In this document: positions 1 to 64,000 of the stretch, one piece after another
How positions within the stretch are numbered: the stretch's first letter is position 1
Layout: each line of letters begins with the position of its first letter
Assembly (NCBI RefSeq): GCF_905475395.1
Contig: NC_058337.1
Coordinates: 100,682,368-100,746,367 of the forward strand
Direction of reading: 5' to 3'
DNA from: Chrysoperla carnea
Lineage: Eukaryota > Arthropoda > Insecta > Neuroptera > Chrysopidae
DNA: 64,000 nucleotides
Position numbers and translations under genes: made by a program
The notes under the pieces: model-generated
What the model was told of the DNA's origin: nothing
What the model saw: only the letters and a program-made list of their open reading frames with translations
The model's database searches: none

Positions 1-347
1 TTTTAGCTGTACGATTGCTGCTGTATGTCTGTGTACAACTCAACGCATATCAAAGCTACATTCAATTCATAGCAAGGACATATTGTCTATAACACATTTT
101 TCTTGTACGCATTACTCTATGTATACATACGTAGTCTCTCATACTCGTGGGAAATGTACTATGCCAAGATGTAAATTAAACAATCAGTATAGAAAGTAGG
201 TGAAGAAACTTAGGTGCTTTGTAATTTGTATAAATCCGGCCCTTTTAGGAACTATCTCTATTTTGAGCATTAAAAAGGACATAATGTATTCCATTTTCTT
301 CTGATAAAATCGTTCGTATTTGTTAGGTATATCTTTCTTTAACATAC

Positions 348-801
348 CCCATTGCAAATTCATCCATATTAGTTTTCCCCATTAAAATAGCTCCAGCATC
401 TTTTAATCTTTTATAAACAGTTGCATTGTAGGTGGGTACAAAATTTAATAGCATTTTCGAAGCACATGTCGTTGTTATACCTTCTGTACAGATATTATCT
501 TTGACTGCAATTGGTACACCATCTAGAGCACTTAGTCTTTCTCCGGTAGTAAATCGGTTATTTGCTTCACATGCTTGTTTTTTAGCAATATCTTTAGTTG
601 TTTTTATATATGCATTTAAACATTCTGTTTTTTCAATTCTATCAAAACATGCTTTTACTAATTCAACTGGTCCTGTTGCTTTTTCTTTATAGACTTGATT
701 TAACTATAAAAGTAATTTTTATGTTACATAAAATTATCTTTTTGATTTAGCGGTTAAGATTAGCTTACCACTGAGATGCTGGATAACAATAATTTATTCA
801 T
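348..801 (-). CDS. GatA: Glutamyl-tRNA(Gln) amidotransferase subunit A, mitochondrial (5' part, two exons)
   Basis: Exon 1 is 801-769 (ATG at 801-799, eleven codons, [11 protein letters not shown]), with a GTAAGC donor. Exon 2 is 703-348, from a TATAG acceptor to a GTATGT donor, phase 2. The spliced frame continues [20 protein letters not shown] and then shows amidase-signature blocks: [11 protein letters not shown], whose Lys is the first residue of the Ser-Ser-Lys catalytic triad, [15 protein letters not shown] and [12 protein letters not shown]. These match animal QRSL1/GatA block by block. The enzyme is the glutaminase/amidase subunit of GatCAB, which converts misacylated Glu-tRNA(Gln) to Gln-tRNA(Gln) in mitochondria. 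The Gly-Gly-Ser-Ser-Gly catalytic region lies in later exons left of position 1; I found none in 1-347, which looks like intron. The short N-terminus suits a mitochondrial presequence only weakly. Confidence 0.93.
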
Positions 802-1490
802 TTTTAGAGATTATCGAGAAAAATCATCTAATACTTTTTTAATTCCATATTTTAATTTAAAAAACTAATAAATTTGCAAAATAAAATCAACAAATTACTA
901 CATTTAACAGGTAACAGTCATAAGTCATTTGTATTTTTGTAAGCATGAGAATTTGTGTGCTTCGGTTCATGTAAAATTTAATAAAGTAAGTTGTAAATTA
1001 AAGAAGTCAATATAAAAATTAATAAAATTACAAATTAAAATGAAAAGTGAACAAACTTAATTTATACAGAATGAAAAGAAAACAAGAATCTTATAGTTTT
1101 ATTAATATATAAACAATGAAATGTTTAAGGTTAAGTATTTTATGTTTCATTATGTTAATTAAAAAAAATTTTAATAAAAAAGACTTGTTTAAGTACAAAC
1201 TTTAATCGTACTAAAAGATATAGAATATATCTTTCTCTGAATCATCTGTATATGATTTTAAGTTCGCATATAATTGGTTGTGATATTTAAGTCAATCGTC
1301 AAAAGCCCCAGTTTAGAAATTTAGTAATATGATAGCAAAATAATTTTTGATTAAGGTTTCGACTGAATTTTTGTTCTATGATTTTCTTTCTATAAAATTT
1401 CAAGCCCTTTTGAACTCTTTCAATATTTCAGCTGCTGTTTAAAATAGGATGCCAACAATACGACTTATAATATAAATAAAACAATGGTAG

Positions 1491-1722
1491 TAAATTTCGA
1501 TTTTTGCCCCAATTTTCAGAGTGTAGTCCGCCATCAAATTAGCAAAGAGTAACATTCATAATAAGAGTTATCACTAGCTAATTCTTACTGATGATGACTA
1601 CTTGGTAGTCGAAAATACGTATTTTAAAAATACAAAAAACTGATCTAGGAAATTGGGGCAAAAATCGAAATTTATTTCGAAATATATCCTAGAGTTCTCA
1701 TTTATTATCTTCGATAATATTT
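1491..1722. repeat. MITE-like repeat with TTTTTGCCCC inverted ends, copy 1
   Basis: The sequence TTTCGATTTTTGCCCCAATT at 1,494-1,513 is repeated in reverse complement at about 1,650-1,674. The interior contains a 'tactgatgatgactac..ggtagtc' block. Homologous copies lie at about 15,455-15,633 and 23,830-23,985 (opposite orientation). Homology with the 15.5-kb copy continues past the right inverted end to about 1,722 (atcctagagttctcatttat). The full element is therefore longer than the inverted-repeat pair. Confidence 0.65.
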
Positions 1723-2426
1723 ATAAAACTAATGGTATTTAAAAGACGTAAGATAGACTTCTTTTCCAACTTATAACCTTGTATAGATAAACAATATAAA
1801 TCACTAACCTAATCGGTAAATACTACGGAAATTTTCGATTCTTGTAAAATTTTCGGAAACTGTAGGTTTGGCTCTAGAATTTTAATTAAAATATCTATAT
1901 TGACTAGAAGTTTCTCTTTCCACATTATATTAAATCGAAATTGAATATTAATTTATATTTGTTATCTAGTTATTTAAAAAAATTTAATGCTGTCCAAAAG
2001 AATAAAATTTCTCGGAAAACTGACCTTTGCCTCAAGCTTTTATAAATAGGAATGTAAAATTTAACTAAAGTTATATGGATGCTTCTTACAAAATCGTTCA
2101 TATCTTGAAAACAAAAAATTGTACAGTTCGTGGGGAAAAATATGGTTTTATAAAAAGTATAACAGTTAATCTTGTATTTCCGTTTGCCCTGGCAGTACTT
2201 CGAGTCTTAGAGTATGAGCCAAAAAGGTAGAATCGGCCCAATCGGTAGAATATTTTTTTTCAGAAAATTCATTAATGAGCGTACATTTCTTAATATAAAA
2301 GTAACTAGGATTATTTTGAACTCTACAATAATAATTGATAGATTTTTAATACACAACTCATGTACGAGCCTAGAAGGTAATATTAAAATGAATAAAATCA
2401 ACGTAAAAATTTCATTTCAAAAATCA

Positions 2427-2432
2427 TTTATT
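2427..2432 (-). terminator. Candidate poly(A) signal of SLC38A9 core copy A
   Basis: AATAAA on the minus strand, about 35 nt past the TAG stop codon. The hexamer is common in such AT-rich DNA, so the support is positional only. Confidence 0.35.
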
Positions 2433-2466
2433 TCAAACCTATAATGTTTGTGGGATGAATAAATAA

Positions 2467-5400
2467 CTAAATAAAAAATTGTGAAAATAAATTACAAGCT
2501 CCAAGTATTGGAATACAAATAAAAAGAATTAATTTAAATTTAGTTAATTTTGCTCTTTTTTTTAGTGACGCTATTTTTAATAAAGATGGTAATGTAAATA
2601 CATAGACAAAACCACTTAACGCACCAATATACCTATAAAAAAATACAAATATTTTACATAATTCACAAGTGAAAATAAACAGTTAACTGGTTAATGATTG
2701 AAATACCCAATGTATATTATTCCCTATGGTTAAAATCTAGAATCGTGTTTGGTAAAAAAAAAATTCGTATTTGGTTTTTGAAAATTCATTAAAGTATTCT
2801 TTATAAATATATCCTGAATCTTCAGGCCCGGATTTGGAATCTTGGGAAAAATTCTTCGGTTAAATTATGGGTCTGTGCGAGATAGAAGAATTAAACACGG
2901 AAGATATAACATTGAACTGAGAAGACTATACGGTGAGGCAAATGTAGAATAAATAAAGGTGTAGAGATTTCAGTGGTTGGGTTATATAATGTAAATGATA
3001 ATATGGTGAAATTGTCGAAGATTAAGTAAGGGAAGTGGGCATAAGTTATGCAGCAAACCAAGGCTTAGTGTGGCTACTCACAAAAAATTTGCTTGTCCAT
3101 CTTTTATTTTTAGTCTCTGTAATTCAACTACGTAATCCACAAGTCTGCACCTCCTGCCAGTAAATTCAAGATATACATTCGTGAGTACCGATGCTTTTTT
3201 GTTATCAAATATTTTCACCAGGGGAACTTTCAAAAGCGGTAGCTGCCCACTCTTGCCTTTCCCTCGATATCATGTATGGTCATTCTAATAGACTGTATAA
3301 AGTACTCACCTGATTAGTAATCCAATGCTTGGTAAAAAGCATGCAACTAATATACATATAATTACTATAACAAGATTAAATGAAATAATCCATTTTTGCG
3401 GAAATTTTATTTCTGTGTAATCAACTTCAACGTCCTGCGCTTTATTTTTTTTAACAAATAAACTGAATACATTTATTCTTAACATGTATAATGTTAAAGG
3501 AAATATTGTACTTAATTGAAATAGTAATAAAATTCTTGCAAACAATGTCATTGGATCATTTTTTTCGAAATTATTTAATATATTCTGAAAGAAATAAAAA
3601 ATATATATATATTAAGGGAGCTTTTAGCTGGAGAGATGTTATAAGGGATAGTGAAAAAGGAAACGTTGGGTACTCGCGTGACAAGTGGAAAACTTATTGT
3701 CCAAGAATCCTCAGATTATTCTAGTGCCTGTAATTAGAGTCCCAAGCTTTGGATAAAAAACTTAAATTTGTATACAAAGCCTAAAAGCAATAGCCTTAAG
3801 TTAGCTTTAAAAAAATTAGTGAATTTAAAAAAACAGTTATATGAAGGAGCTTAATTTGAACCGCTGAACCGGCAGGGTGTCAAACTTGAAATCGTAACAA
3901 CCCAAGCGTTGAGACCTACTCCCACATCCAACTCCCTTAAGTTTTTTAAGTTTTCGAGTGTTCAGATCGCAATCTGAGCAGTTACCAATGATCGTAGATC
4001 CAAGAATCGTAACAAACCGACTGACTGGTTGCAATAAATCTCTATGAAGTTACCAAAGTAGCAATAAGTATTTTGAACTATGAAATGATATATTGCCAAT
4101 TTTTCTCTACTTAAACAGTCACGTATGGTTATCCACGCCGGTTGGCTGCAAAATTGTTAATCTGTTGCCAGCCTGCTGAAGCCTTAGTGTGCGGGTGCCC
4201 AAATATATCTGGTTTTTTTTGTTTATACTTACATCTTCGATACAAGATTTAGCCAAAGGAAAACTTGAATAAAATAAAACACCAAGTATTAAATACGAAG
4301 CTATAATTAAAATATATGCTATGCTAAGATCTCGTCCCTGTAAAAAAATAACATAAAGATTAATATATTTTAATATTGAATGTTTTTAGTTGTTCTTGAC
4401 AGAATCATACTATATTTTTTCTACAAGAATCAGGACGTAAATATTCAAAGAGCTTCTGTTTATAAATAATATTATTACGGGAGGTAGCGTAACATTTCAA
4501 TAGGTCATCAATAATAGCTTTTTGATACTACATTGGAGCACTGAGCTAAACTTACTCAGTTAATGGTGTTGCTTAATGCGATAACAGAGAAAGTTAATGA
4601 AAAAAATTTTTGGTTGAAAAAAATAATCGAAGATATCCTGATATATAATCCTGTTTTTCCCGGGTGGAAATATTATTTTTCTCTTTGGAATTCCTCTGAA
4701 GGTCCTTGTTTCATCTCTTTCTTTCTAGTGTCTTGAATTTTGATTAGAATATATCTGATATAAGGGGTATAGTAGCTTCGATAAACCCTATAACCCATTT
4801 GCCTGAAAATTTTTTAACCGAATTGTATATATTTAACTTACATTCTTTTTTTGATTTCGATTCTTTTTTATAATTGATAAAATGACGTTGTGTATGTTAA
4901 AACTTAATGACAGCATTCCAGTTAATGCTGTAAATGTATTTTTTATAAACGGCTCTTCATTTAAATTCAAATTAATTCCCCATATTGTTGATTTTGTGAT
5001 AACAAAGATTATAATGTAGAAAATACTTATTGTACCTAAAAATTTTTTTCAATATTGAGCTTTGTATTAGAATTTGTTCTAAACGGTAAAAGTAATAGCA
5101 CAAAAGTGATCTAAAATTTATTCTTGAATTTTTTCAATAGATGACAGCATTTATCTATTTTTGCTTCCCGAAAATTTATAAAGTTTGACAGCGTGAGCGC
5201 ATTCTCTTTTCTCAATACTGTAAACTTTTGTTTCTGCAGTTAGGCCACTCTGGTTCTCATGTCCTCAAATAAATTTTTTGCATAAAATTAAAATAAGTAT
5301 AATTTGACTAGCAAATATAGGAGGATAAGATATAGTATCTAGAGTACAATGTACCTTGAATCAATCTCTAGTTTCTCTACAGTCAGTTATTGATTTTTAA

Positions 5401-7525
5401 TGAACAATATTTGTATTTTATCAGAATATAGATAGGCTGGAATTACACGGGCCTGCGGGTTTTTTGGTCTTTGCGCCAACTCTGTGATTACGGCCACTCA
5501 ATGGTACAAAGGTTTGGCCATGTCAGCTATTGGAAGTTGTTTAAATAATCGTCATTTTGGTTTTGAAGTTCAGGTGTATGCGAAGCTTAAGTGGGACATA
5601 TTTTGGAGTTAAAAACAATATTAATCTACTTTAATTTCCAATCGATTGGCCGACAATTTATTTGATGGCGGCATTTAACCTGAATAATTTTTTTTAAATT
5701 TACCTAAACTGTTAAATTTTGTAAAAAATGTAATATTGGAACTATTTAAAATTGGGAACAATAATATTCCCAAAAACACAGGAACAGTTGAATATAAATT
5801 CCATATATGGTCTGTAATTGATGAATCATAAACATTTGTCGCATTTAAATCTATTATTTCACTTGAATTTTTCCAATAGGCGCTTTTTTGACATATTACA
5901 TTCGCCGGACCACTTATTATACTTTTTGAATCATTTGTATTTTGAATTTTGATAATAATAAATTGAACAGAATTATAAAAAAAATTTGACATTAATACCC
6001 AAAACACAACAGATATACCCAATAATACAATTATATTAAGCTTTTCGGCGATGTGTTGTGCGCTTTTGCCAATTAGCGTTCGACATAATGTTGGTAATTC
6101 TACTGCTTTCAGTTCACCACCTAGAAACAATGGATAAAAAATTAATCTATAAGTGCCTATGAAGCTATTGTATCATACTGACAGACTTACCATGATCTCG
6201 ACTAACTTGTACACAACAATAAGCAGTATATAAACAAAATCCTCCAAGTAAAATTACTGCTATAGTTCCAGGAATAACTCCTGCCATTTGTATACCCCAT
6301 GCCATTGCTAATAATGAAGTTCCCAATGTTGTATTCCATATTGAGAATCTAAACATACAAAAACATTTATTTATAGAAAAGGAATGTGAAATCTACTAAT
6401 TGACTCATCATTGTAACTCCGGATTGCCAATACTGGGAGGTTGCATTGTGAAAATAGAATTTTTCGAACTCTTCTGTTAATTTGACTTTATTTCGAGTCG
6501 ATTGGTGAAAATCCCATCGAATGGTAAAAATCGTTATTTTTGGGTCTCTTAACAATTAACAATCAAGCACTTTAAAATACAATTAGGCCAAAAATTTTTG
6601 CGGGATGTTGTTGAGTAAGCTTTGCACTACAAATAAAAATTATATACATAGTGAAATTCCGATTTTTTTCATACACTTTTTAAGGGATAAAATCGTAAAA
6701 ATCGCGTCTTTTCTAATTTTACGAATTTTTTATTCGAAAACTGGAGGGCTCAGAGAAAAATGTCTAAGAGCAATTTTGACACTTATTATATATAGTTTAA
6801 ACCATATCCTACCGGGTCATCCGCCGGCAATCAACAGGTCTATCAAGAGAACATTTCACAAAATGTAAGTTTTCAAACTATTTAATTAACGTATCATGTT
6901 TAAATTAATATTCGTTGAAAGTATTTATCAAGTACTATTATCGACGTTACATATTTCTCTAAATTGCAAATCACATGTCTTAAAATTTAAAGGGAGACCA
7001 GTGGCGAGCGAGCTTAACTCGCGCTCGAGGCACAATACCATTTTAGCCCCCCCTCTTTCATTCGAAAACCATATAAAAATAAAGTTATGGACTCAAACTG
7101 GGCTTTAAATTTGAGACCAAGATTAATTTTTTCTTTGAGAGCTTATATCTAGCCCAATATTCTCGTGACTTTTGGAGCTTTGTATCGGGCTCTATGTTCA
7201 TTTGAATATAAGAAGAAATTGAAACTTTTTATTATTTTCTGGCCGAGCAAACCAAGGGTATGCTATTTATTGAATTAAAGTTGATCTATAAGGGTTTTAA
7301 GATGTATGTTACAGACAAATATGGCGAAATGATAAGGGTTAAATATGGCGAAATGATAAGGGTTCCGTTTCTTGATCTTTGATGACGTTTGATTGAAATA
7401 TGTTTAGATTAATAAAAAACTTACATTGTTATAAACGAACTTTGCGTGGATTCTGTTTTCTGCTTTTTCTCTGGGGTTGGCGGTGCAATATTACTTCCAT
7501 TCGATACTGTAAAAACCTTTGAATT
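2467..7525 (-). CDS. SLC38A9-type transporter core, tandem copy A (seven exons, no own N-terminal exons found)
   Basis: Exons on the minus strand: 7525-7425, 6348-6191, 6120-5704, 5035-4842, 4337-4233, 3584-3310 and 2632-2467 (stop TAG at 2469-2467). All have GT-AG borders and compatible phases; the total is 1,416 nt, or 471 codons plus stop. The product matches the SLC38A9 membrane core: TM1 reads TIFSIWNTTLGTSLL, followed by VFWVLMSNFFYN, TVPVFLGILLFPILN, ALTGMLSLSFNIHN, GRDLSIAYILI, ARILLLFQLSTIFPL, ACFLPSIGLLIRY and a final ACNLFSQFFI. Luminal-loop N-glycosylation sequons (NSS, NAT) are present. Every exon aligns one-to-one with exons 4-10 of copy B. The frame opens in phase 0 at an acceptor, and its first in-frame Met lies inside TM1, so it needs upstream exons: unseen ones, or the shared exons 1-3 at 24-30 kb. 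There are no stops or broken splice sites, so it does not look like a pseudogene. Role by family: lysosomal amino-acid (arginine-sensing) transport. Confidence 0.88.
7317..7364. repeat. 24-bp perfect tandem duplication
   Basis: AAATATGGCGAAATGATAAG followed by GGTT occurs twice head to tail (7,317-7,340 and 7,341-7,364). It lies just downstream of the exon 4 donor of SLC38A9 core copy A, within the intron. Confidence 0.9.
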
Positions 7526-9204
7526 CTGTAATTTAAATTTTAATCAATCTTAAAAAAAGATTAATGTTAAACAAACAAATACACACTTTTTTCCAAAACA
7601 TTTTTTAAATTTAATTTAATTGTTAATACTGGAACACTTTTGGTTACTTAAGTTAGAAGAAACAGCAAAGTTTATATTTAATGTTTTTAAAAATTGCACA
7701 AACGGTAGCATTATTTTTTTTAAAACAAAAATGATGTAATTTTTTATAAAAGAACATAAGCAATTAATGTGGAAAAAATTTCGTAAATTATGGAGAAAAT
7801 TGAAACTTGAATGAATTTTTAAAACATATTAACTACAATATAATTTTGTCTAAATGGAAATGCGAAAATAGGCAATGCGCATTGTGTAGTGCCTACAGCA
7901 CTACACTGTGTAGTCACTCTATTAGCGAGTGCCGTAGGATTTCAGGGATTTAGAAAGACAGCAGAGGCTCAAGGAAGAAGATCAAGGTAAGCAAATACGT
8001 AGAAATAATAACAAAGATAAAAGTATTATCTGAAGTATTATTTACCTTAGCATCAAAAATTGCTCAGTCTGTATATTTACTGATTTCTTTCGTCAATCAT
8101 ATTAAAACGACACATGTTGTGGGGGAAAAAATATTTCTTATAGCATCTATGGTCGTAGTGACAGCGTTTTCCCGTAAATCGAGTTGTATCGGAGTATCTT
8201 TTGTCGGAAGGCGTCCAAAACAGCATTTATCATAAATCAAACTTTGCAACATTTATTATGCTGGCATTTTGGACGCGGCGTTTTTGATTTACAGTTTTTT
8301 ACAGAAACTACTGAATAAATTTTTATTCTTGATGTACTGAATGTATTACTGTCAAAAAATTCCATTCATCTAAACTAAAAAGTTATTGTGGCTCGATTAT
8401 TGTCCTAGAGTTTCTCAAAGACACATACATAATACCTGATTTCATTGGTTCTGGTTTCACTTTTTGATTTTGGTTCCACTGGGTAGAATATCAGCAAAAA
8501 TTGAACTTGTTTTTAAGATTTTCTTTATAATTTAGGTATATAAAAAGTCAGCAAAACTTCCTTTGCCATATTTGGTTTAAAAAATGATATTTTGACGTAA
8601 CAAAAACTACAGGCAAATCCTGTACAACCGTCTAATTTCTTAATTTATGAATGATTTACAGGAAAATCTCACCGCGATGACCATGTATATAAAAACCATT
8701 TTCACCTCCCAAATATGTATCGTTTTAACATGTGGTTACTGTGATATGGTTCAACTTTGTGCATTTATCGATGCCATTGTAAAGACCATTAAACGTTCAA
8801 ACGTAAACTTAAACTTTCAACTACAATTTTTCGAAGAAAACAAAAATGTTGAAATTTAATTGACATAAATAGGTAAATTTTTTTGGCATAGCATAGAGCG
8901 TCAGATGCTGGGTGTAAATGAGAGTAAAAGATAGGATTGTTGAAAGTTAAAATGTTAAGAAAAAAATAATCTATCAATATGTTACCGCGGTAACATAAAG
9001 ATATTTGGTTTGTTTGACAATATAAATTTTAATAACAATATATTTTACTCTCATTTAAAACGTACTTCTATTCGCGACTCCAAGAAACTATAGGGGGCAC
9101 TGCAATAGCGATTGAGGGGGTTATTTTATCAACGCCCTTGGGATAACTATACTGAGAAGATTTGTCCGCTATACACCATGCGCATGAAAGTTTTCAGAGC
9201 TTTT

Positions 9205-9455
9205 CTCCAAAACTATACAAGATAGAAAGTTGAAAATTGATAGGCAGCTTCGAATTGGTCTATAGACATAGGAAACGCAATAAGTGAATTCTTGACCACA
9301 GTCAGTGAGACAGAAAGCTTTCCTTCGAAACTATACAAGATAGAAAGTTGAAAATTGACACGATGCTTCGAATTATTGGTCTATGGATCCTTACATCATA
9401 CCAACCCATAGAGACAATACGATAAAGCTGTATAGACATAGGAAACGCATTTTAA
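9205..9455. repeat. Locally repeated block with a tatagacataggaaacgc end
   Basis: The segment 'aaactatacaagatagaaag..ttgaaaattga' occurs at about 9,211 and again at about 9,331. The phrase 'tatagacataggaaacgc' occurs at about 9,262 and 9,438. A related piece ('ccacagtcagtgag.tagaaag') recurs at about 9,789. It looks like a scrambled duplication of one short element. No coding content was recognised. Confidence 0.6.
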
Positions 9456-9739
9456 CAAATAAATAAATGTTTATTTATTTGTACTTGACTTTTACCAATC
9501 TAGGTATACCTGTTATTTGTTTAATTTAATTTATTTATTTATACTAAAGAAGATTACCAATGTATGCTACGTTTTTTTTTTTTTATCAAAAACTTTTAAT
9601 CCCGGATCCTCTGCTGCTGAATGAACTATCTATAATATTTATTTAGTTTTACCTTGGTTAAAATTTATACCTTAAACTTAAGATTTATTGTGACTTATTC
9701 TATATAAAATGTATTTTTATCAAAAGAACAAATAAAATT

Positions 9740-9743
9740 AATA

Positions 9744-9777
<34 letters not shown>
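9740..9777. repeat. AAT trinucleotide microsatellite
   Basis: About eleven near-uninterrupted AAT/TAA units precede 'gtgaatctttgtccacagtc', at the edge of a dispersed repeat. Such tails often mark retroelement 3' ends. Confidence 0.8.
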
Positions 9778-11531
9778 GTGAATCTTTGTCCACAGTCAGT
9801 GAGGTAGAAAGAGACAGAAATTGTAGACGTATAAGAAAGACGAAGGCAGCTATACGCGCCTACTTTATCTCTCCCCATGTGGAAATATTTCAGATAACAG
9901 ACTTAAACAGTCTTACAAATATAAAAGAAGAGATTTTCAGAATTGGAAAGACTATAGAATTCTGGTCAAATATTTTAATAGATAAGCCCAACGTATACCA
10001 AGCATGTATATTTTGGCTTCACAGATGAACAAAGACAAAAATACAATATGCAAACAGGTGACAGAGCAACACAATACGAAAGCATGGTGTTCAATGCGCA
10101 TAATCGTATTGACGGAAGTCAGCTACTTCAATAGTTACTGTTTGTATAATTAATTCTGTATAGAAGTTATAAAAAATGGTTAGTAGTTGTTTTATTTGAA
10201 TGAAATATTTGTATCACAGGTTAGTAAAGTTTAATTATTAAATAACATTTATTAAATATCAATTATTATGTTGCAAATACTTGCCAAGCTATTATATTGT
10301 ATATTAAGACATGCGCATTAATAACCATGCTTTTGCATTTAATATCCTTGTCAATCTGTTATGAGACGTGGTTCTCACTCTATTGCCGATTCCAGTAGTT
10401 TCAAAGGTATTTACAGTACACAAAGGCCTCTATCTTATAACTCTTTGACTAACACGAATGAATAATGTATTGTTAAATTATTTGGTAAAAGGCTTCAATT
10501 AAAGAACACTATTTATAAAATATGCAATTAAATAAAGATTTATTGTTATAAATAAAAAATACATGATGCGATAAGATGTAAATGAATTGTATTGATTACG
10601 TGTTGAAAAACGATTATTTAAATAACAAAGCTTACAAATGTAACGATTCAATTAAAATTAAATACTTCAAATCGATAATGAAGAAATATGTTTTGCATGA
10701 TTATCGTTTACTAACAAATTCATATAAATATTAGTTTTATCTATTTATTTATTTATTTACCAATTTAATTAAATTATTTGAGTTTAGGAAAAAATAGACC
10801 GAAAAAAGTTTCTGTAATAATGTCCTATTTTTGAACGCAAGGGCTAAACACTTCAGAACCCAACCAACCCGTAATTACAACAATAATAAGTACGCCGGGT
10901 CTAAAAAATTTTTGTCTATTTTTTTTCCGGGTCTATTTTTTTTCGATTACTATACAATGTGATAATTTACTTCGCCTATTAAGACGTGTTTGTGTCCACT
11001 TCTTGCAGAATGATTTTACAATAATTTTTGATTGGTGAATTATCATTTGATTTCATATCTTTATGTTGAAGTTTGATTGATTTAGAAATATATATATAAT
11101 TTGAAAAATTGGTTTATACGTGAGTACGTGACATTAGTATGTAATTTACACCAAGAAAGTATTATTAAATGAAAATAATTTTTACCTTATGCATTTTGCA
11201 TTTGAAAAAGTAATTCTTTACTTCTAAAACAGTGTATAGTGTCATGGCGTCTTGAATGACATCAAACCGTGACATACAATCATTTTTGTATATGCAAGTT
11301 TACATGTTTTTGTATTTGTAAGCGTACATAGCCTTTCATATTATGGTGTGACGTAGTACCTTCAAAGTACGTAGTCATTTAATTGGTGTTTGCTGTCATG
11401 TGACCGGATGTATAATTTTAAAGAATTTATTTAAAGAAATAATAATAATCCTTATATTTTATAAAAAATAATTTTGCGTTTTTTTTAATCTACAAATCAT
11501 GATTAATCATTAGAAACTTTTATCCAACCGA

Positions 11532-11537
11532 TTTATT
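11532..11537 (-). terminator. Candidate poly(A) signal of SLC38A9 copy B
   Basis: AATAAA on the minus strand, about 130 nt past the TAA stop at 11,670-11,668. Support is positional only. Confidence 0.3.
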
Positions 11538-11667
11538 CTTACCTATTGTCACGAATATTTTGAAATCAATAGTTAATAAATTTCAAAATAAAAAATCAAA
11601 ATTTCACAAGTAAGTTTTGTTATTTAAAATTCAATACATTTTAGAAGCGATGCGAATAAATAAATAA

Positions 11668-14600
11668 TTAATTTGCTGAAATGAAAAACTGTGCGAATAA
11701 ATTACACGCTCCAAATATTGGAATACAAACAAAAAACATTAATTTCAGTTTAGTTAATTTTTCTTGTTTTTTTAGTGATGCTATTTTCAATAAAGATGGT
11801 AATGTAAATATGTACACCAATCCACTTAATGCACCAGTATACCTATACGAAACGGAAAAAATTATTTATTAATCAATATCCATGCTAACATTGTAAATTC
11901 GAAAGGGCTAAATAGCCTGGAGCAGGTAAATAGATAGATCGAGTACTGCTTCTTACGTAAAATTCTATTTCGTTTTTTAGAATAATAAAATTTTGTTAGA
12001 AAAGGATCAATTACACTAAAACTCATAGTTTATCACTATACCTATCTCTATATATTATAGATGTAAAATTAAGGATGTTTGTTCTTGTTTGTTTTTTACG
12101 CTTTCACGCAAAAACTAATTTATGGATTTGAATGAAACTAAACAATAATATACCTCATACATCAGAATAGCACATGAGTTATAATTTATAAATATATTTA
12201 AAACAAAAAGTTTTTTAATCAAATTTAATCTAACATTTAAAAATAGTAAATGTAAAAAAAATCATGGCCATCTTTTCTGATATACTCAAAGAATTATGAC
12301 TATTTTATTTAATAAAAAATTAAAACTGTTCATATATTTTACCTGTGTAAAACAATCCCTGCTATTATTTCGAGTGTTATGGAAGGGGGATAAGTGTGAG
12401 CAAGAGGGGTGAAGGCTATAACACGGCGGCCTTTACGAATCTTTACTTTTAAACCCAGCGAAGCGGGCGGGTATCAAGCTGATTCTTAATGAAATTTAAA
12501 ATGGTTAAAAATGAAGACATTTTGACACAATAAAGACAGAAAAGTTTTGTTAAATAAGATGTAAATCGAAGTGTACATTATAGAATGAAGAAAGTCATTC
12601 GGCATCCGATATGGAACTAAATTTTTTATAGTAAAATACCCCTCTCCCCCAAGAAGTATGTAGAGATTTTTTGACCCTTCGCCCCCCCCCCCACGGAACC
12701 CTTGCGTAATTAATGAATGGTCCCTAAACGAGGTATCATTAAAAATTTCATTTTTATTCGAAAGTTCCATACTATATTTTGCGTGATATACAGTGTGCTA
12801 ATTAAGTCGGCACCCGATCTTGTTATTTTTACGGTAGATGGATAATATTGGATATCTGACCATAGTTTTCTTGGACAAATATCGAATATGAATGCAAAAA
12901 AATTGACATATGATTATATCAAATTGAATTCTAGGTCTTACCAGACTTTATCAAGAATTACTTGTTTTCATAAAACAAATAATAAAAAAGTTTTACATAT
13001 GATGTCAATTTAATTGGACACACTGTATAATACTAGTGTATAATTACTATAGTTTAAATCAAATTTTCTGCATTGATTGCATTTTTAAACGTTATTGCGT
13101 TTGGTTAATTACTCACCTGATTAATGTGCCAATTTTTGGATAGAAACAAGCAAATAATATACATATAACAACAATTATAATATTAAATAAAAGAATCCAT
13201 TTTTTTGGAAATTTTATTTCTGTATGATGACTGCTCGAAGTTTCCATCGTTTCACCCAGTTCAGATTCTACTTTAGTTTTTTTAACAAAAAGACCAAAAA
13301 CATTTATTCGTAACATGTATACTATCAACGGAAATGTTACAGAAATTTGGAACATTAATAAAACTCTTGCAGTTAGTGTCATTGCATCACTCATCAGGAA
13401 ATTATCAAATATATTCTAAAAAAAAAAAGAATGCTAAGATAACATTAAGAGTGAACGAGAGTGATTTAAAAAAATTTTGTTTTCATTAAAAATTTCATAG
13501 GCCTGCGGCGCCCCTACCTCTATTCCCGTACCTTCGAAATTTTGGCAATCGCACAAAACCAAATCCACTTGATATGGGTAATATATGTTGTAAGACAACT
13601 TCCTTCAAAATTTACCAAACTTTTACCATTTAGAACTTCCCGAAAAATCGTAAAAACCCCCCAAAATTATTAGTTTTATACATGCTAGAAAGATTGGATT
13701 TTGAACAATCGACTCGAAATAAAGTTAAAATTAACAGAATAATTCGAAAAATTTCATTACCCACATCACATCTATCCGGAAAAAGGGAGAAACTCCCTAA
13801 AATTATGTTTTTAAGTTATATACATGCTCTAGAAAGATGCAATTTTTTGCATTCAAACCATTCTGTTTATTTGATTTTATTTAGAGCCGATTGTCGAAAA
13901 TCCCACATTTCTTGTATGTATAGAACTAAAAAAAACGTAATTTTGAGGGGTTTTTCCGAGTTTCCGAGAGATTGCGATGGGTGTAAATAAAATTTTCCCA
14001 ACTCTTCTGTTAATTTGTCTGTCTTCGGGTCTTTTGTTGAAAATCCCAACTTTCTAGGATATATAGAACTGAAAAACTTAATTTTGGGAGGGTATTTTCG
14101 ATTTTTCGGAGAGTTCTGAATGGTCAAAGTTGTGTCAATTTTGTAGAAAGGTGTCTTACAATATTGCTATCAATTGGAATTGATTTTGTGCGGTTGGAAG
14201 GTTACTCATTTTCTACAGCACTTTTTGGGAGTGAACCACAGGCCTATTATAGAAGACTCTTCTACAAGTATTTCAATCCCTTAAAAAAAGTTAATATTTC
14301 ACCACTCCTTTTAACATTCTAGCCGTTTTTGTAAGAAAACTAACATAACATCAATTTTCCTAGAAAAAAACTTCAATCGGAGACAATGAAGTGTTACCAA
14401 ATATTTTATGCAGACTCAGGTCACTTGTGCTTAGGAGTATCTATAAACTTTTAATGAAAACCAATTTTGAAAATAGCGTATTATTTTAAAAATAAAAATT
14501 AAATCTCAGTTAAAAATATCGTACATTTCTAAAATGTTTTTCAATCTACCTTCGTTTTCAAAGAAATATAAAAAATATACTCACATCCTTAATGCAACTT

Positions 14601-17600
14601 TTACCTAATGGAAAAGTTATATAAAATACACCACCAATTATTAAATAGGTAATTGTTATCAAACCAAAAGCAATACTAAGATCTCGACCCTACAAAAAAA
14701 ATCAACAAAAAAATTAATTTTAAATATCTTTGCAAAATAAATTGTTAGTTTTCCCGATTTGGCTCTTATTTTGCTTCACAATTTAATTCGTCAAGTGATG
14801 CAACCTTCCTGTATCCATTCAGATAACGTTATGACCTGGATGTGATAATCATTTGACCCCCAAAATGGATTAAATGATCATTTTAGACTTTTATTTTCAT
14901 GTGTTATTTTTTTATGCCCTGCAGTATGCAGATAGGACGCATAATATATGATCACAACTTCCATAAACCTTAACAAGACCATCCTTGGGGTTCTTCAATT
15001 TTAATGTTTTTCAAAAATAATTTAATAATCTTAACTTACATTTTTCTTTTGATTTCGATTATTCTTTAAAATCGAAATTATAATATTGTGTATGAAAAAA
15101 CTTAGTGATAGAGTCCCAGTTAGTGCTGGAAATGTTCCACTAAGAAATGGTTCTGAATTCCAATGGATTCCCCATATTGCACCCTTTGTTATGACGAAGC
15201 ATATTAAATATATTACACTCAATGTACCTAAAAATTAATTTACAAATAAAAATATATTTAAAGTTTACTTTTTTTTCTTCGGTGACTTCACCGACAATGA
15301 CTGTAAATAGAAAAGGATAGTGCCCTCACAATGCTATAAGAGTATCCTTTGTTACTTACACTAAGTGTAAATAGTGTATAAACTAGGGAACAAAAAGATC
15401 AAACTTTTTAATGAAAATAAAATCAGTGGCGGATTTACAATTAATCACGAACTAGGCCACCAAATTAGCAAAGAGTAACATTCACTAGCTAATTCTTACT
15501 GATGATGACTACTTGGTAGTCAAAAAAATTATTTTTAAAAATACAAAAAACTGATGTAGGAAATTGGGGCAAAAATCAAAATTTATTTCGATATATCCTA
15601 GAGTTCTCATTTATTATCTTCGATAATATTTATATAGGCTAGCGGGTATTCTTCTTCTCTTATCTAGCATTGATGTCAAAGTTGCTAAAATTGATCCGAC
15701 TTTTCGATTAATGTCAAAGTAAGTAAACTCTCGCAAAGTAATTTAGCCAGCTTTGTTGATAGATGTACAATCTTATAAGAACTGTGTATCAACAATGGGT
15801 GGAGAGGCAGTTTACAAATTAATTTAAATAAATATTTTTTCCGTTGCACAAATTCGTCAATGGCCCCACCAAAATAACGAATTTTTTTGAAATCTATGCC
15901 TCTGTATTAAGAGTTCTTATGAATTTATACGAAATCTCAGTTAATTTTTATACTTTTGAGTACAGGAAATGTACATTCTGTACTGCAATTTGTCACTGCA
16001 GTGCACAGAAATTTACATACTTCTATATTTCTATTTCTGTATATGCAAATAGAATAATATTTTTTCAAAGATATTTGCTTAATGAAGTCATGATATTTGC
16101 ATTTATAAACTCTTAATTAAATGGACCTGACTGATTTTTTAATTACCCTGGTACATTAATTACTTTGATGGTTGTAATTTCTTTTAATCGGGGGGTAATT
16201 TTTCAATAATAATAGTACTATGGTTCCTATAATAAATACCCCACTATCGGAAGGTGCAATTCTTGAAACTTCAATAAATCAGTAGTCACCGTTTAATGAA
16301 AAATATCAAAGTTGACATTCTATTTTCACCTTGAATTCAATTTAGACCTTCAGAATCATTTTAAAGACAACTGAGTCTCATAGCTGATAGAAAAGTACAT
16401 GTTGACTACACAAGAAAATCCAAATCAAACGGGAGAATTGACAAAATTTGGGCAATCATTCCGGCAGCTGGATCACTGTAGCGCATTTCAAGCCGAAGTG
16501 ATGGCTATTTACGAGGTATGTGAATGTATAAGACTGAGCACTCTCAAGTGCAGCGACATTACTATCTTCGCCGACAGCCAAGCATCGCTAAAATCCAGCT
16601 CAGTCTACCTAACCTCAAAGGTAACATTGGAATGCCGAACGTCCTTAAACGAGCTGATGAAACAAATTAATGTAAACTTGGTATGGGTACCTGGGCAAAG
16701 GAACATTCCGAAAAATTGTGAAGTCGCCGAGCTTGCTAGAAATGGCAAAATGCAGACGGACACAAGCATCAACAAACATCCGAGAGTTTCGTTTGCAAAC
16801 TACAAGATGCTCCTCAAAGACGACATCTTAAAAAAGGCCAATCTTAGGTGATAGGAGGAACGTACTTGTGGTACTACAAGACAGATTTTTTCTGAATACA
16901 ATCTTAGCCGCTCCGAAGATCTTATACCATTTCCAACGGCCTCTAATAACAAAATTGTTGCTCCTAATACAAGACACTGGCTAGACGGAAGGCACGCTGA
17001 ACGCCTGGGCCTGAACTGAAAATGCACCATGACTACTGCAGGAGCTGTGATAGTGAGGAGGAGGAAGAAACGATATATCATCTTCTATGTCATTGCCTAG
17101 TTATTGCCACGAATAGGTGGACTCACTTGAGCCAGCCTTACTCTTTGACCTGAAGTCCGCTGACGTCAAAGCAATCTTGATGTTCATGCTTCAAATTCTT
17201 GCTCTTTTTCGGTATCATAAAGGACCCTATGTTCTAAATGTATCTCAATTCAGACAACCACCCTAATCTAATCTAATTTCACCCTATTTCTATCACAAGT
17301 TTTTTAATTTACTGAGTAAGACTTAAACTAACGAAAGTACACGAACAGGTCCGCAAATTTTTGAAGTTAATATTTGATTGTTTAAACCTTTGCTCTCGGG
17401 ATGAGAGAAATTCTCATAATTTCTGAAGGACTTGAAACAGGTAGGTATAATTAAAAAAACTGTAGATAGGTTGAAAAGGTTGATAGACTCATAACGTGAG
17501 TGCTGACGTGTTTTAAGAATGCCAGTTAGACCGTTAATAGGTACTCGAACTGTCAAGAATGATTTGGATTTGGTCAGTATTAATTATACATCCACAATTT

Positions 17601-20600
17601 GTAAGTAATTGACTTTACATCTTACCTAAACAGTTGAATTTCGTGAAGAACGTAATATTTGAGACATTTAAACATGGGAACAGTAATATTGCAAGAAATA
17701 TTGGCACCGTTGAATGTTTATCCCATATAACACGTGAAGGTTGTGCAGCTCTTATAGTTGCATTAACCAGTTCAAATTTATCGTTACCAGGGCATATAAC
17801 ATTGCCCGATGCAACTGTATAATTACCATCCCCTGACGTGTCTTGTATTGAATCAATAATAAATTGAACAGTGTTATATAAAAAATTTGTCATTAATATC
17901 AAGTATACAATACTTGCACCCAATAATACAACTATACTAAATACTTCGGATAAACGTTGCGCCCATTTACCCAATAACATATTACATAATACTGGTATTT
18001 CGACTGCATTCAGTGCACCACCTAGAAACAATAAAAATAGTTTTGCATATTAGTTCGGTAAAGTGGTAAATATTATGGTTCGGTAAACGGATAAATAGAG
18101 TTGGTAAATTGATAAAATCTCGTTTTTACACTCGTTTTTACATAAAATACATTTTAAGTGATGAAATGAATGGCATTTGTGTGTTATTTATTCTATAAAT
18201 GATCTCTAAATCTTTAGGCATCAATATTTCAAAAACTATGGTATATATCAAAAAATTTTACTCTTAATTTTCTCTAATTTTTCCCAAGTTCTATCCTCAA
18301 AATTTGAAACGTAAAACCCAAATATTTGCATACACTCCTTTTTGGGGAACGTCCTTTAGGTACCATAAAATGAAAAATGGGAATCGTACTTCCTCAAGTT
18401 CGTGATCCTAAAGGAACTTAACGATAAAAGCATTACTTACCATGATCTCGACTAACTTGTATACAACAATATGCAGTATATGCACACAATGCGCCAAGTA
18501 AAATAATAATAATAATGCCAGGAATAAATCCCGCTTTTTGTATAGCCCAAGCCATTGTTAACAGCGAACTGCCCATTGTTGTATTCCATATTGAGAATCT
18601 AAGGACACAAAAATAAATTTTTAATTTCTACGTTTGTATTTTTATACAATCTATATCTATAAAAGAAGAAACTGGTAGATTGGCTGATAAACGCACAGCT
18701 GAAAAATCTGGGTCCAGAAGGGTGTTATAAGTTTGACCACAATGTGAGTTTGTCTGTCTGTGGCATTGTAGCTCCTCCGAAGGGTGTTATAAGTTTAACG
18801 TGTCTGTGTATCTGTGCGTCTGCTTGTGGCATCTTTCTGTGGAACTCTTAAGCGGATGAATCTATTTTGGTTTTTGTTTTTTTGTTTTGTTTTGTTTTTT
18901 TTTTTTTTGAAAGGTAATTTGATTGAAATTATTCTTAGCTATTTTTCAAGGTGCGAGTTTAGGATTCCGCAACCGAAAACAACTAGAAAAGAGACGAAAA
19001 TCTTGAAGCGGCTGAGCATTAAAATCGATTATCGGTTTACGAGCTACTATGCCACAAACGAATCGATCAGGCATGATTCTAAGGTATCGTAGCTCCTAAA
19101 CGGATGATTAGATTTTGATTTTTTGTTTGTTTGAGAGACAATTTGATCGAGAGGGTTCTTAGCTAGGTTTCAAATCCGAGTTTAGGGTTCTGTACCCAAT
19201 AACAACTAAAAACAAAAAACAAATAAATCAAAAATGGTTTAATCGTTTAGGATCCACGATTCCACTAACGAACCTGGTTTTTTATCGAGGGTTTTTAATC
19301 TATGTTTTTAATTTGTGGTGCAATTAAAAATTTTTGATGCCTCCGCCAAAAAGTACTTTCAGTTTTTCAAACATCTTTCATAAAAGAGCCACATATGAAA
19401 CTTCAGTCTGTTATTATTTATTTATGAAAAATGGCGCTATATACTATTTGGATTAAAGATGAAGAACCCCATTGTTGAATGCAACAATCAAAATAAAATA
19501 AAAAAACAAACATTTATGTAAAATTGAAAATGGTAAAAATTAACTTACATTGTAACAATTGAACTTTGTGTCGAAACTGGTTTTGGTTTTTCGATAGTAT
19601 CTTCGGTGGATATTGAGAACACCTTTGAACTCTAAAATAAAATTTAAATATTAATTTATTATAACCAATTAATAAACTTATTAAATTTAATAAATTTAAT
19701 AAAATATTTACACTAAACAGTAAACACACTCTTTTCAAAAGCATTGTTTATAACTACAATAATGGTTAACACCGGAAAAATTTTTGATTGGTCAAAAAAA
19801 ATATAAAATACAAAAAAAATGTAACGTGTAATGTTGAATATTTTAAAAAATATAAAAAGGGTCACATTATTCTTTTATTGTTTAATATTATTTAATTTAA
19901 CAAAATAAAATAAAGCAATTTTATGCTTTGAACAAATTTTGTCAATTGAATATAGAAAACTTTTAATCATTTGTAAAAAAAATGTTTAGAAAGATGTTAT
20001 TTGATTTCTAGTGCAGAACGCAGTTATTCTGCAAATAAGAATCATCCCATTATACAATAGACTAAGAGCCTAGGGCTAAAAAATACCGCATGTAAGTAAA
20101 CTTGAACAACTTATTATTGCATTATTTATTATATTTTTATGTTAAAAAGGGAACACTCAATTTTATAAGAGCTGTAAATTAATATTTGAGTTTACCAGCT
20201 TACTAAAAAAATCACAATCAGACAGGCGTTGCATCGTCGTACGGATGCGTCATTATCCCGAAATCTTTCTGACTTTATTGTACAAAGCTGCAATTCTATT
20301 TGATTCTATTGATTAAAAAACGAATTCCATTGATTAAAAACGAAGAATTTATAAGCATTCAAAGATTATTGCCTGTCTCTTTTATACAAAACAGAGTTTT
20401 ATGTGTTATCTCTATGGCGATACTCAACATTGACGTCACTTTTAAGATATCTTCCTCTTTGTTTAGTTAAGAGTTCTAAACGTTCATATTTTGCGTACTT
20501 CTAAAGATTTTAAAAAATCAACTTCACTTTTCGGATCATGCAGTCAAAATTCTTCAACTGAAGTGATAAAAAAAAGTATTAATCATCCCAATTACCAGGT

Positions 20601-23600
20601 CATTCTTGCGATTGCTAGTATATTCTAGGCCATGGATAATTAGCTGAAATTCGGAGTGCAGGATTTTTTGTTAGGCTAATCTATGTTATAAAATGATGAG
20701 CTTATTTCAGAAAGCTATGCACAGTTGTACAGCCTGTCAAAAGTGAGCTAGAAAATCAATAAGTAGATTGGCTTAGTGTCAAGAATGTTTCTTTTGGGGA
20801 GTATCAACTTCCCAACCCCTTCCCCTTTTTTGGTATAGCAAAATTACGTTGTTTTGCTATTTTAAAGGCTTGTACTTCCCCATTAGTTCTCCAAACTAAG
20901 CGAGAGGGTTGAAAGTTGCTATTTAAATTGAGTTGGAGTCAAAGATGTGTCTTTTGGGGACTATCAATTTCTTAGCTTTCTTTCCCTTTTAAAGCCTACA
21001 TACCATGTTTTTTCGTGATTTTTATGAAAAGCGCCTAACAGTAAGAAAATTAAATGAGGGGTAAATATGACTTCAATAATGAAATTGAGATACCACAAAT
21101 TTATTTTAAATTGTGATTTAACAAAAAGACTAGATTGTTTTTGTTTAAAGTAATTTTGAGACGTTTTAATTTTTTTATGGAATTTTAAGTTGATCAAAAT
21201 AAGAAGAAATTTCCGTTTTTTAAACGCCACAGTAAATATTTTCTGTGGTTTTGGATTGCCCATGTCTTTTTCGTTCTATATTTTATAGGTAACAGAGATT
21301 GTTCCAATTCTAAAAAAATAATTTGGAATCTTATATCTCGGGATCTATTAATCAATGTGATGAAAAAAAGTGATCGAATTTACAGCGGATTATTACGTTT
21401 TGAGGTCAGATATAAGTACAAGTAATATAAGCACAGATAAATTTTTTTATTCGAATCGACCTCAATCGTTTAATAATAATATGTCTAAATTTTAGAAATA
21501 GTTATATGATAGTTTAAGAGTCGAACTACTTTAAACCAAAAATAATTTTAAAAGATCTTCAAGTTATTGCGATTTTTTCGTCGGGCTCTTGGTCTAAAAG
21601 GAATGCTTATGATGTATGCACCTATACAAGATGATGCAACTTCGAAGAAGTATTAAAACGAAGAAGTTTTTTTTGTGTAAATATAATTATATTAAATGTT
21701 GGGTCAGTCGAATAGCTGGATATAACTGGGTGAATTGATTATAAATTCTTTCCACGATACCACAATACATACGCAAGAAAGATCTGATAATTTGAAACAT
21801 TCACGGAGACTGTTCAGATGAATTAAGCGTGTGTTATTCACCATAGACGATTTTGACCATTGCATTGTTTGAAATTATATCACTAATAATATGCAATGGG
21901 TATTTAAGAATGTATAAGCGCCAGGGAAATTTTGGATAAAAGGCTTGGTTTTTTTATATGAAGTTGGGCTAAGTCCAAATCAACTAAAAAATTTCAAAGT
22001 CCAAATCAAAAATTTAGGAGGGGTTCAAAAGTAGGCATTTTTAACATTGGTTTTATGGGAAAACGGTAGTTGGATGATATGTTTTCGTTGATTTCTCCAA
22101 AACTAGTCGGTGGAAATTAAAAAATAACTATTTAAAGTTAAAATTTTAATAAATTATAGAAAACAAAAAAATCCCTTTATGCTCGACTAATTAAGAATGT
22201 ATAAGCACGGTAGTGGGGACACAAATTTAAAAAAAAATATATATTTTCAATTTTGATGGTGAATTATTTTATAACTTGACAATACAAGACGAAAAGTAAG
22301 AATACAATTTTTCGATATCGGAATAATTTTCAAAATATCGAAAATTGAAAATTTTCTTTAATTATTTAGCTTTCGATATTTCTAAAACCAAGGCAAGATA
22401 TCGAAAAATTTTATTCTTAGTTTTAGTCTACATTCATAAAGTTCATAACAAAATTCATCATCAAAGTTGAAAATAATAAATAATTTCAACCACAAGTCTA
22501 AACTTGTCTTGGCGCTCGTACTACCTTAAGTTTTCTTAATACACATATTCATAGTTTATGGCTAAATTATTGAAGTGCCACTGAATATTTTTACAAAAAA
22601 AGAATTTTTATAAACATTGTGGTGAAAATCAAAAAGTAAAAAATAAAATGTACTCCATAGTTTTCTTATGGAAAATGAGATTCGCTCAAAAATTTTAGGA
22701 AAAAATTCTTTTAAATTTACTTGTGGGTATATAGCAAACTTTATATTCGATTTTCAATAAAAAGCTTTCAAGTTCAATGATAAGAAGATTTCATAACTGG
22801 ACTGAGATAAAAAAAATATTTAATTGGAAAGTTTTTTCTTATTTAAAACGTCATATATTTTGCTGGTGAAACTATGCGATTTAAGAAACAAAATTTTAAA
22901 AAGTATTCTTCTAAATTCTAAAAAGAGCTTTTCATTGAAATTGAAGCATTTTTTTCAATAAAACGTATTTTTCGTGTTTCAAGCATATTTCATAGAAGTA
23001 AAATGAAATATCCAGTATCAGCTAATACCTAAAGTATGTATCTTATTTACTTGAGACAGTTCATACTCTTGCTTTTGAAGAGGGCCAGTGTCGTAGAAAT
23101 CCATTATAAAATAAATTAGATTTTTGTTTGTATTAGACGTTTTTAGTTTCTGCTATTATAAATGAACATGAATTCAACATATTTTAAAAACAATAATCTT
23201 TCCATTACTTAATTGATGATTTTGAAGCTCCAGAATCCTCTGTGGCAATTTTTTTTGCATTCATGAGACATTTCGTACTTGGGTCATAACCATGATAGTA
23301 AAAAGATTGTAATTAAAAAAATTGCCCGTCTTTAATTTAATTTAACTTCAAGCAAAATTTTTTAGAGCAGCGTTGGTTATAAAGAAACTTAAGTTTTCTC
23401 CAATTCCGCTTATAATAATTCATTTAAACATCATACTTTTGTGGTTTATAAATGATCAATAGCAGGTTTTTCGAAGTAGACGAGATACACCAGTCAACTG
23501 AATCCAAGCTCTACTTTTTGGCAAAAATCAAATTTAAAAAAAAAGTTAGCCTTTTGTATTTTAATTAGGAAGAAAGATTGAGATGGTCTTCAAACCGTTT

Positions 23601-26600
23601 GCTCAAACAATTTCATAATGATACATAAAATATTTATTCAAACAACTTTTGCAATAACTTTGGGGGGGGGGGGGTTGGCTGATGGCACAGAGATTGAAGA
23701 TAGAGCACGCAAGTTTAATATAATTATACGTTATATTAATTTTTGCATTCCGCGCAATTGAATTGCATATGCATAAATTTATAAAATTCAATATGCGCGG
23801 AGTAGCACTTAAACAATTAAAAATTTAAATAAATTTCGATTTTTGCCCCAATTTTGTGATCAAATTTTTGTATTCTATTAATACGTATTTCGACTACCGT
23901 GTAGTCATCATCAGTATGAATTAGCTAATCGTAATTACTCTTACATTGTCTGTTTTCGTTACTAATTTGGTAGCAGTCTGCAATTTTCAAATGAAGTTCA
24001 ATAACTTGTATATAAGAGTTTATCTCACCCCCTCCCCTCCAAGATAAGGGCATGTAAATATTGTAACTCCCCTTCTTTTCGGTACCCTTACGTTGTTAAT
24101 GAATGGCCCCTAAGTTGTACTATTCTGAATATTTCCTTGATAAAAGTAAGACTACGATAATTAACTTTAGGATTTTCGAAAATTAAAACTTACCGATACG
24201 AAATTTTTGTTCGATGTAAAACTTGGAATTGTATAAATTGATTTCTTTTTATAATCCTCGGATGTTTGTACTTTATTTTCACTTTTCTTTACATTTGGTG
24301 ATAATGATTTCCTAAAAAAATATAGAACATACTTAAATAATTATTTATATTCAAAATATAAATATTTATTATTTGTTATAAAAGTTAGATAAACTTAGTA
24401 ACTATGCATTTTTGAAATATAAATATTTATTAAATATCTACCTACACGCTTTGCTTGGCAATTTCAACTCTAAAATCAAAGACTGCCGCGTTATATAGTC
24501 TTTAATTTCCTTCCCCAAGCCAAATTTTTTTTTCGGCCGATGATTTTAAACGATTTTAAACGAGGTGAAAATTTATTTTATAATATAAAAAATTTTGAGT
24601 AACAAGAGAAAAGAACAATCGACTGAGTTAATTGTTGAAATATCTTGTTCACAAATTTATTTCACGGTATACCTTACACATAACATACCTACTATATATA
24701 TTATTTAGCCTCCTTAATAAAGGACCATTTGCGACCTCGTAAGTGAACAATGTTGCTTACGAAAAAATGTTTCAAACAAAAGTTTTTTTATTATTTCATA
24801 AGGATTATTCTTTTACATTTAATCTTTTGTACTATCTCATATAGTTTACAAGATGGGTTCGCAGATCCCAAGACTCAATTGACCTATATTGCCCACTAAC
24901 GAACTTTAGAAATGTATTTGTACAATTTTTGTTCGAAAATAAAAAATTTAATCACCTAATATTTTGCCAAAAAAATTTTCAGTGGAAGTTTATCAAAACC
25001 TATTGAAACTACTAACTTTTACATAAATTACCAATATTATATAAAGGCACCCACAATATTAGATAGGAAAATGATTTTCCGTGAAAATATTTGTAACCCA
25101 ACCTAATATGTTCTTTGGGCCATTATAGATCATTCAAAACTACTTTTAACGAGTAGTTTTCGAGCTATTGGATAGGTAATTTAACGGAGAGTGTTCTTAG
25201 CTATGTTTCAAGTGCAAGTTTACCCGAAAAAACTTAAAAATTGACGATGCTCTCGAAAATCGGTTCAGTTTGGAAAAGGCTTTAATAGAAAAGTTAATTT
25301 GGTGAAGAGTGTCCTTTAATATGTTTCAAATACGAGTTTAGGGTTCTGTACCCAAAAAGTTTATCGGGGGTTTTTTAAATTATGTAAATTTCACTTGTAG
25401 CATATCATTAAGAAAATGGCTTTCTGTGAAACTTTTTCAAACCAAAATGTTCTTTAATTCAAAAACTCTCACGATCACAAAACTTTAGTTTTAGTTTAGT
25501 TTTCTTAAGTAGGTACAAGGTACATTTACAACTTTCCAACATGTTTTGTACGATTTTATTAAAAATACAAATATTTTGGTAAGACTTGGTTTTGCATATT
25601 TACAAAATTTAGTCTAATCAAAATATTTGTATTTTTCAAAGAAATCGTTGGATAGACATGCTCGAGCGTTTTATGCACTTCAAATTGGTTTGCTATGATA
25701 TTTTTATATGCTACACATTTTGGAAGATGCAATCAAAATTATTCTGGACACTCAATTATTTATTTATATTATCTAAATTAATATTAAGCGCTTTGAATAT
25801 TATTTCGTCTAATTAATAATAGATGAGAATAAAACTTGCTTTAATGCCGAATTTTGAAAATATCAACTTTAAAAAGTGATTGGATATGTTTCAAAACTCA
25901 AAAGTACTTTTTATTACAGCCTGGTGTCATAAATTTTCATTATCAGTATGCAGTTTATATTGAACTGATTATTCCAGAATAACTTCAATGTCAATTGACC
26001 TGAGCATAACAGTGTCAATACTTCCAAATCGAAAATATTTTATATCTATATCGAATATTGATTTCTTAATAAGCAATTAACTAGAATAATAAAACTTACA
26101 GGTGTAATTTTGAAAACGGTGAATTGTGTAGTCGATTTTGTGTATCTAAATACGATTGTGATTGATCAAAATCACTTGTTTCTGAACCCGGAAACATAAT
26201 TTGATGATGTGCTCTGTAATTAAACAAATTAATTTGTTAATAATTGAATATAAGTATATATTTAGTTTTAGCTACTTAATGCAAATTAAAAAAAGGCGTG
26301 AAGATTTTAATTGCGTATAGTATTGAATAATAATTTTCGAATAATTAATAAATACCTAAGTATAGATATTATCGTCATACCTTGCTTGTAATATATTTTG
26401 TGATCAATTGTTTAAAGTATATTTTAAATTAAACATAATATTGAATATTATTTATGTAATTTCACTATATTAAAATATTTATTTGAAATTTAAAACTGTT
26501 TATGATTTTTCAAGGAATGAAATTTAAGTTTCAAATAAATTTATATATAAATATTATATGTATCTAATTTATTAAATACTGAACCAATCAAATGTAATTT

Positions 26601-29600
26601 TAAATTAATTTTTATAGGATTCGGATTTATTAGTATCAATATACTACCTACAAGCTAAAATCTCCAATACATAATAGACTAGCAGTTATTCGGCCGCTTC
26701 GATGGGTAATTTCAACTTAAAAAACAAAGACTACTACGTTGCTTTCATTTCCCTTGCTCTCACTTATGCTTCCTTTTGTTCTTAATTTCATAGGCTTTAA
26801 TTTTTTGGTACCGAACCCTAATTTTTATACCATGTATGTGAAATATATCAAGGTATACTAAGTTTAGTCCCAAGTTTGTAACGCTTAAAAATATTAATAC
26901 TTTGAACAAAATTATGGTATAGGTGTTCATAAAATCACCTAATTAGTCCATTTCCGGTTGTCTGTCTGTCTGTCGTCTGTCGTTTGCCCGTCTGTCGTCA
27001 AGATTATTCAAAAACGAAAAGAGATATCAAGCTGACATTTTTATAGCGTGCTTAAGGCGTAAAAAGTGAGGTCGAGTTCGTAAATGAGCAACATAGGTTA
27101 ATATCATTTTATTTCATTTTAAATTGGGTCTTGGGACCGAAAAATTGGGTCTTGAGAAAAACTGTCGTTTGAAAAATTTTTTCGTAAACATCACTGTTTA
27201 CCCGTGACAGTTTAAATTATGCGCAAATTGTATAGTATGTATCATTTGGGAATATCAGTTATATATGTGTGACATGTAAGATGTGTAATGTGACAAAGTA
27301 ATCAACACTGTCTATACATGGTATTTCAACAATTAACTCAGTGAATTGTTTGTTTTTAGTGAATTTTACTATGCATTTTAAGTTTTGGTCTGTTGGAACT
27401 TCTGAACAGTAAGAGAAATGTTAACTGTTCGTTTTTGACAATTTTGAAAGTCTCATTCAGATTTTAGATTTGGATTTCTTTTGTTAGTTATACCAGTTAA
27501 ATTCTACAAATTTTAGTAGAGTAGAAATTGAACATAAGAAATTGCTTTTGAAAAATCTTCAAAGCCTCTCAAACTATGGATCTGAATCTCTTGATTTAAG
27601 TTACACTTGTCGAATTCTACAAGTTTGGAGAAGATTTGTAGCGAAATTATACGCATATTAGGGGTTGGTTAACTGTTTGTAGATGGTATATTTTAATCCA
27701 TGCATCTCTCGGTTTTGATCAAATGAGTGGAATTCTAAAAATTTGCCACTCTACAAAGTCCTCATATATTATCGATTTGAATTTCTTTGTTTTACCTATG
27801 GTTAGGTTATATTGGCTGTCCACGAAGGACACACTTAGGCTATAGAGCCCATTATGATATCATATATTTGTTTTACCACCTTTCCGCTGATAATTTCATT
27901 TATCTCAGTTTCAGAAGCTGAGTGCACCTCCTTCATGCATATGCCATGTACTACACCAACCCATCACAACCATTAATTAAATTAATTTTGTCGGGACGGT
28001 GGGAATCGAACCCGCTACCCTAAGCATACCGCGAACGGAATTGGTAGTTTTGCCTATACCTTGAATAGAATTTTACACTTTTGGAGGAAAGGAGAGACAT
28101 GCAGAAGAAGAATAATTTTTTTTTCTTTTCGAAGTGCAAATTTGCAATTGAGATCTTGTTGTATAAGTCTTGCCTCTAAAAATTGAATTGTAATTTTTTT
28201 CCTTAGACGAATTATTTTGCCAAAAATTAACTGCCGAAAGTTTGCATTCCTTGCTACTTTTGAGTTTCTTTATTTGAACCTATAGAACCATTGCGTAGGA
28301 CAGTAATTCTCAACCATTTTTGTGTTCCGCCAAATTTTAGAAATGTTTACAGTAAAAATTAAAAAATCGGTAAAAGAGTGCCGAGACAAAAATTAGATTG
28401 AGAATCACTGATTAGGTTTTTAAAAACTGAATAAAATTCTTCCAGTGACTTTCCTCCTGAAACGAACATTTTGTCAGATGAGAGCCTAAATGGCCGAGCG
28501 GTCTAAGGCGTTAGTCATAGAACGTTAGACTATTTAGACTTAGGTTGCGGGTTTGATTCCAGGCAGCGGTAGTGTGAACAATTTATAATTAATGAGAGTG
28601 CACAATTGATCACATTGTCGTCGCTTGGATAAGAACGAAGCAAACGACTCAACCCACATCAAAAATGTAATTGTAAATATATTTGACATTGAATAAATAA
28701 AGATTAACAAATAATGATGTGGGTGGCCTCTGTGATTAGGCATATGTCACAAAAACGGAGGTTAAACCCCCATTATTATTATATTATTGTCAGATGTATG
28801 CCAAGACATTCAATTTTTCAAAGCAAATTGTTAATGATAAAAAACTAAACCGGCAACAATTTTATTTCGCAATCTCGAAAAATACTCAACTGTAGAGTTC
28901 ACGATTCACCAGCTCTCTGAATGTACATACCTACGGGCTACGAAGCAATAAATTTGAATGTATGTATGTGCGACACGCACTTGGTCGTTTTTTTATAGTA
29001 TTTTATCGTAAATCATAAAAAATGAAAATTCCAGAAGTAGACTTGTGTTGTTTAAAATTTACATGATAAAATCGTCATTTGTTATGCTAAAAAATTAGTG
29101 TCAAAATTTGAACTAATTGCAATCAATATTTTTAATCTTGCATGGCGTCATAATAATCAAAAAAAAATTTTACGGTATATATACGGTTTAAGAGAAATAT
29201 TTATCAATATAAATTACTAAATGTCGACTTATCGTTTTATTATGACTAATGAATCGTTTCTGAAATTTTGATAACAATTTTTAAAATATGAAAAATGACT
29301 ACATCGTATTCATAAACATCAAGAATATTTCAAAACGGTATGGTTTATGTTAATACATGATGGTTTATAACGTAGACGAAGAGTAAGAATAAAATTTTTC
29401 GATATCTGCCGTTTTCGAAATACCGAAAGCTAAATAATTAAACAAAATTTTCAATTTTCGATATTTTGTAAATTACTTATGATATCGAAAAATTTTATTC
29501 TTACTTTTCGTCTTATATTGTCAAGTTAAAACATAATCACCATCAACATAGAAAAACAATATTTTTTTAAAATTTGTGTCCCTACCACCGTGCTCATACA

Positions 29601-30414
29601 CCCTTAATAAGTCAGGCATAACGGGTTTTCTTTTGTTTTCAATAATTTATTAAGGTTTTAGCTTTAATTTAACCATTTTACGCAACGCCAAAATTTTTCA
29701 CTGGAAGCGCTGGCATCCATTTTACTGTCCCTACCATGACTTCGCACACAACGAATAGTCACCTGATAGTTTTATTTGGAAAGTTTTAAGGAAGTTTCGA
29801 AAATGATTTTATAGATTTTGATGTGCTCTTTTCGAATTTATATTTTGCTACATTGTATCTTTGCCGCTTACGCCGCTACATTGGGAAAATGGTGTCGAGA
29901 AGCAGTTTTTTTTGACAATATCTCCTTTTCGAGTCATTTTACGAGGAATATATATAAATAAAAAATTAAACCTCAGAAAATTTCCTACGAATTATGTCTA
30001 CAATCTTATTACTTGTGTATTGAATTTAAAAAAATAGAAATATAAATTAGAGCAGCCGGAATACAAGCAAATAATAAAAAATTGGGATTACTACAGAATT
30101 ATAAACAACAATTATAAAAAATCTGATGAAATCAAGCCAAAAAATTACGTATTTTTCAAGCATTTTATTCCAAGCTCTTTCAATTTATTAAACTTAAATA
30201 CTTTTTAATAACGTAACAAATAAATCAATTAAAATTATTACGTTTATCCATAAAAATGTAGAACAATAACAAAATTATCAACAAAAAATTGGTATTTTTA
30301 TTTATTAATTAAATTATTTACATACCCAAAACTAGCATTTGATGAATCTGAACTCAATAACGGTTGAGATTCACTATCAGTTTCGAAAGAAACACTTCGC
30401 TTGAATTTATTCAT
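11668..30414 (-). CDS. SLC38A9: SLC38A9-like lysosomal arginine sensor/transporter, complete ten-exon gene (core copy B)
   Basis: Coding exons: 30414-30326, 26213-26100, 24311-24194, 19631-19549, 18598-18441, 18021-17626, 15227-15040, 14689-14585, 13415-13117 and 11842-11668. All are GT-AG with matching phases; 1,725 nt gives 574 aa (human is about 560). Residues 1-134 are a cytosolic N-terminus. It starts MNKFKRSVSFETDSESQPLL, with an acidic dileucine-type signal (ESQPLL) of the kind used for lysosomal sorting. Around residues 60-67 it has SPFSKL, resembling the YYSRL part of the human Rag/Ragulator-binding segment. TM1 is IFSIWNTTMGSSLL. The core continues through ALTGTLSLSFFIHN (exon 7), GRDLSIAF (exon 8), ARVLLMFQISVTFPL and ACFYPKIGTLIRY (exons 9-10), and ends CNLFAQFFISAN. 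The large luminal loop in exon 6 carries NYT, NAT, NVS and NIT sequons. By family, it senses and effluxes lysosomal amino acids and signals arginine to mTORC1. Confidence 0.93.
12047..12480 (+). mobile_element. Possible non-autonomous Helitron-like element, copy 1
   Basis: It starts near 'tctctatatattatagatg' and contains 'ctttcacgcaaaaacta' and 'catcagaatagcacatgag'. It ends in 'cccagcgaagcgggcgggtatcaagctga', where GCGAAGC could form a small hairpin shortly before a CTRR-type end. A related copy of similar length lies inverted at about 57,510-57,915. The TC start, terminal hairpin and CTRR end are the Helitron pattern; the assignment is tentative. It lies in the last intron of SLC38A9 copy B. 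Confidence 0.4.
12791..13025. mobile_element. TA-flanked MITE (Tc1/mariner-type)
   Basis: A 235-bp element begins CAGTGTGCTAATTAAGT and ends in the inverted form (...AATTGGACACACTG). It is bounded by TA on both sides (12,789-12,790 and 13,026-13,027). There is no coding capacity. It is inserted in the last intron of SLC38A9 copy B. Confidence 0.75.
13620..14130. repeat. Foldback repeat cluster with 'caatcgactcgaaataaag' blocks
   Basis: The block around 13,690-13,760 (gattttgaacaatcgactcg) recurs in reverse complement near 13,870-13,905 and 13,995-14,060. It recurs again in intron 4 of copy A at about 6,420-6,550 (tcgaactcttctgttaattt). The ORFs at 13,682-13,990, 13,867-14,127 and 6,367-6,555 are translations of this repeat, not genes. 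Confidence 0.6.
15455..15633. repeat. MITE-like repeat with TTTTTGCCCC end, copy 2
   Basis: It matches 1,545-1,722: 'attagcaaagagtaacattc', 'gatgatgactacttggtagt', 'aaattggggcaaaaatc' and 'atcctagagttctcatttat'. The left inverted end is missing or degenerate, so this is a truncated copy. It lies in the intron between exons 7 and 6 of SLC38A9 copy B. Confidence 0.65.
16390..17280 (+). mobile_element. Decayed non-LTR retrotransposon end: RNase H domain plus zinc knuckle
   Basis: The 150-codon reading frame at 16,399-16,848 encodes a retrotransposon RNase H: CSAFQAEVMAIYEVCE (the Glu of the acidic catalytic set), SDITIFADSQASLKS (the catalytic Asp), then VNLVWVPGQRNIPKNCEVAELA, where the usual His-Gly-Gly-Asn-Asp block is degraded. 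After a frame break, about 17,020-17,115 encodes a CRSCDSEEEEETIYHLLCHC knuckle (Cys-Cys-His-Cys type). This order, RNase H then a terminal zinc knuckle, is typical of the ORF2 end of Jockey/I-type LINEs. No reverse transcriptase is seen, and frameshifts make it defective. It is inserted in the intron between exons 7 and 6 of SLC38A9 copy B, opposite to transcription. Confidence 0.82.
18700..19260. repeat. Dispersed repeat with 'ttagggttctgtaccca' blocks
   Basis: It contains two diverged tandem units. 'cttaagcggatgaatct..tttga.ag' at about 18,848 is matched by 'cctaaacggatgattag' at about 19,095, each followed by '..attcttagct..' and 'gagtttagg(g)ttc'. Related pieces recur at about 25,180-25,375 ('gagtttagggttctgtaccc'). 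It lies in intron 4 of SLC38A9 copy B. The ORF at 18,814-19,092 is a translation of this repeat. Confidence 0.6.
22191..22529 (-). mobile_element. TTAA-ended foldback MITE, copy 1
   Basis: 339 bp. It begins TTAAGAATGTATAAGCACGG and ends in the inverted form GGCGCTCGTACTACCTTAA. The interior is a long imperfect palindrome around 'tttcgatatcggaataattt' and 'aagatatcgaaaaattttat'. Other copies end at about 29,607, 34,925 and 62,575. TTAA at both ends suggests a TTAA target site, as in piggyBac-type elements; no transposase is present. Confidence 0.75.
23830..23985. repeat. MITE-like repeat with TTTTTGCCCC end, copy 3
   Basis: TTTCGATTTTTGCCCCAATT is followed by 'tacgtatttcgactaccgtg' and 'tagtcatcatcagtatg'. 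This is the reverse complement of the interior of the 1.5-kb and 15.5-kb copies. It lies in SLC38A9 intron 3. Confidence 0.65.
24735..24915 (+). repeat. Interspersed repeat family R, partial copy
   Basis: It contains 'tttcaaacaaaagtt', 'tttacaagatggg' and 'caattgacctatattgccca', all shared with the copies at 26.8, 34.1, 35.9, 41.2, 56.1 and 63.5 kb. It has no coding potential. It lies in SLC38A9 intron 2. Confidence 0.6.
26825..27300 (-). repeat. Interspersed repeat family R, long copy
   Basis: It opens 'ataccatgtatgtgaaatat', then 'aaggtatactaagtttagtc', 'caagtttgtaacgcttaaaa', 'aaaatcacctaattagtcca', a run of TCTG units ('tctgtctgtctgtcgtctg'), and 'aacatcactgtttacccgtg'. The same blocks in the same order occur at 35.9 kb, and inverted at 34.1 and 63.5 kb. 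The family is not recognised. It lies in SLC38A9 intron 1. Confidence 0.75.
27800..28046 (-). mobile_element. tRNA-derived SINE, family 2
   Basis: Read on the minus strand, it starts with a tRNA-like half containing a good polymerase III B box (GGTTCGATTCC within AGCGGGTTCGATTCCCACC), followed by an unrelated body. It is flanked by an 11-bp target-site duplication with one mismatch: GTTTTACCTAT (27,789-27,799) and GTTTTGCCTAT (28,047-28,057). The A box is not clear, so the head may be truncated. It lies in SLC38A9 intron 1. Confidence 0.7.
28481..28786 (+). mobile_element. tRNA-Leu-type SINE, copy 1
   Basis: The head resembles tRNA-Leu: A box TGGCCGAGCGGTCTAAGGCG and B box GGTTTGATTCC (polymerase III promoter elements). 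The body contains 'cacattgtcgtcgcttgg' and 'atgatgtgggtggcctctg', and the tail is ATT-rich. It is bounded by a perfect 10-bp target-site duplication, TTGTCAGATG (28,471-28,480 and 28,787-28,796), which shows LINE-driven retroposition. A second copy is inverted at 59,234-59,503. It is not a functional tRNA gene: the anticodon/variable region does not fold cleanly and the acceptor end is not closed. It lies in SLC38A9 intron 1. Confidence 0.9.
29355..29607 (+). mobile_element. TTAA-ended foldback MITE, copy 2 (5' truncated)
   Basis: It shares 'aaaatttttcgatatctgcc', 'cttacttttcgtcttatatt' and the end 'accaccgtgctcatacaccc' followed by TTAA. The left TTAAGG end is missing. It lies in SLC38A9 intron 1, close to exon 1. 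Confidence 0.7.
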
Positions 30415-31314
30415 TTTTATTAAATTTTTGTTATTCTTATTAATTAAAAAATATCACATATAAGAAAACGTTAAATAAATTGAAATTTGTTTTTTAAAAC
30501 ATATCCACACTCAAATTGAAAATCATTTTTGAAAATCGAAAAATAATATAAATATAATAATAATAATTTTCTCAAATATAAACATGTGCAGTTAAGATTT
30601 ATTCTCAAAGACTGTCTGTCATATTACAAATGATAACTAAATAATATTTAATAAATTTCTTATAGAATGTCATTAGGTCATAATTTGTGATAAAAATTAC
30701 CCGTTTTATTGACGTTTTTATAAAAATAGATTTGTAATGTAAAGTATGATCGTTTTGCTATAAACATAAAATTATATTGTCAAATATTGTCAATTTTGTT
30801 TAATTTGATTAGAAAAATAAATGAGATTATTATTAATTAAACTTCTTCTTTATTTATTTTTTTTTTTAAAAACCTTGACCTGAATTCGACTTCAATTTAT
30901 TTTGGTGTGTTTATTTAGTTGGGCTAATTTCCTGGTTTACTTCAGTATTAATTAATTAATTTAATTTTGTTAATAATGCTATTTAAAAGTAGATACATTG
31001 TCTATATATTGGAATCAGTTCGAACTAGTTGTTAGTAAATTTAACTTGTGTAGGTAAATTAAACTTGTAGCTGAGCAAAAAAGGCGATTTGGAAAAAATT
31101 ATTATTTTTTATATTTTTCTTCAGTTTAGTGAAAAACTATATGCATTTTAAGAAAATAATAAATCCCATGTTTCCGGTTCCACAAAAATTTTTCAAAGAC
31201 AATTCAATGAACAATTTTCCTACTTTTATCTCATATTTTTCTCACGTAGTTGCATTGAAATTGAATTTTTACTTTTTCCATCAACTCTTTTATAATTTAG
31301 AGGCAAATCCAAGG

Positions 31315-31660
31315 AAAAAAAATTCGTAACGCTGGAGTTGCGTTAGCTAAGCAAAATACACTCAGATGGAAAAAAAACCCATTTTTATTAAAATCGACTG
31401 CATTTTTAATTTTTCAAGAATTTTTATTTCGTAAACTAAGCGTCTAGAAAAAAATCAGAAGAAAATACAAAAATATTTTTTATTTTGAAAGAAGTCAAAA
31501 TTTTTTACTTTACACACTATTCCCTTGTTTATCAGTCACTTTTTCTCATTAACGAACTTGACCTTTCAAATGAAAAAAACCTTCCTGATACCAAATTTAA
31601 TTCAAGTCGGAGTTAAGTTGCGACCACTGGAGATGATACATATACATATATACAGGGTGT
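31315..31660 (+). repeat. Dispersed repeat pair, unit 1
   Basis: It shares 'ctaagcg.ctagaaaaa', 'cccttgtttatc.gtc', 'ctcattaacgaacttgacct' and 'ttcaagtcgga' with 33,395-33,780 in the same orientation. It is followed by 'tatacagggtgttctatt', a phrase often seen at ends of insect MITEs. Confidence 0.65.
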
Positions 31661-31818
31661 TCTATTATTGACTGCAGAACTATTGCCTCCTGAAAAAGTT
31701 ATTTACCAAATTTGGATCTGAGGCCTAATTTGCGAGTTAATTATCCTACTCTTATAATAATCAATTAATAAAAAATACATTCTTCAAAATCAAATCCATC
31801 CAATAAAACACTACTGAA

Positions 31819-32157
31819 ACAGAGTGTGTGTTTTATCATAGTGGAAAGAGTCTTTAAATGCAAAATTATTACAAAAAAAGCTCTATTTGGCTACTTATGT
31901 TATTATAAAAATTAACCCAGACAAACCAAGTATTATTATACTGCCTTTCTTTGTAAATTAAGTTTTGTACGAAACCTATCGTGCGAATATCAAATACATG
32001 CTAAGATACACATACTCACAAACAAACCACACTATGTATATTGTGTTGAAGTTGTAAAGTGATACGATGTATAAGATTTTGTTTTAGAGTTTCTTTTTGT
32101 AGTAATTTGTAGTAGCATTTAGAGACTCCTTCCATTATGATAAAACACACCCTCTGT
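31819..32157. mobile_element. MITE with about 40-bp terminal inverted repeats
   Basis: The left end ACAGAGTGTGTGTTTTATCA and the following 20 bases (atagtggaaagagtctttaa) are matched in reverse complement by the right end (tttagagactccttccatta, then tgataaaacacaccctctgt) with few mismatches. The element is 339 bp with no coding capacity. No clear target-site duplication was seen. Confidence 0.75.
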
Positions 32158-33394
32158 TTAAGTGGTGTATTTAATAAATACATTTAAAATGTATTTTTTA
32201 TTTTGAATTTATTTGAAAACTACATTGAGAACCAATCTTCAGCTTATCTCTGTCGTGATATAATACCTTTATTTCCATATAGGTACTAATACTTTGCAAT
32301 AAATACCAGTAAATACCAATATTTACCGAGAACTACAGAATGATTCAAGATACATTTGAATACTGAATGCTATACTTGAATTGTTTCATCAAGGCCATCA
32401 TTTAAAAACAAAAGTACATTTTTAAAGCACACAGTTTAATGTAAGTAGTTCGATCTTTTAATTCTGATTTAAAATAACTTTAAGTAAAAATATAAATACG
32501 AATCAATTAAATTGTACCTACTATTAGGCTCGAAAACACACTTTAAAATTCAAAAAGTTGGCCTCAGTAAAACAACTCAAGTATGGGTACATCTTATCCT
32601 ATAATATATTAGTATAATTTTACACTCTTTTCCATAGAACAGTAAAAGTTATGTCATTTATGTACTATGTTTTGCATATCCTATTAAAAATTTAATATAG
32701 TGTGAAGCTCTGTTCTTCACGTAACTGCTTTGCAAATTTTCATGAGTTTAGGCCCACCGTAAGCAAATTTAATCAAAATTTTATATGAGAAGAAAATTTG
32801 AAAGTTTATTTGAAGGGTATAAAACCCATTTATTAACCATGAAAACGTCTCGTTTAAACAGAAAAAATATTTTTTGATATTATAACTGATAACAGTTAAA
32901 ATAAATAAAAACCATAATTTTTTCTTGAATGATGTTAATATTATCAAATATTGCATCAGTTTGAATTTTGTACTTGTTTGACAAAAATTATGTATTATTT
33001 TAATAAATTGTTTATATAATTGTTTATAATAATTGTATTTAAAAAAAAAAATGTTTAAAAATATTTGGCTATACCTAAAACAATATCGTCATCAAACTTC
33101 AGTAATGAGCGGAGAAAATCCAGACAGAAATATGTGACGATTAATTTTTTTTATAATAGATATTTAATCAATATTTAATCATTTCATTGGAGATGCTATT
33201 ATTAATAATGCTTTCGTGGCATCGAAAATCTACTAGCTCTAATAGTTTCACAACCATTCAAGGTTGTGAAACGAAAAATATTCAATTCTTATAAAAACTA
33301 TAAAATTTTATTCATATAATAACATAGGTATGGTCATAACTCAAGTCGATGGAATCTTTAATTTAGGTAACAAAGCTAAATTAAACAATTCATA

Positions 33395-33785
33395 GCACAG
33401 AAGCTGCGTCAGCTAAGCGAATTCCCTCAGTGATTCAAAAAATAACACACTTTTCTAAAAATCGAATATTGCATTTTTAGTTTCAAAAGAATTCTTATTT
33501 CGAAAACTAAGCGCCTAGAGAAAAAATAACAAGAGTAATTTTTTGCTAAAACTGGTCAAAAAATACAAAAAATATTTTTTATTTTCAAAAATTTTAAATT
33601 TTGTACTTTGCGCACCCTCACCCCTTGTTTATCGGTCGATTTTTCTCATTAACGAACTTGACCTTTCAAATTCCAAAACCCTTCTTGATACCAAATTTTA
33701 TTCAAATCGGACTTGAATTGTGGCTGTTAGAGAGTTTACAGACACATGAACGTATAGATACATTCATATATACATATTATATAAA
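33395..33785 (+). repeat. Dispersed repeat pair, unit 2
   Basis: This is the second copy of the 31.3-kb repeat: 'aaaactaagcgcctagag', 'ctcattaacgaacttgacct', 'cttgataccaaattttattc'. The 64-codon ORF at 33,601-33,795 and the one at 31,129-31,329 come from the repeat environment and are not genes. Confidence 0.65.
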
Positions 33786-34084
33786 TAAATTTTAACGATG
33801 GTCATTTTTGATGGTCATGTATTAGGTAGGATCGATGAACATTTTTCAAAATTCCTTCATCAGTACAAAAGCAATAGCTCCATTTCTTTAGGCAATTCGC
33901 TAATAAGGGAAAACAAACAATTGACTTAATTAATTGCTGAAATACCATGTAAGTAAAGAAATGTAGCCACTCTTAGAGAGCCACATATACATACATGTCA
34001 CACATACACATATAACTGATACTCCCATATAATACATATCTATATAATTTATGCCCTCAAGAATCAAACAGTGGTGATTAAGAA

Positions 34085-34400
34085 AAATTGTTTCTAACAA
34101 AAGTTGTTTATTTTTTTTATAAGGAATATTTTGTACATTTTTGTTCTATCTCTAACGATTTACAAGACCGAATTGACCTAGGTTGGTCATTTATGAACTC
34201 AACCTTCCTTTTCATTTCACGCCGTGAGCACGCTATTAAAATTTCAGACAGACGGACGAATGAACATTGTAATGAACAACCAGAAATGGATTTTATGAAC
34301 ATTTATATCAAAATTTTGCTTGTAGCATCAATATTTTTAAGCGTTACAAACTTGGGACTAAACTTAGTATACCTTGATATATTTCATATATAGATAGTAT
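34085..34400 (+). repeat. Interspersed repeat family R, copy
   Basis: It contains 'aacaaaagttgtttattttt', 'caattgttctatctctaacg'-type sequence, 'gcgttacaaacttgggacta' and 'agtataccttgatatatttc', the reverse complement of the 26.8- and 35.9-kb copies. The 101-codon ORF at 34,088-34,393 is a translation of this repeat. Confidence 0.7.
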
Positions 34401-34714
34401 AATACGATGGTAAGGTTACCCACCTTCCTGATGTGAAGATATGGACACATTTTTTCAGGCAAACATCTAAACACAAAAAATTCTTTAAATTTTTTCGTAG
34501 TTAACTCGCTTCTCCACTAGAAGTGGTAACCACAAAATACAAAATTAAAAAAAAGTTGACAATATTGATAAATCACTGAAAAAAATGGCCCCAACTTAAA
34601 AAATGCAGAAAAAAAATAAGAAGCTAAGTATATAGTAGCCATTTATAATATCAAAGTCAATTTACTACATATAACTTCATAGGCCAATCAAATGAGTCAA
34701 AATGATATTGAGTT

Positions 34715-34925
34715 AGCAAAAAAATTTCGATATCTGCCTTGGTTTTCGAATTACGACAGCTGAATTTTTAATTATCAATATTTTGAAAATTACGCCAGAA
34801 AACTTTTATTCTTACTTTTCGTCTTATATCGTCAAATTATAACATCAAATTCACTATCAAAATTGAAAGTACATATTTTTTTTATTTGTTTGCCTGAAAT
34901 TGCTTACACGCTCATATATCCTTAA
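34715..34925 (+). mobile_element. TTAA-ended foldback MITE, copy 3 (5' truncated)
   Basis: It shares 'tttcgatatctgccttggtt', 'ttcttacttttcgtcttata' and the terminal 'cgctcatatatcc' plus TTAA (34,922-34,925). The left end is missing. Confidence 0.7.
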
Positions 34926-35889
34926 TATCATGTGAATTATTTTTATTTAACTACGGAAGTCGAATTTACGACCTTGTTAAAAAAAAATTTTGTATTTATT
35001 TTTAATTTTTTACTAAAATTTTTTGCGGTGTTTAAAAAACATTTATATATGCTGTTTAATTTCCAAAAGAAATCAAACGTAAAATTAGTCTGCAAAAAAT
35101 AAATGATAACAATTATTTTGAATTATAAAATTATTATAGTTTTAATAAAGTTATTATTTGGTAAATTGAAATTTCATATTTTATAAAATATGTTTAAGTT
35201 AGAAGCGCTGGCAAATTAAAAAAACACCACTTTCCAGCATCTATAATAATTGGTTTAAGTAAAAAGGGTATTTTATGGAGTGTTACTCACTTTGGAGGTC
35301 TCATAAAATATAGGTTGGATCACATTTGCACTGTAACATTGGTATAATAAGGTCGCCAGAATTTTTAGCGGGATACTGGCTCGATATTGTGCTGACGCTG
35401 ATTCGATTCAAATGCAAAGAGTAAGGTCGTTCAAATTTCATACATAGGTTCAAGCATAATACAGATTTATAAAAATAAGCTTTAGAGTTTTAAGAGCCAA
35501 CTTAAAGCGAGATTTAACCTACAATTTTTTCAGATTATTCTCGAAAACTGTACCTTAAATCTTTAAGAAGATAAAACTTTTAAAAACCATTATTGTACTC
35601 GGATTGCGGGTTCGAATTCAAGATTAGTATTTCTTTAATAAAATATATTGTTTGTTTCTCACTTGAAATGTATATGTGAGGCCACATTTAATATTAACTA
35701 TGCATATATTTTTATAATTATATTAAAATAAATAACAATATAGGTAATCTTATATATGTTACGTACCGAGCCCGAAATTGTACAGATCGGGATTTGTGCA
35801 GACAATTTTGTACCATGTCCAAATTTCAGGTTTGGTGCAATGACTTTTGTATTAAGTCGATTTCGTAAAACTTATCTCGTAGGTACGGA

Positions 35890-36330
35890 GCTCCTTTATT
35901 ATACCATGTATATATGTAATACATATCAAGGTATACTAAGTTTTAGTCCCAAGTTTGTAACGCTTAAAAATATTGATGCTACGAACAAAATTTTGTTGTA
36001 GGTGTTCATAAAATCACCTAATTAGTCCATTTCCGGCTCTACGTCCGCCCGCCTGTGAACACGATAACTCAAAACGAAAAAAGATATCAAACTGAAATTT
36101 TTACGTACTCAGGAGGTAAAAAGTGTGGTCGACTTCGTAAGTGAGCAACATAGATCAATTGGGTCTTGTTAACCATTGGAGATATAACAAAATTTTAAAT
36201 ATAAAAAATAAACAACTTTTGTTTGAAACATTTTTTTGTAAACATCACTGTTTACCCGTGAGAGCGAAAATTGTATAGTATGTATTATATGGGAATATCA
36301 GTTTATATACGTGTGCGTTTAAATAATTAT
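35890..36330 (-). repeat. Interspersed repeat family R, long copy
   Basis: It has the same ordered blocks as 26,825-27,300: 'taccatgtatatatgtaat', 'aaggtatactaagttttagt', 'aaaatcacctaattagtcca' and 'aacatcactgtttacccgtg'. The 81-codon ORF at 35,756-36,001 runs into it and is not a gene. Confidence 0.75.
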
Positions 36331-37724
36331 TTGCATGTTAGAATTGTTTGAATTTTTGAGATTTCACGAAAACGATTTAATTTAGGAAAGCAATCTCTTG
36401 TCAAATTTTTGACTTAACTAACATAGATTACAGATATGAATTTTTGGGGAATGACTATGAAGATTATTTTTGCAGCCCCTAAAAAATGAATGGAAAAACA
36501 AATTGGGTGGACAAATCTGAAACCATCATAAATAAATAATTCAGATGAAAAACATGACAACCTCTTGATAGCCATCAGAACCATTCCTAGCGACTGGAGT
36601 ACTACTTTAGTTATCAAAATCAGTGAACTTAATGCTACATAGTACTTTGACTTACAAAATTAATCTATAAATAGCATTTTTAAGTACGTATATTTAATTA
36701 TAGAATAGTATTAATTATTTTAAGAATAATTTATTACGGTTTTGCACTAATTTACATTAGTACGGCGGCCATGAGAGGTTCGCTCCTTATTTGATGTATC
36801 TTTTTCCGCATCGGTATTCTTAGTACTTACCCGCTGTTTCCGAATTTAGAATGTTACTCTTTCAAAATTCCCAGTACCTATCAATTGCAAATTTTTTACA
36901 GTTTTACGTTTCCGGTTTTGCTACCATAATTGTGTATCAAATTGTGGATTAATCTTTATTAGCTAAAAAATCTTAATTGTAAAATAAAGATCATGGAGCG
37001 TCACTTGCTCTAATTCAGTCACTTTTTCCCTCATATACCGTCTCTTCTAATATATATTTGTCTTTGGTAATCACTCAAATTTTTTTTATTTACACGGACT
37101 GTCCCAAACTTTGTGCTTAATTGTAACTTACGCTAAAACTTACGCTTGTTTACCAAAGTGTCTTTAAATTAGAAGCATAAAACTATATGCTTTTTTGTCT
37201 ATAACTGTGTGTGTGTGGCATTTTTTCACTCAAATACAGATCAGCCTTTCAAAGCTCATTAACAAATTAAGGAAATTCCGCGAAGGGGTCTCTTTTTTGC
37301 GAAGAGCTTTAGAGCAATCGAGAATTTAGGTACATTTTATGTATTGATGTAATTTTCTTAGATAATTACATCATATCAATTCAATTATTACAAATCAAAT
37401 TGTTTTCATAACACTCAATTCAATATTGCTAATTTTAATATACAACCAAATGCAATAAATTACATATTGATAAAAATTTTTTATTAATATCAATCATTTT
37501 ATAACTACTATTGATTCCAATTATCAACAAAAATGAAATTGATTTATGTGTTCAATATTTTAGAATAAACTTAGAGACTGCAGACAAATATCATACTGCT
37601 AACAAATTTTAATTGAATTAAATTGTTATATAAAAAATGTTTCATCTTTTCTAATTAATTTAGAAATTATAATATTTATCGAACGATTGAACAAATGAGA
37701 AAAACTTAGCTATGTTAGATTGAC

Positions 37725-38955
37725 AGAATCCAAAAACATTAATTTTGATCTATCACATCCAAATTTTATCCAATTTTGATAAACCAAGTATGTAATCCTA
37801 CTAAATTTGGGTCATTCTTTTCAAATATGTGACCAAAATTACCCTAGCTCTAATTTTTTTCAAGAATGCGGAGTCCTGGTCCCAGAATTGAGTGCAAATG
37901 CTATAGCTAGCAAAAAACTAACATCATAGCTGAAAAGAATGACCCAAAATTAGTGGGTTTCAAAAAAAATTCCAATACAATCGAATCAAATTTGCCTGTG
38001 GTATCATAAAAATCGAATTTTTTAACTTTATGGCGTCATCAGAATCCAAAATTTTTAATTTTGGTCTATCACACCCAAATTTTATCCAATTTTAATGAAC
38101 GAAGTATGTAATCCTACTAAACTTGGGCCATACTTTTCAAATTTTTGATCAAAATTACCCTAGCTCTAATTGTTTTCAAGAATGCGGAGTCCTGGTCCCA
38201 GAATTGAGCACAAATTCTATAGCTAGCGAAAAACTTACATCACAACTGAAAAGAATGAGCCAAAATTTGTGGGTTTCAAAAAAAATTCCAATACAATCGG
38301 ATTAAATTTGCCTATGGTAAAAAAAAATCGAATTTTTTAACTTTATGACGTCATCAGAATCCAAAATTTTTTATTTTGATCTATCACATCCAAATTTTCT
38401 CCAATTTTCGTAAACCAAATATGTAATCCTACTAAATTTGGGTCATACTTTTCAAATTTGTGATCAAAATACCCTAGCTCTAATTGTTTTCAAGAATGCG
38501 GAGTCCTGATCTCAGAATTGAGAGCAAATGCTACAGCTAGCAAAAAACTAACATCATAGCCGAAAAGAATGACCCAAAATTAGTGGGTTTCAAAAAAAAT
38601 TCCAACACAATCGAATCAAATTTGCCTGTGGTATCATAAAAATTGAATTTTTTAACTTTATGACGTCATCAGAATCCAAAATTTTTAATTTTGGTCTATC
38701 ACATCCAAATTTTATCCAATTTTGATGAACCAAGTATTTAATTCCACTAAATTTGGGCCATACTTTTCAAATTTGTGATCAAAATTAACCTAGCTCTAAT
38801 TGTTTTCAAGAATGCGGAGTCCTTGCCCCAGAATTAAGCACAAATCCTATAGTTAGAGAAAAACTAACATCATAGCTGAAAATAATCACCCCATATTAGT
38901 GGGTTTCAAAAAAATTCCAATAAGATCGGACCAAGTTTGCCTGTGTTATCGAATC
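37725..38955 (+). repeat. Four-unit tandem array, about 315 bp per unit
   Basis: The phrase 'agaatccaaaa' opens units at 37,725, 38,041, 38,356 and 38,671, a spacing of 316, 315 and 315 bp. Every unit repeats 'agctctaatt.ttttcaagaa', 'tgcggagtcct', 'ctaacatcatag', 'gtgggtttcaaaaaaa' and 'aaatttgcctgtg' with roughly 90% identity by eye. The boundaries carry TGGCGTCA once and the palindrome TGACGTCA twice (38,346-38,353 and 38,661-38,668). It is non-coding. It looks like a short satellite-type array. Confidence 0.92.
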
Positions 38956-39319
38956 TAAACCTCAAATGATTTTATTACAATTTTAATTGTTAATGAATAG
39001 AATTTTCAAAAATAAAAAATTAAATTGATTTATACTAAAGTAAAACATATGGTATAATATCATATTTAAACACCATAAATGACCGTTTATGATCAATTTA
39101 AGAGTTCATTTTCGTGTCAAACTTCATCTATCCATACATAAGTTCATCGATTCATATTTCATATAACATTTTTACAGATTTCCATGATTTAAAATCTACA
39201 TTCCAACATGCTCACTTAATAAATAGAAAATTTAATGTGCTATAAAAAATGTAATGAAATATACAGGCTGTTTCAAGTTATAATCGTTAATTTTTTACTT
39301 TTTAGTGCATATTAACTTG

Positions 39320-39765
39320 TTTTAGAAAAGTTTTTCTTTTGAAGTCGGTTTTCTTTTTGTTAAATTTTTTTTTATTTCGTGATTTTTAGTGAATCTGAAG
39401 TAGGTACACTAACTAATTTGCCAGTAAAAAAAGAATCATCGAAATCGGTTGGCGTGATATTGAGTTATTCGTCCTCTTGTCGTGCATACTTAATGCAAAT
39501 TTAAGACTTTTATGGTTTTCTCATGAATGCCGTTGTCAGAACTGGACCAAAATTAAATGGACCACACGGGAAGCACCAGCTTTCAAATAGATAAAGAATC
39601 ATCAGAATTGGTTTACCCAGTCGAAAGTTCTGAGGTAACACACATAAAAAAAATACAGTCGAATTGATAACCTCCTCTTTTTTGTTTGAAGTCGGTTAAA
39701 AAAAATACAATCGAATTGATATCCTCCTCCTTTTTTGCTTGAAGTCGGTTAATAAAGCAAACAGA
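39320..39765 (+). repeat. RTE-like retroelement 3' tail with GAAGTCGGTTAA repeats
   Basis: It contains 'agaatcatcgaaatcggttg', 'gcgtgatattgagttatt', 'cacacgggaagcaccagctt' and 'gaaagttctgaggtaac'. It ends in two copies of 'aatcgaattgatatcctcct' plus 'gaagtcggttaa'. A shorter relative lies in Sap130 intron 4 (49,950-50,190). This 3'-end style is common to RTE-type LINEs and their SINEs in insects; no ORF is left. Confidence 0.55.
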
Positions 39766-41149
39766 CACTTAAAACAAAATATTTAATTAAAAATTTTAGT
39801 CTGATAAATTTGACGTCAAATCGAATGTCCTCGAATGAATTTAATATCATTAAAAGACCTTAAACTACACGCAAATAAATCGTTCATAAATTATAATGTA
39901 TACTATTCACACATGAACTGTCCTGACCTAGGAGTATCTAAATTTAATTTTCATATACATTTAGTCTAGGAAGCATAGGCGCATCTCCCAACTAGCACAA
40001 ATCATTGTTATAATATGTTATTTGTTATAATATATTATATAATGTTATAGCAATATTGTTTTGGATTGTTTTAATGTTGCACAAAATATTCCTGAAAATT
40101 CAAGATAGTATGATTCTAGTAACTTTCCTTTGGCCGTAATTTTACATTACCAATAATATTGTGATAATATTGAGATAAAAGTACTTTTTTTATCAATTAT
40201 GTATTAATAGGAAAATTTTCAATAACTTTTTTAGATGGTTTTATTTTTGAAAGGTCACCCGATCATCCTCCAAATGTTTTCTTTATCCGAAAATTGTGCA
40301 AAAACTTTTAAATAAAATTTCGCCTAAACGTGAAACAAAATTTTTTTTATATTACAAATTTGGATGGTAGAGAATAAAATTAAAGGACTAAAAGGTAAAA
40401 AAATCTAAAAAAATTCTTCAAATAGAAGAAATTTATGGTAGCACCACTAGAATTATATACTGGGTGTATCAGAATAAAATGTCAACATGCATTTTAGTAC
40501 CATAAACATGTGTCCGAAAACAATTTAAATACTCCTTAAACTAAAATTTTGTGTTTTTGCAGATAAATCCTTTCGGTCTCTTCAGTCCCCGATATATATT
40601 AGACATCGCCAAAATCACATAGTTTTCTAGAGGTTACAAAACGGATTTATAACACACCCCATCCTTCCTCATTGACTGTCTATACAGTGCATAACTTGAT
40701 TTTCCTGCTAATAGCTGTTTTATTAGATCTGTAGCATGTTTGTTTTAAATTTTTTAATAATATTTGATAGGCAACTCTTACTATTAATAAGTTATGTTAT
40801 AGTATATATTGCTAGACAACTTTACAATTATTTTTAAACTATGTGAGAAAATATATTAAACTTCTTCAAAATTATTTAGTAATTTTAGCTATGTGCCTTT
40901 TATACAGTTTCTATAGTCTATACTTGAGCCGTACAACGTAGGCCAGTCAAAAAATTGAGATTTCTACAAAAATTTTTCATAGTATTGTAAAAATCTTAAA
41001 AACGGTAATGGTTTAACCTAACGTAAATGCAAAATATCAAAATCATAGCTCAAAATTTTTTAATTTTGTGCCGTGAGATTGTTTCAAAAGACCACTAGTT
41101 TAAGCTGCCCGCAAACTTTCAACTTTCTATCTTTTACAGTTTTGGAGAA

Positions 41150-41315
41150 AATGGACACCAAAGTTTTGTCCTAATTTGCGCCCTCACGGGTAAACAGTGA
41201 CGTGTCGAAAAAATGTTTCAAACAAAAGTTGTTTATAGTTTTATAAAAAATATTTTTTACTTTTAAACTCTTGTTCTATCTTTAACGGTTTAAAAGATGG
41301 GTCCTACGGTTTTGT
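41150..41315 (+). repeat. Interspersed repeat family R, partial copy
   Basis: It contains 'cgccctcacgggtaaacagt', 'tttcaaacaaaagttgttta' and 'aaaagatgggtcctacgg', blocks found in the other R copies. Confidence 0.65.
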
Positions 41316-42532
41316 AGCAAATATATTTGTTGTTAGAGTGGCATAAACATAATCATCCTTAAGGTGAAAAAAACTAAATCGGCAGCTACTGGTTTAATTA
41401 ATGAATTTTTATCTGTGTTATTACTTCGCGACTTTAAGACAGCATAGACAACATTGTAATAGCGGTTCAAGAGGGTGCGTAAACATCTATCCCCACAGTA
41501 CACACAAACAAAAAATCATATAACATTCTATTTTATTTCATCCACAACTCCAATTCTTAGAAGAAATTCCCTTTTCGTCGTTTAATTTTATGTTCTAAGA
41601 TAATGGTTACACCCTCCTCAACGGCCATTAAAGTGGTATCTTTCTATGGTATCTTGTAGTCGCGAATACTATAGACTAGGCTATAAAAGTTGATTGATTG
41701 ATCTAGTAGGATTTCTTAGGCGATTAGAAATAAATAAAAAATAAAATAAAAAAATTTTGAATCATATATTTTGATAACTATTCGCAATAATAATATTATG
41801 CATTTTACAATAAATACTGTGATTTAGAAAAAAATATAATAGTAACATTAATAAATAAATTCTAATTTATATACTTTTTTTTTATGATTTCTTTTTCGAA
41901 TAAAATTTTTAACAATTTTAAAAGTATTATATAAAGCACTAACATTCCTGTAAATTAAAAAATAATGTGTGTTCGATTTGTTTTCCATTCAAAATAAAAA
42001 CGAAAGAATATTTTAACCTCTTATCAAAATACACATGTGCTAGTTTTTTTGCATAGAATAAATAGTTGAATTGAAGTGATTAAAAAAAATAATAAATTAT
42101 CTAATGATTTAAAAATGAAAAGCGAGTTGTTTTTTAAATAAGCAATGATTAAAAAATTTTCATATTTGTGTGATGTGTTTTTTAATAAAATTAAATGAGC
42201 TAGGCTAATTTGTTTTAGTGCCATTGTTTTTATTAGAAATACTTTAGTTTTATCTTAAGCAGGCAGTTTATTTCTTTATCACATATTTCTCGTACAATAA
42301 AATGATCTAATGAATTTAAAAGAGATGTATTAAAATTACTATTAATAGTTTTTAAAATGAATTGAAAATCACCCAACCGCCGCCATGTTCCATTGTTTAT
42401 TGTTTCTTGGTATATTATGTTTAGATTAAAATTTGGCATTAAAAAGAGACAGTCGAGATTATTAAATTGTATATAATATATTCGTAGCAAAAAAAAAGTT
42501 CGTAAAAATTATCCCAAAACCTTCGTTAGATT

Positions 42533-45315
42533 TTATTCTTCATCATCAGCAGGAGTTTCTTCGGTTGCTTCATCTTGTTCGGCAACTTTACTTTCCGTTA
42601 TTACATTATTTTCCTCCGCTGGTGTTTCATCTTCTTTAGGTTTATCTTCTTCAACTTTAGCAGGTTCTGGTTCAGGTTCTTCTTCTTTAGGTGGTGGTGA
42701 ATTCTCTTTTTTATCACCTTCACCATTTTCAGTCGGTACCTCAGAATTTTCTTTGACCGGTGATATTCTTTCCGTGTCGTTAACTATATTTGTATTTGTT
42801 ACATTATTTGGAATAGGAAGTTTTAGAAATTTTTCCAATTCATCTGTTTCGTTTGCTAAATCGAATTGATCATAATCTCCACAATATTCGTCACCATTGA
42901 ATATTTGTGGTGGTAAGGCAGGTAGATTGGGTCCACAATGTTTTACACGATCTCGTTCTGCTTGTCGATCAGGTTCAGCTATGTCTATCGCTTCATATTC
43001 TACATTTTTCGATTCTAAAATCATTTGTACTCTTTGTTGTCGTTTTTTAACCTGAATCAAACAAATATTTGAAAATATTTTTTATTTTGTGTACTAAGCT
43101 TTGAATAGAGTAAATATCGACAATCATTCGATTACATGATTGATAAATCATTATTTTGAAACAAATAGCATATACTGTATTACAAAGTATGTAAAATAAA
43201 TTTAACTAATACAGAATTGAAAAAGAAAACATAGCCCAGGAATCAAATAGTAAATCTTTTACATCCGCTATAGGAGGGAAGAGGTAAGTCTATGTCTATG
43301 TGACATTAGTATCAAAAAATATTAACTAAATTACAGACATTTTGACATCGTTGACGGGAAGACTTTCCGATATTTTAAAGTTTTTGTTAACCAAATATTT
43401 TTCAAAATTTGTATTATTACGGTTGTTTTAGGCCTTTTCATCATGTCATAAGCGCAAGTGCAGAGTTTATTTATCGGACTGGCAGCAATAAGTTGAATTA
43501 AGATAGGTATGATCCAAAACAAGTAAATCGTGATTGTAAAATGAAAGGTCTATTGGCTTCTAAAGACATAAAAATGAAAAAAGGTCTAAAAATCAAAAAT
43601 ACATTTTGATACTGATACATGTTTTGTTTTTATTCCCAGATTACGCCTCAGTAAGGTATCTTTTTAGAGTTTTTAATAAAATATTAAATTATAAATAAAT
43701 TTTATATTATAAATACTGAACACATACTTTATCATAAATTACCTATATCTTAATCTTATTAATCAAATTAATCTACTATGGCGAATTTTTTCATATTTAA
43801 TAATAGCCCCGCCTTCGATGTGTATTGTCAAATGATTTTAAAATTTTTCGCTTAACTATGTACAAATAATTTTTAGGATTTCGTCAATATTTCATATTTT
43901 AAGACCCCTAGTCAAATTTTATGTTTGAGAAGTAAGATATAACTGTCCTGAAAAGGATAGATTTCGAAAAAACATCATGTTTTGAGGTCTTTTAAATAAA
44001 TTTTCTGTTTTTTTTTCTTCAGAAAATCTGTGTGTATCGCGCTTATTTTGTGATTTCATCTCACAAGTCCAGAAAATTGTGATGGTTTCGAAAAACTAAG
44101 AGTAATTTACATGAATTATTCGTTTTCTTTTGTAATTTTTCGAGTCCTAACGAGCGGTGATATTAAAGATTATAACTCAAAATTTATGTCTTAAGACATA
44201 ATAATTTCAAAGTTCGGAAATTCACGGCGCACCTAATATATATCGATTATAATTTGTATATCACTTTCATTTGTAAAAATTAACATAGAGCTTTAAAAAA
44301 TGATTCTTTTTTGTTTCGGGCAGATGTCAAACAAGTAAAGTCATATCACATATCATCTTTGTCAAAAAGCTCTGTTCGATAAAGGTAAATATGTTAGATT
44401 TCCTTTGGTTGAATAGTTTTTTAACAACTGCCGGACTGTCGGTAACAAAAACTAAGGCTATTCGTACACAAGCGTTTTTTTAGTGTGAATGTATTTTACT
44501 GGGTAAGTTATCTGAAGAACTGTCATGAAACAATGTTTCTAGTAAGAACTGTCATGAAACAAGTAAGTTTCTAGTAAGAACTGTTATGAAACAAGTTTCT
44601 AGTAAGAACTGTTATGAAACAAGTTTCTAGTAAGAACTGTCATGAAATAATTAAGAAACAAACTTTGTAAGTTATCTGAAGAACTCAAAAGTTTACTTGA
44701 CATTGTATTTTTACAATCTGGGAGCCCTGCTAATGATGTACACACTTGTGTACGAATTGACCACTATAAAACTAAACCATTCAACACGTAAAAATAATTC
44801 CAATGAAAATGAAATTAGCTTTCTCAAAAATAGCAAACTCCTAGGCTATGGAACAAAACAATAAGCATAAAAATTGATTGTCAAAATTTAAAACAATGCA
44901 AACTAGATTTTTGACAAAGTAGGTATAATAGAAATTAAAAATTTTACATCAACTCTTAAAATACTTATTAGTACTAATTAGTATGCTTTTTACTAAAGAT
45001 AATTATCAATTTCCACTTTCAATTTCCTTATAAAGAATCTAAAACTTTCGAACTTTCTTAAGCAAATCAATGAATCATTCCGGGTGGGGTTACAAGTAGC
45101 TCATATTCAAATAATTGAGTTTCCAAATAATTAAACAATTCACTAAATACATTTTTTGATCAAATTTTAATTGATAATAAGCGAATACTTAAGATAATAA
45201 TCTGTCATAAAAGAATTCCGAATTAATCGAATATCAAATGTCAAAAACAAATAATTAAAAGAATAATCACCTCTTTATTGCCACTGATACCACTAATATA
45301 CACAGTAATAACCAT
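42533..45315 (-). CDS. Sh3beta: SH3-domain-binding glutamic-acid-rich-like protein (SH3BGRL family)
   Basis: Exon 1 is 45315-45271 (MVITVYISGISGNKE) and exon 2 is 43051-42533 (TAA at 42,535-42,533); the intron is about 2.2 kb, GT-AG, phase 0. The protein is 187 aa. Residues 2-94 form the thioredoxin-like fold of the family: VKKRQQRVQMILESKNVEYE, then DIAEPDRQAERDRV, LPPQIFNGDEYCGDYDQF (the proline-rich segment near 61-67 is the family's SH3/Homer-binding motif) and ELEKFLKLP. There is no CxxC, as usual for this family, so no redox activity is expected. Residues from about 110 to 187 are a low-complexity Glu/Pro tail ending DEATEETPADDEE. This is longer than in human SH3BGRL (114 aa) and more like SH3BGR and fly Sh3beta. 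It is a cytosolic scaffold-type protein. It is divergent from Sap130. Confidence 0.93.
44285..44460. mobile_element. TTTCGG-TIR MITE, diverged copy
   Basis: 'aatgattcttttttgtttcg' followed by 'ggcagatgtcaa' matches the two adjacent copies at 46.3-46.7 kb. The right end ('aacaactgccggactgtcgg') is degraded. It lies in the Sh3beta intron. Confidence 0.55.
44515..44661 (+). repeat. Minisatellite, about five units of 28-32 bp
   Basis: The unit 'aagaactgtcatgaaacaag' plus 'tttctagt' is repeated about 4.7 times, with unit lengths 29, 32, 28 and 28 and then a partial unit. 'gtaagttatctgaagaact' lies on both sides. It is in the Sh3beta intron. Confidence 0.9.
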
Positions 45316-45360
45316 TTTGTCTTTTTTTAATTTAAATACTATTTTTTTCAAATATTTTTA

Positions 45361-45926
45361 ACTAACTTAATTGTTTGTTCCGTAAGAGAACAAAAATAAA
45401 TTTTTTTACAGGAAAGCTCGTTCCCCGTTTATCACACGTATTGCCTATAGTGTCTCTATGTTCGTGTTGCTTCGTTAACGATGGATGGTGTTAATCATAA
45501 ACCATAGACATATAAAATATTTGTATTATATTTTCATCATTTCAATCGAGTTTCACTTAAAGCAACTTAAAGCTAAAAGTCCTTTGAAACTAGAGGTCTT
45601 GCGGCATGAATCAACTTAATTGTTTGTTCCTTACTACTTAACAGTTTGTTCCTTACCGTTTGTTCCTTAACTAACTTAATTGTTTGTTCCGTAAGAGAAC
45701 AAAAATAAATTTTTTTACAGGAAAGCTCGTTCCCCGTTTATCACACGTATTGCCTATAGTGTCTCTATGTTCGTGTTGCTTCGTTAACGATGGATGGTGT
45801 TAATCATAAACCATAGACATATAAAATATTTGTATTATATTTTCATCATTTCAATCGAGTTTCACTTAAAGCAACTTAAAGCTAAAGGTCCTTTGAAACT
45901 AGAGGTCTTGCGGCATGAATCAACTT
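45361..45926. repeat. 257-bp near-perfect direct duplication at the Sh3beta 5' flank
   Basis: 45,361-45,617 and 45,670-45,926 are identical except for one base (A at 45,578, G at 45,887). The 52-bp spacer holds two 'gtttgttcctta' units, and the same word runs into copy 2. The start is only 46 bp upstream of the Sh3beta ATG, so the duplicated sequence very likely covers its 5'UTR and core promoter. The near-identity points to a recent event or an assembly artefact. Confidence 0.95.
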
Positions 45927-47513
45927 CATAAATGAGCCAGCTTGTATAAAATCATACTACGTAACTCTTCGCCAGATGACAACAATTGACAGCTCTTACA
46001 CAATTGTTTTTTTATTAAGTTGAAGTATTTTAGTAAATCTATAATTAATAATTAAAAAGGTAAAGAATTAAAAATAAAATATTTGCAAAGTTCTCATGGT
46101 AATTTATTAAATTTTATGTATTTGATTTCAATTTAAGGTCTATAACTTTAAAAAAACACGTTCCTCCATTACTTTCCTTTCGTTGATAATGCATTTAACT
46201 GCAGGTTTTTTCGATGAGTGTGTTTGAAATTTCGAATTGGCAACAATTTGACGCCAGAATATGTATAATAAATGAAAAATTTCTATTGTCGAATAGGACT
46301 TTTCATTTACAAAATGATTCTTTTTTGTTTCGGACTGTTTTCAATCAAGTAAAGACATATCTTATATCTTCTATCCTTGTCAAAAAGCGCTTCTTGAAAA
46401 AAATAAAATATATTTATTTTTCTTAAGTTGAGTAGTTTTTTGACAACTGTCCGAAACAAAAGCAATTCGATGAAAAGGTCTATAGGACTTATCATTTAAA
46501 AAATGATTCTTTTTTGTTTCGGACAGATGTCAATTAAGTAAGGGTATATCAAATATCTTCTATCTTTGTCAAAAAATGTTGTTTAATATACGCAAAATAT
46601 ATTAGATTTTCTTTTAATGAATAATTTTTTGATAACTGCCCGAAACAAAAGTAAATCGATGAAAAGCCCTTTTGTTTCAAGTTGGTTCCATTTCGTCACA
46701 CTTGGAACACAACTTGCACCATGCATTTTCAAACAATAATTTGTAAGTCTATGAAATTTGTGAACTTTAAATTTTATATAAGTAGATTATTTAAAAAAAC
46801 AAATTAATTAGATAATTTTAAGCATGTCTATTGCATCAATTTGCATTAAATATTTAATAATATTACATAAGGATATTCAAATATTCCTTACTAACAGTAA
46901 TAATTTCATTTTTTCATGTTGGTAACAGCCTTTTTTCAAATAATATTAACAAAATATATAAATGAAGATATATCCATTTATTATCAATTAATTTTTTATT
47001 ATGAAAATTTTGCATTCAAATAATCTTGTTTGAAAGTTTATCAAAATTATTTATTTACAGAGTAATAAAGAGTTTCAAAATATCTTTTATTTGACCTGCT
47101 GTTCATAAATAAAATTGATGACAATAAAGCCGAGTGTTCTTTTTGTGATTACAGATACCAATTATTTGAAAATATATGATAATTGCAAACTTTGTTATAA
47201 TATATATTTCTTTACATTAAAAAACATAATTGAGTAAGTTATTACTTTCTAATGCTGTCAATATTTAACTTTGCACCGAAATCAATTAACAAATAGTTTT
47301 AACTTAAGTATTAAACACAGTTGACGTCATACTCTATGGTCACAAAATCGAACACACGATCAATTTGACTTGTTTGTGTTAACAATATTTTTACTTCAAA
47401 GCTTAGGGTAACATTGTACTATTTATATTTATATAAAATAAAAATAAATAAAATCAATTAAATGTCGTTATTTAAGTATAATTTGTGTTAAATGAAAGTG
47501 AATTAGATTAAAA
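45927..47513. promoter_or_regulatory. Intergenic region between divergent Sh3beta and Sap130
   Basis: The two start codons lie about 2.2 kb apart, head to head. This part contains two adjacent TTTCGG-TIR MITEs (46,292-46,675) and AT-rich DNA up to the Sap130 ATG. It presumably includes the Sap130 promoter and 5'UTR; no TATA box or initiator is distinctive enough to call. Confidence 0.45.
46292..46675. mobile_element. Two adjacent TTTCGG-TIR MITE copies
   Basis: Unit 1 (about 46,292-46,484) and unit 2 (about 46,483-46,675) each start 'ataggactt.tcattt' and read 'gattcttttttgtttcggac'. Each ends in the inverted form 'ctgtccgaaacaaaag' then 'cgatgaaaagg'. They are head to tail with almost no spacer and share the junction. 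No coding capacity. Confidence 0.75.
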
Positions 47514-50500
47514 ATGAGTAATCAAAATACAAATAACGATGGTGAAAAGCGTGAAACACCAGGAAAGTCATTTCCTATTAATTTGGCTGCTGCAAAAGTT
47601 GCTGTTAAATCACCTGATGGATCGAAAAGTTCACTTATACTTGGCACACAATCAATTCGAGCCTTGAATCAACCTCATATGCGTGTACTAACACATGCAG
47701 TGAATCCTTCATCGAGTTCAATCCCTACAACGTCACCTGGACCAACGATTATTTCTACTATTGTATCACAAACTATGCTTAAGCAAGGTAAAAAAATTTT
47801 TTATTCATGGTTTTTTTACTTGTTTCTCAAAATTAAAGTATTTTTTTTTTAATTGCCCTAATTATATAGGATGCCATGTTCCCTGTGGACCAGCAGCTGT
47901 TGCAAACATAGCTGTGCCAAGAGGTGCTACACCAATTCGTGGAATTACTGTAAATCAACAAGGAACTGTTCGGCAACTGGCACCGCCCAGGACACCTAGT
48001 CCTGGGAATGTTATACAAGCGGGTACATCATGGCCAACTGGGACTACTTTGCAAGTACAATCTGCTGGGCAAGTTGGTGTTGCTAGTGGTGCTAAAACTG
48101 TGGGTCAAAATCCATTATTAGTTACACAATCTCGTGGTATTACAACTACCTTACCGATAATGCAAGGGCGAGCTAATATTGCTCGCAATCAGCAATTGTC
48201 TGGTGCCACATCAAGACCTACAACGGCTGTATTACATTCGGCTGTTGGAACCCCAGTTGGAACTGCTCAGGTAATTTTATTTTAAATAATTTTGCAATAT
48301 TAAACTTTCTTCTTTTAAATTAGGGGCTTAGATGAAATTTTTTTGGTTCAAAGGCAAAAATTTGATGGTAACTTAATTTCATAAATGTTAAGAAACAAAG
48401 AAGCATTTTAAGTTAAAAATTTATTCTTTATTATGGAGGGTAATCTCTATCTTCCATATTCTTTATAAATAAAAAACTAACATGTATTTTGCTTGAAACA
48501 TTTTCAAAGGAATAGAAGAGAAATTGACTGAAACATTAAAGAAGTTTTCCGAATTTAAGTTTTATTTGTCTTTGAATTTATCTACCTTATACTAATATTA
48601 AATTTGTCTTAGTTTTAAATCATTTAATTTCGTTTTGTCTTAGATTCAAACATATAAGCCAGTTCAATCGCTTGGAACATCTTTAACTGTGTCACAAGTA
48701 GGTGCATCGAAGCCAGTCGGAGGTCAAACACTTGTTTACACAACTGTAACAAGTGCACAACATCTTCCACAAACACAACGATTAAATGTTACCACCACAC
48801 CTCGTCAATTGACTACAAATCGCACTGTCTCAATACCCACAACAAATGCTACTACAGCGCGATTAGCACAAAGTGGTGCAACAGTATTAGCACCAGGTAC
48901 AAGACTGGCTGTTGTTGTATCAAACACATCTCAACCGCAACAATTAACATTCTCCGGTACAGGAAATAGCGGTGGTACAGGTACAGCCAAAGTGATTGCA
49001 CATCCAAATCATGGAACTTCAATACAAATTGCTCAAGTGCAAAGTTCACAACCACAAACACCGGGAAGTGTAGCCGCAGCGAAACTTACCGCGCAATTAC
49101 AGCAACATCAAGCGAATGTTGTGGCAGGTACTGTAACACCTACCGCGACTGTTTTACCAGTTACAGTAACTGTCACTCCAACAAGTAGAACAGGTGAGAA
49201 AAACTCTAAGGTTTGAGAATCCCTAAATTTGATTTTGAATCATTCCTTGAAGTTCATTTGCATTAACATTTTAAAGCTTAAATGTATGATAACATTTCAC
49301 TCGAAAATTAAAAATGCTGAATTTTTAATTGATGTCATTAGATTTATTTGAACAATTCCAAGAGGTCCGGGCTCGGCTCCTAATGCGAGGGGAATTTTTT
49401 TAATTCTCTTTATCTAATATTAACTTGACAAATTATTTATCTAATATATGTTTACGCCATTTGCATCATAATAAAAACCTCAATTGTAATCGAGAGACTT
49501 TGACTGTAAATAAAAATTGTATGCAAGAGTTTATTTAGTAAATATAAATTATTCATTATTGTATTTTTTAGCTTCAATCACCGGTCAACCATTACGTTTT
49601 GGACAAATTTATCTGGAACGTCACGAAACAGCAGCACTTTTACAGAGTCCTTCTGATCAGCAAGTGCAACAAATGCAAATTCAAACAGTTGGAAAACAGA
49701 CTTCATCACCGCGTCCAAGTATACTTCGTAAACGTGAAAATACTGACAAGTAAGTTTATAAATAGCTACTCTTCCTGCGATTAAGTCTATACGATATGTT
49801 TTATGTTGTAAGTTTTGGGTTCGTAAATATCTCCATAATAGTCACTCGCACTTAAAAAATGCAAAAATTTCCTCTAAAAACAGAATTGAAGAGTTTCGTT
49901 ACTTTGTCATGAATCCCATAATCAGAACCTAACCAAACTCTCATCAAACTACCCTTGAAGTAAATCCTTTCCAATAAAAGAATCATCGTAATCGGTTGGC
50001 GTGATATTGATGCCATTGTCAGACCTGGGCCAAATTGAAATGGGATTACACGGGAAACACCTGCTTTTAAATAAAAAAGAATCATCCAAATCGGTTCACC
50101 CAGATGAAAGTTCTGAGGAAACAAACATACAAAAATAAATAAATCCTGATTAAGAATCTCCTCCTTTTTTGAAGTCGATTAAAAATAAAACAATTCCAAA
50201 TAATACAATTTCCCAGTAAGCTGTGAAAAATACAATAAAAAAAAAAACTATAAATTTATGTTTAGCTCAACATTGAAAGCGGCTAAGAATTTAACACCGG
50301 TATTGGCTACATTGTCTGCTACATGTCTTCCACCGGTTTCGCCACCTTCTAGACCTGATTCACGTGGAACTGGTCAAAGCTCAGCTGGTAGTACTACAAT
50401 CAGTGCAACATCAAGCCCAGGTCCAGACGAATCGCCATCACCACCAACCACAGTGAATCATCCATCTTCTTTACATTCACGGGACGAACGAGAAGAAGAT

Positions 50501-53403
50501 AGCCGGCCACCAATTGAAATGAGTCCTAGAAAGAAACCACGAAAACAACAATTAACAGGAAATGATTTACAAGAACCTAAATTTGATATACAGTTTTTGT
50601 CGGATCGTGTTAAAGAATGTATAGAACAACCAAGTAAGATTTAGATATTTTATATTTCTTTAAAATAGTTTTATAACAAAAAATTCTTGAAATATGTGCT
50701 TAATGCAAATGCAGGTGAATTATTTCTAGCCTTTCGGATACTTGTTTTGTTGCCGTTTTTCGTCAAAGTTTAACAGTAATACAGTAATGTAGTAAAAAAA
50801 CGGCTATATGCCTGCGTTAAATAAGAGAATTCCTGCTAAATTTTTTGATAGTAGATTGACTGTCCTGCGAAAACACTATAATTTACGAGTGGTTAATTTC
50901 CTCCGCTCTAATCTTACCACAGCTACGAAACTTTGATAATTTTAGAGAATTTCGGAGCGGAAAACTTCGAAGACTTAGGCATTTTTAAGAATATTCACTA
51001 ACGCTTCTTTGTAATGTATCTGGGAGCGTCCTATTTGGTATCAATATTTGTAAATAATTTCTTTAAAATACTTTTGTAGTAATAGCGATTCATGTGATGT
51101 TAGCCATGCCAGTCGAAAGAATAATTTAAAACAAATAGACCATTGTCTAAAAGAGTTTCCCTCCAAGCTAGATTACCTCTGTGATTGATTACACTCACTG
51201 ATCCTAGGGTTGGCCATGTCTTAAATGGGGTCGAGTTAGCACGGGTCTGTGGGTTTTAAAATTTATTTATTCAAATTACATTTCTCCTCAGATGAACATG
51301 ACGTTAAATAAGAATCTCCAAATGCACCCGTCTAACTTTTAAATCATGCGATTTGTAAATCTGAAAAATTAACGATATTAGTACTCGATAAAGATTTTTA
51401 TCTACGCTCGTTAGAAAAGAAGTACTTTTCTCACACAGTATGCGTGGGAAAAATGCCCTGGTAAGATAATGAATTCATTGCCGCACACGGGAATGAAATT
51501 TTAATTTTCTATTTTTCTTCATAATCCATGACAATTTTTAAATAATAATTATCGTTTATTTGCACATTTTAGAGGCGTAGATAAAATTTTGTACGATATA
51601 CATGTGATAACGCATTATTCACGTACTTCTGCGATTGTCCAACTCTACGCATCTTAATGATGAGATAAAAAAATTCCGGCATTAGCCTCTTACCCTAATT
51701 TGAAATTTATTAATTTTAGAACGACCTATTCCACGCACACCAACTGAAGTTACAGTAAAAAAGCCAGTTCCTGCTTCTTTATTAAACAGTTACCATCAAA
51801 CTTGGAAATCAACTCATAATCATTTTGTGAGATACACAGATGTGAAGCCTAAAGAAGAGAGGCAACCATCTATAGTCGATATCGCAAATCAAAAACGAAT
51901 TCTACAGAAGATTAAAGGATGGAAAATTTATCATTTAACTGCACAAATGGAAGATTTAGTAAGATATTTGTTTTTTTTGTTAAATTTTTATTTTCCAGTA
52001 ATAATTTCAATGTTTTAATTTGTGGGTTTTCTGTTTCAGTCTGATTTTGAAATGCAAGTACATTCAAAGTTAACAAATATGCTAAAAATTTTAGAATCGA
52101 AAGACACAACTGGTAGAAATAAGGATTTAGATCGAATTAATGATTTAATTAAGGTATGTAAAACTGCATTTTATGTTATTAGTATACAGGTATCTCAAAG
52201 AGTGACATCTTTGTGTCAAAATAAAAGCACCAGTCTATAAATAAAAGCATCAGTCTATGAAAAGCTAATCAACATAAAAACCCGATTCCGATAATGTTTA
52301 TAGGAACTTTAAAATGGTTAGGTAAAGCTTTTTATGAATCAAGCTTTGGTTGTACATGTTTTTAACAGATATCTTACATCATTTTTTCAATCAAACTCTT
52401 TTCAAAAACATACCCAAGAGGGTTGTTAAGATTATAGTCAATCTGAAGATCAAAGTTAATTATATCAATCTCAGTCAATCTAAAGTAATTGATTACTAAT
52501 AAGAAATTTTTAATAATAATTAAGTATTTGATTGATTGTCAATTGATCAAATAGACCTTTTTCATGAAAAACAGAAATGCTTTTTGATAATTTTTTATGA
52601 AAATATAGGTCGAGTAGAGCCTGTAACTCAAAAATTACGCATTTTTAACAATAAAAACACTATGAAAAAAATTGTTAAAAAATCACAATATTTGAAATAT
52701 CATTTTTTTTTTGGCTTCACCGCACACGTGATCTGTAATGTCAATCCGACAAGCAATGACAATAAAACAGTGTCAACAGTCATTTATATATCATTATTAT
52801 CAACTTTAAATGACGTCAAACCAACCTTCGTGTAACATCGTGTGTTTCCGGATCGTTTTCGCCAATTTGAAATTTAATGATTTTCATTGTCTATTTTCTC
52901 GGTCATATGGCTTCAAAAAAATCGGGGGAAAAAATTAGCCCATTTATCAAGATATTTACTTTCATTTAAAAAAAAAAAAAAAAAACGTGAAAAAGGTCTA
53001 TTATAGATCACTTTACCACTGACAGATAATATTAACAGACTGTTTTCCATAAATAATGTAACCCATTTTCGTACGTTCTGTAATGGTGTACTTTTCCATA
53101 TTAAACAGCAATTTTGCAAAGGTCTGAAACAAAATAAAATTTAAAGAAAAATATTCATAAATAAACAACTTAATCCTAACATATAAGTTTTATATCAGTA
53201 AATCCTAACATTTATTTACAAAAACATAATTACAGTATTTATTTTATTTTTAGGGTAATATGCAACGAAGTAAAATTATAAATGATGGTATGCTAGATGC
53301 TAAAGTTCAAGTAATGAAAATATTTGATCATAAAGCTCATGCTGCAGATATAATAAGCAGATGTGCAAGTAAACGTAATTACAAGAAACGTGAAAAATCA
53401 TAA
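47514..53403 (+). CDS. Sap130: Sin3 histone deacetylase complex subunit SAP130
   Basis: Exons: 47514-47787, 47870-48270, 48644-49193, 49572-49749, 50266-50633, 51720-51958, 52040-52153 and 53254-53403 (TAA). All are GT-AG with consistent phases; 2,274 nt gives 757 aa. Residues 1 to about 450 are low-complexity Ser/Thr/Gln/Pro/Val-rich sequence, as in SAP130 orthologues. PRPSILRKRE (exon 4) and SPRKKPRKQQ (about residues 554-563) are the family's short conserved basic motifs. The C-terminal domain (about 590-757) matches human SAP130: WKSTHNHFVRYTDVKPKEE, DIANQK, GWKIYHLTAQMEDL, DLDRINDLIKGNMQRSK and MKIFDHKAHAADII. This domain mediates binding to the Sin3-HDAC corepressor complex in the nucleus. 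It is shorter than the human protein (about 1,050 aa), mainly in the disordered part. The start was chosen as the first ATG of a frame open to the first donor. Confidence 0.95.
49950..50190 (-). repeat. RTE-like 3' tail inside Sap130 intron 4
   Basis: 'aaagaatcatcgtaatcggt', 'tggcgtgatattgatgcc', 'ttacacgggaaacacctgct' and 'cctccttttttgaagtcgat' parallel 39,430-39,765. The 90-codon ORF at 49,852-50,124 is a translation of this repeat. Confidence 0.55.
52551..52999. mobile_element. MITE with ATAGACCTTTTTCA ends in Sap130 intron 7
   Basis: The left end 'atagacctttttcatgaaaa' is mirrored by the right end 'acgtgaaaaaggtctat'. The element is about 450 bp; an A-run of about 18 lies just inside the right end. 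The ends resemble those of the 46.3-kb MITEs (tagacc/ttttca), so the two may be distantly related. The ORFs at 52,536-52,835 and 52,913-53,119 come from it. Confidence 0.65.
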
Positions 53404-53455
53404 AAATAAGTTTTTTTTTAGTAATAAGTGCAGGCCATATGTGTAAATATTAGAT

Positions 53456-53461
53456 AATAAA
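53456..53461 (+). terminator. Poly(A) signal of Sap130
   Basis: AATAAA on the plus strand, 53 nt after the Sap130 stop codon. It is well placed for 3'-end cleavage shortly downstream. Confidence 0.55.
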
Positions 53462-54086
53462 AAGATTTATAATTATTTGAAACAACAAAATCATATCTCG
53501 AAGTAGTGATTCATCATTTTCGAGTATTCTTAAGTTACTTTTATTTGTAGACAGGCAGCGTGATAAATCTGTTATTTCATTATTTATTTAACTTTTAACT
53601 ATTTTGGTTTTTTTTTATTTATTTTGGAAACAGTTTTGGTAAAAAATATTCATAGAGTTTAATTTATATCGCACAAGTTTTTTAAAACTATAAATTATCG
53701 TCCTATTTTTGAAGTAGTCTAAGCAAGGAAACATTTATCTTAATGGTATTTAAATTTATATAATCTAAATCCCGGAGTTTTTAAAAAAGAAAATAATATT
53801 TTTTAAGAGTGTATTTATTACATTAAATTAAATTTTTAATAAAAACGGTATTATTGTGAGACATTTCTGAAATTCGCCTTTTTGTAAGATTTTTACTTAA
53901 TACAACACAAAACTTTTATCGGATATTTAAAATAGATATGAGTTATGGATATGGTATAATAAAAATGAAACATTGTGGGTAAGAAACATTGAATAACTTT
54001 GATATTTGTCAACCGATTGAGTTGATCAGACATGTTTTTGAAACATCAATTCAGTACAGTCGTTCAGTTGTGTTAAATCAACGTGC

Positions 54087-54542
54087 ATGTCGGTGGAAAA
54101 TATCATGGTTACCAAACATAGTCTGACAACATTATTCGTCGTTTGGTATCATGTCGTTCATCAACGATCAATGCGTCCTAATGAACTAATTGAAGCGTCC
54201 TATCGTCGCCAAACAATCGCTCGAATAGCTGACACGAAACCTGATTTTTTTAAGCAAATATTTATGAGGGGCGAGTTTTATTTCACATTCTCTCTTTCTG
54301 TTCGGCATTTATGTAATTCGCTTCAAATACTTATGCAGAGGTGGTATCCAGCAACGTCAGACATATTTTCTGGTGCAGGAGTTTCTGGCAAAGTGGTACG
54401 ACATTCATATTCTCACCTGTACCGCGTAAAACTGACGTCATGGTGCTTAAACTTACTTTTACATATAAGAGCATCTTTTTCAATACGGTTCTTCGTGGGT
54501 CATTTCACCAGAAAAATTTCAGCATTGGCTTGTAGGCTATAA
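54087..54542 (+). CDS. Unassigned ORF, 151 codons
   Basis: An open frame of 151 codons (MSVENIMVTKHSLTTLFVVW onward). It is longer than most chance ORFs in DNA this AT-rich and visibly richer in GC and Arg than its surroundings (RPNELIEASYRRQTIARIAD). A second, shorter frame overlaps it at 54,341-54,535. I recognise no family, signal peptide or repeated motif. It could be a decayed transposon ORF, an uncharacterised gene, or chance. It begins about 680 bp past the Sap130 stop on the same strand. Confidence 0.25.
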   Translation: MSVENIMVTKHSLTTLFVVWYHVVHQRSMRPNELIEASYRRQTIARIADTKPDFFKQIFMRGEFYFTFSLSVRHLCNSLQILMQRWYPATSDIFSGAGVSGKVVRHSYSHLYRVKLTSWCLNLLLHIRASFSIRFFVGHFTRKISALACRL

Positions 54543-55027
54543 TGTAATGCTTTGACTACCAAAAATAATAGGATTATTTTATAAATTTTATTTAAATAAT
54601 ACAGTTTGATTTTTTAAACTTTGATTGTTAACTTAGCGCAATGAAAACCAGTTTATTTGACATTAATTTCTTAGTCAATTGAGAAATTTAATAAATTGAC
54701 CAAATTAAATTCGATGAATAGTTAAAATAAATTAAATCTTACTAAAATTAACAGTATGGAATGAAGTTTTTATCTATTTTCGTAATTGCGTGTAAAGTTT
54801 AGGAAAATTTTGTCAATTTGTAAGTTTCATGTTTGTTGTTTAAGAGTTAAGAATATAAGCTTTTTTTTTGTCAAAATGTAGAATTTTTATTCAATTTGTA
54901 TATATGTAAAAAAATTTAATTAACAAACATAAAATATAAATTGCAAAAAATATTCATAGTTACTTTTTATTTGTATTCAATATTTCCTGAATGTATATTC
55001 AAATCGAAATGGATTTGTATCAATCAG

Positions 55028-55187
55028 AGAGCACAAGGTCAAATAAGAAACAAACAAAATAGTAAATTAATCCAAATTGGAAACACACTAAGAAATAAAA
55101 ACAGTATGAACAAACGCTTAATCTTAGGAGCTGTGGACGAAAGCAATTTGAAACGCAATAATCGACTAAGAGCTTTTTTAGGAAAAG
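55028..55187 (+). CDS. Possible internal exon of an unidentified gene
   Basis: A 160-nt open segment lies between an acceptor-like 'tgtatcaatcag' and a strong donor (AAAAG/GTAAGT). It codes for a basic, Asn/Lys/Arg-rich stretch: IRNKQNSKLIQIGNTLRNK, then MNKRLILGAVDESNLKRNN and RLRAFLGK. The composition is more protein-like than in neighbouring ORFs. I could not identify a family or partner exons. An alternative is a random ORF next to a chance donor. Confidence 0.3.
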
Positions 55188-56099
55188 GTAAGTTTTTTTC
55201 CAATTTTTATTGTTACATTTATGTGCAAACCATACTTCCCCCTGCTTCGCTGGATAATGCCCACTTTAAAAATAACTACCACCACATAATTTGGTATGTC
55301 TCCTCTTACCTACCAAATTTTTTAAATTTTTATAACCCTGGAGCTTATAAAACTTTTTCGGCCAGTCATTTGTCCTAACTTCATAATTAATTTCGATCGA
55401 TCTGGCGTCCCGGGGCTCTAGGCTGCTCCACGGCAAATATCGTTGCACAATTGATATTTTAACATTAAACACTGCTTCAAATAACTGTAAAATTAATATT
55501 AAGGTGGGGGGAACAAAACTACAATAATGTGCTGTTAGTTCCAGAGTTAATATTATTGATATTGATGCAATCGTTATAAATATTTAATCTACCTTATCAT
55601 TCTGTTAGCAGGACTTCTCATTCCCAACCCCCAATAATTCAAATATGAATTTTATGTATTTATATTATTGAAATCTTTATTGGTGGGTCTCGTGTAAATT
55701 TTCTTTTTTCTCGCTTTAGTAAAAATAAAGTAGGTTGTCTAAGATTAATATGTATATTAAATTTGTATTTGTTGGAATATTGACCTTAATTTCCTTGCTG
55801 GGACTCTAAAGTATTAAATTTTTGTCCTTGATTGCTTATCCGGCACCTAAGTCCAAGAGTTTTGAACACTGTTTGGATTTAATTTGGAACGCAGGATACT
55901 TATGAAGTTGAATAAATTGAGACACTGAAGTCTCAATTTTTTGTGTTAAGCACACAATTTTTGTTCATTGGTGGTAGCAATTAAGGGGTTGAAACCATCC
56001 TTAACTCTACCCCTTGAAAGAGAAAGGTTTTAGAAATAAACATGAATTAACCGAAAATGTATTTTTTTTATTATATCTCCGACTCCCGTCAACCTGGTT

Positions 56100-56310
56100 T
56101 TTAATTTCCTGTATGTATGAAATATGTATGTATACTAATTTTAGTAACGGTAATTTGATATTGGTATTCATAAAATCAACTAATTAGTTCATTTCCGTTT
56201 GTCCGTTTCTTTTTTAGCGTACTCAGGGTGTAAAAAATGAGCTTGAGTTCGCAAATGACCCATCTTAGAGCCATTGACATGACCATTAGAGATAGAACAT
56301 ATTATAAAGT
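56100..56310 (-). repeat. Interspersed repeat family R, diverged copy
   Basis: 'tgtatgtatgaaatatgtat', 'attggtattcataaaatcaa' and 'ctaattagttcatttccg', followed by 'agcgtactcagggtgtaaaa' and 'gagttcgcaaatgacccatc', follow the same order as the longer R copies. Confidence 0.6.
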
Positions 56311-57509
56311 ATATTTCTAACGTGGATGTCTGTGAATATAACAAAGTTTGTGAGTAAAACTTCAATTTTATCTATGGTGGACTGGTTGACGTTACCTGCG
56401 TTCATTTTTTAAAAGTAAAATTTATTCTTAAACTTTGTATAAATAAGTTTAATTAGTTAAAAAAAAACTTGAATTTGTCTACGATTATAGAAAAAAAAGT
56501 TTATTTTAATCCAGGATTTTTATTAAACCCTAGATTAATATTTTATAAATCGTCGACAGGCGGGCGATAAGATTTACTTTTGAGTACTTGGAATTTTTTT
56601 CGAAATAAATTTCGTATGAGAAAATCTAAACGTAAGAGAAATTTTGTGGTAAGACACTTGTAAAAAAAATCTTTTTATGCAATGTTTTAAAAGAATATGT
56701 CAATATATTAGCCTAAAATATTTATTACAGCATACTGAAAATAATGGGGCCACGAATTTAAAAAAAAATTCAAGGTGAAATGATAAGGTAGATTAAATTT
56801 TTATAAAAATTACATTCATTTGACATAAAATTTATTGATTGATAAATTAAGTAATTTCTACTGTTATTATTTTAATTTTTTATCTAAATTAAAGTCTTTC
56901 GTCATTATATCACATATATTATTAAAATGTAGTCCTCGTGATCTTATTTAAGGACGTTCATGCTATGTGTGTTCATAGAGAAACAGTATATTCGTAGAAA
57001 ATTGAAATTTTTTTTTTTAAATTACGTTAAAAGTTTAAATTATTAACTGGTTAAACTTTCAAGTATAGTTATCGATATAATTTTTGAGATATATAAATTT
57101 ATATTTTCCATTTAGTCCTAAGTATAACTTTGCTTTTTGCCACTTTTTTTTAAACTTAAAATTCAAAGATATCAATTCGATAACAGTATATTTATTCTGT
57201 CTTAAATCATTTAAAAAACTTTAATATTATAATTTTTTTTATTTGTTTCCTAATATCGTTCATGAATGTACGTTCTTAAAAATTCGGTTAATTCCCCAAT
57301 TTCATTTATTCAATTTTTTTTTTAAAATGAAAAATTAATTTAAAAATGATTTATTTTATATAATGTAAAATTGTCGAAAAGAATCAATAAAATATTATTT
57401 TTATTATTAATACTACTATTTTGGATGGTTTTTCCCTCATAAATTGCTTTTGAACAGGACAAAATTTTAACTTTTGTTAAAACAGCATTTATATACAAAC
57501 TAGAGTGAT

Positions 57510-57915
57510 ACCCACCAGCTTCGCTGGGTTTAAAAGTAAAGATTGCTCTCGCTTATCCCCTTTGTATAACAATCGAAATAAAGGATTGTTTTACACAGGT
57601 AAAATATATGTATGTATGGTTTTCTATTTTTTTAAATGTATAATAGTAAATATTCATTGAGTATATCAGAGAAGATGACCGTGAAATATTTTATATTGAC
57701 TATTTTTACAGAAATCTGTAATTTATGGTAATGTCAAATGTCAAATTAAATTAAATTTTTTTATTTTTTGTAATATATCTTTATAAATTATAGTTCATGT
57801 GTTATTCTGATATATGAGCTATATTGCTGTACATTTTCATTAAAAACTATTCTCTAGTTTAAGCGTGAAAGAGTAACAAAGAAATATGCTTACTTTCGCA
57901 TTTATAATATATAGA
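57510..57915 (-). mobile_element. Possible non-autonomous Helitron-like element, copy 2
   Basis: In reverse complement this matches 12,047-12,480: 'tctctatatattataaatgc', 'actctttcacgcttaaac', 'atatatcagaataacacatg', and the end 'cccagcgaagctggtgggta' then tcactctag. The CTAG end and nearby hairpin suit a Helitron. No Rep/helicase ORF is present. Confidence 0.4.
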
Positions 57916-59233
57916 GATTATCGTTTCAAAAGCATTTAGATTCAAAAAGGGCATTTCTCCGAAAATATCATTTAAGGAAAGAATATGTGCGTCTAAAATT
58001 TTCCGTCAAAAATCGAAATCGTGAATTGCGAGCGAATCTTTTAAATATTTTCCAGGCGGTTTTTTTTAATCGACATGTGAAACGAAGATAAAAAATCGGT
58101 TGCGACGTACACCAGAAAGAATGTTTTTACATTTTTGAAGTTTTCTGAAATGTAAAACCTCACATATTGAGGGCGAGAGTTAATTTTTTTTTCTCTGAAC
58201 TTGATTACCATAGCTGCTATCCAAACATTTTTTGTAAAATGTGAATAAAAGCTTTAATCAGTTATGTCTGATAATCTTTTGTCACGCGAATAGTTTAATA
58301 ATTGCTCTATAGGAGCTATACTTTCGATAAAAAAGTTCCAGGATTTATATTTAAATAATAATCTAATCATTGTTATGATAAACACTAATAATATATTTTA
58401 AAATGCTATATAAATATTATTTTCCTATCTTTCAAAAATAAAAATTTTAGAACATGAAGTAAGGAAATGTTACTTAAAAGTTCTTTTAAAAAGGTTAAAA
58501 TCAGAGATAAAATTTTAAAAGAAGGTATCTTATATTGGGTTTCCTCATATCCCATATATCGACATGATATCGTCATAAGTAATTTCAAAAGGTAAGTTGC
58601 AAAAATAGGACGCATTTTGGAATACTTGAACGAATTTTAGTACATCTACTTGTTACGAAACTCTTACCCATCCGATTTATTCTTAGTGGATAAAAGTCTA
58701 TATGCAAAAGAAAATTACTAGCTACTCTTGTTAAAACATTTGCTGAGTATTTTTTCAATAGAAAACAAAATAATAAATGCAACATGTTTTTCTGCCGTCT
58801 CTTTTGATTAAAATCACAAATAACGAATTGTTTGCCAAAAAAAAAAAACGTACAAATCGAAATAAAGTACTCTCAAAGTTTAAAAATACAAATCGAAATA
58901 AAAAAAATCTATATAAATGACGTCTTTTTATGATGAATTAAAAAAATATCAATTATTATCAATAAAGATATAAATTTAATCACAAAATATTGCACAATAC
59001 ATTGTAGTAATTACGTTTTAGTTAATATAATTTATTAAAAAACTACTTTTTAATAAAAATTGATAAGACTGATTATTTTCACAACACATGTAGTGTTAGC
59101 AGTAGCACTGTAGGAAAATAATCTAGTATAAGACTGCCACAAGACCTCCACTATACAAACTTTTATTTTGCACACGTTTAAAATGCAAACATTCAGTGAA
59201 ATCTCAATGATCTCAATATCGATTTTTTAAGCT

Positions 59234-59503
59234 ATAATAATAATGGGATTTAACCTCCGTTTTCTGACATACGCCTATAACAGAGGCCACCCACATCATT
59301 ATTTGTTAAACTTTATTAATTAAATTACATTCATATTTTACATTTACATTTATGATGTGGGTGGAATCGGTTACTTCGTTCTGATCCAAGCGACGACAAT
59401 GTGATAAATTTGTCGCTGCCGCTGCCTGAATTCGCACCCACAACCTAAATCTAAGTAGTCAAACGGTCAAAGACAAACGCCTTAGACCGCTCGACCATTT
59501 AGG
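59234..59503 (-). mobile_element. tRNA-Leu-type SINE, copy 2
   Basis: On the minus strand it starts 'cctaaatggtcgagcggtct' then 'aaggcg' (A box) and contains the same 'cacattgtcgtcgcttgg' and 'gatgtgggtggcctctgt' body and an ATT-type tail as the 28.5-kb copy. A perfect 16-bp target-site duplication, ATCGATTTTTTAAGCT, lies at 59,218-59,233 and 59,504-59,519. Perfect flanks indicate a fairly recent insertion. Confidence 0.9.
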
Positions 59504-59756
59504 ATCGATTTTTTAAGCTGATTGCTGAAAGCATACCCTCATCACCTTAAATATATTACAAACTGGCTGACTGTTACCCTTCATTATGAATAGTGATATA
59601 ACAATGGGGTGGCAGGACGGGCAATGTGCTCAAGAAAATTTGTTTTTTTGAGAACTCGCGTTTACTCTCCTCTCTTCCATCTTCGAATGAATTTGCAATA
59701 TTACTTATGCCTTATTTATTATGACGTAAGTCTCTAAAAACTATATGTGTATTGAT

Positions 59757-59956
59757 AATAGACATATAAGAATAGACTAAAGAAGTGGGTGTGATCTGCC
59801 CAGACTCGATAAAAAGAGAACGATGCTTTGACGGACGTTTTGTTTCTTTTTAGTTGCGTTTGCGCATTAACAGTATTGGACAAGTCTTTAACCGAGTCTG
59901 GAATTCCACTTATACGATCGACCGTTACTAGCGTAGTCTATTCTTATATGTCTATG
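59757..59956. mobile_element. hAT-like MITE with 8-bp target-site duplication
   Basis: A 200-bp element with perfect 22-bp inverted ends: ATAGACATATAAGAATAGAC then TA (59,758-59,779), mirrored at 59,934-59,955. Both sides are flanked by GTATTGAT (59,749-59,756 and 59,957-59,964). An 8-bp duplication is the hAT signature. The interior is non-coding and less AT-rich than the surroundings. Confidence 0.85.
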
Positions 59957-61837
59957 GTATTGATGGTGATCTGAACAACAGGTTGTTTGGCTACACTTGG
60001 GGTTCTTATTGAAAACGCTAGATAGAGGAAGTATCTCTTATTGTTAGCTGGAATAAAGCCCAATTGCAAACAGTCTGTCTTTTGTAGTCTGTGCATGGAG
60101 GTTATTTATTTTACCGAAAGTGAGCACATGTTAAATGCGTGCACTAGCGCTTTATAAGATGCGCCTAAGACTGTTTTTTTTGACGTATTCATTTTTAGAT
60201 TCATTTTATTATTATAGTATCGCAACAGAGACAGTGCCAATACACATTTAGTGTTGAATGTTGATATTTAAACGCATTCGTGTTCCAGATATTCATTTGC
60301 AAACACAACGACGACAACGTTCCGGTTTTAATTTACAATTTTGTATAAAATTAAAACATTGAATATATATAACCTACCAATATATCATTTATCAATATTT
60401 AATCAACCATATAATTTATATGAAAATAAATAATTGTTTTATTAAATTTATTTTATTCAAACATAAATTAAAAATAAATGAGATTTTTAGTTTGTGATTG
60501 TTCAACTATTATCTACTTAATATATAGAATTAAAATTATATTATTAAAATATTAATTTTTCAATATTTAATTTAATATAGTGTATTTAGTGATAAATAAT
60601 AAAATTAAATTAATTTTTATTTTAAAATCTCAGTATAGTACAAAAATTATAAATTAGTGTAGTTTTTATTAATATTATAAATATTTAATATTCTGTATTG
60701 TTAGTGTTTTTTAATTAATATTTTAAATTTTTTTGAAGATTAATCACAAAAAGGTGAGTACTGTTCAAATTTTTTTTTAAAATTATTGTACTTTACCGGT
60801 TTGTTTTATTTCATCATAATGTTATTGATTGGCTAAAAATTTTGATACATAAGTAATTTACGAAATAAAAATGACATAATAAAATCTATTCGTTGTGTGC
60901 GTAGTCATGGTAGGGATAATAAAATCGATGCCAGCGCTTTAAGTGAAAAATTTTGGAGATAAAGTGGGCTGTTATGACTAATTTGCAATTATTTACATGT
61001 TAATGATATAGAAACTGTCAAATTAAAATGATTGAAAAACACTAATTAATTAAACTTAATGCATTAAAAATTGTGAAAATAAGAAATCAAATTGTACAAA
61101 TATTATTTTTCAAATGTTAATTATCGTAATTATTTATTTAAATTTGTGAAACAAGAATATTAAATTTTAAATGTAAGTTTTCAATGCAATCCACACAATT
61201 ATATATGCATCCATTAATTCTATAATTAAAGTAGTGTATCGTTGTCATGGAAACGAAATTCACGCTCGGAGCGAATAGGATTTTTATTAACACTTGAGAA
61301 TAAAAATTTGATATTATTACCAAAAAAGTATAAAGTGTAGACCAAATTAAAAGTGTTTATTACAAATAATTTGCATTTTATAAAGATTATTTGCAGCAAA
61401 GTTATTTTTTAACATTTTTTTCGTAAAGCAATTGATTTTGTTAAACTTATTTTTTTCTGGCTCGTTTTCGAAATATCGTAAAACAATATTTAGAATTCTA
61501 TTAATGAATACATACGACTTTCAATTTTAATTCATACTTTATCGAAATTACTGCTACTTAGGTATGTTAATCGAATTTCTAAATAGCTTTTAGAAAAGCG
61601 TTAAAAAAAACAAATTAAAAATATTGAAATGAAGTTTAAATACTATGAGCCAGCAAGGATTATTAAGTAAAAAGGCTGGTCATTTCAAGAATTCGCCAAT
61701 AATTCGACCCAAATCTTTACTGAGATGAGAAATTATTTCCATATCTTTTGTCAGTGAATTTATATAACTGGGTATCTCACAGCTGTTAATTATAATGAAA
61801 CCATTGCCTAATCATATTTTGAAGAAGCAATAATTTC

Positions 61838-62575
61838 TTAAGGTTGTACGAGCACCAAGACAATTTTAGATTTAGGGTTGAAATTATTTGTACCTTATTT
61901 TCAAAGATGATGAATTTTCTTACAACTGAATGTAGACGTAAAATAAGAATAAAATTTTTAGATATCTGCCTTGGGTTTTGAAATTAACGAAAGTTAAATA
62001 ATTAAACAAAATTTTCAATTTTCTATATTTTAAAATTACTCCAAATATTGGAAAAATTGTATTCTTACTTTTCGTCTTATATTGTGAAGTTATTACATAA
62101 TTCACCATCAAAATTGAAAATACAGTCAAACCTGGGTAAGTGAGAACTGGATAAGTGAGAAATCAAATCTCTATAAGTGAGAGTAATAGCCAGGACCCGT
62201 CATTTTAAGCTCCCAAAATCTATATTAGCGAAAAACAGAAATCTCTGTAAGAGAGAGTGGTTTTTACTTCATGGACCTCCGTAAGTGAGACTGCTACTTA
62301 TCTATATCTCTATAAGCGACAGTCGAGCTTTATTTATTTATATTATTTAGGAGAAATATTTACTACATTAGTACTTGCTGTGACTTGTTCTTGCTGCGTA
62401 CCTCTATAAGAGAGAAACGCTACCCATGTACCTGCATTAGCGAGAAACTCGGATTAGTGACACACCTCAATAAGCGAGAATGAGATTGTGCTCCCTTGAA
62501 CTCTCGATTATCGAGGTTTGACAGTAAATATTTTTTTTAATTTGTGTTCTCACCACCGTGCTCATATATCCTTAT
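61838..62575 (+). mobile_element. TTAA-ended foldback MITE, copy 4, interrupted by another MITE
   Basis: It begins TTAAGGTTGTACGAGCACC and ends 'accaccgtgctcatatatcc' then TTAT (degenerate TTAA). The interior matches the 22.2-kb copy in reverse complement. It is split at 62,121-62,526 by the CAGTCAAACCT element. ORF 61,920-62,129 is a translation of this repeat. Confidence 0.8.
62123..62524. mobile_element. pogo/Tigger-like MITE with TA target site
   Basis: 402 bp, starting CAGTCAAACCTGGGTAAGTG and ending CGAGGTTTGACAG (inverted with one mismatch), with TA on both sides (62,121-62,122 and 62,525-62,526). The interior repeats 'taagtgaga/taagcgaga/taagagaga' many times. The CAGTCAAACCT end and TA duplication resemble pogo/Tigger-type Tc1/mariner elements. 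No transposase is encoded. Confidence 0.8.
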
Positions 62576-63439
62576 TTAGGCGGGCACAACGGTTTTTTAG
62601 TCGTTAAACGGTTTGGTCTTCGGAATTATTTTGGGAGTAAATTGTAGGATAAAATTTGAGTAAGATAAAGATCAACTGAGTAAGTTTGGCTTTTTGATTT
62701 TTGAAAAACAAAAGTTGTTTTTTAGTCAATTTATTCATTCCCGGACTTATTTTCAATAAATCATTTTTTATCCCCAAGAAGGGGTGGCACCCACCCCCAG
62801 GGTATTCCCAGGGAGAACCTAAATCCAAATTTTTGTGCAAATGGATGCTGTTTAACAAACTTATACAGTAACGTTCCATTTTACCTTCAGTGACTGGACT
62901 ATGAGTAGATTTTTTAAAACAGTAATCAGTAATCTAATAAAACTGCATAAGTGGCCTCAAAAGCAATAAAATGAAAAATTATTTTTGCGGTAATAATTAA
63001 TATTGTATCATTAAAATGTGGTAACAATTTATTTTCCTTAATTTTAATTTAGAGGGACGGAAAATTTTTCCATGATTATTTATTTAAAAGGTAGTAATTA
63101 ATATTCTTATCAATTTAAAATTAGTTTTGGTTTTTATTTACAATCCATAAAAAGTTTTTTCTGAAAGTAGTAGTTTATACTTCTATAGTTATGTTTCGCT
63201 GATTGGCGGGGGAAGAAGGGGTATATAAGTACCTAGATGTTTTCTTTTTTTATAATTAAACAAGTGAAAATAAACAATTGATTGATTTAATTGTTTAAAT
63301 ATCTTGTATAAATGGTATTGATCATTAGTATTTGCATTATTTTAATAAATTGTAAGAATTAAAAAAATCAACCCATTTATGGCGGTATTTCTTTTGGAAA
63401 GACTTGCCTAGTTGAAGCCTGCTAGAAATCAACTGTCTA

Positions 63440-63775
63440 TGTTTTAGAGGGAACACAATGATATTTACTCCCTCACCGGGATCATTTTTTACATTATAAA
63501 TTTCGCTCTATCTTTTACGGTTTATAAAATGTGTTAGGGATCCTAGGAATCCACGACCCATTTGACCTATTTCGCTTATGTATACTCTCTACAAATTTAC
63601 TTTTTTAGTTTTTGAGTTATCGTGCTGACAGACGGGCGGAAGGACGGAAATGGACTAATTAGGTGATTTTATGAATCAAATTTTTTTATCATCAATATTT
63701 CTAAGCGTTACAAACTTGGAACTGAAATTAGTATACCCTGATATATATTTCATATATACAGGTTATATAAGAACT
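63440..63775 (+). repeat. Interspersed repeat family R, copy
   Basis: 'tcgctctatcttttacggtt', 'ttttgagttatcgtgctgac', 'gacggaaatggactaattag' and 'aagcgttacaaacttggaac', ending in 'agtataccctgatatatatt', are the reverse complement of the 26.8-kb copy. Confidence 0.7.
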
Positions 63776-64000
63776 AAAATATAGATTTTCCATTGATCAA
63801 TATTTTGTTTTTCTTTTGAATAATCCAAAATTTCCTGTATATTTTTGTCAAAACTATCTGAGTATTGTATTTTTTTATTGGACGCCTAAATGGATTTTGT
63901 CTTACATTTTTTTTTTAAAATTAGTTAAAAATACAATTTATTATTTGTTTGAAATTACAATAATTTCATAAGTATAATTTCCTTAAATATATTTTTAAAA

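Follow-up and report, generated by a model that had tools for sequence, protein, structure and literature searches.

In Drosophila, the lola and mod(mdg4) genes join a common 5' part to alternative, complete 3' parts. A single set of 5' exons is combined in these genes with several in-frame 3' units, each of which carries its own stop codon and poly(A) signals, and the alternative part usually consists of one or two zinc-finger exons. We found the same layout at the DNA level in the SLC38A9 locus of the lacewing Chrysoperla carnea, where one 5' set is followed by two in-frame 3' units with their own stops and poly(A) signals. Here, however, the alternative part is a seven-exon membrane core, and its joining to the 5' set is putative. 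The SLC38A9 proteins of solved structure have one core, whereas the lacewing locus holds two cores for one front. A limited literature search returned no description of a two-core SLC38A9 among the matches listed.

The sensing of arginine upstream of mTORC1 has a patchy distribution among animals. Drosophila melanogaster is described as being without SLC38A9 in passages of two reports (PMC10957897, PMC13199448). An insect ortholog is known from aphids (ACYPI000333) and is given as 6.5 times higher in bacteriocytes than in gut (PMC6118303). The excerpted text of the same report lists aphid duplications of RHEB, Rag A/B, Skp2, and Nup44A and none of SLC38A9. According to the pertinent passage of PMC9994763, the N-terminal plug of zebrafish SLC38A9 (residues 75-90) inserts into the arginine site, and Rag GTPases are bound by this region as well. 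A lacewing that keeps SLC38A9 with two constrained cores behind a single N-terminus would show the ligand-reading part of this sensor diversifying apart from the signaling part.

Layout and copy number of the locus

We analyzed a window of 64,000 nucleotides (C1:100682368-100746367, GC content 29%), by which we mean the whole stretch of DNA under study. Rebuilding the gene from the minus strand gave three exons for the front, followed by two tandem cores of seven exons each, and returned exactly the positions 24311-24194, 19631, and 7525 as well as the outer limits 30414 and 2467 of the preliminary description. Exon 1 (30326-30414) opens with an ATG, stays in an open frame up to a gtatgt donor, and encodes ESQPLL, which we take to be an acidic dileucine-like motif. 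Exon 2 (26100-26213) is open between its AG and GT borders and runs from phase 2 to phase 2. Exon 3 (24194-24311), for which the genome search returned one place, ends in phase 0, so that the three exons total 321 nt. Core B (exons 4-10, 19631-11668) comprises exons 4B (19549-19631), 5B (18441-18598), 6B (17626-18021), 7B (15040-15227), 8B (14585-14689), and 9B (13117-13415), all with open frames and splice borders, and exon 10B (11668-11842), which carries a TAA stop and is followed by AATAAA hexamers beginning at 11537 and 11431. Core A (exons 4-10, 7525-2467) lies downstream on the same strand. It starts in phase 0 with exon 4A (7425-7525) and continues with exons 5A (6191-6348), 6A (5704-6120), 7A (4842-5035), 8A (4233-4337), and 9A (3310-3584), again open and with splice borders, up to exon 10A (2467-2632), where a TAG stop is followed by AATAAA beginning at 2432. 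All internal borders in the front and in both cores are AG...GT, stop codons are terminal only, and the phases of the seven exons are identical between the cores. Exons 1-3 amount to 574 amino acids together with core B and to 578 together with core A.

A second intact core, located further downstream in the same orientation, was first proposed from this DNA and is borne out by its open frames, its AG...GT borders, and its own stop. The same is true for the proposal that exon 3 can be read in frame into either core, since exon 3 ends in phase 0 and exons 4B and 4A both begin in phase 0. This phase match does not represent independent evidence for joining, because the two exons are duplicates of one exon and inherited their phase; it permits joining only.

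Genome searches covered the 559-Mb assembly (559,487,470 bases in 337 contigs). With core B as query, 13 matches were obtained at E values up to 1, namely 12 exon pieces of both cores and one match elsewhere (E 0.57). Core A recovered the same 12 pieces and again one match elsewhere (E 1e-4, 26% identity), at a site listed under the broader Aa_trans family. A query of exons 1-3, extended by nine residues of exon 4B, was run at E up to 10 and returned four matches, three of them being the exons of this locus and one lying elsewhere with E 1.77. The initial statement that no second set of exons 1-3 can be recognized thus extends to the whole assembly at the sensitivity of this search. As judged at the sensitivity of the searches used, we found SLC38A9 in the assembly as one front and two cores. 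No relatives of core A were detected by tblastn in viral contigs among 27 pattern matches.

Pfam matches on single open reading frames identify as neighbors an amidase (326-703, minus strand), presumably of the GatA type, SH3BGR (42536-43081, minus strand), and the C terminus of SAP130 (51704-52015, plus strand). No tRNAs were found in the window using bacterial settings, and no Rfam families were found in positions 1-32000 at gathering thresholds. Intron 6B contains an open frame on the plus strand (16384-16848) with similarity to RNase H (Pfam E 8.1e-5, which does not reach the curated cut-off), which is probably a retroelement remnant. A repeat of 87% identity is shared between positions 1530-1725 downstream of core A and 15456-15634 in intron 6B, and another one of ~83% identity occurs in intron 4A (6448-6516) and in intron 8B (13981-14048 and 13852-13905).

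Identity and divergence of the cores and the front

We compared the predicted proteins to PDB sequences using phmmer. Zebrafish SLC38A9 was matched by exons 1-3 plus core B with E 1.4e-83 and by core A with E 3.3e-76. The remaining matches at E up to 10 were at 0.58 and 0.8 for exons 1-3 plus core B and at 3.2 (PAT1) for core A; among solved structures, good matches are to SLC38A9 sequences only. The Pfam family Aa_trans is recognized in core A with 1.7e-30 and in core B with 1.5e-29. Both cores align with zebrafish SLC38A9 (6C08, 7KGV) from TM1 through the last residues, with 174 of 425 compared positions identical in core B and 161 of 428 in core A. Lysosomal location and amino acid transport are predicted for either core.

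The WNT..G.S motif of TM1 is retained by both cores, as are Y151, Y448, and S511 of zebrafish SLC38A9. In the TM1 arginine site (zebrafish numbering), both cores keep T117, G120, and S122 and share a Thr in place of M118. The cores differ at M119 (Met in B, Leu in A) and at T121 (Ser in B, Thr in A). These two pocket differences (in 18598-18441 vs. 6348-6191) raise the possibility that the cores differ in their ligand. Considering all eight N-plug-touching core positions as named in the relevant passage of PMC9994763, cores A and B agree at five (T117, Thr; M118, Thr; S297, Thr; T303, Asn; Y448, Tyr) and differ at three, with C363 (Ile in B, Val in A) adding to the two substitutions in TM1. 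A pH-sensing histidine in TM11 (zebrafish His532, corresponding to human His544; PMC13358448) is replaced by Phe in both lacewing cores. This feature is defined on six vertebrate species in the cited passage, and its absence consequently limits a claim of identical regulation rather than one of orthology. In addition, S528 of the zebrafish protein is replaced by Lys in both cores, and Arg155 by Cys (core B) or Gln (core A).

Cores A and B are identical at 288 of 456 aligned residues. The NG86 method returned dN 0.264 and dS 0.716 for the pair, and LWL85 gave dN 0.248 and dS 0.478. At fourfold sites, 49 of 92 positions agree vs. a fraction of 0.37 expected by composition. Judged by this divergence, the duplication of the cores is old. 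With dN 0.264 vs. dS 0.716, both copies appear to be retained by selection. With zebrafish SLC38A9 as the outgroup, 415 sites were compared (gapped sites dropped), 132 of which are the same in all three sequences. Core A alone has changed at 41 sites and core B alone at 26 (p 0.086), a difference by which core A is not clearly decaying. At the junction with the front, exon 4 starts with SKVF and conservative neighbors in both copies, and the rest of the linker has diverged.

The front exons 1-3, for which homology gives no support, were defined by an open frame and by splice signals, which we scored with rough models built from 12 to 16 sites, all from this locus. In the core-border model, likewise rough and trained on 12 donors and 12 acceptors from core exon borders, exon 3 has an acceptor of 13.0 and a donor of 8.7. 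The exon 1 donor (4.1, trained range 7.4-13.0) and the exon 2 acceptor (2.8, trained range 7.4-16.7) both score below the training sites. The locus-wide model assigns 11.6 to the donor of exon 3, with the 15 donors of the locus ranging from 7.6 to 12.9. Between 31.5 and 19.6 kb, exon 3 is the sole candidate for an internal exon ending in phase 0 at looser thresholds, and there is none at stricter ones. Five opposite-strand null pieces of equal size contained 0, 1, 0, 1, and 0 such candidates at the looser thresholds.

The front had been described at the outset as a Rag/Ragulator-binding N-terminus. We found this assignment to be unsupported, as the zebrafish N-plug region is not recognizable in exons 1-3, where its local score of 17 is equaled or beaten by 976 of 1000 shuffles. 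At the plug tip, the match is limited to an IPS tripeptide. Elsewhere in the window, no convincing match to the N-plug was found (best E 0.12, on the other strand), and no SLC38A9 chain in the PDB was matched by the first 140 residues. End-to-end alignment of the lacewing and zebrafish N-termini scored above 294 of 300 shuffles, and zebrafish SLC38A9 begins with a stretch similar to the acidic dileucine-like motif of exon 1, a resemblance matched by 44 of 300 shuffles. The lacewing front thus differs from zebrafish and human SLC38A9 in that the vertebrate N-plug/Rag-binding region cannot be recognized. Given that this region was recognized neither in exons 1-3 nor in the remaining window and that the first 140 residues found no PDB match, signaling of lacewing SLC38A9 to Rag is an assumption.

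The intron stretch preceding exon 4

We compared the flanks of corresponding A and B exons over up to 350 bases, starting 20 bases off the exon, in 12 flank pairs (the two flanks of the short intron 5 were excluded). The upstream flank of exon 4 contains an element in which 46 of 61 bases are identical (score 47, z 6.0), with 0 of 200 dinucleotide shuffles scoring as high, whereas for the other 11 exon flanks 12 to 164 of 200 shuffles scored as well. The element is located at 7581-7641 upstream of exon 4A and at 19724-19784 upstream of exon 4B (both minus strand) and is apparently noncoding. Weaker collinear similarity continues to about 7799 and 19959, respectively. When the 61-base block was excluded, the adjoining outer stretch up to these positions scored 40, a value attained by 4 of 1770 null pairs drawn from unrelated non-exon stretches of 350 bases. 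In the same null, two pairs reach the score of 47; they do so at 94 and 87 and look like repeats. The sequence from 60 to 330 bp ahead of exon 4 has thus been preserved in copies A and B, in contrast to the 11 other flanks tested, and this is a new feature of this locus. Given the observed synonymous divergence, its retention suggests that the stretch is under constraint. Exons 4-10 and a few hundred bases of the preceding intron have been duplicated in tandem, and both copies are intact and have diverged as constrained sequence.

Further similar stretches outside exons are found at 22091-22440 and 29271-29620, in introns 3 and 1 (score 94, an unnamed repeat), and at 8951-9650 in the gap before core A, where two adjoining stretches contain a common direct repeat (score 87).

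We considered several identities for the element, none of which was supported. Taken as a coding exon, it shows 16 differences in 63 bases, distributed 4/5/7 by codon position with no clear concentration at third positions, and the retained stretch offers only weak donors (3.7 in A and 2.2 to 5.2 in B, compared with 7.6-12.9 for the 15 locus donors). Taken as a dispersed repeat, the B copy recovered itself only in a genome search; this search missed even the A copy, so that diverged relatives could be missed as well. No Rfam match was obtained for the element. A docking/selector pairing was evaluated with the 63-base element as the selector and intron 3 as the docking region, and the best common site in intron 3 was equaled or bettered by 93 of 100 null pairs. 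The element could be involved in splice choice or could act as a core-proximal promoter. The latter reading is harder to sustain, because no usable start-plus-donor is present in the element.

The 5' end of core A

The sole ATG of exon 4A is out of frame, an in-frame TGA is located seven codons upstream, and the next in-frame ATGs lie inside TM1. Core A must therefore join an upstream coding exon. We searched the 4.1-kb gap before exon 4A (11667-7526) for a counterpart of exons 1-3 by tblastn and found none (best E 0.12, opposite strand). A splice-aware search of the gap returned no candidate for exons 2 and 3 and a single one for exon 1, which was equaled or surpassed in 9 of 22 null stretches. 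No candidate for an internal exon ending in phase 0 was found in the gap. Donor-like sites scoring at least 7 number five in the gap vs. 4.4 expected from the background rate, and with this ordinary count an unseen short first exon is possible. Two gap donors (7.8 and 8.4, at the low end of the locus range) are preceded by minus-strand ATG readings that end in phase 0, at 9439-9395 or 9409-9395 and at 8699-8673 or 8684-8673, respectively. Intron 3, by comparison, contains one trivial case of a phase-0 ATG with a donor. Among the 16 acceptors of the locus, that of exon 4A scores lowest (5.5 vs. 11.7 for exon 4B in the locus-wide model), and in the core-border model it reaches -1.0 vs. 7.6 for exon 4B, below all 12 training sites.

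Separate paralogs are the ordinary fate of tandem duplicates. Core A may be an independent SLC38A9-like gene with its own promoter, with one or several short, unrecognized 5' exons in 11667-7526 or in the introns of core B, and with a new signaling N-terminus or none. The gap is long enough to harbor such exons, two gap donors have a phase-0 ATG reading before them, and each core could have brought along its own promoter in the form of the retained stretch ahead of exon 4. Against this, a counterpart of exons 1-3 was found neither in the gap nor elsewhere in the genome, the gap yielded no internal exon candidate ending in phase 0, the donors in the retained stretch are weak, and its 63 bases bear no clear coding signature. 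The gap searches addressed counterparts of exons 1-3 and single phase-0-ending candidates rather than chains of several unlike 5' exons. We regard an independent paralog as a serious contender, even though we would not expect it to be correct.

The weak acceptor of exon 4A would also fit a duplicate that has recently been silenced, that is intact by history, and that is now rarely or never transcribed. No obvious promoter precedes core A, and slightly more changes have accumulated on A than on B (41 vs. 26, p 0.09). Such a duplicate is nevertheless improbable in our view, as the seven exons of core A are without a stop, frameshift, or broken splice dinucleotide despite a dS of ~0.7 (NG86) or 0.48 (LWL85). 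Finally, an assembly or haplotype artifact can practically be dismissed, given that 168 of 456 aligned residues are not shared by the copies and that the published Chrysoperla carnea assembly inChrCarn1.1 is described in its report with a contig N50 of 67.8 Mb and 337 scaffolds (PMC10116181). We conclude that the lacewing SLC38A9 locus is both genuine and unusual.

Exon 3 is the best 5' exon in sight for core A, and one front with two cores is consequently the most economical reading; that exon 3 indeed serves both cores we consider an even call. A fast-diverging, disordered N-terminus belonging to core A could have escaped our searches. In the shared-front reading, core A would lack its own promoter-proximal exons. 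Transcripts initiated at the promoter of exon 1 would sometimes extend past the poly(A) sites of core B, and exon 3 would then be spliced over core B to exon 4A, across an intron of 16.7 kb. This would yield another SLC38A9, identical in its cytosolic N-terminus and different in its transporter core. Core B would represent the default product, because its acceptor is closer and stronger. As core B has its own AATAAA hexamers, a transcript would need read-through to reach core A. We infer one promoter, with a choice made by splicing and by poly(A) use, and the retained intron element before each core may help to choose. The full model, in which a single promoter and cytosolic front feed two lysosomal cores and splicing is chosen by an intron element duplicated with the core, is tentative, and we hold it to be possible rather than probable.

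With one front in common, the two cores would monitor or export different amino acids of the lumen. One gene may thus make two sensors, if exon 3 joins both cores, which would allow an insect to exchange the ligand-reading half of an mTORC1 amino acid sensor and leave the signaling half unchanged. Sharing of exon 3 would also provide natural matched pairs for defining which core residues set ligand choice, and would offer a test of whether an insect N-terminus with no recognizable vertebrate plug signals at all.

Downstream of core B on the minus strand, a strong donor (TAG/GTAAGA, at 11542) overlaps the first AATAAA after the stop codon, at 11537-11542. Donors this strong should occur by chance about 1.2 times in the gap. 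This overlap could weaken polyadenylation and thereby favor read-through to core A.
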